From NCBI GenBank assembly GCA_030272155.1, contig CP126201.1, positions 310,001 to 374,000 of the forward strand: a stretch of 64,000 nt of DNA, read 5' to 3'. A model generated the notes under the pieces. It saw nothing but the letters and a program-made list of their open reading frames with translations. It ran no database searches and had not been told where the DNA came from. Origin of the DNA: Tetradesmus obliquus (lineage: Eukaryota > Chlorophyta > Chlorophyceae > Sphaeropleales > Scenedesmaceae). Positions 1 to 64,000 of the stretch are shown in pieces. The translations under genes and the position numbers were made by a program. Position 1 is the first letter of the stretch; the number at the start of each line of letters is the position of its first letter.

Positions 1-11
1 CATTCCTGCAG

Positions 12-2039
12 TGTCCCGTGTGACATCTATGCGGGCATGCTGGCTGGCCAGCCCTACGCAGTTGCGCGCTACTTTGGCACTGCTGTGTTCTCCCTGGTCA
101 ACCTCATCTTCCTGGTCAGTTCCTGCAGCGTGCTGGACTCTACCTTTGCAAGCACTTCAAAGCTGTTCGGGCCGGAGCTGTTTGGTGCCATTCTGAGAGG
201 CAGGCCGCTGCCGCCACAGCTGGCTACTGTCAAGTGAGTGCCATTTGAACATTTTCGGTTTTGTAGCTTGTGGACCCTGGCGCCATGCGAGACAGTGTGA
301 CTGACAACGAGATCAACATAAAACATATGCTGCCTAGCCAGCTGGCCAGAGGCAAGTGAGTGCCTGCGCAGCTGTTGCACCTTCCTGGTCAGCTCCTGCA
401 GTGTGCTGGACTCTACCTTTGCATCAACATCAAAGCTGTTTGGGCCGGAGCTCTTTGGGGCCATCTTGAGGGGACGCCCGCTGCCACCACAGCTGGCCAC
501 TGTCAAGTGAGTGTGATATTTACATTGGAAGGGTGGTGCTTGCATGTGGGTCCTGGCATCAAGCACGTGATACAGGCTGCGTACCCAGCTGGCTACAGTC
601 AAGTAAGTGCCTGCGCAGCTGTGTGTTTATCTTCGTGGTCAGCTCCTGCAGCGTGCTGGACACTCTTTTCCAAGCACCTCAAAGCTGTTTGGGCCGGAGC
701 TGTTTGGGGCCATCCTGAGGGGTAGGGAGCTGCCGCCGCAGCTGGCTACTGTCAAGTGAGTAGGAAGTTGTGAGGAACGAGGTGCAGTGCTGCTAAGCTA
801 GCTAGGTCAGTGCAAGGATCATACACATCCCAGATTTGCTTCCCGGCAATGGACATCCTGGCATTCCATCACTTCCTGCTGCGGCCGCTGCATGCTTACA
901 CACACTGACCTCATGTGTTTGCCGCTGCTTGTCAAAATCTGCTGCTGCAGGCACGCGTGGGTGGGCCGCTTTGCGATTGTGTTCATGGCCATTGTGGGCA
1001 CGCTGCCGCTGCTGGCGGGTCCTTCCGCACTGGATGCCACCACCATCAGCGGCACCATGGTGGTGGGCCTGGGTGAGTGAAGCACAGGCTTTTGTTTCGG
1101 TCTTTGATTTGTTTTGTTGAGTTAGGTTAATGGACTTGCAACTCAGCAGCATGTGTTGCAGTCGGTGGGTGGTGTCGCCGGCATCAAGGTGGTGGGCCTG
1201 CTTGCAGGGCTGGGCTCAGCACTTGTTATGTGCTTTACTGCACAACAGCATGTTTTGCACAGGTGCGATGGGCCCTCAGCGCTGGACGCCACCAGCATCA
1301 GCGTCACCATGGTGGTGGGGCTGGGTGAGTGACATGTTAATGATCAGGAGTGCACGCAGCAGACTGCAAATTTAGTGCATTGGGTTGGCCTGCATAGATG
1401 CGATGCTGACGCGCAGCATGCTACGTCACTTGGCAAGCAATAGCTCATTCCTGCCGTGCCTCTTTTCCCGCCACTTCTCCCTCTCTTTCCCGCTGTCCGC
1501 AGGCCTCCCGTGTTTGCGCTGACGTTCCTCAAGGGCTACCGCCCCCTGGTCTTCCACCTGCCCTCAACTCATTATGCATACACCATTGAAGTATTGCTGG
1601 TGTTTTCGCTGTGCTGTTTCCCGTTGTCTCCCGCCTTGCAGGTCCTCCCGTGTTTGCGCTGACCTTCCTCAAGGGCTACCGCCCCCTTGTCTTCCACCTG
1701 CCTTTCTGGACCGGCGTGGCCTTCGGCGTGGTCATGCAGCTCTCCAGCAGCCCAGCCTTCAAATCCTCGATGAACGTTTCCGGCTTCGCGATCGGCTCCG
1801 GGCACTACGCGACACTCCTCGGCTTCAACGTCGTGAGTGCCGTCGTGTGCTGGGCACTCGCAGGATTGGCTTTGTTGGATAACAGGGCCGGCAGAACGCT
1901 CGAGAGGCTGCCTGGAGATGAGGCAGACTATGATGAGTTGGAGCTTGCAGCAGCAGGTGATAGTGGAGATGTGCTGCCTGTGAAGGACTTGGACGCCTTC
2001 AAGCCAGCTGCTGCTGCTGCGCCAGCAGGCCAGGCGTGA
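12..2039 (+). CDS. SSF-type sodium/solute symporter, 3' part (5' end outside window)
   Basis: Three exons join in phase: 12-233, 951-1072 and 1642-2039 (stop TGA 2037-2039), giving about 247 C-terminal residues. The first encodes a segment starting VPCDIYAGMLAGQPYAVA followed by a hydrophobic helix and the motif VLDSTFAST, which fits the conserved core helix of the sodium:solute symporter superfamily (urea/proline-type transporters). The second has ALDATTISGTMVVGLG at its end and the third begins PPVFALTFLKGYRP, then two more hydrophobic segments and a hydrophilic Ala-rich tail. Family assignment rests on recall of this motif set; the substrate cannot be told. The protein would sit in a membrane and couple solute uptake to an ion gradient. 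Introns after exons 1 and 2 and the 3' flank hold partial copies of the neighbouring exons. Confidence 0.6.
322..756 (+). repeat. Intronic copies of transporter exon 1 (3' part plus donor)
   Basis: Two long copies of the last ~125 nt of exon 1 with its donor lie at 382-509 and 628-756. Shorter copies of just the exon end plus donor lie near 333-358 and 589-610. The first long copy differs from the true exon in 14 of 41 codons, all synonymous, including AGC/TCA serine and AGG/CGC arginine switches, and ends in the same GTGAGTG donor. The second has a frameshift and a less conserved middle but keeps its donor. Confidence 0.9.
1271..1329 (+). repeat. Intronic copy of transporter exon 2 end
   Basis: This copies the last ~54 nt of exon 2 and its GTGAGTGA donor. 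Compared with the true exon I count five synonymous and two amino-acid-changing codon differences. A shorter echo of the same exon end lies around 1170-1200. Confidence 0.85.
1500..1564 (+). repeat. Intronic copy of transporter exon 3 start with acceptor
   Basis: A CAG acceptor followed by about 60 nt of exon 3 sits ~140 bp upstream of the real one. The three codon differences in the aligned part are synonymous, but one base is missing right at the junction, so using this acceptor would put the exon out of frame. Confidence 0.85.
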
Positions 2040-4730
2040 GGGGTGGTGGTGGGAGGCTGTGCTGTGTGCAGCTAGTGCTGTGTCATCATATGCTGAACCA
2101 GCGCTGCAGGCCAGGCTAGGATTTATGACCGTTCGTGGTGGCACGCGGCTTTTGTTGAATATGCCGTAAACTAAAGCTCGTGCTGTGTCATGTCCAGCTG
2201 GGGCCGCGCAGCATGCCAGGCTTAACCAGTCGCGGTGGCAGACGGCGTTTGTTGTTTTTGATGTGATGTCGAGCGCCAGCGCTGCAGGCCAGGCCGGTTT
2301 GTTGCCCAACTGTGGTGGCAGGCAGTGTTGTTGCCGTGATGTGATATCAAGCTGGCGCCGGGTTATGCCCGCTGGGGCTGCGCTGCAGGCTGCGCAAAGC
2401 GGCACTCATGTTGTTATGGTTTCCTCGTAGCACGGCTAGCCCTGTGTTGGTGCAGTCCACGGGCAGCTGCCCAGGGATGAGCATGAGCACGATGGTGATG
2501 ACTATGGAGCTGGCAGGCGACAGCGGCAACATGCTGCCTGCATATGACCTAAATGCCTCAAGCCTGCCACAGCAGTCGATGGGCCAGGAGTTTCATACTT
2601 TGCACTTGGTGTTTTCCTGTGAGGCATTTGCTGTGCTTCCTCACAGCTGGAGTGATGCTGCAGGACTGTGCATTGCGATGCATTGTTTTGGCTTGCCCAG
2701 TAGTATGGCAAGTCCATGCTTGGCGCATTGTTTTGGTTGGCGCACTTGCCTGCCCAGTAGTATTGCAAACTCTGCTTCTTGGTGTTGAGAACTGTGCACA
2801 TGTGCCTGCTGCGGAATTGTCGTTCCTGCAGCATAGATTCAAAGCTGCCGCGTGTCTGGCAGCAGCAGCGCCTCTGGCTGTGTTGTTGTCAGACACATGT
2901 AGCATAGCTGTACGCTATATGACGGTCTTGCTTGTTTTGATTGTACCGCACCGGCTATTTGCTTGTGTCAGTTCTGTGCTTCTTGCACACAGTTGTACAC
3001 GGTGACATGTGCAACAGCTGTACCAAGTTGTACATGTCTTGATGGTCAAAGTAGTGTTATTTTCATGCAAGGACTGCAACTCGGCTGTGTGCTGCTGGTT
3101 TGCGTTTCGGATCACGTGATGAAACGCAGAACTGACACCACAGCTACTAGGTAGCAGTATATTACGGCAGCAGCACCGCACCTTGATGCTCCTGCTGCCG
3201 GTGCCACTTCAATGAAGCAAAATTTGACTGACCTGCAGGCTTTTATCATGGCATACTATTGCTACTATTGCTGCTCAGCCAGGGGCCTGCGCCGCGTGCC
3301 GGGGCAGGTGAGCAGATGTTTGCTTGCATGCAGATGGGGGTGGACATCATCCGCTAGAGCACGCTGCTGCACACCTACGAAGCACTCAAATGCATGATTT
3401 GCAGCTGGATTAATGCTCATGTCCCGCCTGTCTGATCAGATGTTTTGTTGGGTAGGCGGGTTTTTTTTCTGCTACTGGCAGAGCACGCTGTAGTACACCT
3501 ACAACGCGCTGCATTACAGTGCATCGCTGGTTCTGGTGCTGAAGCTGTGTCTGTCTGCAGGTTGTTGGCTTGCACTGGCGCGTTGGATCTGGCCTCCGCA
3601 TGCTGCCGTACAGCATCCTCACATGCAAATGTTCTCGGGCGTTTCATTGTCTGTGTGTCTCTCTGGATGGCAGACGAAGTGCTACATGCAGCTCAGCAGG
3701 GTTGGCCCAGATTGAAAGTTTGTTTACATTGCTGCACTGCGACGCAGCTTTTTTGTGCTGCCAGCACAGTCGTTGTTTCATGGTAGCAACGCACAGTGCC
3801 GCAGTGTGATTGGCACTAAAGGTCCTTTGTTTGCATGCAAGCATCGGCTTGTGGCGTGCCTGCTGTCTAGGTGGTGTGGGCATCTTACGTGCCACTCAGA
3901 GCTGCGTGCGGCTCTGAGCTTGTTATGTTGTGCAACATGCTGACAATTGCCGAGTGATGCACCCCGTACGCAATGCAGCGCTTGTTCTGATTGTTGCAAG
4001 GGCGGTGACAGCTGTCAGCAGCATCAGCAGGCAGGCAAGTCTGGCAGGGACGCCAGGCAGCACAATCACCACAAATGGCAGCAGGCGTGCACATCAGCAG
4101 CACCAAGCTGCAGGCTCATCGGGCCTACGGACTTGCTGGCGGCGGGGCTGCCGCTGCTGCCGCCGCCGCTGCTGCTGCTATTACTGAGCGAGGTGGTGGA
4201 TGATCATTGTTGATTTACAATGACATTGGGTAACTTTGCCTGTTTGAGCAGCCAACGACAGGCTTATTGGGCTAACAGAGTAACTGCCAGCAGCTCAAAG
4301 CGCGACAGCCATCACCACCTCACAGCTCATCTTCCGCAGTCGTCCCACGACATGTCACCCAACGCCATCAAACGAGCTCGTTATAGTAACCAGCCGTATA
4401 CACCAGCTGGGCCACCGCAGCCTTGTTCACAATTGTTTGTGGTTACCAAGTGTTTGCACAATTCAAAAACTGCTTTGTTCTAGCAGCAGGGCATGGATAT
4501 CCAATTGGTACTAACATACAAAGCGCCCGAATAGGTCACAGCATAAAAAGTTGAGTTTGTATCTGATCCCAAAATAGCAGGTGCCACAATTTGTCTGACT
4601 CATGGCGGGTACCACCCGCCTCTCATAGTATGAGATGCGCTCAGGCAATGCCGCCTGTCGGGTCGCCATCAGCCCATGGTACAGAGCTACACAGGCAAGC
4701 GGCTGGCACTGCCGAGGTGCGCTGCGCATC
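2040..4730. other. Intergenic/3' flanking region with degraded repeats
   Basis: I find no convincing gene here. Three diverged ~85-bp direct repeats (each with GCTGCAGGCCAGGC or a variant) lie at about 2095-2345. Positions 2458-2588 are a diverged copy of the transporter's last exon, 1896-2037, with the GDSG..LP region still recognisable. Short tandem echoes occur at 2680-2765 (GCCCAGTAGTAT twice) and at 3358-3395/3482-3525. The rest is unassigned; open frames here are short and lack family resemblance. Confidence 0.5.
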
Positions 4731-5131
4731 TCAGGCAGCACTTGGCTCCTTGCTAAGCGCTGGGGTGCTGGGGTCAGCCGCGTGAGCCTCCACAGCACTG
4801 CCGATCGCTTGGGCTGCCGGTATGTGGTGCACGCTGACATGGTGGGACAGGCTGAGCTGCGCCTGCACAGGAAAGGAAACATGTCTCAAAAGCGCAAGAG
4901 CTTGATGTTGCTGCCGCAGCAGAGGCAAACTGCAGTGCTCCGTCAACTCAAAGTTGCATTGTACGATGCACTGCATTGCAAGCAATTTGACAAGCATGCC
5001 ATCGCTGCCAGCCACAGCTAGGATCGACCCCATAAACTTGTATCTGCTTGTCACATACCTTGGGTGGCGCTCCCGGCTTGCCCTGCTGCTGCTCACTGCC
5101 ACCACTCAATGCCCTGTCCATGCTTGGCCGC

Positions 5132-5162
<31 letters not shown>

Positions 5163-8100
5163 GTCTGATGGGCTGCTGGCTGCTGCACTTGCGGCTGGTG
5201 CTAGACAGGTCGAAGCTGACCCTGCTGCTGCTGGTGCTGCGCCTGCCAGAGGTACCTGCAATTACAACAGCGCAGGCAGCAGTGCACACACCAAAGTGTT
5301 TGTATGTCGCGCGGCGCGGTTCTACTGCCTTGTTACAGCAAAGGGAGCCAGACTGAGGACTGGCAGCAGGTAACAAACCTGTACTTGGACGTGCAGTACA
5401 GCAGAGAGCAGTGCATAGCACAGTATGCCCTTGGGAGCTCAGCGCTACACGCGATGTGCATCACACCAAATGTTCTGTGCGTACCACAACTAGGCAAGCT
5501 GCAGCATGGAGGCAGGATACACTGTGCCACAAGATAATCAGCATGCTGCGCGTACCTGCTGTGCCTGCAGTGCGTCGTGCGTCCCGGGCAGGTTGCTGCG
5601 AGACCTCCTGCAGCCCCTGTCCACTGACATTCGGGCTGCCCTGTTCTGCCCTGGGCCTGCTCTTGCTGGGATGAGGGGTGTCGTGCCGCACAAAATCATC
5701 CACCAGCTCATTTGCTGCTGCTGCATCATGCTGGCGCCCACCAGCAATGACAAACCTAACCGACACTGCCGGTCCTGCTGCTCCTGCTGTTGCTGCTGCT
5801 GCTGCCAGGTCGTTGCCCTCTCGCAGAATAACCTGCTCATCTGAAATAGGCTGGCCATTGCTGTCAGCCCTGCCCCTAGTTGGATATGGCGTGCCCTTGC
5901 GCACAGGGCTGCTGATGTTGTCTTCACTCTCCGATTGTGCTACAGCAAAGTGCACATGCACCACTGTCAACTGCTGCAAGCTGGAGTGATGTGGCTCCTG
6001 CACTTCATCTTCAGACTGCCTGCCCCTGCCAGCAAACGGCGTGCCTTTGCGCTCAATACTGCTGTGCTCCCCACCACCGCCAGCGGGCACACAAAACTTC
6101 ACCTGCTGCTGGCAGCAGTGCTGCTGCTGCTGGCTGGCACTCTCAGGACCCTCTTTGCCAGGATACGGCGTGCCGTGCCGCTGGGATGCGCTGCAGCCAT
6201 TAGCTGCTGCTGTTCCTGCTACAAAGCAAACACTGGCATGGCCATGCTCCCTGCCAAAGCTGCTTGGCACATCTGTCTCTGCTGCAATTGCGACAGCAGG
6301 GTCATCATCCCTTGCAGGAAATGGTGTCCCATGCCTCTGCGATGCTGTGCTGCCATCTGCCGCTGCTGTTTCCTCGGCAAAGCTGACAGCAACACTGCCA
6401 TGCTCCTTGCCAGGGTGTGGTGTGCTGTGCCGCCGGCTTACGCTGTCTCCATCCGCTGCTGCTGTCCCTGCTGCAAATGTGACAGCAGGGTCATCCTCCC
6501 TTGCAGGAAAGGGTGTCCCGTGCCGCTGTGTTGCTGTGCTGCCATCTGCTGCCGCAGTTCCTTCTGCAAAGCTGACAGCAACACCACTGTGCTCCCTGCC
6601 GGGCTGTGGGGTGCTGTGCCGCTTGTTTGCACTGTCTCCATCTTCTGCTGCTGCTGTCCCTGTTGCAAACGTAACAGCTTGGCCGCTGCCTGAGTCATGC
6701 TCCCTTGCAGGATATGGCGTGCTGTGCCCTTGTGATGCACTGTCACCATCAGCAGCAGCCACCCCTTCCGCAAAGCTCACTGCCTGCTTCTCACCATGCT
6801 TGGAACCTTGACGGGAGAGGCTGCAGTAGACATCTCCATTGCTGGATCTGTTGCTTGCCCGGCATTGGCCACTGCTGCTGCTTCTGCTGCAGGCCGCACC
6901 ACTATACCCCTTTGATGGCTGCCTGCTGCTAGCAAGGGAGCTGCGCCTCACTGGGCTGTCTGCATTCTGCTGCACAAGCTCTGCTGCGGTTGCAGGGCCT
7001 TCCACTGCAGCAAACTCGTGGATGGGGTAAGGCGTGCCATGCTGCACTGGAGCATGGCTGCCCTCATCAGGGCTCTCAGCTGCTCCTGCAGACCTGACCT
7101 CCCTGCGGGCCTCAGAGCTGCGCCGCTGCTGCTGCTGCTGCTGCTGCTGCCGTTGCTGCTGCTCCTGCTGGTGATGGCTGCCTTGCGCAGCAGCTGCTGC
7201 TGGGGGGTGGTGCTGCACAAAGTGCTGCAGCACGCCAATGTCTGCTGTGCAGCGCCTGTCCCCAGGTGCTGCATGGCCATGGCCGCAGCCAGCATGCACG
7301 CCAGCAGCAGCCTCGTAGCTGCGCCTGCTGTTGCTGCTGCCACTGGTGGTTGTGTTGGACACAGCATGCACAACAGGCCGTCCCATAGCTCCAACTGCAC
7401 TGTTGCTGATGCGCCCAGCACCACTACTACTAGCACTTCCCTGCCATGGCAAGCTACCTGTTGTGCTGCGTCGCTTGGCCTTGCCCTCAAAACCTCCATC
7501 TCCTTCTGCCGCATGCCGCACAGGACTGCCCAGCTCCTGCAGCCTGAACACCACTGCAGCAGCGTGCAGGCTGCTTGCAGGAGAGCTGGGTGCTGGTGAG
7601 GCCCGCAGCTTCAGACTCCCAGAGCCCCTTGCACTGAGTGTTGGCGCGCCAGTGCAGCACTGCTGCAGCTGTGGCAGTGGCCCTGGTAGCTCTACTTCAT
7701 CGGTGAACAGCAGCCGCTGGCTGGGGCTCATGCCTGCTGTCTTGGGGCTGTGGCTGGGTTTGGGGCTGCTGTGGCCGGGCAGCTGCAGCGAACTGCGCGG
7801 GCTGCAGCCGCAGCTGCCTGCTGAGGTAGCACCAGGGTTGCCTGACGTGCTGCGCGTGTGGCGGGATGAGGATGACAGGCAGGGCTTCAGCGCGGCTGGG
7901 CTGCTGCTGCTGTCCCTGTTGCACCAGGCGCCGCTGCCGCTGCTGTTGATGAGCACTGCCAGGTCAGTGCTGCAGCGTCCACTGGTGGCGCGGCTGCCAA
8001 AAGCTGGGCTGGCTGCACTGCTGGTGGTGCTGCGTGCACCTGGCCCATTGTAGCTGCTGCTAGCCGGGCCTTGCATGAAGGGCGACTTGATGCAGCCTGT

Positions 8101-8755
8101 GGGCTGCATCCAGGAGGAAGCAGCAGCATCAGGCCCGTTTCCTGCAAGCTGCAACTGCTGCTGCTGCTGGCAGTTTTGTGTCGTTCTGGTGGGAGGCACT
8201 GCTATGAGGCTGAGGTAGCGGATGGGGTCCTGCTGCTGCTCACCCTGTGCAATCAGCTGCTGCTGCTGCTGTTGCTCATGTTGTAGTTCCTTGACTTGTT
8301 CGGCTGATAACCCATGTGAAGCAGTGTACTGCACCGCTTCAGTTGCTCCTGCAACCTCTGCTGCTGCTTCTAATTGAACTGCTGGCTCTACATGTTGTTT
8401 TCTGCTGAAACCAGCAGCTGCTTCACCAGCTCCTGCTGCAACTGCTCCTTGTGGTTCTGGCAGTGCCGCTACTGTGGGTGGTGTTGGGTTGTCGGAGCCC
8501 CCAATATGGCCTGAGGTGTGGCCACCTGCCACTGGTTGGCTGCAACTGCTCGTGGAGTCCCTCTTTGCTGCTGTGGCTGCTGCGCCCTGCTGAGCTGCAG
8601 GTGCAGCTGCTGGTTGTACTGCAACTGTTCCAACTGCTGCACTGGCTGCACAAGGAATGTTGGAGCTGCCACAGGCAGCATGACCAGCATCTTCTGCGAA
8701 GCTGGCCTGGTGTGCCTGCATGCGGATGTAAGGGGTGTACGTTTCCAGTGTGTGA
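4731..8755 (-). CDS. Low-complexity protein with Thr-Pro/hydrophobic-strand repeat array, 5' end unresolved
   Basis: Three minus-strand exons join in phase: about 8755-5556 (3.2 kb), 5255-5059 and 4862-4731 (stop), giving at least 1,170 residues; an earlier exon must lie above 8755. Most of the protein is Ser/Ala/Gln-rich and probably disordered. The C-terminal half carries a repeat of about 35-45 residues: a short strand VSFA, VTFA, VKFC or VRFV, a small acidic linker, then R-H/K-x-TPxP (GTPYP, STPHP, GTPFP). I count about eleven TPxP sites from residue-level reading, one at the very start of the long exon, and a last VSFD in the penultimate exon. The TP sites fit proline-directed kinase targets; that is inference. 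No known domain is recognised, so function is unknown. Confidence 0.6.
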
Positions 8756-11562
8756 CTGTAGGGTACCCTACACAGGTGTCAGCCAGCTCAGCAGTGTTGA
8801 CAGCGACACAGACATGCTGGACCTGGTGTAAGGCAAGCGGGGCATTGAAGCAAAGGTAAACCTCACCAGCCTTTTCTGATTGAAGCACGAGCACCACATA
8901 TCGCACGGCGCTTTGCTGCGAGCAGTACCTCGACTTTCAGCCTGGTGTCTTTCAGGACAGTCAGCTGACCACAGCAATACTTTTCAGCACTTGACAGACA
9001 GGATAAACAGTTTACATTCAAGTATCAGCTTCACATAGCGTGCAGTACTGCGTGCTCGCCTTTACTCGGCACAAGCAGCAGGTGCAACGAAAATCGTTTC
9101 GTCGACACCTGCAAGCTCAGCGTTTTCCTCTCACGTTGGCTCCACGTAGAGAAAGCGAATATCACAGCCATATCACACCATAGAAGGTGGCAATGACGCG
9201 CACTTCTGCTTTCTGGTGACAAGAGCGCGCCAAAACCTCAGCATGCACTGGGCCTGGGCTGGTCAGACGTATCTTCAGCAGCGACTGTTTACGAATCTCG
9301 CTGGCTTCCCAGGCAAACACATCTCAGATGTATCATCGCCAGTTACATTGCAACAACAGAAGGGCACTGCTGGCTTAGCCAATGCAGCATGCATTTGATG
9401 CCCTCCCAGCCCAGCCGGAAGATGACAGCACACTGCATGCAGCCCTGCACACACTCTTCTCTTAGTAGCGGCTGCAAGCAGCCAAAATCCTGCATAAGCT
9501 CTCTTACTCCTCCACTGTGATGCATCGCTGCCATGCCAACACATGCACATACTGAGCATTGCTGTCCAACATGTACGCCAGCTGGCGCTGCAATTCAACT
9601 GCTGTAGCTTCTGCTCAACACAGCCATCAACTGGAATGGCAGCTGCCACACAAGCAACGCAACCAAGCAGCATGACTGACAATTGCCAGCCGGCTCTTGT
9701 TCTCAAGGTGGTGGTACAACAAGCAGCGCAATACACTGCAACGAGCATTGGTACAGCATGCTGTCGCATCCCAGCATGACGCAAGTCAACTAATGTACAG
9801 TCAGCAACACACACTCGTGCTTCTGGAGGGCGCAGCTGTTGAAGGCACCATCTCCATTCCACATAAAATGTTCTTTGCGCAGAAATCAGAGTCTAGCCTA
9901 GTACGCCAGAGAGGCACACAAACAACCCTAGTAGCAATGCTTCCCATGCTAACCAACTACAAAGCTATCAGTGGCAGCAGATCAGGCAGTGCCCTCATAA
10001 GTGCCCCCTTAAACATGACACTCCAAGCCTTGCCACTACACACAGCTGGCTGTGCCAGCAGCGCTGGAAAACCATGGAGGTTCAGGGCATGCCGCCCTGC
10101 TACAGCAGTACTGTACTGTGCTGCTCCTGCACGCACAAGGCACGAATGAAACTACCGTGGCGCGTTGCAGCGCCATCTGTCACGCCACCCCTTCCCAGAG
10201 CCAACCCCGTCCAGGTGGTTGCGAGCCTGCTAACGCACTGAGCAACGGCGCACAGCATGCACGATGATGTCGAATCGTGAATGCCACAGCAGCTGTTCGT
10301 AGGATGCACAGCAGCAGTGATTGTCGCACATCTGCAGGCAACTGATAGCACTCGGCAGCAGCAAATGACCCAGGGTGCACAGGTGCATGCAACTTGCACA
10401 GACCCAGTATCATGGACATGCAGGCGTCGATGATACAGCATGCGGCTGAAGTACCCTGCAAACCTCTGAGCAATCAGCAGGCACCCCACAGCTGGCACAC
10501 ATCCATGCATAGCATCAGCTCATGAAACTGCAGCAGGGGCCCTCGATGGTTGCTGCGGTGCAGTCAGGAGATACGCCCAGTAACGCAGGTAGCAGCGCCC
10601 CAGTCGCATGTCAGTCGATCAGGGATTCAACTGGAAAAGCATGCATATTAAGCATGCAGAGTAATGACACACACAGCCTATCCTCAGCAGCCGCCCTACC
10701 AAGTAAGACTGACTACCACCCATCCATCCCCCGTTCCAACGACAAGGGCACAACAACAGGTGCTCAGCTGTCATCACAAGTCTCAGGAGGCATAGAGCTC
10801 AGAGCGTGCACAGGGCACCAACCGTCCGGCTGTTCAGGGCTACACATCTCTTTTCGACACCCGCATCAGTCGCACTTTCGCCCCGTAAAACAACTGCTAC
10901 TGCTACGGTAGTGGTAGAGACGACCAAGAACACCCTATCCCTGTCTCAACGTCACCCCTCATCAAAGCACCGGAAGAGCACTCGTGTTCACAGTCTCATG
11001 CCTCGCATCAGCTGCTGCACATCCGCACCGGCACAATCCAATTAATGCAGCTTCACAGCCAACCAAGGGCGGCACAAGCCGCCCGACCCGGCAGCACCAG
11101 CCACGTCACAGCAACTGCTGCTGCTGCCATCCCTTCAACCATGCAAATGCCAGGCCGACCAGGGGATAGTATTTGCTGAAACAACGAGCAGCAGAACGTG
11201 CACACAGCGCCGCCTGCCCGGCAACAAAAGCAGCGCCCCCACCAAAGCAAACACCCCGGCTGCGGGACGCCCTCACCACCACCAGCACAGCCCACCTTCC
11301 GCCAAAATCACCAACATAGTCAGCCCATGCAGTTGCTGCTGGTAAGTCAAGCCCTGCTTGCTGACAGCTTGGTCCGGCCTCCCGTGCAACGACCACCAAC
11401 AAACGCTGCCTCGCCAACCAGCCAGCCAATTGCCTCAGCGCATTATGTGCCTAGCAGACAGGTACACATGAAGTGATGGACATTAGACAACAGCCTGCCT
11501 GCCAACTGGCAAGCACTGGCCCCGGAACACACCCCATCCCTGCCAGCACCACAACACACTGG
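8756..11562. other. Region between two minus-strand genes, no gene called
   Basis: This should hold the 5' exon(s) and promoter of the TP-repeat gene (about 8756-9300) and the 3' untranslated region of the plastid-protein gene. A minus-strand open frame of 195 codons at 9275-9862 is Cys/Ala-rich without similarity to anything I recognise and I do not call it. TTACA (TGTAA on the minus strand, the green-algal polyadenylation signal) occurs near 9344, but far from the stop. Confidence 0.4.
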
Positions 11563-14500
11563 CTACTGCTGCTGTGCACCTGCATCAGCTGCAGCCACAG
11601 CCGACGCTGCTGGCGTGGCCTTGCTCGTCAGCTGCCGCACGCTTAGGATGTTGTTGCGTGCGGAGAGCTTACTAAACCCCACCCCTGCGCGTGGCCCCCA
11701 GCCCTTGGGCAGCGGCGGCTGCCTGCCAGCACTGACGCTGCTGCTGTCATCATCGCTGCCGCTGGCAGCAGCCTCATCTGCTGCTGCTGAGGCGCTGCGG
11801 TACTCCGCATCTGCTGCTGCCGCCTGCTCGGCGTCTGCTGCTGCTGCTGCCAGGTATGCTGCTGCTGCTGCCTCCACAGCAGCCATCGCCTCTTCAAGCT
11901 GAGGCATGATATCTTCCTGGCCGGGTGCTGCCGCTGCTTCGTCGAGATCACCCAGCGCATCTGCAGCAGCTGCCTCCAGCACACTCACTGCTGCATCAGC
12001 CTCAGCAGTTGTCAGCGCCTCCTGCATCGATACCAACCCATCCTGCTCATCTTCCGTCTCCTCCTCCTGCTGCAGCTGCATGGCAGTCTCTGCCGCTGCT
12101 GCTGCTGCTGCTTCATCCTCTTTGCTGCTGCTGCTGGGGTCCTCACCAGCAGCAGCAGCAGCACCAGCAGCATTCCACCCAGTCAGCTGAGCCACATCAG
12201 CATCCAGCGACCGCTGCAGCTGCGCAATCACCTCCCGCATGTCAATCTCCTCCCCGCCAGCGCCACTGCTGCTGCTGCTATCATCATCGCCGCCTGCACC
12301 ACCGCCCCCTGACACCTCAGGGTGGCTGCCCGGCACTGCCTCTGAACCCTTATTGAACATCGCATTCAGCGCCGCAACAGCAGCAGCCTTGTCGCTGCTG
12401 TCGCCAGCCCCGCCTGCTGCTGCGCTGCCAGCCATGCTGTGATCCTGCGAGCCAGGGGGCCGGTAGCGCCTCCAGGACTGCGGAGGGGTGGAGACCTTAG
12501 GCCTGTCAGGCGGCGGCTGCTTGTACTTGCTGCGGCTGTTGGTGCTGCTGCTGCTGCTGCCGTTGCTGCGCTCAGACGGCTTGCTGGCGTCGCTGCTGCT
12601 GCTGCTGGGTGCCAGGGGCTTGAGCTTGGCGTGTGCTGCTGGCAACTGCTCCTTGTTGACGTCTGTGGATAGGGAAGACTGCAGCGTCTCCCTGCGGCAG
12701 CAGCAGCAGCGGGCAGAGACATGAGTCAGTGAAACATCCTGCTGGAGGTGCACAGCTTGCCTGCCCACCGCAGGGCATAGCTCTAAATACATGCACGCAA
12801 CAACCTGGGCTGAACACTGTCAACAATGCGCATGCTGAAAGGAAGACGCCACCACAACACTAGGGACCATATCTCACACCCGTGCAGCCCGTCTGAGCAC
12901 AATTGCGCACACCACAGCAACATCGCGTTCTCCTCCGCCACATGCTGCAGGCCCAGATCAAACACCACAGCACCACCAGCAACTGCAACCATCAGCGCAC
13001 AGGTTCAGGCATCCTTTTATGCGCACCTCAGCAGCAGCGCGTTCTCCTCCGCCACCTGCTGCAGCTCCTGGATGAACTCCTCAGCCAGCTGCTTGCGGAT
13101 GTCCATCACGCGTTGCGCGATGGAGCGAGGGTCCACGTCGCAGCTGCGCACGTTGTCAAACAGCTCGTCCCGGCCCTGCGGGGGTGCGGTAAACAACATA
13201 CACAGTTGTGTTTGAGGACATGTTGAGAGCCTATGCACCTGCTGGAGCCTGACATGCTGTTAAGCGCCGTCGCTGTTGCTGCTGCTGCTGTGTGTACTCC
13301 AACACCGCTGCCATTTCTGGTTTGCTATAATGCTGCTGGCCCTGCCACGGATGCTGCTGGAAGCTGCGACAGCTGCTGGTGTTATCAAGCATGCATGGCT
13401 GCACTGTCCTGATACTGCTGCTGTCCTGTCATGCACCAAGTCCAGTCTATGCTGCTGCTGCCACACCTCACGCTGTTACACTGCTGCAAGTACGACGCCC
13501 CGTCAGCTGAGATGAGTGCTGCCACCGCTGCTGCTGCCGCGGCCTCACCGTGTTGTACTTGGCCTCCTCGATGGGCATGGCCAGCAGCTTGCGCAGGAAC
13601 GCCTCGCCACTGATCTCGTCCCAGCTGCCGTCCTGCAAGGTGCAAGGAGCACACGGAAAGCAGGCAGCGCGGATCAGTGGCATGATGATTGCGTGCACCT
13701 GGCGGTCGATTTGCACCAGCACATGACACAGGAAACTGTGCAGGTGAAAGTCATGCAGGTGATCTTGTACTGCTGATGTGCTGGCTGAAGTGCAGCTGGT
13801 GCCCTGTGGATGTTCGCGTAGGGTTTCCTTGCTTTTGGTTGTGTAGGGTTTCCTTGCTTTTGCGGTTGCTGCTGGCCCTGTGCTGCACACACCTTGGGGA
13901 TGGGGTTCTGCTTGTAGAAGTTCACCAGCCAAGAGTACACGTTGGCATTTGTCTCCATAAGATACACCATCAACGTTTTTGCAGCCCTGCAGGGCAACAA
14001 CAGTGTGTGGGTTAGACCAAGAACCAGGGGCTTGAATGTTGAGGTCCTTGCCAGCTGGGCAGCAGCAAGCACCACAACCAGCAGTTCGCATGGACGTTGC
14101 AGAGTGGGCAGCAGCCCACGTTACTCTGATGCTTTGCGTCCAAAGTGCGTGTATGCTGCTGCACAGCGGCTGCTGTTGAGCAGGGCCAGCAGTACTGCAG
14201 GTCAGAGGTTGGGCGGGTCATGTGCCTCACCGCTCTGTCAGCAGGCCGATCAAGCGGTCTCTGTTGCCATCACGCAGAGGCGAGTCATAAGGACTCCGCA
14301 TCCTGCAAGATCAGCGGAGACACGGCTTTTGAGCGAGGAAAGCCCCAGCGACACGGTCCGTGAGAGGCCCTACCATAGCTCTGACGTGATCACGCACCAG
14401 GCGGGCCTGCCTCGGCGCCTAGTCTTCGCTTCAAACTGCTTGCCATGGTTTGAGCGTGCTCGCTTTGCTGCGTCGCTCTCCTCGCTACTGCTGCTGCTGC

Positions 14501-14645
14501 TGTTCTCTGCTGCCACCTTCAGACTGCTAGGGCGTGCACGCAGACCTCCCGGGTTTCGTTTAAGCGTTGAAAGAGGTGTCAAGGCTACTGGACCTGCACC
14601 AAGCCGAGTATGGAACGCGCGTTGTGGGAGCAGCAAGCCCCTCAT
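11563..14645 (-). CDS. Conserved, probably plastid-targeted protein of unknown function, 591 aa
   Basis: Six minus-strand exons close perfectly in phase: 14645-14398, 14302-14231, 13986-13893, 13632-13549, 13175-13027 and 12691-11563. The first 60 residues are rich in Arg, Ser, Leu and Ala with few acidic residues, like a chloroplast transit peptide. Exons 3 to 5 encode a compact, well-formed domain: TLMVYLMETNANVYSWLV, then a GSWDEISGEAFLRKLL segment, then VDPRSIAQRVMDIRKQLAEE followed by LQQVAEENALLLRE. It looks conserved and helical, but I cannot name its family. The last exon is a long acidic Ala/Ser/Glu tail with predicted coiled-coil character that ends in a short conserved-looking LPKGWGPRAGVGFSKLSARN segment. 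Structure certain, role unknown. Confidence 0.8.
12905..12965 (-). repeat. Intronic copy of exon 5 end (591-aa gene)
   Basis: The intron after exon 5 repeats the exon's last ~45 nt plus donor-like sequence; its translation HVAEENAMLLW matches QVAEENALLLR of the true exon with three changes. Confidence 0.8.
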
Positions 14646-15625
14646 GTTTGCTGCTGTCTGTGCCTGTCGTCGTGTTTGTGGATGGTTTTGATTTTCAAGA
14701 TCTCAGTTGACACGGTTTCTCTGCACTGCTGGTGTGGTCTACAGCCTTGTTCAAGTTCACCTAAAAAGGTAGGAGAGCCCATTGGAGGGTGTCCGCAGCT
14801 TGAACATCATGACAGATGCTGTGGTACACTCGCACCCCTGTCGAAAACGACCACGACAACTCTTGGAACGGCTGGTCACACTCGCAGCAGGCGGCGTGCT
14901 GCGCCCAGTCTAACGCTTGCGCAATTCAGCGCCAAAAGGCCCTCTAGGCATTTCCGAGTACATAGAGTGAACTTTACATATTTAATAAGTAACAACCACA
15001 TCCGAAGCTTCACGGTTTTGCACTTCTGACCTACGTCGTTGACCAGCAGATCCGATGTTCAAGGTTGCTGATCTCATGCATGCTGTCACGACATGCTGGA
15101 GCGTGCTGCTGACCAGGCAGCTAGACAAAATCACAAGACGACAATGCACTCGACTCACAAACACACAAACATGCAGCATACTCCTTTTTACAAACAACAG
15201 CTCCCACTGCGTGACCTGCAGCTGCTGACTGAGCAGTCATGCTCATCAGCAGCACTGCTGGTGATGGCAACAGCACGTGCACACCCTGCATGACTCGAGA
15301 GTGCTAGCACTGTGTTGTGGTTATAAGCAAACTTGACATGCCGTGGACCTGGCGCGATCACCAAGCGCCAGCACACTCTGAGACCCAACGCTGCTAGTTT
15401 AGGCGGACAAGCAGTTGGTTGACCACCCCGACATCAGGACCGCATGCTGACGCTCCTTGTAACCGACAGGCTGAAACATAAACAATGACAATTGTGTTAT
15501 CTGGCACCCTGTGCTGCAAGCCTCACCAACAAGACAACACCGCTTTGCTGTGCAGTTGCCATCAAAACACATGAGGCACTGCAGTCCAGCCGTCGATTTA
15601 GGATCCGCAACACAGCATCACCATT
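14646..15625. other. Intergenic: promoter of 591-aa gene and 3' flank of oxygenase gene
   Basis: No gene is seen. TTACA at 15188-15192 (TGTAA on the minus strand) is a plausible polyadenylation signal for the oxygenase gene, about 430 bp past its stop. I see no clear TATA box for the downstream gene. Confidence 0.4.
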
Positions 15626-18600
15626 CTACTTCCTGTTCCAGTGCTCGTAGTCAACGAAGAAGAAGCGCTGCCTCAGCTGTCCCAACTGCCGGTGCGCAAA
15701 CAGCAGCGCGCAAGCCAGCAGCGCCAGCAGCACACACTGCCAGCCGGGCAGCGCCGCCAGCGCGCCTGCTGCTGCCTGCATAGCGCCAGGGCCACTGCCT
15801 GCTGCTGTTGCTGCTGCTGCTGTGGTTCCAGCAGGTGTGCTGCCAGCAGCCACTGCTGCAGCAGTGATGGCTGCTGTGCAAGCTGCTGCTGCGATGCCTG
15901 ACAAGCCCAAGCACACCGCCTGCAAAGCAGCCAGGAAGAGTATGCAGTGCCGAATAGAGCAGTCAGGACACAGACCGGTTGCCAGCCAGTGGTCAGGTTG
16001 AGGCCGTGCAGCAAGTTTTCAGGTGTAGAGTTGCATGACTGCCAGCTCCCGAGTACAGGGTTCGCTGTTCAGGTGAACTCGCCAATGTTGCAGGAAGCAG
16101 CAGCATTATTGTTATGGCTGAACTGATGATTTGATGACAATGAAGTCATTCAGGAGCAACTGCTGAGGTGGGCGCTTCATGACGAGCGCCTCACCTGCAG
16201 CCGCTAGATCCCACCATGCTGCAAGTCGCTGCAAAGCAAGCCCTGCAGCTGTGCAAGCCTCACCTGCAGCCGCTGCTTCCATTACCTGCCGCACTGCAGC
16301 TCTTGCAGTGCTGCGTGTGCTTGCCACACCCGATCCACTCTAGCGCTGCATGTCGCTGCAAAGCAGGCACCTCAACCGTCACCTGCAGCCGCTGGATCCA
16401 CTCTAGCGCTGCATGTCGCTGCAAAGCAGGCACCTCAACCGTCACCTGCAGCCGCTGGATCCACTCTAGCGCTGCATGTCGCTGCAAAGCAGGCACCTCA
16501 ACCGTCACCTGCAGCCGCTGGATCCACTCTAGCGCTGCATGTCGCTGCAAGGCATGCACCTCAACCGTCACCTGCAGCCGCTGGATCCACTTGACTGCTG
16601 CGCTGCAGCTCTTGCAGTGCTGCGTGTGCTGGCTGAAACGGTCCATCACCACAGCGCGAGGCAGCACAGGGCCAAGACCTTGGCTGGCCAGGGCGCCCGG
16701 CCAGGGCACGGAGCCGCCGGCGCAGTCGTGGTACCAGCTGCGGAACTTGATGATGCCTGCATGGGGAGAGGGAAGCATACAGGCAGCAAGTGAGAGGGGA
16801 GTAAGCATGTGTGGATGGTAAGTGCCGGCTGAGTGGCTGCATAGCAGGCAGCGGCACAAAATGTTTACCATCTGCAGATGCGTGAAATGTATGACCAGCA
16901 GTAGGGAGGAGCTGCCAGGTGCAGAGAGCAGCGCTGAGAGGCGTCAGGCGCAGCTGCTGTAGATGCAGAGCAACAACCACAGTGCCGCATGCGGGTTCGT
17001 GTTGCAGGCGTTGCTCATGATATGATGCAGGGAGAAGTGCAGCAAACAAGATCCCTCGCACCCACCTAGGTCTGCGCCGGCGGGCATATAGAAGGCGCTG
17101 CGCCAGTTGGTGTCGCGCCCCTCATGCAGCAGCCGCTCCTGCAACAGCGCAGCACCCCGAACACAGCAGTGCACCCCATCAAGATAGTGAAGGCACACAC
17201 CACCGTCACGTGAAGCACATGCGCACGCCCTTCATATGTACTGCTTGTTTCACAGCAGCAACCGGCACAGGATGGATGCACTGCAGGTGACACTGATCCT
17301 GCCCTCTGCTCAGTTGCATACACCTGCCTACAGGCCACTTACCTGCACGTGCAGCAGCATGCCATCACTATCCAGCACCTGGTTTTGGCCCTGCAGGCAG
17401 CAACGACAGGCAACAGCCAGGGTCACAGATACCAAATTGCGCACAGTCCAGGCGAGCAGCAGCAAGCCAGCGAGAGTTGGGTGACACTGCAAACCAGGTT
17501 CCAAACTCTTCACTGCCACAGCTGGCAGCACAGAAACCCTATGGCGGCAGCAGCAGCAGCACCTCTTCGGCTGCATGCTGCAGCCACCACCGAGCCTCAC
17601 CAAGTGGAACACCCACTCCACTGCTGCTGCCAGCTTGGCGGCAAAAGCCGGCACCTTGGCATTCGTGAAGAAGGCTGTTATCACGCGGCTCTTGCCGGGT
17701 GCTGTTGGGATGCCGTAGAAAGTCAACACCAGCGTGGTGCCTTTGACCGTGTTGGTCTGGCTGCTGGCGTTGAGCGTTGGAGGCACAAAGTTGTTGACAG
17801 TGTCGGTTGGCGCTGCTGTCTTGAAGGGAGCACTGTCCCTGAACAGCTGAAAGCCGCCTGCAAAACAGCACCAAGCAGAACATAGATTGCGATATGGTAC
17901 ATCGGTACAACTTGTGTGATCCACAGAACGCTTGCAGGACAGCTGCACATGCACCATCAGTAGCAACATGGTGTGCCATGTGCCACGCCATCAGCTGAAT
18001 GACTGTCAATCCAACCTGGAACACACTTGCAGGAAATTTGGACATCAGCACCAACTGCAAAGGCAGTCGGAACAAATGATGCGTTGCCAGCAAAACACTA
18101 CGCGTGCATGGAGTTGATGGTAGGTGATGCAGCATCTGCTGAAGTAGCCGCATCTAAGCTGTGATTCAACCAAACAGCAGCACAGCACAGCGCTCACCTT
18201 GCGCAGTCACGTCCACCTTGCGTGACGGCCAGCGGCTGCGCTTTGTCCCTGCAGGCACTCAGCACAGAGAGCCTGCACATCTGCAACGTCCTCCAACCTG
18301 TTAAATGCTCACCTTGTGCAGTCACGTCCACCTTGGTGGTGATGGCCAGGGGCTGCGCCTTGTCCCTGCTGGCGCTGCCCATGATGCCGTGGTGAGCAAA
18401 GGGGATGTGGCTGGGGTCAAAGCTGCGGCACATCCAACAGCAGCATTAACATGACATGAGCAGCTGCGCTTCCAGCGGCATTTCAGCGGCATGCTCAACA
18501 CAGAGCCATGCAGAAGGGCTTTGATGCCGTGGTGCGCAAAAAGGGATGCGTCTGGGGTCAAAGCTGTGCAGACGGCAGGAACAGCAGAATGACAGCAGCA

Positions 18601-19390
18601 CAACCACAGCACAAGCAGCTGTGCTGGCGACACAGCCTCAGCAGGTGCCACTGCCCATGTGCGCTTCAAAGCTCACAATCAACTGATTAGCCACCATGAA
18701 GATGTTAACAATATCACAACTCACAGATTCTCCATCATCGTGTCATAGCCGTATTCCAGGTCCCGTGCAAACCACTCGCCTCCCAGCAACGTCCAGCCCC
18801 CAGCGCCCCACTGGCTGCTGAGGGCGGGCGGTGAGGCAGCTGCCAAATCGGATGAGGCTGCATCAGGCCACACCCACAGCAGGCCCTGCGCAACCTGCAG
18901 TGGCACAAAACACGCGCACGCAGATGCAGGTTGTGAGGCGCACAACTTCTCTGTAAGCGAAACAGCCACTGTTAGGCGGCTGCCAAATCAGATGAGGCCG
19001 CATCCGGCCACACCCACAGCAGGCCCTGCGCAACCTGCGTGGGCAAGAGGCGCCACAAGATAGCAGGCAATCTGACTGTGAGGCTTGCACAAAACACGTG
19101 CGGCCCAACCAGCTGCTATGAGGCTGCTGCCAGGGCAGGCGAGGCCCGCTTCCGGCTACACCCACATCCGTCAAGCTGAACTGCAAGCGTACACGGATCC
19201 TGTAAGCTTACACGGATCCTGCAAGCTTGCGCTGTTCCTGTAAGATCACAGCCTCAAGGCCATCTGCTGGCATCTGCTGAATGACATTAACTGCCGTCAG
19301 TGACAGACAAGCTGCCAACTGCCGCTGCTTCTCACGCTGTCGGCCTATGTGTAAGAGATTTGTGGCGGCGCAGGTGTGCTTGATGCTGCA

Positions 19391-19425
<35 letters not shown>

Positions 19426-20791
19426 ACGACAAGGGTGACGGCCCACCTGAGAAGGGTATGTAATGGCGCAGGTGCGCTTGCTGCTGCAAGCTGCTGCGTG
19501 TGCAGCAGGCTCCCCGATCTGTGGGATGGAGGTGCACTTGCCTTGGGAGTCAAACTGCCAGCCTGCAGTCAACAGCAGTGACAGCGTAAAGCCCAGACAG
19601 AAGGCTGTCAATCAGCCTGCAGTGAAGAATGCCAGCCGGCAAAGGCAATCAAAGGAAGCATGTACAGAAGGCTGCCGAACTGCCAGCCTGCAGGTTTCTG
19701 ATCACAGCAGCTCAAGGGAACAGGCGTGTGAATGTGAGCCTGATGCAACACCTGTATGTCGGCAAGACATTCGACCCTGCAGTGTGGCATGCGGCTATGC
19801 ACAACAGGTGTTACATGCCTGTCTGCTGTAAGCAGCGTGAAATGGTGGCACAGGCACTGGAGTGCATGTTCTGTGGCTTGCTGTGCGCCTGTACCATGGT
19901 ATGAGCACATCTACGATTCTGGACTGCGGCTGCAAACCCTGGTTAACACTGCTCTGCTTGCATGCTGTCAAACGCAATCACTCCGTTGATGCCCTGGCAT
20001 GTGCAGATGCAACTTATAATGTGTTTTTTACAGCGGCCGCGCACCGTGGTATGCGCACATGAGCTGGCCTGTGCTGGGCTCCAGCCTGCCCTCCGACAGG
20101 GGGGCCAGCCTGTGCGGGCAGCGGTCCTCAAACACCACCCAGCTGCGGCAGCAAACAACAAGGCAGGGAGGGGGACACAAGCCGGCCGGCGGGCATGTCA
20201 AGTTGCAGATACTTGCGGCAATCTCCTGTGAACGTGCCTGACTAACGTCATCAAACCACCCGGCTGCAGAGGCGGGAAGCGCAGTGGTTGTCATTGAGCA
20301 GAGGCATGCAGTCAGAGACACAGGCATGCAGGGAACTCCACGCGGGTGCAACAGCGGCCAGCTACGGTGTGCCATGCATACTGACGCGTTGCCTGCAGCA
20401 TGGCCTGCTAATGCGTCTGCTTGCACAACATAGGCAGTGAAGGATGCCGCTGTCGATGACAAACTCTATGCTGTGTAACATACAGTAGCACGCTGTCTTG
20501 TACTTGTCAAGATACCAGCACAAGCTACCAGCACAACAGCCACACTCACTTGCCGCTGCCATCTTTCCAGACAACCATGTCTATGCCTAACAGTTTGGTG
20601 GCTGTGGGGCGGGCAGCATCCAGCTGGCTCACAATCCCAACAGGGTACCAGGCACGGTGCCAGTTGAAGGAACCTGACTCCTGCTGCTGCACTGGCTGCT
20701 GTGTGGGTGATGCTGTTGCTGCTGCTGCGCCTGGCTGCTCCAGCGTGCCTGGACTGGCAGCAGCTGCTGCAGGCAGCACATGGTGCACACG

Positions 20792-20831
<40 letters not shown>

Positions 20832-20926
20832 TTGCTGCTTCTGGCAGCAGACCGAAGACTCAACAGCCCTGCAAGTTGTTTACAAGTGCCTGGTCGTGAG
20901 CTAGCTAACTGTATCGACAAATACAT
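15626..20926 (-). CDS. Rieske iron-sulfur oxygenase, pheophorbide a oxygenase/PTC52-like, 575 aa
   Basis: Ten minus-strand exons close in phase: 20926-20550, 20142-20045, 19562-19447, 18894-18725, 18422-18313, 17857-17601, 17390-17343, 17138-17066, 16756-16572 and 15919-15626. After a Ser/Ala-rich N-terminus comes [13 protein letters not shown], the Rieske motif [11 protein letters not shown] (Cys134, His136) and CAYHG (Cys155, His158), and the mononuclear-iron motif [11 protein letters not shown] (Asp256, His259, His264). HTQHCKSC near residues 460-467 is the C-terminal CxxC typical of the PAO/PTC52/TIC55 group, and a membrane helix lies in the last exon before [10 protein letters not shown]. 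Such enzymes are plastid membrane proteins that use ferredoxin to oxidise chlorophyll derivatives. PAO proper (chlorophyll breakdown) and PTC52 (protochlorophyllide-related) cannot be separated here. Start chosen at 20926; an in-frame ATG at 21031 also exists. Confidence 0.88.
16174..16600 (-). repeat. 63-bp minisatellite carrying repeated splice donors (oxygenase exon 9)
   Basis: Four exact-period 63-bp units cover about 16332-16590. Each holds, on the minus strand, an exon end WIQRLQ followed by GTGACGG. Identical exon-end/donor junctions therefore occur after 16572, 16509, 16446 and 16383, and diverged ones after 16264 and 16195. The copy at 16258-16320 also repeats the HCKSC coding stretch. 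The unit is 21 codons with no stop, so the array is open in the exon's frame (repeat [21 protein letters not shown] written in nucleotides ends at each donor). Confidence 0.95.
18198..18560 (-). repeat. Copies flanking oxygenase exon 5 on both sides
   Basis: On the donor side (18198-18258) the last ~55 nt of exon 5 plus GTGAGC donor are repeated. On the acceptor side (about 18504-18560) the first ~45 nt are repeated more loosely. The true exon lies between, 18313-18422. Confidence 0.85.
18965..19165 (-). repeat. Acceptor-side copies of oxygenase exon 4
   Basis: 18969-19040 repeats the first ~62 nt of exon 4 with its acceptor; in the first 20 codons there are four differences, all synonymous, and then a stop. 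A weaker copy lies at about 19113-19165. Confidence 0.88.
19360..19910 (-). repeat. Copies of oxygenase exon 3 (both ends) and exon 2 end
   Basis: 19360-19400 repeats the end of exon 3 (translation [10 protein letters not shown] against [10 protein letters not shown]). The acceptor and first codons (GWQF) of exon 3 recur around 19610-19650 and 19675-19705. Positions 19884-19910 echo the CAYHG end of exon 2. A (CAG)n tract follows the exon 3 donor on the coding strand. Confidence 0.7.
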
Positions 20927-21080
20927 GGTCACGATCACACCACTGCTAATGATGTGGCTTGCAAGTATGATCTTAAATCGCAGAGGACAGCATGCATGGG
21001 TAGCTATGCGTCCGCAATCCCCGGTGCACATGAAGTCCTCGCTGCTTTCAGCAATGCATGTGCATGGCCTTGCTCACCAA

Positions 21081-21128
<48 letters not shown>

Positions 21129-22146
21129 TCTGCTGCTGCAGAGCAGGGACAGAGCAGGAACGCTGCCGCAGCGCCATCCCCGTCGCAGACCTGCTGTACA
21201 TCATTAGCATGTCTTGATACAACCGTTCTAATTGGGCGCACGCTGTTGTTGCTTTGACGAGTGATCCTGCTACACGTAGTTTCGTATCTGCAACTGTTCG
21301 TGTGGCGATTGAAGCATCGTCAAGAGAAGTCAATACATGCAACCAATGTGTGCGGCAAGATGCACCCGGAATGTGTGTACGGCACGAGTGTAGGGCGCGC
21401 TCACCGTTTGACAGGGTCACTGACACTGCTAGTTTAGGAAGCTCGTTTGCTTGGATCTACTGCATGTGTCAACAATGTTTACAGCAACAAACAACTGGAG
21501 TGCTCCTGTGTGTGGCTTGGGCCCAACAGCACGGTAGCCAAGTACTGCTAGCAACAAAGCCTGATACTTTCAGGCTGAGATGCATGTCTCTCACCACTTG
21601 CTGGTGCTGTTCAAAGTGCCACATTGGCTTTTGTTGGACGATAAATGTTCATGAGGACCATCAGGTCAGTGCTTTGAGACCCAGGAAGGTACAGACATCA
21701 GACTGGTTCGGTAGGTACACGCCTACAGCTGCCTCTGCCTCTGTACTGCCAGCAGTACAGAGCCGGGCTTGGCTTCACTGGCTACTTAAAGTGCTGCTGC
21801 CAATTGTTAACTCCGTGCTTCCTGCACTTGTGACATGCTGCAACTGCTGCTAAACGTTGTCAGACGTAGTTAAAAAAGCACGCACACCAGACAGCATCTG
21901 TGCACAGCGTTGTGGGGAACATGCTTCGCGCATGGCACTGTGCCTTTACTGCACAGCGCTTGTGTCTGCAGCCAGGTTTCGCGTACATACCACAGCAGCT
22001 CATCAGCAGGCAGGCGATTGAGCCAGCTTGGGTGTTTGAGCACGAGGCACCAGAACAACAGCAAAGAACAATTGTCACACCTGACGAGAGTCTACCACCC
22101 AAGTGACGAGCAGGCGAGGCACACCTGAACTAGACATCTTTGCTGC
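20927..22146. other. Divergent promoter region between oxygenase (-) and TIM44 (+) genes
   Basis: No gene is called. A pure (CTG)n tract of about 20 units lies at 21077-21135. The remainder shows no recognisable element; a start exon of either gene could be hidden here. Confidence 0.35.
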
Positions 22147-25100
22147 TTGGTGTTTGTTTGCTTTGAGTTCAAGCAAGAGGCACCTGCGCCTACCGCCAGC
22201 AAACCTAGAGTGATCAGGCGTAAACGCAGCCATGCACACAGCTACCAGTATAGTGCGACAGGTAACATATCATCTTACAAACATTGCATCGCTGATCGAG
22301 CACAAGCTCCTACCCCCAACGTATCTGGCACTCACGCCTTACTGGCTCTCACTCGCACGCAGGTTGTGGCGCAGCAGTCGCTTGCAGGAGCCCCAGCTGT
22401 GCTACGTCTTTCAGGAGTCCTCGCGTGCAGCAGACTGAGCCACCTCAGGTGGGCCTGAGCATGCCTAGAGCATGGCCTGATGCACTGCTGCTGCTGCCTT
22501 GTCTGCTGCTCAAGCAACATTGCAGCATGTTGCCCTGATCAGGCACATTCAAACTCCCGTTATACATTAGCAGGATGATGTTTTGACGGCGACCTGAACT
22601 GTCCTTGTGCTGCCTGCTGCTTGCTGTGCAGCTGGCCCACATGCAGCGCACAGCTGTCGACCTCAGCTAAAGAGCAGCAGGTGAGGCACATGCAGCGCGC
22701 CCCAGCTGCGCCCAGCCTGCTACGTTTCATTGCGCTTAAAGTAGCATGCAGCCGGCAGGTGTTTCTCAAGACTAATTTTCAGCTGTCGGGCAGCACCTGT
22801 CCTGCTCAGTCCTGAGGAGCAGTGCGGGCTGTGCATTGCCTGAAGTGCTGCAGTATGCTTGCCTACCTAGCAGCTGTAGCACGCCATTTAACCGCTCTGG
22901 GTTGTGGTCTGGCTGCTGTGCCGGGTGTGCAGCAGAGGCCAGCGAACGCAGCAACGGCAGAAGAAGCGTTAGTATGCAGCCAAGGCAGCAGAAGCAGAAG
23001 CAGCTGGTCTTGAGTAGCGGCACGACATGCTGCTGCATGCTGCAGTTGTAAGCAGTGGTAAGCAGCGCCCATGCATGCTCTGCACTTTGCATTCCTGCAG
23101 CAGTTCGATATTGAACTGCTTTCTAATTTAACTGCCCCTGGTGTTTCTTTGTGGTGCGCAGGAGACCCAAAGCAGCGAGCAGCAGCAGCAGCAAGCAAGC
23201 AGCAGCTCCTCACAAGCAGCAGCCGAAGAAGCAAGCAGCAGCGGCACCAGCAGCAGCGGCGCCGAGAGCAGCAGCAGCAGCAGCAGTGGCACCGAGAGCA
23301 GCAGCAGCGGCGCTGGTTTTGGCGGCTTCAAGCAGCAGTTTGACTCCTTCAAGTCGCGGCTAGGCGGCAGCAGCAGCAGCGGCGAGCAGCAGGAGCAGCT
23401 GCCGCTGGGGCAGCGTGCACACCAACTGTGGGACACTGTGCGACGGGAGGTTGCTGATGCTGTGCTGCCGCGGAATGAGCGCTACAGCCTGACGCGTGCG
23501 TATGAGGGGCCCACATACCAGGTGCGCAGTGCAGCTGTGTGCGCTTTGGGATTGTGTGCTGCTTGTGCGCGGCCGGTCGTGCGCGTGGCTCGTGTGCCGG
23601 TCCATAAGCAGGTGCCCGCTGTTGGGAAGCGTGATTGCATCAGTCGTGGCAGACGCAGAGAGATGTGCGCTTCAGGACAGCAATGGCGCTGTTCATGAGC
23701 GCAAGGTGTTGCCAGGCCCCGCCTGCAGCATCCGGCCCGGTCAAAGCCAGATCTACTGCATGCTGGCAACGTTTTTTTCGTAATGGTACATGTACAGCAC
23801 CACATAGTGATCAGATGCATGCGTGTCCTTCACTTCACGACATATGTATATCTTGTCTGCCTTCACCCAGGCGCCTGACACGCCGTTTGACGGCCCCGCA
23901 GCGTTGGAACTATTGCATGATAGATACTGCCGATTGCATCTGCCCCCCAAATGACTTGGATCCAGCACTGTCTCAGGTCTGCTGCAACGTACCTCCTTGG
24001 TGTTACCGCAGGCGCCTGACACGCCGTATGACGGCCCCACAGCGCTGGCAGCAGTCAAGGTGCCCGAGTCAAAGATGAACAAGGTGCTGTCCGACCTCTA
24101 CGAGAAGTTTGGGCACCACCCGCTGTTTGCAAAGCTGCGGCGCGTGGACATCAAGGACACCCCGATCTTCAAGAAGGGAGCTGAGCTGGCTGACGACATC
24201 AGGGACAAGTATGAGACCAGCGACCACCCAGCAGTGCACAAAGTCGAGGTGAGGCCGGCGTCCGCTGCCTGGCCTGCACATGTGTCAGTGCCAGCAAGGT
24301 TTGCGTGTTGTTGGGCTGCTCCCTGCTGCTGCTGCTGCTGCTGCTGCTGCCGCTTCCGCACCTGCTGCTGTCTCTGTAGTGAGCTATACCTGATGCGCAA
24401 GCCGTGGCCTGTATTGTACTGACACCCTGCATCGCTGTGTCTGCCGCCGCGCCTGCCTGCTGCTGGCCTCCATACATGCCACACAACCCTGTACAACAGG
24501 ACGTGAAGGCTAAGCTGTTTGGCATGAGTGAGACAGCCACTGCCATGGCCATCATCCGCAGCAGGGACCCGCGCTTCGACATGACCACGCTGCTGGACGG
24601 CGTGCGGTGAGCAGGCACAGCAGCAGCAGCAGCAGCGGCTGCAGCAGCCTGTAAACTCAGTAACAGCAGCTGTAGCAATAGCAGTTGTGGTGGCAGCAGC
24701 AGCAGCAGTTCACGCAGACAGCAGCAGCAGCAGCATCAGCAGCACGAATTGACAGCAGCAACTGCAGTCGCAGCAGTAAGGCAAGAAGAGAAGTTGCCTG
24801 CAGCAGTAACATTCTGCAAGCAACAACCTGCAGCTTGTGGCCGTTACTTCTGCAGCTGATGCGTCAGCAACTTGCGCTGCCAACATTGCACACTATTGCA
24901 GTCTCCAACGCTGTCGTTGATGCGTCGATCACACATCCTGCTTGTTCACACTGCTGTTGGCCGTTGCAGCTTTGACTCCCCTCGCGTGGTGAAGGCCTTC
25001 CTCACGCACGACCTGCCCACGCTGCGCAAGCACTGCGGCCCGGAGCTCATGGAGCGCCTGGAGGGCATCTTCAAGCACTTTGAGGCGCAGGTGCGTCACA

Positions 25101-26170
25101 TGTGTTATGTTATTGTTACTCTTTTGTGTCGTTCTTGTTATGCATGTTTTGGTGCACTGCGTTCCCGAGCACATGGAGCGCCTGGAGGGCATCTTCAAGC
25201 ACTTTGAGGCGCAGGTGCGTTGCATTCGGTGTTGCCCTATGTTATTTGTGTTATGTGTGTTATGCAAGTTGTGTTGCAGTGTGGCCGGGAGCTCATGAAG
25301 CGCCTGGAGGGCATCTTCAAGCACTTTTGAGGCGTAGGTGTGTGTTACATTGTCATGTATGTTTGTTACTTGCTTGTTACGTTGAATGTGTGCCTGTCTC
25401 CGTTTTGCTGCGACTTTGTTTGGTTGCTGCGATTGCATGCGTTCCTCAACAGCACCCAGTCCCTCGACCTGCTTGTCTGACCGGAACTGTTGGCTGACTG
25501 TCACAACTGCTGCTGCTGCTGCTGCTGAGCCAGGGCCTGTACGAGGACCCCACCATCCTGTTCACTGGCGAGCCTGAGCTAGTCGAACTGAAGATGGTGG
25601 AGGAGGAGCCGCTGGTGGTGCAATATAGCTGTTCAAACCGTTGGCGGACTTTTGCTGCTGCTGCTGCTGCTTCTTCTTGTCAATTTGTCTTGATTGCAGG
25701 GCCTGTACGAGGACCCCACCATTCTCTTCACCGGCGAGCCTGAGCTAGTCGAGCTCAAGATGGTTGAGGAGGAGCCGCTGGTGGTGGTGGAACAACTCAA
25801 AGCTGCTGCTTCAAACGAATGACTGACGCTTGCAATCGGTGCTGCTGCCGCTGCTCTCTTTTGTGTGCCTTTTCAGGGCCTATACGAGGACCCCACCATT
25901 CTCTTCACTGGTGAGCCTGAGCTAGTTGAATTGAAGATGGTCGAAGAGGAGCCGCTGGTGGTGGTGCAGTTTGCGTGCCAGCAGCTCAAGTGCACGCGCG
26001 ACAAGTTTGGCAACGTGATGGATGGCAGCCCAAACAGCATCCAGAAGGTGTTCTATTTCTGGGGGCTGCAGCAGGAGAGCCAGCCGGTAGTGCTGCCTGA
26101 TGGCCGGGTGCTGCCGCCGCGCTTTGTGATCAAGGACATGATGTGGCAGTCCATGCTGGCACTGGTGTAA
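22147..26170 (+). CDS. TIM44: Mitochondrial import inner membrane translocase subunit TIM44
   Basis: Exons in phase: one ending at 22448, then 22632-22680, 23162-23521, 24012-24248, 24500-24606, 24970-25090 and 25877-26170 (stop TAA). The first ATG is uncertain; 22147 is the in-frame ATG of the first exon, and the true presequence may start later. The N-terminal part reads like a mitochondrial presequence ending near LSTSAKEQQ, followed by a Gln/Ser-rich linker and FGGFKQQFDSFKSRLGG. The C-terminal Tim44 domain is clear: DVKAKLFGMSETATAMAIIR, RDPRFDMTTLL, LPTLRKHCGPELMERL, and TRDKFGNVMDGSPNSIQKVF with FYFWGLQQE. TIM44 tethers matrix Hsp70 to the TIM23 channel and drives protein import. About 430 residues, the usual size. 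Several introns and the 3' flank carry junction copies. Confidence 0.9.
23866..23912 (+). repeat. Acceptor-side copy of TIM44 exon at 24012
   Basis: CAG plus about 40 nt of the exon that begins APDTPYDG are repeated 143 bp upstream of the true exon; the copy reads APDTPFDG and then drifts. Confidence 0.88.
25161..25342 (+). repeat. Two donor-side copies of TIM44 exon 24970-25090
   Basis: Copies at about 25163-25217 and 25284-25342 repeat the exon end LMERLEGIFKHFEAQ plus donor. The first keeps frame and GTGCGT donor with one amino-acid change; the second has an extra T and a stop. Confidence 0.92.
25518..25792 (+). repeat. Two acceptor-side copies of TIM44 last exon
   Basis: Copies at 25532-25621 and 25699-25791 each have a CAG acceptor and the first ~90 nt of the last exon (GLYEDPTILFTGEPELVELK). 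Each differs from the true exon at eight codons, and all sixteen differences are synonymous. Neither has a donor of normal strength at its end. Confidence 0.93.
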
Positions 26171-26275
26171 GGCGGTGTGATGGGGCCATGTGTGCATGGG
26201 TTTGAGCAAGTTTTTGGGTGTTCAGTTGCCAACTGAACGCAGTGCGTTTTGGCGGCCACCTCTGAGTGTCAAAGT

Positions 26276-26320
<45 letters not shown>

Positions 26321-26335
26321 CAATCAATGTGACGC

Positions 26336-26762
26336 GCATGATGACCAAGGACAGGATGTGGCAGTCCATGCTGGCACTGGTGTAGTTTATGCCAGGCAGC
26401 TGTCAGTGGGTGTCGCTGTCTTGCAGGCGCGGGTGGCCGTGTGCACGTGTCAGATTCACCAGAAGATGCAAGTTGATTTGTTTCTGGGTGTGTCAGGACA
26501 TGATGTGGCAGTCCATGCAGGCGCTGGTGCGAGGCGGCGTTTGGGTGCCAGCAGTAGATGCCTTTCAGCAGTTTTGTGTGCAGTAACAGGTGTGTTGGTG
26601 CTAGCTGTGGATGGCTGTCAGCAAGTTTTGTGTGTTCAGTTGTGCTGTTGCAGCAACCACTGAGTATCTTTCAAACCGTGAGTGCCAAAGTAAGCAGCTG
26701 CAGCCGTTCTGACGCGCATCGAGATCAATATATGGCAGTTGATGCTGGCGCTGGTGTAGAGA
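26336..26762 (+). repeat. Three 3'-flank copies of the TIM44 stop-codon region
   Basis: The end of the last exon (DMMWQSMLALV, stop) with following untranslated sequence is repeated at about 26340-26388, 26496-26535 and 26712-26760. Two copies keep a stop directly after LALV or LALV-like sequence. A (CAG)n tract at 26278-26316 sits inside the first unit. Confidence 0.85.
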
Positions 26763-27052
26763 CTCGAAGAAGGCTTGTCTGCTAGATGACCCAACGAGTG
26801 GCACCCGCTAAAGAAGAAGACTCGCCCGCTCACAATCAAGGATGCACTCTCACACGTGTGAGGGCAAAAAAGTGATGTGCTCATTGTCACGTTGGCTTGG
26901 GCAGGGGCAAACGTTGCTTAGTGCATGCAATGACGAGGTGCCACAGGGTATGGCATCTGTCCGGAACCTTGCAGGCGTGACTTCTCGACTGTCGAAGCGG
27001 ATTATCCGGGTGTGATCTTAGCAACGCCTGGGGATAGCCGGCTTTGCATAGC

Positions 27053-27059
27053 TATAAAA
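27053..27059 (+). promoter_or_regulatory. Probable TATA box
   Basis: TATAAAA lies about 160 bp upstream of the ATG at 27219, in an otherwise mixed region, and fits a core promoter for the secreted-protein gene. Confidence 0.5.
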
Positions 27060-27218
27060 AAACAGAGAGACTTGATTAAATTACATTCACGGAACAGTTC
27101 TACGCTGGAGCGGTGAAACAACATCTGGGTCACCGAGACACTTTTGCAGCTGGTCACCTGACGTGTACCAATTGCAACACGGGCTTTCAAGGACTTCAAC
27201 CAAGCTCATCGCAGCAGT

Positions 27219-28684
27219 ATGATGCTCAGAAAACCCATCTGGCAACCTGCTCCACTACTGCTGTTGCTGGCACTTCTTGTCAGCACATGCAGGGCAGCTG
27301 CTGCTGCAGCTGCTGCTGCTGCTGCTGCTGCTGCTCCTGGCACTGCATCAGTAGCAACATGCAAATGGTTTGCGTACGACACAAGGAACCCATCATCAGC
27401 AGGCTACTGCACGGTCAGTGACTCTTACTACCTGACCATACCAGCAGAGCCCAGCAGCTTCGTCTCCAAGCAGCTCAGCCGGGTGTTTGCACGGCAGCAC
27501 CTGTGCAATGCAGCCTCGACAGAGGCCGCCTGCAAAGGCCTGCAGCAGCAGCAGCAGCAGCGTGGCCTGGGCTGTAATTGGAGCTGGGCTGCACAGAGCT
27601 GCAACGCCAGGGAGCGGTCTGATTGGAGCTGGTTCAGCAGGTGAACTTAGACAACAGCAGCAGCAGCAGCAGCTGCTGCAGCAGCACGATTGGCAGCAAG
27701 CAGGATGGCAGCAAACGAGAATGGCAGCATGCTTAGCAGTAGCAAAGCGTGGCACATTGTGCACAGCAGCTCACCCTCGCCACTGCAGATGTGGCCATTT
27801 GCGGCTTGGCATGGCATGGCAGGGCGTGCCAGCATGCAACAGCAGGGGGAGCTGCAAGTTGCGGCTCCACCTACAGCACACTGTGGCATCAGCAACGTTG
27901 CCAGGTAACGTGCAGGGCACCTACCGCGCATGCCTGCTGACAGCATGTTTCGTTTGTCATGCTGCTGTCACCACCTGCCAGGCACGCCTATGCTGAGGAG
28001 ACGCATGATTGGCTGTGGTGCCCAGGCTCCCCCTATGCCACCTACAAGGCATGCAGCCGCATACCTCCCGGCCAGGACGCACAGTGCAAGGCAGCAAAGG
28101 GCTGTGCGGTGGAAGCCAGCAGCAGCAGCAGCAGCGGCGGCGGTGGGTCAGGCCTCTTCTGCACCGCTGCTTTCATGGCCAAGATGAGTCAGCAGCAGCA
28201 AGCTGCTTGGTTTGACCGCTTCCGTGCGCTTGATCCTTCTATCGTTGGCAGCTGCGAGTCAGTCTGCTACCTCGGAGGTGTCTTTAGCTGTGCTGGCGTC
28301 AATGACATGCCAGACAACTCAACTGCACTCACCACCAGCAACAGCAGTACATGGAGTAAGGTTGCTGGTGCCAAAGCAGGACAGACATCTGCCCAGGGAG
28401 CAGCAGCAGCAGCAGCAGCAGCCAGCCCCAGGGAGGCAGCCTGCAGGCGCAACCGCAGCTGCAGCTGGAGCAGTGAAAGCCGCTACTGCAGCACCAACCT
28501 GATGGGCGATGATGCCTGGGGGCAGGCGGCAGCGGTTGCAGCAGCACAGTGCTCTGCGCTGAGCAAGGATAGGAGCACTTGTGAGGGGGGCAGCCCACAG
28601 GGCAGTGTGGAGCTGCTGGTGTCACGGGTTCAGCAGTACAGGGACTACCAGCAGCTGGCTGGCAGTCATGCGTGTGCAGGTTAG
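27219..28684 (+). CDS. Secreted or luminal Cys/Trp-rich protein
   Basis: Two exons, 27219-27640 and 27980-28684, join in phase (Ser-Arg-His at the junction). The N-terminus is a clear signal peptide: basic MMLRKPIWQ, then a long Leu/Ala core. The mature protein is rich in spaced cysteines with recurring CxWSWxxxSC-like units (CNWSWAAQSC, SDWSWF, CSWSSESRYC), separated by Gln and Ala runs. It has about 20 cysteines and one likely glycosylation site (NSS or NST). This resembles lineage-specific cell-wall or extracellular proteins of green algae, but I recognise no named domain. The stop at 28682-28684 overlaps a possible donor (GTTAGT), so a further exon cannot be excluded. TATA box upstream at 27053. 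Confidence 0.6.
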
Positions 28685-29533
28685 TGTTGCTGATGGTGCC
28701 GGCTGCAGCGTGCAGCTGCAGTGTTTCTGCATTGGTGTCAAGCTCGCCCAGGTCTCGTAACAGTCTGAGTCAGAGGGGGCAGAGGTGGGAAGCTGTTGCA
28801 TATGGAATGTCAGCAGCGCCAGGCGTGTGGCTTGCCTTGTGCCTGTGTGGGAATGCATGCTGCACGGCTGTGCCTGTGCAGTTTGTGTGCCTACTGGCAT
28901 TTCCAGCTCAGGCCGCTTATCTACGTAGCTGGTGTACTGCTGGCAGGCAACACAAGCAGCACCCACATATATTGGGTAAAGAAGGATTGATGTTTTTAGG
29001 GCTGTTGTGGTTGCAGCGTATCAGCAGTTGTGTGTTGCAGACACTGGGGAGGTTGATGGTGATTTGTCAAACCTTGGGTGAGAGAGAGTGCCTCACTCAC
29101 TGGCTTGCTCTGCAGTTTGATGTGCATTTTTCGCATCAAATTATCACAATCGCCTAGGAAGTTATTTTTTCGGTCTTCGTGCACCAAATGCAGCAGCTGA
29201 GTAGTATGCTGGTAGTGTTGTTGCCTTTGTTGATCAGCAGCAGCCACCATTGTCGGGCAGCACAGGGCAGTATGGCTGTTGGCGCTGATCAGCCATAAAT
29301 ACAGACAACCCCAGAGCACGTGCTGTTGCCAGAAGATTGTGTATACGAGTACAAGCAATCATGGTGTTGAAAGAGTGGCCACGTACTACGCGGTTTAGTA
29401 AACCGCATGTACCATTTTTCAGCATCATATCACAGCAGTCACCGAGGATGGCAAACCCCGCTAGGCCTGGCACGGGCACTCAGCCGCCTGGTGCTCCCAA
29501 TGCCATACACCACATATGCCTTTTTTCACAAGT
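28685..29533. other. Convergent intergenic region, nothing recognised
   Basis: This lies between the 3' ends of the secreted-protein gene (+) and the helical-repeat gene (-). No coding resemblance, repeat array or RNA gene is visible. Confidence 0.4.
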
Positions 29534-32500
29534 TCAGTCAATCTCCATATCCAAACCACCTCCGACGCTAGCATCCATATCCCGACCACTTCCGTCACTA
29601 ACATCCATGTCAGAAGACCCTGCGGGGTGCAGTGGCGCCACCACCGTATGATGAGCAAAAGACCAATCACTAAATCGCTCGACAGAGTTGAGTGCCATGG
29701 TGTCAAAGAAAAGCGTTGGCGCTAGCCGCTGCCGCTTTGACCTGCGTGTGCTTGGGCTACCTCTCTCTGCAGGGCTGTGCGGTGCACCGCCACAGCCGCT
29801 GCTGCCTTCTGCAGCGCCTGCTGCCAATGAAGCACCATCCCACTGCCTTTTACCCAAAGAAGCCAGCGTGTGTTGTGGCACAGCAACAGCTGCGTGTTGG
29901 TCATTTGCTGGCAGCTGCCAGTGCTGAATGGGCGGCACCGTGTAGCCTGGCAGGGCAGCAGCTGCCAGCAGCAGTTCATGCACCACTGCCAGGTCCAGCT
30001 CTGCTGCTGCTGGGCAGGCGCACAGTGCTGCCACCTGAGGCCCGTCCTGCTGCTGCACCGCTGCACGCAGCTGTGTTGCCAGCTGCCCAGCAATGTAGCA
30101 CGCCAACGCTGTTGCTGCAGGCTGTGGACTGGCAGCCCTAGGTAAGGCATCCGCAGAGCAGCTTGGCCACCGCCAGTCTGCAATGAACAGGCTGTCAGGG
30201 AAACCATATGGCGTCACGTTGCGCACCCCTGCCCTGCGCCTTGCCCTGCGCCTTGGTGCGCGACTGGCGTAGTTGTAGCAGCTGAACACATACAGCAACA
30301 CCTGCCCCAAGCCAGCAGGTGGATGTGGGCTGCACCAGGGCTCTGCAGCAGCAGCTTGACGCAGCCAACATCCCTGGCAGCGATGGGCAACACCAGCAGG
30401 GAGGTCAGCTCGCTTGCTGAGGTGATGCTGGCTGCTGCCTGGCTGCCGAAAAGGTGCTGGATGACACCCAATGGTGGCCCTGCCCTGCTGTCATGTGCCA
30501 CCTGCATTGCCACTTTCAGGAAGCATGACAGCGGCCAGCCATACAGATCTGCTGCTGCGTCCCACTGGCATAACACAGACAGGCAGCTGACAGCTGCATC
30601 TGCTACCTGTCCGGGCTGCTGGAACTGCTTGCTGCTGGTGGCCTGCTGCTGTGGCAAATTGCTTGCTGCTGGTGGTGCTGGTGCTGGCGACCATGGGATG
30701 CCATGGCAGCTGGATGCTGGCTTGATAGCTGAGCGCGCTGCAGCTGTCACTGCAAACTCCAGCAGTTGGCTAACGCTCCTGCTGTCCAGCTTAGCACATG
30801 CAGGGAGCGTCAGCAAGGCCTTCAGGTTGCTGCTGTGCTGGGTGGTCACTGCAAGCTTCAACAAGCGCCCCAACAACTCCACATCCACTGCAGGTGCGGT
30901 TGGCCCAATCATGTAACGGCTGCAGTCAACACCGAATTGCACTGTCTGCCGCAGCTGCCACGCCGACAAATCAGCTTCACTCACATGGTTCCATGCACGG
31001 TGCCACTTGAAGTAGGTGTCCACAACTTTTGAGTTCCGATCCCCATGCGGTGTAGCAGCTTCACAACGCAGCAGCTGCCCCAGCTGCTTGCCCTGCAGGC
31101 TGCGCACTGCTGGAAGGTTCCATGGGCGGAGAAAAGCACAGCTGTTGCTGCATCTCACTGCTGCTGCCAGCACCTGAAAACACCCATGCGCAGTGAATCT
31201 GACTGCCTCGCCATCCTCCATTGTAATAGATGCCTTCCATTGACCAAAGGCCTTGGAAAGCAATGCCATCAGCATCGTCTTTGCATCAGTCTGTACTGCA
31301 AGCTCTACAGCTGGCACGAGCACGTCATCAGCTACCGCAGACCTGGAGCCTAGCAGCGCCTGTAGGCTGCCATAGCTCCCTGACCGCACTGCTGCCTGTA
31401 GTGCTGCAGCCACTGTAGCTGGCCGCAGCTGGTGGAATGCAGGAACCTCAGCCAGCAGCCGCAAGCTGTGGCTGTCTCCGTTTGCTGCTGCTGCCTCTAC
31501 TATGCTGCTCAGCTGAGTTCGGCTGATGTGTTGGGCAGCTGGCAGGCCGCAGAGCTTTGTCAGCAGGTCGCAGCACGTGCCTACCTCCAGCGCCTTGCGC
31601 ATCAAGGTTGCTACTGCGTCTGCTGGCAGCTGCCGTGCACCTGGCAGATCAAAAAGAAAGCACAGGCGGCAATCTGAAAAGGGGGCGCTGGCATCCAGCG
31701 CGAAAGCACGCTCAATGAGTGGTAGCAGCTGCTCAGAGGTCAGGTCACTCCAGCTGGCTCCCAGGAGCCGCCGGTTGACACTCAATTGATGTATGTGGTC
31801 GTGCTCAAGTGCAGTGTGCAGCAGACCAAAGGCTTCTGCTCTGGAGATACGCAACTGCGGTTGCGCGCTGTTGAGTGAGGTGCCTGGCATTGTGAAGCCG
31901 ATGCTGTTGATGGACAGGTGCAGGAGGTCAGGCAGGTCTGCGTCATCAACCTGCACAGGACATCAACAGCGATCGAACATCAGCACCAGTGACTGTCGCA
32001 GCCGCAGCAGCACAAAACATGTACTACAGTAAGCCATTGCAACCATGCACACATTGGCATAAAAAGGCCAGCTCAACAGTTGCAAGGAACATGCTGACTG
32101 AAGCACAGCTCACCTCATAGCCTGCATCCAATGCAGGATCCTCAGGCGGCGAGTTGCTGCACAGCACCTTAAGGATGGGCGGGATGTTTTGGGAGCTCTG
32201 CACAGCGATCCAGACCTCAACTCCTGCAGTTCAGCATGCATGTCAAAAGGATGAGATGTCTTGCAACAGAAGCTAGCTTAACGCATCTCCCTCTGACGCT
32301 GGCTATGCTGCGGTTTCAACCAGCTCTGTAGCGCATGCTCACGGTTTACATGCTTGCATGATGTTCCACACAGACTCAGTTGTCCTGCAAGTTGCTGCTG
32401 GTGTGTAATGCGTAGGTTACGTACCGTATACGCAGCTGGATGAGTGCCAGAGGCTACGGCATCAGGCGGCAGCTCTCCTGCCTAGCGTTGACGTGCCCAA

Positions 32501-32974
32501 GCAGAGTTGCATGGCTGGCACAGGATTACTGGTGCTGAACTCACGATTCAGCTGCTCACCTTCCACGCGGCGCCTGGCTGCTGCTACAATTTCCTTGTAA
32601 GGCACCTTTACGCCAAACTTGCAAAGCTCTCTGGCCAGATGCTGCGGTACGCGGTTGATGGCCAGAAGTCCTGCAGGAATGCTGGGGTGCTCTGCCAGGC
32701 GCGCTTCTGGCAGGCTGTTGAGCAGCCAGCGCACCACAGCAGTTGCCTTGCGCTGCGATTGGGATGTTCTGGCATATGCTGCATCTGCTACTGCTGTCAG
32801 CAGCCAGGCAGGGTCGGGCTGCTGTCTCAGCAGCTGCAGCCATGCAGAGCGCAGCAGTTTGCTGCTTGCACACATGCAGCAGACATCCAGCAAGCTCCAT
32901 TCACCAGCTGCAGCGAAGCAGGCAGCATACAACACAGAGGGTGCGCTGAGTAGTGCAGTAGCTTGGATGGTCAC
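29534..32974 (-). CDS. Large helical-repeat protein of unknown function, 957 aa
   Basis: Four minus-strand exons close in phase: 32974-32560, 32223-32114, 31950-30302 and 30233-29534. The protein is built of loosely repeated helical units with a recurring pattern of Leu-rich helices (LLxLPxxxxL, LPxAxVSQLLExAV), reminiscent of ankyrin- or ARM-like solenoids but without their consensus. The motif YKEIVAAARRRVEGVEVW spans exons 1 and 2. The C-terminal part has an RRSKRQRL cluster that could be a nuclear signal, followed by an acidic Asp/Ser/Gly tail. The 68-bp intron 30234-30301 is needed to keep frame. No family is recognised; it may belong to a lineage-specific expanded family. No exon copies are seen around these exons. 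Confidence 0.65.
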
Positions 32975-33485
32975 CGAATTAGCATGTTACTCGCAACACT
33001 TGCAGTAGACAGCAGCAGTACTGTTGGCGCGATGGAGTATGCCTGTGCCGCACCTGCAAAGCCTGCCTGCAGAAGCTCGTAAACCTTATCCCGGTCGGAA
33101 CTGGGAGGTTTGAATTTGCCATTCGTCGACCTGCATTCAAACTTGCTGCCGTTGAAGGACTGGACGAGATGTGGTTTGCGGCAGCCAAATGCTCGTCAAT
33201 CCAAGTTTATTACTTGAACAATCCAACTTGAAGTTTTGGCCAGCCTGCGAAACCACCATCAGCTCAATGGGCGTCAAGAACATGAGCTTAGGGTTTGGTC
33301 AACAGAAGAAAAGGCTGGTGGAGGCTACACCACCAGAAAATGCTGGTGGAGGCTCCACCGTGGAGCTGCGGCACATGATCATCGCATGACAATGACTTAA
33401 GTCACTATGCAGCAGTAAATACACAAGGATGCAAGGTCTGATGTCTGCTGCAGCAGGGCACTGCATCAGCATCACAGCGCCAACA

Positions 33486-33845
33486 TCAAACTTCCTCGTC
33501 GTCTGTAGCAATGTACAGCACACTGCTCTCATCATCACTGCCAGCGCTGTCATCCTGCTGCCGCTGCTGCTGCTGCTGCTGGCTGCACGCATACGCCTCA
33601 TCTAGCAGCAACTTGCCTGCCTCACCCAGCTGCAGGCAAAAAGATGCAAAGCACAGAGACGAAGTTGGTATGATCATTAATCGTTTTTTGTTCATTGCGT
33701 GTGTGTGCTTGTTGTAAGAAGGCGAAGCGTTGATTACGAGCTGTAATCTTCTGGCGTGCTTGTCCACGGCCATGTGATCAGCAGCCCGTACCTGACAGGA
33801 AGCTGGTTTTCCAGGAGTGTGTTCCAAATCTATCATCTGCATCAA
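33486..33845 (-). CDS. Possible small acidic protein, uncertain
   Basis: An open frame of 119 codons ends EEV-stop at 33486. Its last part (LGEAGKLLLDEAYACSQ, polyGln, then Asp/Ser-rich SDDESSVLYIATDDEEV) has the composition of a real C-terminal exon and is preceded by a good acceptor at about 33630; a good donor (CAG/GTACGG) lies near 33792. It could be a two-exon gene of about 66 residues or the end of a longer gene running antisense to the permease's first exon. No family is recognised. Confidence 0.3.
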   Translation of the reverse strand: MMQMIDLEHTPGKPASCQVRAADHMAVDKHARRLQLVINASPSYNKHTHAMNKKRLMIIPTSSLCFASFCLQLGEAGKLLLDEAYACSQQQQQQRQQDDSAGSDDESSVLYIATDDEEV

Positions 33846-33881
33846 TACCTGCAGCGCATCTTACCTGCTCTCGCTGCAGCA

Positions 33882-35044
33882 ATGACTGCACCATCGGTTG
33901 ACCAGCAGGCTGGGGTGCTGAATATTTCAAAGTCCTTGGAGGATGATGATCAGGTCTGCATCAGCGAGGACGAGAGCGTCAAGCGCACAGCAGGCTGGAC
34001 GGTAGGTGCCGGGCTGTCGCAGCAAGGGCTGCGTGTCGAAACAGGGCCCGGGAGCAATGCGGGCACGACAGAGCACCAGTGCCACCTCGATCATATATGG
34101 TTGGCTCCATGTGCCTTGTAAGACCGCTGGCTTGGCAGCTTCGCACGCGAATGGCTTCCGGGAGCAGCACGAGCTGCTGTAGATTTTGCCTGGCCCAGTG
34201 GGGTTGCAGCTCGCCTCTGAGTATTAAATAGTGTGACCTGGAGCTGCTTTCAACTTACTTGTTATTATGCTTGTGTGTGGCAAGTTGCAGCAGGCACAAC
34301 ATATTTCATTCTTGACAGCCCCAGCATCTTGCTGCATGCCTTCTGCTCGACAGCACAGCGTCAGTAAGCCGGTCAGCAGCACCACTACTCGCCCATTTGC
34401 TCTGTTCAAGAGCAAAACATAGTCTTTACTCTGCGTGCAGGATGTGGCATACCACAGCGTCACAGCCATGGTTGGCGCAGGCGTGCTGGGCCTGCCATCA
34501 GCATTCAGTGAGTGTGCCGGGGCGACGCACTGTCAGGCAGCAGCAGTGGTAGCGGGCTGCTGCTACCTCACTGCCGCTGAACAGCTTGCTGTGCACTTGA
34601 GCAGTGGCTCACCCAGATCACTGAGCTGTGGAGAATTGTGCAGTCGCTAGACAGAATACACCAGATTCCTGCACCTGTCATAGCTATCATAGTATGGCAC
34701 GATTGATGGTCGACGTTGCTGACATGCCTGCACTTGGCTGGCTCATTACGACAACTCTCAGCCAGCCGTTGTTAACACGGTGCTGTCTTTTTGTCACTCT
34801 TCCCTGCAGGCCACCTGGGCTGGGCTGGCGGCATCATCTTCCTCTCCTTCTCCTTCTGGGTGTCCTGGTGAGCTGCTGCTGCTCCTGCTGCTGCTGCAAG
34901 TTCAGCTGCGTTTTTGTTTAATCCGACAGCTAGAATGCTGAACACAGTCAGCTGAGGAAGGGAACAGTGGGTAAGGTTGTAGCAGCGCTGCAGCTCTCCT
35001 GCAGGATGCCAGTTGCGCCCTGCCCTGAGCATGTTGGTGATGGC

Positions 35045-35078
<34 letters not shown>

Positions 35079-35335
35079 GCTGCTGCTGCTAGGTATACCT
35101 ACAAGCTGCTGGTCTACATGCATGAGGTGGGCAGCACAGATAACACTGCAAGCGCGCTCGTATGTGCTGCAACGGTGCTGAACCCATGTGCTGCGATCTA
35201 TCATGAGGCAGCATGATACCCAGGCTCCACGGCGGTGCAGCAACACATTGTGGCCCAGCTTCCTGAAACACAGCCCAGAAGGTGGGAACAGTGGCTTTAA
35301 CTGGGTGCTGCTGCTGCTGCTGGTGCTGCTGCTGC

Positions 35336-35407
<72 letters not shown>

Positions 35408-37080
35408 AGGTGCCTGACCTGGACTGCACGCTGGGCAAGGGCGTGCGGCGGCTGGACAGATACGACCAGCTGTCAGCTTATTTGCTGGTGAGGCTGAGCT
35501 GCTGCTGCTGCTCAATCATGCAGCCTTTTATGTTACAGTGTATTGTCCCTGCAGCTTAGTACGGGTAGAATGCATGTTGAGGCAACGTGGGCCATGCAGG
35601 CACATGCAGCTGACCAAACCTCATACGCCGCCGCTGCGCTGTGTGACAGCACGATGCAGTGTGAACGCAGCACAGCACACGTAGAGCGCTTGTTGAAAAC
35701 AATGAGGACCTTGCGGTCATTCGCACGGTTTTGTGTCTGTGCAGCACTCGGCAGCAGCCGTGCACCTGGTGTTGGTCGGAGCCGCGCAGCAGGGCAGCAG
35801 CAGCAACAGCAGCAGCAAATGGTGCTGGGAGCTGCTATATCCTGTGACAGCACTGTTGCCCAGCTGCGCTCTGTGTGTAAAATCGAACACAGCGTACACC
35901 AAGCCATCTCTACAGTCCCACACACAAACAACGTGTGTCTGTAATCACCTGCTGCTGTCCCGCACCACCTGCAGGGTGCGCGCCGGGGCAAGCTGGTGCT
36001 GCTGCCCTTCCAGCTGGCAGTGCTGATCGGTGAGGGAGCGGCAGCAGCAGCAGCAGTATTTTGGCAAGCAATTCAGCAAGAAAGGGAGCAAGGGCTCGTC
36101 CTCTCTTACCAATGTTGTGTTCATGTGCATGCAGCTGAACAGGATGCATGTCAGGTGCAGAGGCACTGCTGGTCAACTTGATAGCTTCTGGGCAACCAGG
36201 TGCATGCGTGGTGTGTCTATGTGTCTGTGTAGGTGGGCTGTCAGCAGTTGCTCAGAGCAACGGCGACAACTAACGACTGCTTCACTGCTGTCACTGCTGC
36301 GGTTCGTGTTGCTGTCCTGCAGGCATTGGCATCACGTACACAGTGGTGAGCAGCAGCAGCAGCAGCAGCAGTAGTAGCAGCAGCAACAGCGGCAGCAGCA
36401 GCGTTTGGCACTGCATGACATGCATCTCAACAGTGGCAGCGACAGATGCGTGTTTTGTAGTTAAGACTCAATTGCGGTCAATCAAGCGGAACAGCTGCAG
36501 GTTGTCCTGACCTGGATGCTGCAAACATGCAGTGTCCGCAGCAGCCACCGCACAGCAGTAGCAGGCAGATCCCTTCCTGCATGTGATTGCTCATGCTGTG
36601 CTGTGCTGCTTCTTCATGTGTGCAGGTGGCTGGCGGCTGCCTGCAGGCGTTTGCGGGCTCTGTGGGCACCAGCGGCAACAAGGTGCTGGGCACCTGGGCC
36701 TACATGATCATGTTTGGGGCGCTGCAGGTGGCACTGGCCATGGTAAGTGGGGATTCGCTTCATAAGAGATGTACGTCAAGCTGGTAAGTATGTTGTGTTT
36801 GTTGCTGGGCACCTGGGCCTACATGATCATGTTCGGGGCGCTGCAGGTGGCACTGGCCATGGTGGGTTGCAGTTTTATATGTGAAACACAGCTCAAGGCG
36901 TCGGATGTTAGGCTGGTTGCAGTGTTGGGCACCTTTGGCAGCAGCTTGATCACATTTGGCAGCAAGACTTGCATGGGACAAGGGACAGCCAGCGATGTTT
37001 GCTGCTGTTCTGTTGTTGTCTTTGACACCTACTTGAACACTTGCAACTTTCGGACAGTCTCCTTACGCTGCTGCTGCCGC

Positions 37081-37129
<49 letters not shown>

Positions 37130-38274
37130 AGCTGCTATTGACTGCTGCAGTAGTCCTCATTTGATGACATCCGCTGGGTCTCCCCGAGGGAATAAGTGAT
37201 GTCCATGCCCTACTGACTCTCCCCTGCTGCTGCCGCCGCCGCTGCTGCTGCTGCTGCTGCCGCCACAGCTGCCCTCATTTGATGACATCCGCTGGGTGTC
37301 CCTCATGGGATCATTGATGTCTATGGCCTACTGTATCATCGCCTTCGCCATGAGCGCAAGCGTGAAACCGGATTCGACCGTCAACTATGTGCCGGCAGCG
37401 GTGCCGCGCAGCACCATTGACCGCGTGATGGGCATCTTCAACGCGCTCACCTCCATCCTGTTTGCATATGGTGAGTCAGCGCTGCATTTCTTATCTGCGG
37501 TGGTTTTATTTGGATGCCCAGTGAGGGTGGAAGTAACACTGGATGTGAAATTTGCAGTCAGCACTGCGTGTTGGTGTGCCTTGCCATGAGCGCCAGTCTC
37601 AAGCCAGAGTCAACAGTCAACTATGTGCCGGCAGCAGAGCCGCGCAGCACCATTGACCGCGTGATGGGCATCTTCAATGCGCTCACCTCCATCCTGTTTG
37701 CTTACGGTTATTCGGCGCTGCATTCTTTACCTGTGGTGTTTTTTTGGATGGGGATGGAAGTAACACTGGTTGTGAGAATTGCAGTCAGCGCTGCGTGTTG
37801 GTGTGCTTTGCCATGAGCGCCAGTGTGAAGCCAGATGCAACTGTGAACTATTCGTCGGCAGCGGTGCCGCGCAGCACGATCAACCGCGTGATGGGCATCT
37901 TCGATGCGCTCACCTCCATCATGTTTGCTTACGGTGAGTGAGACGCTGCTGGCTCAGGCGCAGCACGGAGGTTGTGCTGGCAGTTGCTTTGATGTGCCGC
38001 TGCGCATCTCACCTTCGCAAGTGCCTGCCGTTTTTTTCTGCTGCGGCCTGCTGCGGCCTGCTGGTACAGGTTTTATAGAAGTGACGCGCTGCTGAAAGCT
38101 GCTGCTGCTGCTGTTGCTGTTGCTGCTGCAGGCGGGCACAACGTTGCGCTTGAGATCCAGGCCACCATCCCAGTGGGTGGGCGCCACCCGCTGACCACCA
38201 TCCCTGCAATGATGAAAGGCGTGAACGTGACCTTCCTGGTGAGTGTTGGGCTGTGGCTTTCATGCTCTGCAGCC

Positions 38275-38312
<38 letters not shown>

Positions 38313-40154
38313 CAGCCACGATAGATCTCAAGGTGATTGGTGAGCAGACACTGGCTGTGTCAGGTTGCACAGCTTTCTGCAAACGCCTCTCGGGTGCAGC
38401 ACGCTGCTATCTGCTGTCATCTTGGCCTACACGGCATGCTCCCCCTTGCTCCACTAGTTTCATCCTCTGCTGCCGGCGCCCCTGCTCCTGCTGCTGCTCA
38501 CCCCTGCAGGTGACTGGCCTCTGCTATTTTGGTGTCACAATTGCTGGCTTTCATGCCTTTGGCACTGCCGTGCCTGACAATGTGCTGGGCGCATTTGCGC
38601 ATGGCTCCCACTTCTGGGTGGTTTCTGCAGCCAACCTGATGGTGGTGCTGCACGTGGCAGCAGCGTACCAGGGTGAGCAGCAGCAGCAGCAGCACCAGCA
38701 CACCCACTCAGCGGAATACCAACACTCCGAGCATCAATCGTGCTTGGCACTCAGTCGCCTGTGCGTGAAGCATCTGCTGGGTGATGCGCTTGTGATGCAT
38801 TTGCGGCTGCAGCACCTCCAGCTTGCGGCACGCGCTCACGCAGGAGCTGGGTCACACTGCAGTGTGCTGCATAAGGAATTGCAGGGAAGACAATACATTC
38901 TGCAATAGCCACATGCAACAAATTGGCTCACTTATCAAGAAGGGCCCCTCAAAAAGGCACCCTGCTGCAGCCATGATACATCAATTACTCACACCCCTTG
39001 CGCGCACCCTGCCCCCGCAGTGGTGACCATGCCTGTGTACAACCTTATTGAGACGCGGCTCAAGCAAGCACGTGGCGGCGTTGATCTGACCATGCCCATG
39101 ACATTCGGCGTGCGGCTGCTGTACGTGATCCTGGTGACGCTGGTGGCGATCGTCATCCCCTTCTTTGGTGAGCAGCAGCAGCAGCAGCACTGTTGTGCAG
39201 ACCGCAATGTTGAGACGCTGGCAGGCCTCTGTTCAGTCAATGATTCGAGACTTGCGCCAGCCCTTGTTGTGCAACAGACCTTGCTTCGCTGTGCACGAGC
39301 AATTCAATATGCCTGTTCTCATGTGGCTTCTTCACCTTGTGTATCGTCCAGATGGACAGTCTAGCATGAAAAATGCGAAGCTGCGCACCTATCGTGCTGC
39401 AGCAACTGAATTGTTCCCTGCACTTGCTTGTGTCTTGCTGCAGGCGCGTTGATGGGCCTGATTGGCGCCATCGCGGTGACGCCCACCACCTTCCTCCTGC
39501 CCCCGCTGTTCTGGATCATGTTCAAGCGCCCGCGCAAGTGGGGCCTGGAGTGGAGCGTGAACGCTTTCCTGGTGGTGGTCACGGCACTGCTGGGGCTCAT
39601 GGGCATGGTACGTAACAGATATGGAGGGATTGGACACTAGTCTATATTTGTATCAACACAGCCTGGAATGGAGCGTCAATGTTGTCTCGGTGGTGGCCCA
39701 TGTGGTGTCTAAATGCCTAGGCGCTGTGCTTGCTGTTGTGTATTCGAACTGTTTGCAAGTGGGGCCTGGAGTGGAGCATGAACACTTGCCTGGTGGTAGT
39801 CACGGCGCTCCTTGGACTCATGGGCATGTGCGTTACACTTTGTTGCTTGCCACGTGCCTTGGCTATGTGTTTGTGTGGGGGCAGTTGAGCAAGTGGGGCC
39901 TGGAGTGGAGCGTCGGTGCTTTCCTGGTGGTGGTCACGGCACTGCTGGGGCTCATGAGCATGGTGCGTCACACTTGACAGAACATAAGGCGAACTTCAGT
40001 CCCAGCCCTTGTGACACAATGTATAATGCACGTCGGCACAGCTGCCCTGTAACTGTACAGGTGGGGCCTTTGCTCAGCATCTAGTGCCTGTCATGTATGG
40101 GTATGTAGATCTGCTTGTGCTGCTTCTGACCACCGCCGTCGCTGCTGTTGCTGC

Positions 40155-40217
<63 letters not shown>

Positions 40218-40289
40218 GTGCGCCTGCAGGTGGGCTCGCTGTACATCATCATCACCTCCTGGCAGACGTTCAAAGTGTTCGCAAACTGA
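33882..40289 (+). CDS. Amino acid permease, AAAP family (lysine/histidine-transporter-like), 464 aa
   Basis: Fourteen exons close in phase to 465 codons: 33882-34001, 34441-34507, 34810-34867, 35093-35126, 35410-35487, 35975-36029, 36323-36345, 36626-36742, 37269-37470, 38132-38238, 38510-38672, 39021-39167, 39444-39607, 40230-40289. After an acidic N-terminus, VTAMVGAGVLGLPSAFS is the family's signature first helix, and about ten further hydrophobic segments follow, with RYDQLSAYLLG, GTWAYMIMFGALQVAL and GGHNVALEIQATIP matching plant LHT/AAP proteins (the last resembles the conserved FAYGGHNVxLEIQATIP block). The product would import amino acids with protons at the plasma or organelle membrane. 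Exon 7 is only 23 nt. Introns hold seven or more junction copies and many (CTG)n/(CAG)n tracts. Confidence 0.92.
35043..35409 (+). repeat. (CTG)n tracts abutting two permease acceptors
   Basis: A tract at 35043-35090 runs directly into the acceptor of exon 4, and a longer one at 35308-35408, with over 20 perfect CTG units, runs into the acceptor of exon 5. The coding strand reads CTG in both. Confidence 0.95.
36806..37185 (+). repeat. Copies between permease exons 8 and 9
   Basis: 36806-36862 repeats the end of exon 8 (LGTWAYMIMFGALQVALAM) almost unchanged, though its donor is GTGGGT instead of GTAAGT. 37143-37185 repeats the start of exon 9 with an acceptor and is then interrupted. Confidence 0.92.
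37576..37940 (+). repeat. Two donor-side copies of permease exon 9
   Basis: Copies of the last ~125 nt of exon 9 lie at 37586-37708 and 37812-37935. Against the true exon's 40 codons I count ten synonymous and three changing differences in the first, and ten and six in the second. The first has lost its donor (GGTTAT), the second keeps GTGAGT. Each is preceded by a TTGCAG or ATTGCAG that resembles an acceptor. Confidence 0.93.
39660..39966 (+). repeat. Three donor-side copies of permease exon 13
   Basis: Copies at about 39661-39708 (weak), 39757-39828 and 39890-39962 repeat the end of exon 13 (KWGLEWSVNAFLVVVTALLG). The last is nearly exact and has a GTGCGT donor. Confidence 0.9.
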
Positions 40290-43008
40290 AGTGGCACGGA
40301 CATGCAAAAGCACGGATATATGCGGCTGTTTGACTCTGAAGAACCATGTGCGCTGCTCTCCACTGTCAACATTGTAGTGCTTGGCCTGTTGAAGGCATGT
40401 GGAGTGCGTTCAGTCTGTGCTAGTTTTGCATGCATCTGAACTCAGCCGTTTCTGTTGGCTGGCTGGGAGCCGGCTGCTGCTCTGTGGATGCTGCTCACAG
40501 CACTTGCTGCAGCAGCGTGCTGCTACAAGAAGAGTTGCATGTGTGCCTGTGTTGCAGTTGATTCTGGCTACGTGCGTGTGGTGGCCTATGCTCACAGCGC
40601 CTGTTGCTCAGAGCGGACTGGCGCATTCAGGTGTTTCGGCGATAGTAAACGTCCCTGCACCAGGGTCGCATGTAGCCTTGCTTTTGTTGTTCATCGTCAT
40701 CTGCATAGTTCATGCACATGACGTGCTGCTTTCAGCTTGTGGTTTTGTTGCGGTGCTGCTATCCTTCAGCACCGACTGCACCAGCAAGCACGCACATGGT
40801 AGGTTGATCTGTTCTGGTTGTTATGCTGCTGTTATGCTGCTGGCATTTAGTGGCATGCCTGGCAGGCAATCTGCTCTGGCTTGGCTCGCAGACGCGTGCA
40901 CAGCACACTTGCCAGCTATGCTCCATTGGGGCACATGGCCGCGCTGCCTTGTGGTGTTGCCAGGACTGCACAACAGTTGTCGCTGCATTTGTGCTTGGGA
41001 ACATTACCAAGGTGCGCAGCATATGCCCTGTGCATTTCTGCAGCGCTGGCTGCATCACCTGTGGGTAGCACACTTTGCCAGATATGCACTGACCGCGACC
41101 GCGGTCTCCCCGTGGGACCATCCGTGCCTTGGGGTGTTGGTTTCACACTGGTGGTAGCTACCTATAGGTGCGGTTGTAGGTGCATTGTCAGACACGACTG
41201 TTGTTGTTGCTGTTGTTGTTGTGTGTATGACGGTCATCAAAGCTCCATTTGTGTGACAGTGTGTCCGTTTTGTTGACCATGGCTACAGCTGTGGCAGCTA
41301 GGCGTGCTTGCTGTCTTCGTCTATGCCGAGAGCCCTGCATCATGTGCGCCGACAAGGCTTGCTGCATCGGGCAAAACACGCGATTAGATGTAGCACTGCT
41401 GCTAAGGCTGCCAGGGAACGCTGTCATGCACGGGCGGTTGCAGCACAGTGCAGCATTTCAGTGCTCCACATTTGCGGCAGTCGGAAGTGGGTGTGCAGGG
41501 CTTGAGTAGGGTGGGATCTGACGTGGTTGTTTGGCATTTGCTGCATGTTGATTTCACACCCCGAACCCTGCATTTTTGCAACCTTGGGGTGGTGCCGTTC
41601 TTGGAAGCGTCTGCTGCGCAGGGGCCACATGATCATGTGCATGTGTTGTCATGACAGCATGCTGTGCATGCTTGAACACAACACCGGCGGCTATAGGTTT
41701 ATTGGGGGTTTGATTACATAGGATGCAACTCAGCTGCAGTGCAACGCGTGTGAGCAAAGTGTAATCTGGCGTGCCTGGTTGCAGCTTGCGCGAGCATGAG
41801 CTGTGGAAAACAATAATGTCCATGGGCGAGAACAGCATACTACTTTTTGCATGGCTGTCTGATTGCGGTTGTGGTGGATGTTGGTGTATCTGCGGGGTGT
41901 ATGTTGTGCATTGCAGGCTGCATAGTATTCGATGGCTGCCTAATGTCAGAGGGAGACAGTCACAGCCAATGGTTTTTTTTGTGCCGCATGGTATTGAGGC
42001 AGTGCAAGCGCTATTGTTGCGGCACAGCGTTGTGTTGTACATCTGACGTTGGGAGTGGCTGTATGGGAAGCATATCTGGCTGTGGTTTGAGTACGGCTCA
42101 ACCCTTGTGCCAGGCTTGGTAGGGTCAAACTGGCAGCAGCTGCAACGATGACTGCGGCTGTTGTTTGAAGGAGACATCTTTCCTGCCAGGCACGGGCTCA
42201 TCAACAGCAGTCGCATTCAGCTGCGGTTCATTGGCAACTAAATGTTGCGTGCGTAGTGTTCTGTAGGTGTGTGTTGCGGGTGCCCTTCGCTTGGCACCAG
42301 CTGCTAGCTCAGAGTCCGTGACGGTCAACTGCCTGGTCTTGACCGTCACCACGTGGTACCACGTGTGCGCACACTGGGTGCAGTTGCTGTGTAAGCCACT
42401 GCTGCGCGTGCAGCCACATGTGCGTATCGCGCCAGCTATGCAGGCTTTGTGCATGAGCAGCTTCTGCATTGCTGGCGCGGCACATCAACGCCTGGGTTTA
42501 CTGTGCTTGCTGGACTACTGTGATGCAGCGCGCCGCATTGTGGTGCAATAACACTTTGTGGCTGCCTGGCCTGCTGGGGAATGGCTGTAATCGCAAAAGG
42601 GTTCTACGATGCCAATTAACGCATACATTCTGTGTTTGTGCAATTATAGCAGCAGTGCAGACCAGCACCTGCTGCTGCAGCAGGCACAGGACCATCAGTG
42701 TATAATCAGGGCAGGCTGCCATCGACCGGTCTCGGACCGTTGAACACTCCCTGTCAGGTTACTCTTCAGCAGCAGTGTAAGGTCTGACTTTCTAACTACA
42801 AATTCAAAATCAGATGGCTTTTATTGCTTTCAAATCAGCAAACAGTGTCCCCCGTTTTGACGGTGATTCGTGGGTGACTGTATGTCCGTCGGTCGTAAGA
42901 GCAGAGAACACAGCATACGTGCCTCCTGCCCGGCTAATCCCGCTACTAACAGCTAGATATCGCTCCGAAAAGCACCTGCTGTTTGTACATTCCGGCAGAT
43001 CAGGCACC
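40290..43008. other. Long region without a supported gene
   Basis: An open frame of 252 codons at 40399-41157 (+) is Cys/Leu/Trp-rich and carries no recognisable motif; I regard it as chance. A TTG-rich stretch lies at 41196-41225. TGTAA at 41762-41766 might end a long 3' untranslated region of the permease, but this is weak. The ~300 bp before 43009 should hold the promoter of the next gene. Confidence 0.4.
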
Positions 43009-44475
43009 ATGGGTGGAAGCAGCAGCAAACCGGAGACAACAGCCGACAAGGTGGCCAGCAAGGCTGAAAAGGTGAGTACCAAACTGATATTAAAACTTCT
43101 CGCGGCCAATGAGCTATGCATGCGCTCGATCCCGACAACAAGTCCGGGGTGCCACGCTACGTATGGAGATCGCAGGCTCTGCATGTTAACTTGCAAGCAT
43201 GCTTAGACAACGTAACAACACTGGAATTAGAATTGCAAATCATGCGCTGCTGTAGAGTGCAGGTGGGGGCACTGATCTGCACACTTGCCACCAGCACTCG
43301 TCCCGAGTGCACTGCTTGCTTGCTGTTTGAGCCTCGGCTCGTGTCCGTGGCCGTGCAGGTGCTCAAGAGCGTCAACGGTGACATCAAGTCAGCAGCCAGC
43401 GATGTGAAAAAGGGAGTGGACAAGGTGGGTGGCTGGTGCTGCTGCTGCTGCTTGCCAGTTCTGGCAGCGCTGCTATTGCGCACATCGCTGCAGCTCCCGC
43501 AAGCCCTGCTCGACTGCAAGTGCAGTCGTAACGAGCCATTTCTTGATCCCTGCTGCCAGCTTATGTAAGCCAATTGCTCTACGTGGCTGGTTGCAGGCTG
43601 TGACCAAGACAAACAAGGAAGTGGCCAAGACAGGCAAGGACGTAGGCAAGGCCATCGACACCCTGCTGGGAGAGACCAAGAAGGAGAAGAGCCACACCAC
43701 AGAGGTACGTTTGTTGGGAATTATTATCAACCGTGATCAATATGTTGTGGTGGAGTTGTTTGTGCGATGGTGGCAGCAGGGGCGTTTGCGTTGCCGCCAA
43801 GCTTGATCAATTCTGTTGTAACTTCCTGCATAGAACCCACAAGGTCACTGGCCGTTTAGCAGCTGCATCCATTATGCATCAGGTGTTAGGACTGACTGTG
43901 CAACAGCTGGCAGTGGTTCAAAAGTAAATAACAGTTGATTGCCTGAGGTGTGCGTCTGATACCAAGGGGCTTCGCGCTACACCGAATCATAAAACTCAAA
44001 CAATGTTTGTTTGCATCAACTGGTGCAAACACATTTATGAGTGCATTGTGCATAGCGGTAGCTCTTGAAATGCTTTCTGTGTGCTGTCCATGTTCTTGTC
44101 GTGTGTGCCGTACGGCCGCTGTCCTGTGCGTCTTGGTGTATCAAATTGCTTGGAATGACGGTCAGGCGGTGGTCATGATAATGAGACCAAACAATTATCT
44201 ATATACGTTTCCTTAACACTGCCCACCCCCAACTCTCTTCCTGTATTCTGGATTGAGGACAGTAGCAGGAAATACCCGGTTGTAGTAGAGGATAAGAGGC
44301 ACATTGCTTTATTGTATTTTCTGGTGCAGGCAGCAACTCGTGTTACAATAACACTCTGCACTGCCTGATCATGCGCATGTATTATGCTGATGATTTCTGA
44401 ACTGCATGCTGCGGCAATGGCCTACTTGCAGGTAATAAATGACGTTGTTCCCGCTGCTACTGCTGCTGCTGCTAC

Positions 44476-44520
<45 letters not shown>

Positions 44521-44624
44521 AGGTTGCTGTGGGCGTGCCGCTGGTGGCACTGATCATTGCTGGCGGCTACTTCCTGTGGAAGAAGAAGCCCTGGAAGAAG
44601 AGCGGCAAGGCGGCATCAGCCTAA
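43009..44624 (+). CDS. Small N-myristoylation-motif, C-terminal single-helix protein, 112 aa
   Basis: Four exons close in phase: 43009-43071, 43359-43424, 43597-43704 and 44523-44624. The N-terminus MGGSSSKPE fits the myristoylation consensus (Gly2, Ser6). The middle is a Lys/Asp/Glu-rich amphipathic helix with repeats like KSAASDVKKGVDK and KTNKEVAKTGKDVGKAI, a likely coiled coil, lacking Cys and Trp. The last exon gives one hydrophobic helix (VAVGVPLVALIIAGGYFLW) followed by a basic tail (KKKPWKKSGK), as in tail-anchored proteins. It may bridge or coat a membrane. No family is recognised. The final intron (818 bp) ends in a (CTG)n tract directly before the acceptor. Confidence 0.75.
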
Positions 44625-45860
44625 ATAACACGTCATACCATGTCATAACAGCTCGTGGCTTCATGCTGCAGGACAGCTGCATATACGCTCCGTGCCTTCA
44701 CGGGCAACGGTGTCATCGCTTGTGATGGCGCAGGCTGCTGCAGGGCAGCGGTGTCACGTGGCCTACAAAGTTGACACGCATGCAGCCATTTGGCCGCAGC
44801 GGCTGCTTTGCAGTAAGGTTCATTGGCTGCAGGGTTTCTTGGCTGCTGAAGCTGCCATTGATCAGCAGGAGGGAGCTGCAGCAGCGTACTGGCTGGCACG
44901 AGCTGAGCTGGGCAGGCTGGGCAGCTGCAGCAGCTGTGCCTGCAGCGCTGCTGGGTACGCAGCAGCTGGCAGGCTTTGGTTCGACAGCGCATGCAAGTGC
45001 TGTGGCAATGGAGCGGAAAACCTACAGGATCTAGCTCAGCTGTGTGCCACAATGCTGGGTGTGACACATTGATTCACTTTCAAGTTGATTTGGTGGCGGC
45101 TGAACTTTGGCAGTTGCGTTTCCAAAAGGACCATTGGTGGCTTTTTTGGTTGTTGTTTCTCTCTGCCCAATGAGCCTGTCACTGGCGCACGTTTGGTAAC
45201 ACTGTATGTAGTTCCCAAGATCTGCTAGGTGTCGCGTGAATCTCTTTATGGCGATGGTATTAGCATTTGCATGGGCATACGTGGGCAGCGGCGCAGCCTA
45301 AGTAGGCTGTAGACCTCCTTGGTGTGCATGCAGTGCTGCATCCTTCCATACGTAGTTGCTTCAGGAACAGAACCAACCCACGCGAACAGGAATGAACCCA
45401 CATGCACCCAATAGTTATCAACACCATTTTGTTACCCATCGAGCCATCTTGCACCGCTGGAGCGGCAACCAGAGGGGACACTAAGCAAAAAATCCTGTGC
45501 AATCATGCATGAGAACGAATCTACACATCCGCCGAGTCCTAACGGACCGCAATGGATGCCGAACTGCGTCATGTATGCAACAATTGCGCACAAGCCTCTG
45601 CAAAGAAAGCAGCAACGATCCTAGTCACCAGATATCTGTCAGAACCCCAAGCATCATCCGACACAAATCCTGCAGCATCAGAGTACACAACTATGTGTAC
45701 GGCTACACGCAAGCTGCTGCATCATGCATACATGCTGAAGCGGCTTGGCGCAGTGATGTAACATGCTGCCGCACCGTCTACACAGCAGACAGCTGTGTTT
45801 GGCAGCCATGACAGCTGTGCATGCGTCACAAGCACAACTCAAAACCGCAAAGTACCCCAC
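44625..45860. other. Convergent intergenic region, no gene seen
   Basis: Between the 112-aa gene (+) and the first LRR gene (-). The sequence shows short Cys- and Ser-rich open frames only. No repeat array, RNA gene or clear signal is recognised. Confidence 0.4.
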
Positions 45861-48074
45861 TTATGAGTCACCAATATCAAAGCTGTTGCTGAAGGCATAT
45901 ACCCTGCCCAAAGGCCGCCAGCCGCTGGAGCTGCTCCATGCAGCGTTCAGCACAAAGTCATCTACAAAGGCAGCTGTAACCTCATCATTGGCGGCCACGG
46001 ATAAGCTCTGCAGGCGGGACAGCCGCGTCAGCAGCATCAGCCCCTGCCGCGTGATACCCGCGTTGCCTTCCAACCCCAGATACGACAGCTGCCGCAGGTC
46101 TGCAATGGCTGCCAAACATGACATCGCCCCTAGCTCACACTCAGCCAAATCCAGTCGGCGCAGCTGCTGCAAGCTGTGTGCCAGTGCAGTCGCTGCAAAA
46201 TTATCCACGCATGCACTTCCATGCGCCAGCCGCAGGCTCGTCAGGCCAGTGAGTACTGTCAGTGCGCACACATTACCAGCCACCACGCCTGACGCGCGCC
46301 AACTGCTGCTGTTCACATTGTCCAAGCCAGACACGTCTAGGTCCTGAAGGCGTGTCAGCCCTGCTATGCTAGCAGATATGTTCAGTGCTACCTGCTGCCG
46401 CCCTCCCCGCACACCTACAGCCGCCTGCTCCTCATGCCCAGCATCTTCCCCGCCCGGGCTCTCCACTTGAAACATCTGCAGCTCAAGCCCAGTGAGTGCT
46501 GTGGCAGCAGCCACCCCTGCAATGACAGCTGCCAGCTCCCGACCAGTGGTGTGGGCTTCACTGCAATCCACCTTCAACTCGCACAGCTGTGGCAGTTGTC
46601 CCCAGGCTGGCGCTGTGGCCAATGCAGCACTCCAGACTGCTTGTGATGAAAGCCGCAGCTCCTGCAGCGCTGGCAGCTGCGCCAAGCGCAGCAGCTGCTC
46701 CGGCTTTATTGATGCGTCATCCATTGTAAAGCTAAGTGCTGTCAACTGATGCAGCGGCATGACTGCTGCCAGCTGCTGGGGGCCCCCGCAGTAAGCCAAC
46801 TCCAAGTGCCGCAGCTGTGCAGGAAGCACGGACACTTCAGGATCCATGCACCAGAACACAAGCTGCTGCAGCTGCTGCAGGCCGCCGAAGTCGAATGGCG
46901 GCAGCTGCCAGCATTGGATACTGTCCAAAAGCAGCTCTCGCAGCTGCGGGGGCGGCTGTGCCAGCAGCTGGTGCACGGCACTGTTCGCTTCATCTGCATC
47001 TGTCCTGTCGTGAACCTGCAGCCGAGTCAGCCTGGTGAGCTGGCCTAACACTGCCAAGCAGCTGCCAACTCGCGGCTCGCCCTGCATGCGCCAGGCGCGA
47101 GTGCCGACAAGCACGAGCTCCTGCAAGCTGCTGAGGCGTGGCAATGCCGCTGCCCACGCAGCTGCAATGCTTTCAGCTGCTGGGGTGCTGCCTTCCCACC
47201 CCAACTCCAGACGCGTCAGGCTGTGTGCTGGAAGCACAGGCAGCAGGTCTACAGCCCATGGTTCGTAGCACTTGAAGCTGGCCAGGCGCAGCCCTGGCTG
47301 CTGCTGCTGCTGCTGCTGCTGCTGTGGCCCAGTGAGCATGCCTTCTGGCGCTGCTGCAGCTGCTGCTGTTGTTGGGTATGCAGCAGTTGGAGGCTTCGCT
47401 GCTGCCAGTGGGTGCACAAAGCTAGTAGCAGCTGCCTGTTGCAAGCCCGTGCGCAACAGCTGTACTGCTGCGTCACTGATGGCGTCTCGGCCTGAGGTTA
47501 TCTTCAAGCTCTTGACCAGCGGGCCATGCTTTGCCAGCCAGCTTCCAAAGCTGGACAGCTGTGGCAGCAGCGGTGGAACAGCTGTAGTAGTGCTGGGCTT
47601 GCTGCAGCTGCGCAGCAAGAGGTCCACGTCTGTGTTGCAGCCTGAGCACTCTTGCACTGCCTGCCTCCAGTCCTTGCACACGCAGGCGGCCGCACACAGC
47701 ACCTTGGGCGAGGAGCTGAAGGTGGGTTGCGCCACAGCAACGGGCAGTGCCATCAAGCTGCTGTCGGGGGTGTCCTGCAAGCAGTATGAGCAGCAGCAAA
47801 CATGCAGCAAAATGGAGGTGAGTCAAACTTGCTTTCTGACCAAGTGATTGCGGCCCATGCGTTAACATACAACTGCGTCAAACTATAGGTTTCATCTAGA
47901 ATTGCTGCAGCTGCAGCTGTATGTGTCCAGCACAGCAACGAGCACACTGGCAGCTGTCATGGTTTAAACTGCTGGGACCGTGCGCCTTACCTCCTGCTCC
48001 GGCTTATTGTGGCACGATGAATGGTGTTGGAACATTTGAGCCGGTTCTGACTCTTTGTGGCACAAGCTCGCCAT
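45861..48074 (-). CDS. F-box-like leucine-rich-repeat protein, 665 aa
   Basis: Two minus-strand exons join in phase: 48074-47991 (28 codons, MASLCHKESE) and 47774-45861. After a short N-terminus, residues about 35-75 read LCAAACVCKDWRQAV, the end of an F-box-like motif. Then come WLAKHGPLVKSLKI and about 18 leucine-rich repeats of plant/AMN1 type (LTRLELGW, LQELVLVG, LRELLLDS, LQDLDVSGL, LRRLDLAECELGA, LSYLGLEGNAGIT), with Gln and Ala insertions. Proteins of this form usually act as substrate receptors of SCF ubiquitin ligases. Exon 1 is chosen because it starts with ATG, has a GTAAGG donor and keeps frame. The WxxKHGxL block is shared with the next gene, so the two are paralogues. Confidence 0.75.
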
Positions 48075-48957
48075 GTTGTGAGTAAAGAAAGCTGGCAGAG
48101 TCTGAGCCTTAGACTGATACATTGACGAAGAATCGCATGCTTGTAGAAGCCCTGACTAACACATCCACATCGCTTGTTGCATGTTTGAAGCTGCGTCCAC
48201 AGGTGGCAAGTGGTTCATGTCACAGCAGAATGTGGCAATGCTGTTACAGTGTTACAGCACTAGACCCTCAGGGCCTGGCAGGGCTGTCCTGCCCTTCAGC
48301 TCTCCATTCCATTCGTCTCCCTCATCACAAATGAGCATCTAGCAAAGCAATCTTGTTTACAAAACCGTCTCGTAAAAGTGGCTGCAGGCAGCAGGAAGCG
48401 CAGCTTCGTTGTATATACAGAGGGTAGTGACCGTACCCTCACTGTTGACACTAGTACTGCAATCCACAGCCCATGTGGTCACCTCCCCGCGCACAGTGAC
48501 GTGAGTCGTCTTCTGGCACAATATTAAGTTACATGTACAGTGCTACCATGCTTTGAGAGCAGCAATATCGACCCTACTGCAGCGTGTTGGATATAAATAC
48601 TTGCAGGAACTTGACTGCAGCTCGCTGGGCACAGATGCTTGCAGGAACACAAATGGTACTCTCAGGAGCATGTCATGGAAAAAAATCAAACGGTTAGCAA
48701 CGCCGCCGCCGTTCACAGGTGCTAGGCTGATGTGCAGCTGCCTGCTTAACTCTCCAGCAACTTGAAGAGACACCTGGAACCTAAGCAGCCTGGAACGACG
48801 CACAGTACTTAGGGCACAAGCCACGATGCCACGCACCACAAACGCGTCCTCAACAACGCAGCGCAACAACAGCCAAGACAATACAGCCTGGCTGCCCACT
48901 CACTCCAGAGCAGGAAACTTAACAGGTCCCAAGCCACCTGGCCAGACTGCCAATCCC

Positions 48958-51363
48958 TCACTCTGCAACCCGTGCTGTGTGCCGCAGCACAGCTGCAACA
49001 GCTTGCAGGGATACGTCTGTTTTGTCCGCTTCCAGCAGCCTCAGCTGCTGCAGCCCTGACATCTGCAGCACACCCCTGTCTGTAATGCGGCTGCAGAACT
49101 CGATGTTCAGCGCACGTCAGCTGCGGCAGTGCCTTGGAAATACCCACCAGGCTCACATCGTTCACAAGCTCACTGCCGCACAAGCTGAGCTTCCTCAGGC
49201 CTGTCAGGCTCAGCACCAAGCTGCAGCAGGCAGCATCATCAAAGTTGCACCCTGCCATGGCGAGATTCGTCAGCTGGGTGAGAGCTGTCAGCGGCTTCAC
49301 TGTTCTGAGGCTCAGCCCAGAGCACATCAGCTCCAGGTGTTCCAAGTGGGGCAGGCCTGCTATCGCTCTGGTGACTGGCAGCATGTTGGGTGCAGGTGGG
49401 CCGTGATCCTGCTGCTGCTGCAGCTGCTGCTGCAGCATCACGCCAATGGGCTCAGCCAACTGTCATGGCAGCTGTTGCATTTGCTGCATGGCTTGCTGTC
49501 CACCTGCACCCTGCTGCAGCACCTGCTGGCCAGCTGCTGCTGCTCCTGGCTGCACCTGCGGTTCTTCACCCTGTGGATGCGCAGCAGCTGCATGCGCTGC
49601 AGGTCCTGCTGCTGCTGCATCCTGCAGTTGATCACCTTCTGCAATGGCGGCTGCTGCTGCTGCTAGTGGTGGTTTTTGCAGCAGCAAGTGCTCCCCATCT
49701 ATCATGAATAGCTCCAGACTCCGCAGCTCTGTGAGTGCAGCCAGCATTCCAGCAAGCACTGTAGGCGTCACCGGCAGAGCACTCAGCAAGGGCTGCTCAA
49801 AAGTGTTGCACCGTATGCACAAGCAGGTGAGGCGTGAGAGCTGCCTGATGTGCTGCACTGCTGCTGCCTGCATGCGCCCTGGCTGCACATCAGTGATGTG
49901 CAGCTTCCGCAGCTTGCCAGCCAGTAGCGGCCAGGCTGCTGCTGCTGCTGCATTTACTGTGTTGCTGGGAATGCCGGAGTAGAAGTTGTAGCTGCAGTTG
50001 AGGTGCGTGAGGCCTGTTAGGCCGGCCAGCTTGCTCAGTTCAGCTGTGTTTGCTGAGCTGTCCAGATCAAGATACTGCAGCTGCTGACAACCCAGCACTG
50101 CTGTCAAGCAATGCCCAGCATAAAGGGTAAGCTCTAGCAGCGGCTGTGGCAGCTGTGATGCTGCGGCTGCGATTCCTACGCGTAAGCTGGTCAGCGCTGT
50201 CAAGTGCGCCAGCTGCAGTTCTGGTGCTGCGGCTATTTCAGGGTTGGCAAGCAGTACCAGCTCCTGTAGTTGTGCTGGCAGCTGCTTGTGCAGCTGGCAA
50301 AACTGCTTTGAAGTGTATGAGTGCAACGGCCATGCGTGATAGATGCCCAGCTGCGTCAGCGATGTCAGTGCCGGAAGCACGTGCAGCATCTCTTCTGGCT
50401 CCAGCACTGCAACAACTGTCAGCGACTGCAGCTGGCCGAGGGATGCAATGCTGCTGATCATAGAGCTAAAGCTGCTGCCAACAGGGCTGCCACTGCCAGA
50501 CATCGGGTGCTCGTCGGCATACATGTAGGCATAGCACCGCATGTCCAGCCGCAGCAGCTTGCTGCTGGCTGTGGCCTGCAGCAGAGCTTCTGCGGCTCTG
50601 CCCACAGGCACCAGCTGCAGCTCCCGCAGCTGCACGCCGCCCTGAGCGCCCTGCTGCTGTTGCTGCACTCCTCCCTGCTCACCCGGCTGCTGCTGCTGCT
50701 GCTGCTGCAGCTGCTTCAGCGCTGATGCGATGCACAGCTGCGCCTGTTCTAACAATTTTGGAGCTTCCTCCATTTCCGGATCAAAGCCATACATCTCGCA
50801 TTCTGTGTGGTGGTGGTCAGGCAGGATGTGCAGGCAGCCCATCAGCTGCCCGTGCTTTGCTACCCATGCCGCAAAGCGCTGCGCGTGCTGCATGCTGCTG
50901 GCAGTGAAGCTGACATCCAGCAAGCCCCTGCAGTGCTGCAGCACTGCTGCCCGCATGGCCTTGCTGGTGCAGCATAGCTGCAGCACTGCCTGTAGGTCTG
51001 TGTGCACGCTGCCGCGCTGCAGCAGCAGGGGCAGCGCTGGTGACTGCAGCAGGTCTGCTTGAGGTGACACTGCAAGCACGCAAGCACAACGTGGCATACA
51101 AGTTGAGCTGGTCGGATATGCTTGCCTTGCGGGTAACCAGACACATATGCCAGCAAGTGTAACGCGAGGATCCATAACCACAATGAACATATGCTATACA
51201 GTATGGGGTTGCTGGCAGCAACTTGCTGCTGCTGCTGCCACAGGGAAAAGGAGTCTTTGAGACGGTTGAGGTCATCGTAGATCACATGCCGAATGTAGAC
51301 TACATTATTTTTGTGATCTTTCGACTACCAGCAGTCCTGTGGCGCACCTGGGCGAGGAGCCAT
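48958..51363 (-). pseudogene. Second F-box-like LRR gene, possibly decaying
   Basis: Minus strand: exon 1 of only 16 nt (51363-51348, MAPRP) joins exon 2 starting at 51069. Exon 2 encodes LCCTSKAMRAAVLQHC, WVAKHGQLMGCLHI and about 12 LRRs to 49463, where a TGA ends the frame after a Gln-rich stretch. The same frame continues after the TGA with more LRRs (LPHLEHLELMCSGLSLRTV, LTNLAMAGCNFDD, LRKLSLCGSELVND). After LPQLT near 49120 one extra base shifts frame, and LNIEFCSRITDRGVLQ and LQQLRLLEADKTDVS follow to a stop at 48958. The TGA could be removed by a small in-frame intron in the Gln-rich stretch (several CAG/GTG and GCAG sites), so only the frameshift is a firm lesion; it could be a sequencing error. 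Confidence 0.6.
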
Positions 51364-51718
51364 GTTCTGCCGCTGCTCAGCCAGCTGGCACTACGCTAGA
51401 TGAAAGCACAAACTCAATGTTGCTTGAATGACTGTATCATTCCATCTTGTTACACATCTGCTTATTTCGAAGTACATTGCTGGACGCAGTGTGTGCGGTC
51501 ATCCGGGTGCATGCAGTGATGTTACAGGGTCGTCTGAAATGTAGGTGGAGATGCGCTCACGGTGCAGACCCTGTGAAAGGCTTACCTGAGTGCTTTTCAA
51601 CACGTTATGTGCAGTTTCGGGATCTCTGGTCAAACCAACCATCACGAGCTTGCATTACCTTGGACTTGTGCAAGGCCTACTGTGTGTTGAGTTCTGTCCC
51701 GATCTCACTTTCCTCAGC
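51364..51718. promoter_or_regulatory. Shared divergent promoter of LRR (-) and ankyrin (+) genes
   Basis: Only 355 bp separate the two start codons, so the 5' ends share this stretch. No TATA box or paired motif is obvious to me. Confidence 0.4.
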
Positions 51719-52890
51719 ATGGACGACCCTGCAACATGCACCCGGATGAGGTCACTGAAATCGGCTGCTTACAGTGGTCGTCTGGACGCTTTGCAGCAGC
51801 TGCTAGACACAGGCGCATCAGTAACAGCAGCAGACGAGCAAGGCCGCACACTACTGCACATGGCAGCTATAACTGGCCATGCCCCGTTGCACAGCTGCTT
51901 ATTGAAAGGGGAGCATCATTGTCAGCACAAACGACTTCAGGGGACACACCAACACACTCTGCAGCCATGCATGGCCATGCTGCTGTGCTGGCGCTGCTGC
52001 TGGGCCAAGGGGCGGCAGTGGCAGCTGCTGATGCAACAGGCTGGACAGCACTGCACCATGCAGCCGCATCTGGACATGCCGATGTGGTGCAGCTGCTGCT
52101 GAATTATGGCGCCTCAGTGGCAGCTGCAGATGCAGCAGGCTTCACACCACTTCACTGGGCAGTCAAATGTGGCCATGCTGCTGTGGTGCAGCAGCTGCTG
52201 GAGCACGGCCCACCACTGGCAGCAGCAAGCCCCGACACCTTCACACCACTTCTCTTGGCAATCAAATTTGGCCATGTTGATGTGGTGCAGCAGCTGCTTC
52301 AGCATGGCGCACCACTGGCAGCCGCAGACGCAGTAGGCTTCACACCACTTCACTGGGCAGTCAAATGTGGCGATGCTGCTGTCGTGCACCAGCTGCTGGA
52401 ACTTGGCGCACCACCGTCAGCAGCAGGCCCACAAGACTCCACACCACTTCACTGGGCCGCCATGGGCGGCCATGCTGCTGTCATGCAGCAGCTGCTAGAC
52501 AGGGGCGCGGATGTGGCAGCAACGACTGCATACGGCTCAACACCTCTGCAGTTTGCCATGTTCGACAGCCAGTTTGACGCTGCTGCGAGGCTGCTCACTG
52601 CCATGGAGCCCACACACGCCGACGTGGCCAGGGAGGTGCTGTCAGAATTCCCACAAGATGCTCAGGCTGGTGTGCACATGGCGTTTGCGCGACTAGTGTC
52701 AGCCACGCGGGCGCAGGTGCAGCGGATGCAGGAGCAGCTGGACAACGACAGGCAGCAGCGTGCAGCGGACCGTGCAGCAGCGCAAGAGCTGCTTGTCGCT
52801 GCATGCCTGAAGTTTAAAAGTGCGCAGGCCGCTGAGGTTGATGATGCTGAAGAGTTCTTTTCTGCTGAGTCGTCTGACGATTATGCATAG
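51719..52890 (+). CDS. Ankyrin-repeat protein with C-terminal coiled coil, one frameshift near 51888
   Basis: From ATG 51719 the frame gives MRSLKSAAYSGRLDALQQLL, a perfect first ankyrin repeat, and a second begins GRTLLHMAAITGHAP. There, within a CCCC run at about 51885-51888, the frame shifts by one base; the following VAQLLIERGASLSAQ continues in the other frame to the stop at 52888-52890. Seven further ankyrin repeats follow (TPLHWAVKCGHAAVVQQLLEHG type), then a helix-rich C-terminus with a coiled coil (QVQRMQEQLDNDRQQRAADR) and an acidic end. Total near 390 residues without introns. The shift in a homopolymer looks like a read error; otherwise translation would start at 51736 and lose the first repeats. 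Ankyrin repeats bind protein partners; the target is unknown. Confidence 0.75.
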
Positions 52891-54576
52891 GTACGGCGTA
52901 TTGTGTCTCGCTCTGCACGAAATTGGCGCGTGAATGGAACACACTCTTGTGCTGAGGGAGTGCGTTGTGAGGTGGAAATGACGATTGCTGAGCTTATAAC
53001 TGGAATGCAGCAGTGGTGTACAGTTTGTAGAAGTACTTGCTGAAGTGCAAGAGCAGGGGCATTACGGCCTACTCAGCTAGTGGCATGCTGGTGTCGTTTA
53101 CTGTATCGTCAAGGATGGGCGTCCCATCATGGGACTGGTTGGGCTGAGGCTGCCATGCATAGCACTATGGTAGCTTTCTAGGCTAGGAAGCAGCACATGT
53201 TGTGCTGCGGCGCGTTGAGTTGTAGCTCACGGTGAGCGCGGTAGTGTTGCATTGTTGCTGAGTGCCAGCTGCAGAGCTGCAGACCGTACGCAGTATGCTG
53301 AGGTGCAGATGTGGCCCAGGGGCGCACAGACTGTGCCAACTTAGCTGCCCTCAGGATTCCAAATCCTGTTGGGTCAACTGCTGCGACTGGCAGTTGAATC
53401 GCCTGCCAGTTGCTAGTGGCAACCGTTGGCAAAGAATGCAAAGAAGGCACAATGTGGCACTGATGATGACCGAATGCATGTGATGAGTTGATGATTTCAT
53501 GTTTAATGATCTGATGTGAAAGCTCTGATCTGAAAGCTCTGCACATGGATTTCAGTGCAGCGCTTATGACGCAGCAAGGCCTGCCACATGCAGGCTGCCA
53601 AGCTGCCAGCTTGTGGGCAGTGCGCCACAGGGCTGTCATCAACCTCGGCTGATGATGAGCCGTTGCCTGAGCAGTACTATTTGTTGTTGAAAACATGATG
53701 ATGAAATCAAGAAATTAGCTTGTGATTGGTAGCAGCAACATGCTGTTGTGGAACGCAGTGACCACGTGGCAGGTCACCTCTCCAGTGGAGGGGTGGGCAG
53801 TTGTGGCAGTGGTAGGGTGAGGTGAACTCAGATCAGGCCATTAAGGCCTGCGCACTGTAACGTAAGACTTTTCGATTATGTATACTGATTACCAAGATCC
53901 TCAGCTCCTCGGCTGCACACGGGCTGTGACGGGTTTGGCCTTGGCTAATGCGACGGGCCGGAGATTACCAAAGACACTCGGCTGCATGAGCCAATACATC
54001 CGCACTGCCGCTCTAAAGCCAGGAAGCAGCACCAGCTAAACTTTAAGCAGTGCACAACAGGTTGTCCGACTCATCACCCCACGCACCTCGCACCTGCTGA
54101 TTACTGGGAGTTTGAGCTGCAGCTCTGAGCTCGACAATCGCAAAGCATAATAGGAAAGATGCATACCGTATTAAACAATCGCTGCGCTGGGCTGAGGGCG
54201 CCCCAGGGCACGCTCATCCGTGGGCAAGCAGCAGGTGCTGTGGTCCCTTGCAGCAGGCCTGCTCGACGTGTGCAAATCGTGGCCAGGGGTGAGCAAGGCA
54301 CATGCGAAATGCATTCGTAAAGATGATGTGCATGCTTTCGTTCCGTTCCTGCAGCCGGTAGCTGCTGTCCCTAGCCTGTTGCTGTGTGCCTGGCTGTGCG
54401 CTTGTGCTGCAGCTGCACATCACAGCTGCCCTGGCCATGTGCTTTGCCAGCAGCTGCAGAGTACCCCTGTCATCATTGCAACCACTGCACATGTCATGAT
54501 GCAGCTGCTCACTCTAGCTGTCTGGTTCCACTGCACGCCTGGCATAATCTGCAGCTGCTGACGCTAACCTGCACAG
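52891..54576. other. Intergenic between ankyrin and P450 genes
   Basis: No gene is supported. TGTAA at 53856-53860, about 970 bp past the ankyrin stop, follows a small inverted repeat (CAGGCC..GGCCTG) at 53834-53850 and may mark that gene's 3' end. The stretch 54220-54576 is partly hydrophobic in translation (SLLLCAWLCACAAAAHH) and may hold the first exon(s) of the P450, which I could not fix. Confidence 0.4.
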
Positions 54577-54611
54577 CGGCAACAGCAGCCAGTCCTTCGA
54601 CGAACAGCATG

Positions 54612-54656
<45 letters not shown>

Positions 54657-57600
54657 GCAAGTGCCCCTTCCTTGCTGCACTGCCAGCGCCTCCCCCTGCC
54701 CAGAACGCATGGTGGCAGCGGCTGCAGCAGTTGTTCAGCCCAGCTGACTACCAGAAGGAAGCGCTCGGCCCTCACTCGATGGTAGCTGCACCAGCACAGG
54801 TGCGCAGTGCGTTGCAGGGTGCCGTCATTTGTGTTTGCCAGTTGGTCTGCATTTGAGGTGCAACGCGGGGCGCTGCGTACGGCTGGTGCAACACGGGGCG
54901 CTGCGTACGGCTGGTGGGTGTGCGGCTGTGGCATGGCACAACAGCATGGCATGCTTTGCGTTGTGGCCCACTGCGGGAGCTACCCACTGCGCCATGCTTT
55001 ATGCAACCCCTACCCCTACTAGAACCCAAAGCACACATGTCAACATGGTGACCTACTCATCGCTTTCTGCTGTTGCCTCTGCTGCGTGCTGCTGCGCCCT
55101 GCAGATGATGATGCCCCCTCAGTACGTCCTGGGCACTGCAGACATGGTCAAGACAGCTTTTGCAGGAGAGGCCGAGGGCCTGACCACAGTGGCGCCTTCC
55201 GGTCTGATGAGCAGCCGTGAGTGCCTGCAACATGTGCTGGCTTTCTGCTGTTGTGCATGCATGAAGAGCTTGTGTGCTGGACAGGGTTTGCATGGGGGGG
55301 TCGGGGGCCTGACCACAGTGGCGCCATTCAATTTGATGAGCAGCCGTGAGCGCTTGAAACATGTGCTGGCTTGCTGGATTTCTGGCTGACATGAATCTTG
55401 AAGCGCTGTAGAGCGGTGGCGGCGATGCAGTGACACGGCATTGTATGTATCACAACAGCTGGCGTTCTTTTTCATCTGCTGCTGCTCCTCACGTCCAATG
55501 CGCTGCATCCTGCAGGCTTGCTGCTGGGCCACCTGTCGCTGCTGATGCTGCCTGAGCCGCAGCACACTGCTCAGAGTAATAACTTCGAGTTTGGCTGCTG
55601 CTGCTGCTCTGCTCTGCTCTTCTTCCTGCAGGCTCGCTGCTGGGTGATCAGTCGCTGCTGATGCTGCCTGAGCCGCGACACACTGCTCAGAGTAAAAACC
55701 TTGAGTTCGGCTGCTGCTGCTGCTCTGCTCGTCTCTTCTCCCGCAGGCTCCCTGCTGGGCGACCAGTCGCTGCTGATGCTGCCTGAGCCGCAGCACAAGT
55801 ACCTGCGCAACCTCATCATGCCTGCTTTCACAAATGAGGCCATTGAGCGCCTGGTGCCACGCATGGAGGCAGTCCTGCAGCGTTATTTGGATGCTTGGGC
55901 GGATGCAGGGGCGCCTGTGAAGGCGCACAACGAGCTGCGCCACATGACGTTTGAGTTCATCGTGGCGGTGAGTGCAGTGACGGTGGCGGTATTGGTGGTG
56001 CTGCTGCTGAACCTGTTAGCAGGCATCACTCATGTCAATTTGTGTCTCATAATCACCAGCTCATACTCAGCTGTCAACTGCTGCCTCACCGATCACATGC
56101 GTGCACATGCAGCTGGTGCTGGGGCGCGACTACCCTGAGGCCACCATCTGCCGCCTCAGCAGGCTGTAGCAGGTTGTCATATCATCTTACTCTATTGTAA
56201 TGCTTCTGTCATTGTTGCGCACACCACACCTGCAGGTGGTGCTGGGTCGGGATTATCCTGAGGCCACCATCAGCCGCCTCAGCGGACTGTAGCAGGTTGT
56301 CATATCATCTCGCTCTATCGTAAAGCTTCTTTCATTGTTGCGCACACCACACATGAAGGTGGTGCTGGGCCGCGACTACCCCGAGGCCGCCATCTCCCGC
56401 CTGAGCGGGCTGTCAGCATGCCGTCAAATCACCTCATCTCAAACCTAAAGCTTCTGTCATCATTGTTTGCGCATGCAGGTGGTGCTGGGGCGCGACTACC
56501 CCGAGGCCACCATCTCCCGCCTCAGCGGGCTGTACACCACCTTGCCTCATGTCTGATTTGCAGCCACACTTTCCATTACCTGAGTATCAGCCTGTCAACA
56601 CACTGACAATGCATGCAGGTGGTGCTGGGCCGCGACTACCCGGAGGCCACCATCTCCCGCCTCAGCGGGCTGTACACCACATGGGCTGGCGGGCTGCTGG
56701 CCTGGCCCTTCATCGACCTGCCATGGACGCCCTTTGGCAAAGCAGTGGCCGCCAAGCAGCAGCTGCTGGACTTTTTCCAGGTCAGGGCCTCACTGTAAGG
56801 CTGCAGGCGGGTGGTGGTGGGGTGTGCGTGGTTGCTGGTGGTGTGTCCGTAGAGTGTGCAGAAGCTGCCACTGAGGTTGAAGGCACGTGCTGCAGATGCT
56901 GCCGCGCCGTGCAGCTGCCTGTGCTCATCATACATCACCTTCATAAAAGTCCTGCTGGTGTCAGCTTGGAGCTCACCTGACGCGGTGCTGCTGTTCTGTC
57001 GCATCGATGGCACGATATCCCGTGCAGGCTGCTGTTGATGAGGCGCGGCTGCAGCTGGCTGCTGGGCATGCGGTGCCTGGCATCCTGGGAAGCCTGGTGT
57101 CTGCAGTGGATGAGCAGGGCAACAGGTGGGTGCAGCGGCTGGTGATTGTTGAACATTCATCAACAGCTGGGTTGGCTGTCTGCTGTTTGTTTGTTTGTTG
57201 GGTCGTGCAGTCTGTGCAAGTGCCATGGTGGAACCTAGCAAACAAGCTGCTGCTGACCATGCTGAGCACACTGCTGACAAGATTTCTGCTGCTGCCGCCG
57301 CCCCCTGCCCTGTTATCTATGCCCTTGGAACAGGCTGACTGACGCGCAGCTGGGTGACAACCTGCTGCTGATCATGCTGGCGGGCCACGACACCAGCAGC
57401 ACCACACTCACCAACGTCATGGCAGACCTGCAGGTGAGGGCGGCGGCTGACGGTTGGGCGGTGATGTGTTGATGATAATGGCTAGGTTGATGCTGGTGAT
57501 GACGTTGATGGTGGTGATGGAGCATTGATGATAGGCTCACCAACGTCATGGCAGACCTGCAGGTGGGGCGGCGGCTGCAGACTGACTGTGATGACGGTGT

Positions 57601-58380
57601 TGGGAACGGTGTTGGTGATGTTGATGATGGCCAACCTTTGGTGCGGTGGCGGTGACGGTGAGGTGTTGGTGATGTGATGATAGCCAACGTGTCCTTCTTT
57701 GTTGGGTGTGCCAACAGGAAGAGCTCGCCATGCTGCGCTTCTCGCTGGGTGCAGCTTGCTCCATGGTGTGTCTTGCAGGCGACAAGCAGCAGCCGCCTTT
57801 ACCTCTAACCGCGCTGTTGCTTGTGCTGCTTGGCTGCTGCAGAGCAACCCTCGTGTGGTGGGGCGGCTACGGCAGGCATGACAGCACTGCACTTCTGCTG
57901 TATGTGTAGCTGCATCGACATTTTTGTGTAATGTGTGTCTGCTGCAGAGCAACCCTCGTGTGGTGGAGCGGCTGCGGCAGGAGCAGCAGGCCGTGGTGGC
58001 CAAGCACGGCAGCCGCATCACTGGGGCCATCCTCAAGGAGATGACCTACGCTGACGCAGTCATCAGGTGGGCAGCCAAGAATGTTATATGTTACTTTTTT
58101 GATGTTATATGTTACTTTTGGATCAGAGCACATGGCAGCCGCATCACCGGGGCCATCGGCAAGGAGTTGACCTGCGCTGACGCAGTCATCAGGCATGCAA
58201 CAGAAGTGTGACAGTGAGCTGCCCGCAGGTATATCTGCGCTGTGGTTGGTGTTTTGTGATCGTTGCTTGGCTGTTAAGCAGGCGGCCTGCAGGCATGCTG
58301 CAGGTGTGTGGCGTCACCGATCTTGGACAGCGCCTGCTGCTGTTTGTAGCACACAGCTGCTCCTGTTCAATTGGTGATTC

Positions 58381-58451
<71 letters not shown>

Positions 58452-60138
58452 AGGGAGACGCTGCGGCTGCACAACGTGGTGTCTGGCCTGATGCGGCAGG
58501 CTGCCAAGGACTTTGAGCTGGGCGGCTACAGGTGAGGGCAGATGACAGGCGGGGGAGGGTTGCACTTGCACAGCAGAACCTTTTGCAATCTGGCTGATGG
58601 CTGCGGTTGGGCAGTGGCGTGGTGCGGCAGGCCGCAAAGGACTTTGAGCTGGGCGGCTACAGGTAAGAGGTGTTACATTGGCTGTTGCAATGGCTGATGG
58701 CTGGAGTTGGGCAGCGGCGTGATGCGGCAGGCCGCCAAGTCCAACCCTTTTGAGTTAGAATGGCTACAGGTGAGGGGTGGTTGAGTATTGATTGGGTGGC
58801 ACTGGCATTTCAGGAATCACTGTGGCAGCACAACATTCGCAATGGCTGTCGGCTGGGGTTGGGCAGTCGCATGAAGCTGAGGGTAGTGAAGCATACTGGG
58901 ATGGGTGGCTACAGGTGTGGTGGTGCAGGGAGTTTCATGCAAGGGTATCTGTTTAGCTTGCAGGAAAACAGGGGTAAAGGGCTGTCAAAAACATGTTGCC
59001 TTCTGCAACTGGTACAACAACTGACTCTCTTCTGCCTGCTGCTGCTGCTGCTGCTGCTGCAGTGTGCCCAAGGGGACAGTGCTGTACCTGCCCGTGACGC
59101 ATGTGGGCCTGCAGGACCCCCGCTTCCTGGAGCAGCACCCTGAGGCCTACGCCCCTGAGCGCTTCATGACGCCAGAAGGCCAGAAACCCGGCGCGCAGAT
59201 GCCCTTTGGCCACGGCCCCAGGTGGGTGTTGGGGTTTGGGGTGTTGGGGTTTGGGGTGTGGGGTTTTGGTGTGATTATTGAGCTGGCTGTTGAGGGGGGT
59301 ACGAGAGTGCTTCATGAGGCTAGAAGGACAGAAGCCGGGTGCGCAGATGCCCTTTGTGCACCGCCCCAGGTGCGGCTTCAGAGTTAGGGGTGCTGATTGC
59401 GCTGGCTGTACAGCACAGCGGGGTTGGGAAAACAGTGCTCCTGCTGCTGTCAGTGCCCTGCCACGATGCCTCTATTGCCTTCTGCTGCGTCTGCACATTG
59501 GGACGCTGTCTGCTGAAGAGTACAAAGGGATGTTATGCACTGCGGCACCTCGTGCATGTTTTGTGCCGGCTGTGCTGTGACCATAGCTGAGTAAAAGAGG
59601 TTTGGCAACAGGGTTGTACAGTAACCGTGGACTTCTACTGACACGCTGCGCTCTTCACTCGTATGCAGGTTTTGTGCCGGCTATGCTGTGGCAATGGCTG
59701 AGATGAAGGTGTTCATGGCGCTGCTGGCCCGCGGCTATGACTTTGACGCCGACACTGCACCTGGCCCAACTGACATGCTGCACTCTACCGCCTTTTCTGC
59801 CGCTTGCAGGTGCTGTGCTGGCTATGCTGTGGCAATGGCAGGGCACAGGTAAAATGCAACTGGGGTTGTGCAGTGCGTGGACTCTCCACTGAAATACTGC
59901 CCTGTTATATACACTGTTGTGCATGTGCAGGTTTTGTGCCGGCTATGCTGTGGCAATGGCAGAGATGAAGGTGTTCCTGGCGCTGCTGGCCCGCGGCTAT
60001 GACTTTGACGCCGACACCAACACGCAGTGGCGCCAGGAGATTGGGCGCGTGCCAGCCAACGGCCTGCCCATGACAGTCAGCAGGCGGCCTGCTGCTGTTG
60101 TGGCAGGGGCTGCGCCAGCTGCTGCGGCGAGGCGGTGA
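54577..60138 (+). CDS. Cytochrome P450 monooxygenase, CYP85-clan-like, 5' end unresolved
   Basis: Ten exons join in phase: 54577-54799, 55105-55216, 55747-55967, 56619-56780, 57028-57125, 57334-57433, 57948-58066, 58454-58531, 59063-59221 and 59931-60138; at least one earlier exon (membrane anchor) is missing from my model. Clear P450 landmarks: MLPEPQHKYLRNLIMPAF (C-helix region), the I-helix oxygen-binding motif AGHDTSSTT in exon 57334, ETLR of the K-helix at 58454, PERF in exon 59063, and the haem loop PFGHGPR/FCAG, whose cysteine is split from its upstream half by the last intron. The overall pattern resembles CYP120/CYP26-type (CYP85 clan) enzymes; substrate unknown. P450s of this clan oxidise terpenoids, sterols or carotenoid derivatives. 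Its introns carry some seventeen exon-junction copies, the densest set here. Confidence 0.85.
55283..55350 (+). repeat. Donor-side copy of P450 exon 55105-55216
   Basis: The end of the exon (GLTTVAPxxLMSS) with GTGAGC donor and following intron sequence recurs about 130 bp downstream. Confidence 0.9.
55512..55746 (+). repeat. Two acceptor-side copies of P450 exon 55747-55967
   Basis: Units of about 117 bp each carry a CAG acceptor, the first ~47 nt of the exon and a shared intron piece (ACTGCTCAGAGTAA, then CTG-rich). The nearer copy has three synonymous and one changing codon difference; the farther one is more altered. Confidence 0.93.
56106..56543 (+). repeat. Four acceptor-side copies of P450 exon 56619-56780
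   Basis: Copies begin at about 56112, 56236, 56359 and 56479, each with GTGGTGCTGGG and the following VLGRDYPEATISRLSGL coding stretch. In the second, seven of 18 codons differ from the true exon, all synonymous, including an AGC/TCC serine switch. The first two run into TAG immediately after GL. Confidence 0.95.
57536..58200 (+). repeat. Copies around P450 exons 57334 and 57948
   Basis: 57536-57566 repeats the end of exon 57334-57433 (LTNVMADLQ plus donor). 57835-57872 repeats the start of exon 57948 with acceptor (SNPRVV). 58128-58195 repeats the end of that exon (GSRITGAI.KE.T.ADAVI) with a weakened donor. Confidence 0.9.
58381..58453 (+). repeat. (CTG)24 tract forming the acceptor of P450 exon 58454
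   Basis: An uninterrupted run of about 24 CTG units ends in CTGCAG directly before the exon that begins with the K-helix ETLR. Confidence 0.97.
58600..58922 (+). repeat. Three donor-side copies of P450 exon 58454-58531
   Basis: Copies end with GGCTACAG plus donor at about 58663, 58770 and 58916. The first reads RQAAKDFELGGYR almost perfectly, the second has an inserted stretch, the third is strongly diverged but keeps GGCTACAGGTG. Confidence 0.9.
59306..59852 (+). repeat. Copies around the P450 haem-loop intron
   Basis: 59306-59371 repeats the end of exon 59063 (GAQMPF.H.PR) on the donor side. On the acceptor side the start of exon 59931 (FCAGYAVAMAEMKVF) recurs at about 59558-59590, 59668-59750 and 59812-59848; the middle one carries about 85 nt with near-identical translation through GYDFDADT. 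Confidence 0.93.
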
Positions 60139-61127
60139 GGTGTGTGGCCGGGTGTTTGAGGTGTGTGGGTGCAGCTGCTGCTGTTGTGGCAGTGGCTGCA
60201 TCTGCTGCTGCGTGCAGGTGACTCGGACAAGTTTGGCAGCAGGGAGTCTGACACGGCTTGCAGGACACACTTGCGCATATGACACTGTGCAGGGGTGAGC
60301 AGCGCTGGAAACGTGCTGGAATTGGTTTGCGGCAGCAGCTGCTTTACATTGGTTGCACGCACAGGACTGCATCGGTTTGTGTTTTAGTGATGTGTGCTGC
60401 TGGTGTTTTGTTGAGGGGCGACCTGTTGAATGGGTGCTGCTGCTGTACTTGTGTGGGTGCGTTTGACTGGGCCGTGCAGCATGGCTATGCATGGCTTTGA
60501 CTTGTTATGGCAGCTTGTGAATGGTTGTGTATGCGTGTGCAGCAGCGTACCCTTGAAGGTCACGCTGCGGTTGCTGCGGAGCTTTGTATATGTCTGCAGC
60601 AACAAACGTGCACGTGACTCTATGTAAGCAGCTCGGCAGTCGGCGGCAGCATGGTGAGCAGGTGTGCTGGCATTTTGTTCATATCAGTAGTATTTGCTCG
60701 ACTAACCTGGTTTCGACTAACCTGGTTGCGGATGATCGTGTATCAAATGCGCTTGTAATATTGCAGCAGAGGAAGTTGCTGTGCGGCGCAATGTGCTGAG
60801 CAGCCTTTGCTGTGTGTCCAGGCCAAGCACGGTGGTGGGTGGCGCTGTGATGCGTTGCGCCTGAGTTCGTTTGCTTCAACCTCCCTTTGGTCAACAACAG
60901 CGGGTTGTGTATGTTGTGTATGTTGCCTGGGTTTGTCACACTGCTGGCTGGCTGTACAGCACATGTGGCTGTTGGTGCCAATGTCACCTTGCCACGCACT
61001 TGATACGGGTGCAGCGTGAGGCGTATGCAGCGTGAAGCTCTGCCAGGGGCACGCTGCAACAGCGGTGTGCGACGCCTTGCGTGTTGAGCAGCGGTATCCC
61101 GTGGATTGTTTATGTTTTGGCAGTGAT

Positions 61128-61148
61128 CTAGCACCTGTCAGGTGCTAG
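61128..61148. repeat. Perfect inverted repeat, 10-bp arms
   Basis: CTAGCACCTG, a single T, then CAGGTGCTAG. It could form a tight hairpin or be a dyad binding site. Confidence 0.9.
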
Positions 61149-61960
61149 AGTAGGCGCTGCCACACCAGCAGTTATTATGTGGCATTATGCTTCATTATGC
61201 TTTATTATGTGGCATTATGCTTCATTGCAACCGAATGTCTTTTATTGCAACCAGCAGGATCAGTACGAGTTGTAGTAAAACGGTTTGGCAGCGCTTGTTG
61301 GGCTGGTAACATGTTCTGTACATCATAATGATCAACACAGGCTGTGACTGCTACCGCAGCTGGTGCGGTTGACAGGGCTGAAACCATACAGCAATGTGCG
61401 CGCATTGATGTGCCAGTTGCAAAGCCGTGATGAGCAGCAACGCGTGAGCTGTCCTGCAGCTGCATCATGTGCTGACATGTCGACACTGGACTTGAACAGG
61501 CTCCTTGAAGGGTCGGGTAGTGAAAAGCACGGGTTCAACGACGCCGTGATGTGATCTGTGCAAAAAAACTCTGTCAAGTTGCTGCAACGTCAGCCTGCAT
61601 CACAGGTGACTCGCCCTCAGGATTGTAGCAGTACCAAAACTACACAACCACCAAGGCCTCAGCATGGCGCCTGCATGATGAACAACAGCGCTCTGTTGAA
61701 TACTACTACCTACATCGTCTGTTTGATTCGTCGGCTCGATCCTCCCCATTCCTACATTCCAGGGTACGATGCCACGTGCGAACGGATCTCAGTAACCCGC
61801 CCCTTGAGTGGCAACTGCAACACAGCAGCCCATATAGATCGAATTAGTTTGACTATTTATGCTAAAAATCACGGATGGTTAGGTCTCACGCGGTAGGAGA
61901 CTGTAGTTGGAATGCGAGGAGTAGACATTCAAGGGAATCAGGGGCCACCAAGAGGGCGCG

Positions 61961-61967
61961 TATAAGT
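61961..61967 (+). promoter_or_regulatory. Probable TATA box of small secreted-protein gene
   Basis: TATAAGT follows a GC-rich GAGGGCGCG stretch, 122 bp before the ATG at 62083, a normal position for a core promoter with a short leader. Confidence 0.5.
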
Positions 61968-62082
61968 TCCCTGCTGCTGGTTAAAAAAGCAGCTATCACA
62001 GTAATCCATTTTTACTCTCTACTCCATCGATCATCAACTTCTCAGTCCGTTCAGGCTCTGACGCCCAACCCCCAACTGTAAA

Positions 62083-63221
62083 ATGGACATGAAGCGCGTT
62101 CTCATCGTGGCCCTGGTGGGTTAGCGCCCTGGCAAATAAACACCGCTTCGATATGTTGCTTAGATCGCGCAGGGTGCTGCTGCTTCGTAGGCCCGCCTCG
62201 CCTTTTCCGGTGGTGTAACCCGTCTGCTGTTCTGGTGTACCGCAGGTTGCCGCTCTGCTCGTGGGCCACTGCACGGCCATTCCAAGGTCCTTCTCTACCG
62301 TCAACACGGCGGTGAGCATTACGAACGCAGCTGCAGCTGCCGTCGGCAGCGTGTTACTCAGCCTGGGGGTGCCCCTTGGGGCCCTGCACCTGCCTCTTCA
62401 GGAGTCGTGACAGCACACAGCAGCAGCTGGCAGTTGGCAGTTGTTCCCTGCTGTACAGTCGTCTGCAAAGCAGCATGCAGGGATAGGTAGTTGCCTCATG
62501 CTGTAAGCATAGTAAGAGGCGCAGCTAGTTGTCCTCTTCTTCAGCTGCTAGTTGTACTTGTAGTTGAACTGCCATGCTGTTGCAGGGCTGCACATCTTGG
62601 CTAGAGCTGTATTCCATCGCAGGAACTGCGAGCATGCCTGGCAGCAGCCGCACTCCCTGCAAGCACAAACCCACCTTGCAATCCCACTCTGCCTCTTGAC
62701 TGCCCCTGCATGTCTATTGTTGTGTGCTGCAGGCCAAGCCTGGCAAGCCAGACAACCCAAAGGTGGGCAGCAGCACAGCGTGAAGCGTGTAGCATGATGC
62801 AGCTGTGGCAAGCCTTGCTGCAGGCATCAGTGGTTCACGCACGCACGCACGCTTCCAACAGCCCCGCTTTTAGCTTCTTGGCTGGTCATGCATGCAATCG
62901 AACTTGGTCCAGGCAGAAGGGCTGCAGGCGCGAGTCATTGTTTGCTGCATGCACCATAGCATAAGAGCCCATTGTTCACTCTACACTGCACCTGGCTGTT
63001 GAGATCATGCTCACCCTGCTGCTGCTTCTGCTGCTGCTGCTGCGTTCCTGCAGGGTAACACCCCATCTGACCACTTCAAGCGTCTCGAGACCTTCACCAA
63101 GAGTGCCGCCACCCGCAACCTGCTCAGCAGCCTGCAGGCAGTGCTTGCTCCCGGCCAAATCAACACGCCCATCGCCGATGTCAACACCAACAACAGGAAG
63201 ATGCTACAGTTCCAGGCGTGA
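62083..63221 (+). CDS. Small secreted protein, 98 aa
   Basis: Four exons close in phase: 62083-62115, 62246-62311, 62733-62762 and 63054-63221. The N-terminus MDMKRVLIVALVAALLVG followed by HCTA is a clean signal peptide, cleavage likely near residue 23. The mature part is short, hydrophilic and Lys/Asn-rich (AKPGKPDNPK, then FKRLETFTKSAATRNLLSSL and an Asn-rich end), with no cysteine. No family is recognised. The start is supported by the TATA box at 61961 and a purine-rich AACTGTAAA context. The last intron ends in a CTG-rich tract before the acceptor. It might be an extracellular or vacuolar peptide. Confidence 0.7.
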
Positions 63222-64000
63222 AGCCAGCTATCTTCATGAAGGGTCTTGTCTTGTAGATGCCATGCCAGATGTACATCCTAATCACTTCTGGTTGTTACGG
63301 TGGTTGAGTGAGAGCAGGTTGCTGGCACTATGTGATCCTGCAAGCGGTTGCTCAGCTGTGTTCAATCAAAGTTTTTTCACACTCGCTGTCCTGCAAGAGG
63401 AAGGTGCTGTGTGATTGCCTGGTTTGAGGTTTATTCGAGTGACTGAGCTGTGGGGCAGGCAGCAGCAGTGCACTGCGCATGTGTGCGCTGCTGCTGCTGC
63501 TGCTGCTGCCATCTTGCACTGTACCTCCTGCATGCATCAGGGGCGGCCGTATGTTAGCCTGCTGGTACAAAGTGTGTGTTTGGATCCATGCTGTTGGGGT
63601 GGATATCCCACGGTTGCATGTAGGTGTGTGTAGGATGCTGGAGCGATTGCCAGTGTACCAATGGTCAGGCAGTTTGTTGTATGGGGAGAGGCGTATGGCT
63701 CGCTCCTCAACAGGTATAAAAAAAGCATACTGCGCTCATTAGGGCTTGTTGTCGCCAGGATCTCGGCAGATAGTGAAGAGTACTCGGTTGTTTGCAGCAA
63801 GGCAGGGCCCTGCCTTGCTCTCTACTTTGTTCCTAGTTCAGACCATGCAGCAACTGCTCAGGCAGCTGGGTGTGTTGCACATCATGAGCTAGGCAGTTTG
63901 GCGTTGAGGCAGCGCACAGCCGCCCACGCCACACAGTACACAGTACAGGGAGTTATGTTACTTAGGGGCAGTAATTTCTGGTGTCGCTTTTCCGTGATGC
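63222..64000. other. 3' flank, no further gene seen
   Basis: A CTG run lies at 63487-63510. A 24-bp perfect palindrome is at 63796-63819. No coding resemblance is recognised up to the end of the window. Confidence 0.45.
63796..63819. repeat. 24-bp perfect palindrome
   Basis: AGCAAGGCAGGG followed by its exact reverse complement CCCTGCCTTGCT, with no spacer. Confidence 0.95.

Follow-up and report, generated by a model that had tools for sequence, protein, structure and literature searches.

Exon-derived copies and their arrangement

The Tetradesmus obliquus assembly that contains the window (the whole 64,000-bp stretch of DNA analysed) comprises 17 contigs. A uniform search with curated exons returned 54 rows, and the removal of 12 matches to a CTG microsatellite (58381-58460) left 42 local copies of 27 exons in five genes (Table 1). 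The gene at 97..233 is, from a reading of its translation, presumably sodium:solute symporter-like, and the name of the oxygenase gene is taken from the preliminary description. Copies of the later P450 exons start at 57536, 57843, 58131, 58615, 58716, 59305, 59559, 59670, 59814 and 60175.

Table 1. Exons and exon-derived copies in the window. S, synonymous; N, changing codon differences, against the exon unless indicated otherwise.
Gene	Feature	Position	Strand	Codon comparison or other basis
Transporter	true exon, 3' part, donor GT at 234	97..233	+	open frame; codon comparison
Transporter	intronic tail copy C2 with donor	378..506	+	14 S:1 N
Transporter	intronic tail copy C3	629..755	+	8 S:4 N and frameshift
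Transporter	tail copy of exon 952-1071	1270..1323	+	6 S:2 N
Transporter	head copy of exon 1644-2036	1504..1562	+	2 S:0 N
Oxygenase	head copy of exon 18724-18894	18971..19034	-	4 S:1 N
Tim44	two tail copies of exon 24971-25091	25154..25338	+	codon comparison
Tim44	head copy C1	25534..25620	+	8 S:0 N; 6:0 against C2
Tim44	head copy C2	25700..25789	+	8 S:0 N
Tim44	true last exon	25877..26170	+	profile match PF04280
Tim44	three end copies of last exon, past its stop codon	26333..26758	+	codon comparison
Permease (amino-acid transporter)	tail copy of exon 36626-36742	36803..36863	+	1 S:0 N
Permease	true exon	37272..37472	+	exon-only 6 S:0 N
Permease	two tail copies of this exon	37583-37708, 37806-37935	+	10:3 and 11:6
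Permease	two tail copies of exon 39446-39607	39755..39972	+	copy-only 5:2 and 0:2
P450	tail copy of exon 55105-55215	55280..55344	+	3:6, one frame-breaking gap
P450	two head copies of exon 55746-55967	55515..55682	+	0:3 and 3:1
P450	four head copies of exon 56619-56780	56114..56547	+	codon comparison
P450	copies of later exons	57536..60212	+	codon comparison

All 16 copies of exon heads lie upstream of their exon and all 21 copies of exon tails lie downstream, the other 5 of the 42 being internal to the exon. This layout is what a tandem duplication over a single splice site would give, and the short distance between units and the common intron flank agree with it. A flank of at least 25 columns could be aligned in 28 of 78 exon-copy pairs and 53 of 74 copy-copy pairs, that is, not in all. 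Many of the copies inspected by eye retain the splice site or splice dinucleotide, and there are arrays with several units. Beyond the matched part, the frame of inspected copies runs into a stop or is lost. Only two copies cover more than 90% of the curated segment. Both are in the transporter gene, and the coverage is explained by the fact that this segment takes in just the 3' part of an open frame that extends further.

Such duplications extend beyond the window. In 304 kb of sampled sequence, local direct repeats cover 15.5% of bases and 380 of 432 direct-repeat pairs are at most 1.5 kb apart, as compared with no direct-repeat pairs in 240 kb of Markov control sequence.

Relation to known types of duplication

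Introner elements are a known form of repetitive intron content in green algae. They are dispersed, whereas the T. obliquus pairs are local, and the seven window stretches searched matched nothing but the genes in which they lie and a single paralogous permease, not many unrelated sites. Introns are also known to be gained by tandem duplication of a segment bearing a splice site; the splice signal is copied in both situations, but here existing introns grow. Retro-copied exons would have no intron or splice-site sequence, whereas the copies carry a splice site and many pairs have a common flank.

According to the accessible parts of PMC9013439 and PMC6071210, tandem exon duplication and mutually exclusive exons likewise arise by local tandem duplication within genes, sometimes with the adjacent intron. 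The T. obliquus copies differ in being truncated exon edges, many of them neutral-looking, and as a class (heads, tails and internal pieces) they are not whole exons with both splice sites. In Chlamydomonas and Volvox, tandem repeats are likewise enriched at intron ends, near intron-exon junctions; these are repeat motifs as far as the accessible part of PMC3887541 describes them, whereas those of T. obliquus are spaced units of ~100-400 bp with coding sequence. Among the papers listed in searches of open-access literature, which do not extend to subscription journals, none dealt with such copies in T. obliquus, and the words intron and tandem are absent from the accessible text of PMC7590803. 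Because local tandem duplications take up about 15% of the sampled bases and many of them span exon edges, the genome holds a natural record of intron growth and exon copying.

Codon-level divergence of the copies

The preliminary description held that the copies differ from their exons almost only at synonymous sites. For the nine copies on which this was based its counts were recovered within 1-2 codons (70 synonymous:13 changing against 69:11), and the statement holds for a subset, but not for the class as a whole: all 42 window copies total 135 S:105 N, and 4 stops and 7 gaps that break the frame occur among them. The nine are the transporter copies at 378, 1270 and 1504, the oxygenase copy, Tim44 C1 and C2, the permease copies at 37583 and 37806 and the P450 copy at 56236. 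The 33 copies outside that list have 65 S and 92 N, the counts being 51:60 in the 26 that reach E<1e-6. Copies 55512 and 39757 had already been called more neutral-looking. The accompanying expectation of the reverse pattern for neutral debris was mistaken, since half of the divergence time lies on the branch of the exon, which changes silently only, so that a neutral copy is expected to be ~45% synonymous (45.5% computed).

Across 78 exon-copy pairs of 38 families, the differences amount to 276 S:198 N (58% synonymous). The pair set for the neutral-copy expectation, the flank comparison and the model fits left out six of 43 families, namely two from the pentatricopeptide-repeat gene L028, two duplicate reference rows (39891 and 56467) and two minus-strand window families, 1079 (4:3, read on the wrong strand) and 13064 (1:3, removed alongside). 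Once every family that includes an S>=6, N<=1 copy is removed, the remaining 56 pairs have 162:156, or 51% (bootstrap 42-59%). As to conservation of both copies at the protein level, which mutually exclusive exons would show, six families have extreme counts and the others are near the value for a neutral copy.

The contrast is visible within single genes. Transporter C2, counted as 14:0 when the comparison starts at 382 instead of 378, has copy-only changes of 7 S:1 N, whereas C3 has 1 S:4 N and is decaying. The sole changing difference of the oxygenase copy is a stop in its final matched codon. In the Tim44 gene, the tail copies have copy-only changes of 0 S:2 N and 1 S:3 N (one stop), close to neutrality, and the end copies at 26333, 26495 and 26718 have 0:4, 1:1 and 1:5. 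The intron parts between the Tim44 head units are homologous but diverged, and past their boundary the Tim44 copies have no significant homology to the exon. The two permease copies at 37583 and 37806 are near-neutral, though both were among those listed as silent, with copy-only counts of 1:3 and 3:4 and 5:9 against each other. The P450 head copy at 56236 has 7 S:0 N, while its three neighbours have 2:2, 2:1 and 3:2. An AGC/TCC two-step switch in the P450 copy was discounted; a neighbouring copy has TGC (Cys), so the switch can have passed through a changing step.

Comparison with neutral and allelic models

Under a null of an exon that changes only silently and a neutral copy, with CpG excess included, p<0.01 was obtained in 8 and p<0.05 in 12 of 55 pairs. 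The 55 are non-independent, as there is overlap between two Tim44 pairs and among several P450 pairs; three belong to the pentatricopeptide-repeat gene and one is a wrong-strand window pair. The window and 24 further pieces of sampled sequence supplied the pairs, with frames set only from codons identical in both copies. The silent-rich subset exceeds chance, and neutral copies alone are rejected. Per site, CpG transitions outnumber others ~6.8-fold (210 local pairs), but CpG mutability was rejected as the source of the silent excess, as it raises the expected silent count from 184 to 195 only, against 258 observed. Conversion load, in which changing mutations are selected against because the copy carrying them converts the exon, was also discarded on arithmetic grounds: where diversity is only a few percent, it could not account for silent divergence of 30%.

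For the 78 pairs, log-likelihoods were -340.7 for neutrality only (2 parameters), -323.9 for one omega on the copy (3 parameters; omega 0.59), -320.8 for a constrained fraction (4 parameters) and -319.1 for an allelic term (3 parameters); with one pair per family (38), the respective values were -153.9, -140.2, -140.4 and -138.1. Neutral copies combined with differences between exon alleles thus fit modestly better than constraint on the copies (by 1.7-4.8 log units), in fits that treat related pairs as independent and in several of which the shape of the age distribution hit its upper bound. The free shape of the allelic term, 1.1, is close to the exponential of a plain coalescent, and the fitted silent divergence between exon alleles is about 7-9%.

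The allelic model does not account for everything. Pairs with S>=7 and N<=1 number 8, in six families, against 1.9 under the allele model and 1.2 under the one-omega model; the P value of 0.0005 for the excess over the allele model presumes independent pairs, which these are not. The six families too silent for the allele model are Tim44, transporter copy 378, one P450 copy and three outside the window, and they need deeper alleles than modelled, or another cause. In the flank-aligned pairs (28 of 78), divergence is 0.191 at silent sites, 0.032 at changing sites and 0.197 in the flank, which under the allelic term needs about 0.13 allelic divergence, above the fitted value.

Proposed origin of the copies

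The analysis itself shows the geometry and frequency of the copies, their neutral-like counts outside the extreme families, no donor elsewhere in the searchable genome and a somewhat better fit of the allelic term than of constraint. The reading that we favour, at slightly better than even chances, is tandem duplication across splice sites with neutral decay of the copies and a silent excess derived from different alleles. Segments of ~100-400 bp would be duplicated in tandem across much of the genome, and a duplication spanning one splice site would be tolerated, since the exon edge turns intronic in one of its two copies, together with the splice site and some intron; heads would then land upstream and tails downstream. 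The copy would decay neutrally while the exon changes silently only, which would yield ~45% synonymous differences from that alone. The further excess most likely arises where copy and exon descend from different alleles of one gene, whose differences would be silent because they built up while both sequences were exons. We infer alleles as the source and exchange as the mechanism. Homologues may have exchanged unequally when the copy was born, or recombination within a diverse population may have acted later. Should alleles account for the silent excess, the copies would be fossil alleles that make past diversity readable from one genome.

The earlier suggestion that copies were patched in from diverged alleles thus gains modest statistical support from the model fit, but the divergence needed, about 8-9% at silent sites, is ~2-4 times that inferred from three proteins. 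Between this and another T. obliquus assembly, ~5-6 of ~1,250 residues differ in three proteins (~0.5%, exon-edge misreads excluded), implying dS of ~0.02-0.04 if dN/dS is taken to be 0.05-0.1; P0001, a P450 of T. obliquus, shows no difference over 418 aa. Diverged haplotypes in this algal group are plausible. Strain DOE0152z assembled to 208 Mb versus about 109 Mb for UTEX 393, haplotypes not being named there (PMC5552973), and the accessible part of PMC7955037 describes the genome of Scenedesmus sp. NREL 46B-D3 as likely diploid with alleles separated.

Alternatively, a minority of the truncated copies may now be under protein-level purifying selection, for example by being spliced into an isoform. 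The earlier suggestion that copies still function in some transcript may thus apply to about six families. This is suggested by the purely silent differences among Tim44 C1, C2 and their exon, with diverged intron between the units, by the copy-only changes of transporter C2, and by the excess of extreme families. Copy-unique changes point the same way, being 65 S:70 N over 66 copies, or 48% S versus 29.5% for a neutral copy, a value inflated where copies arose at different stages of a changing exon. Moreover, 36847-36861, inside an intronic permease copy, encodes VALAM, the five extra residues of an annotated permease in the other T. obliquus assembly. Yet the copies are exon edges whose inspected frames meet a stop or break, sister copies in several of those genes look neutral, and the constrained-fraction model fits slightly worse than the allele model despite one extra parameter; current selection is accordingly considered unlikely. 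It is just as doubtful, if not a shade more so, that the Tim44 copies 25534 and 25700, transporter copy 378 and the copies in L011, L012 and L017 may be selectively kept outside the normal mRNA, for instance through low-level splicing. If some copies are truly constrained, coding selection acts on fragments thought inert.

A rotation in which tandem units take turns as the used copy, another earlier suggestion, would suit the splice dinucleotides kept in many copies and the several units per array. It fails by argument: of two units, one or both would be neutral at every moment, and changing differences would then accumulate as in the null with one neutral branch, which the silent-rich set rejects. 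It is therefore very improbable.

The silent-rich copies may instead come from outside the normal allele pool: from a sister species, by way of hybridisation or introgression, or from a paralogue that was lost or lies in unsearchable sequence. The extreme families carry ~0.2-0.4 silent differences per codon, above the fitted 8-9%, and unsearchable sequence does exist (the sampled piece L006 is all N). Against paralogues, the searchable genome offers no donor for six window copies, one exon and one Pfam family: with the best candidates scored, no locus matched a copy better than its host exon. The transporter exon has three matching places there, all local, and the last Tim44 exon is the only match to PF04280 at E<=0.001. 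A protein search with the Tim44 copy read-through found 4 proteins, every one of exon type; in a search for relatives' DNA, genome contigs compared with one Tim44 exon and viral contigs compared with one P450 exon gave no match. Nor could a single hybrid donor produce the three different silent states carried by two Tim44 codons. An outside source is consequently judged rather unlikely. The allelic reading, for its part, needs two separate allele sources for the 6:0 between Tim44 C1 and C2.

Finally, the copies could be assembly chimeras of haplotypes, considering that a related alga has alleles assembled separately, according to the accessible part of PMC7955037. This is extremely improbable, as the copies are short, their head and tail geometry is regular and local repeats occupy so large a share of the sampled bases; in addition, P0023, a relative's ORF from a metagenome, apparently reads through a copy located at the same junction.

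Intronic copies of exon edges

Duplication of exon edges into introns is a real and striking habit of this Tetradesmus obliquus genome, which comprises 104.66 Mb in 17 contigs (the window being C11:310001-374000). A curated set of 27 exons from five genes, encoding a symporter (the transporter), Tim44, an amino-acid permease, a P450 and an oxygenase, was fixed via reading frames; the joined P450 exons match a protein named as a T. obliquus P450 with 100% identity across 418 aa, and the intronic copies are absent from that protein. A search at a single setting, covering 2.5 kb either side of each exon, found 42 local copies for 19 of the 27 exons, after exclusion of 12 matches to a CTG microsatellite. 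All 16 copies of exon heads lie upstream of their exon, all 21 copies of tails lie downstream, and five copies are internal. This pattern is the remnant expected of tandem duplication across one splice site. In a 304-kb sample, made up of the window, its upstream 10 kb and 23 other 10-kb pieces (piece L006, all N, was left out), 380 of 432 direct-repeat pairs were no more than 1.5 kb apart and covered 15.5% of bases, with repeat density ranging from 0 to 49% between pieces; a 240-kb Markov control contained no direct-repeat pairs.

Synonymous and changing differences

The preliminary description held that intronic copies differ from their exons almost only silently. Its nine copies do show 70 synonymous to 13 changing codon differences (S:N), but the remaining 33 give 65:92, and as a class property the claim reflects a selected tail judged by the wrong null. 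A neutral copy of an exon accepting only silent changes is expected to show 45.5% synonymous differences, CpG included; in 210 local pairs outside the coding class, the per-site frequency of CpG transitions was about 6.8 times that of other transitions. In a wider sample, with frames picked solely from codons identical in both sequences, 80 copies in 37 families gave 261:201, or 49-64% synonymous by a bootstrap over families. A second set, which also took in the transporter family and required 12 or more codons in each pair, held 78 exon-copy pairs in 38 families and gave 276:198, divided into 94:47 in the window (23 pairs) and 182:151 outside it (55 pairs). When families with any copy at S>=6 and N<=1 were omitted, 56 pairs gave 162:156, or 51% synonymous (42-59%), which is not distinct from the neutral-copy value. 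The overall silent excess is modest but real.

In families with two or more copies, changes could be assigned to exon or copy. In the permease 37272 family exon-only changes are exclusively silent (6:0), copy-only changes are 1:3 and 3:4, and the copies differ from each other by 5:9, near neutral. Small counts suggest neutrality also for Tim44's other exon (0:2 and 1:3), the P450 55746 family (0:1 and 1:1) and the third transporter copy (1:4). Silent changes predominate in transporter C2 (7:1), Tim44 C1 and C2 (2:0 each, with three silent states at two further codons), the 39755 permease copy (5:2) and P450 C2 (3:0). Copy-unique changes in the whole sample (66 copies) are 65:70, or 48% synonymous against a neutral-copy expectation of 29.5%, a guide rather than proof, since copies of differing age can carry older exon changes as 'unique'. 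This speaks against plain debris as a label for all copies.

Source of the silent excess

Counts of S and N from the 78 pairs, and then from one pair per family, served to fit four models.

Fits of four models to synonymous and changing counts
Model	Parameters	lnL, 78 pairs	lnL, one pair per family
Neutral copy	2	-340.7	-153.9
One omega on copy	3	-323.9	-140.2
Constrained fraction	4	-320.8	-140.4
Neutral copies + allelic depth	3	-319.1	-138.1

The constrained-fraction model contains the one-omega model, so its lower value with one pair per family means that the optimiser stopped short. Differences between alleles are the most likely source of the silent excess. The fitted allelic term is about 0.07 at the average site and 0.08-0.09 at silent sites. 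Comparison of three proteins from another T. obliquus assembly with the present genome gave about 5-6 differences in about 1,250 residues, edges excluded; under an assumed dN/dS of 0.05-0.1 this gives a dS of 0.02-0.04, two to four times below the fit, so the check holds to an order of magnitude only. Copy-copy pairs (199:254 in 74 pairs, 44% synonymous; family average 48%) are, by algebra, near the allele-model expectation if copies stem from different alleles. Counting against that model, eight pairs with S>=7 and N<=1 were observed, in six families, versus 1.9 predicted. In the 28 of 78 pairs with alignable intron flank, changing sites stand at 0.032 versus about 0.09 for a neutral copy without the allele term, a roughly threefold shortfall which would require an allelic depth near 0.13, above the allele fit. 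The allelic reading does not account in detail for the six families.

Genome searches with the transporter exon gave no match besides itself and its two copies, and Tim44 gave one family match. Six window copies searched together matched their own genes only, plus a 76%-identical permease at 4.0 Mb on the same contig, with a second partial match 146 bp further on. The double match suggests that this paralogous permease has its own intronic copy.

Possible traces of copies in other proteins

A permease annotated in another T. obliquus assembly, P0029 (OEZ85_005540), carries an additional five residues, VALAM, that match a stretch inside an intronic permease copy; either a spliced microexon or an error of gene prediction may account for them. 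The metagenome protein P0023 belongs to a relative, and its ORF seems to continue through the end of an intronic copy (MLPEPQH). The junction is apparently that of a P450 window copy, which would accordingly be old or recurrent.

Positions of copies and repeats (window positions unless a contig or piece is named)
Position	Feature	Observation
36847-36861	Intronic permease copy	Matches VALAM
55631-55682	Intronic copy	Junction apparently shared with P0023
C11:4000761-4000954	Paralogous permease	Two matches to the same exon, at 76% and 81%
L012 4375-5392	Coiled-coil exon tail	Nine partial copies; three at 9:0, 8:1, 6:1, others up to 3:6
26333-26758	Tim44	Copies of final coding exon's end, past stop codon
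L030 150-334	P450 on C7	Last-coding-exon end likewise copied beyond stop codon
51792-52520, 6151-6783, 16191-16633	Longer tandem arrays	Short unit spacing, not linked to a curated exon
58384-58452, 37078-37130, 40150-40216, 26276-26320	Long CTG/CAG runs	Some just upstream of an exon start
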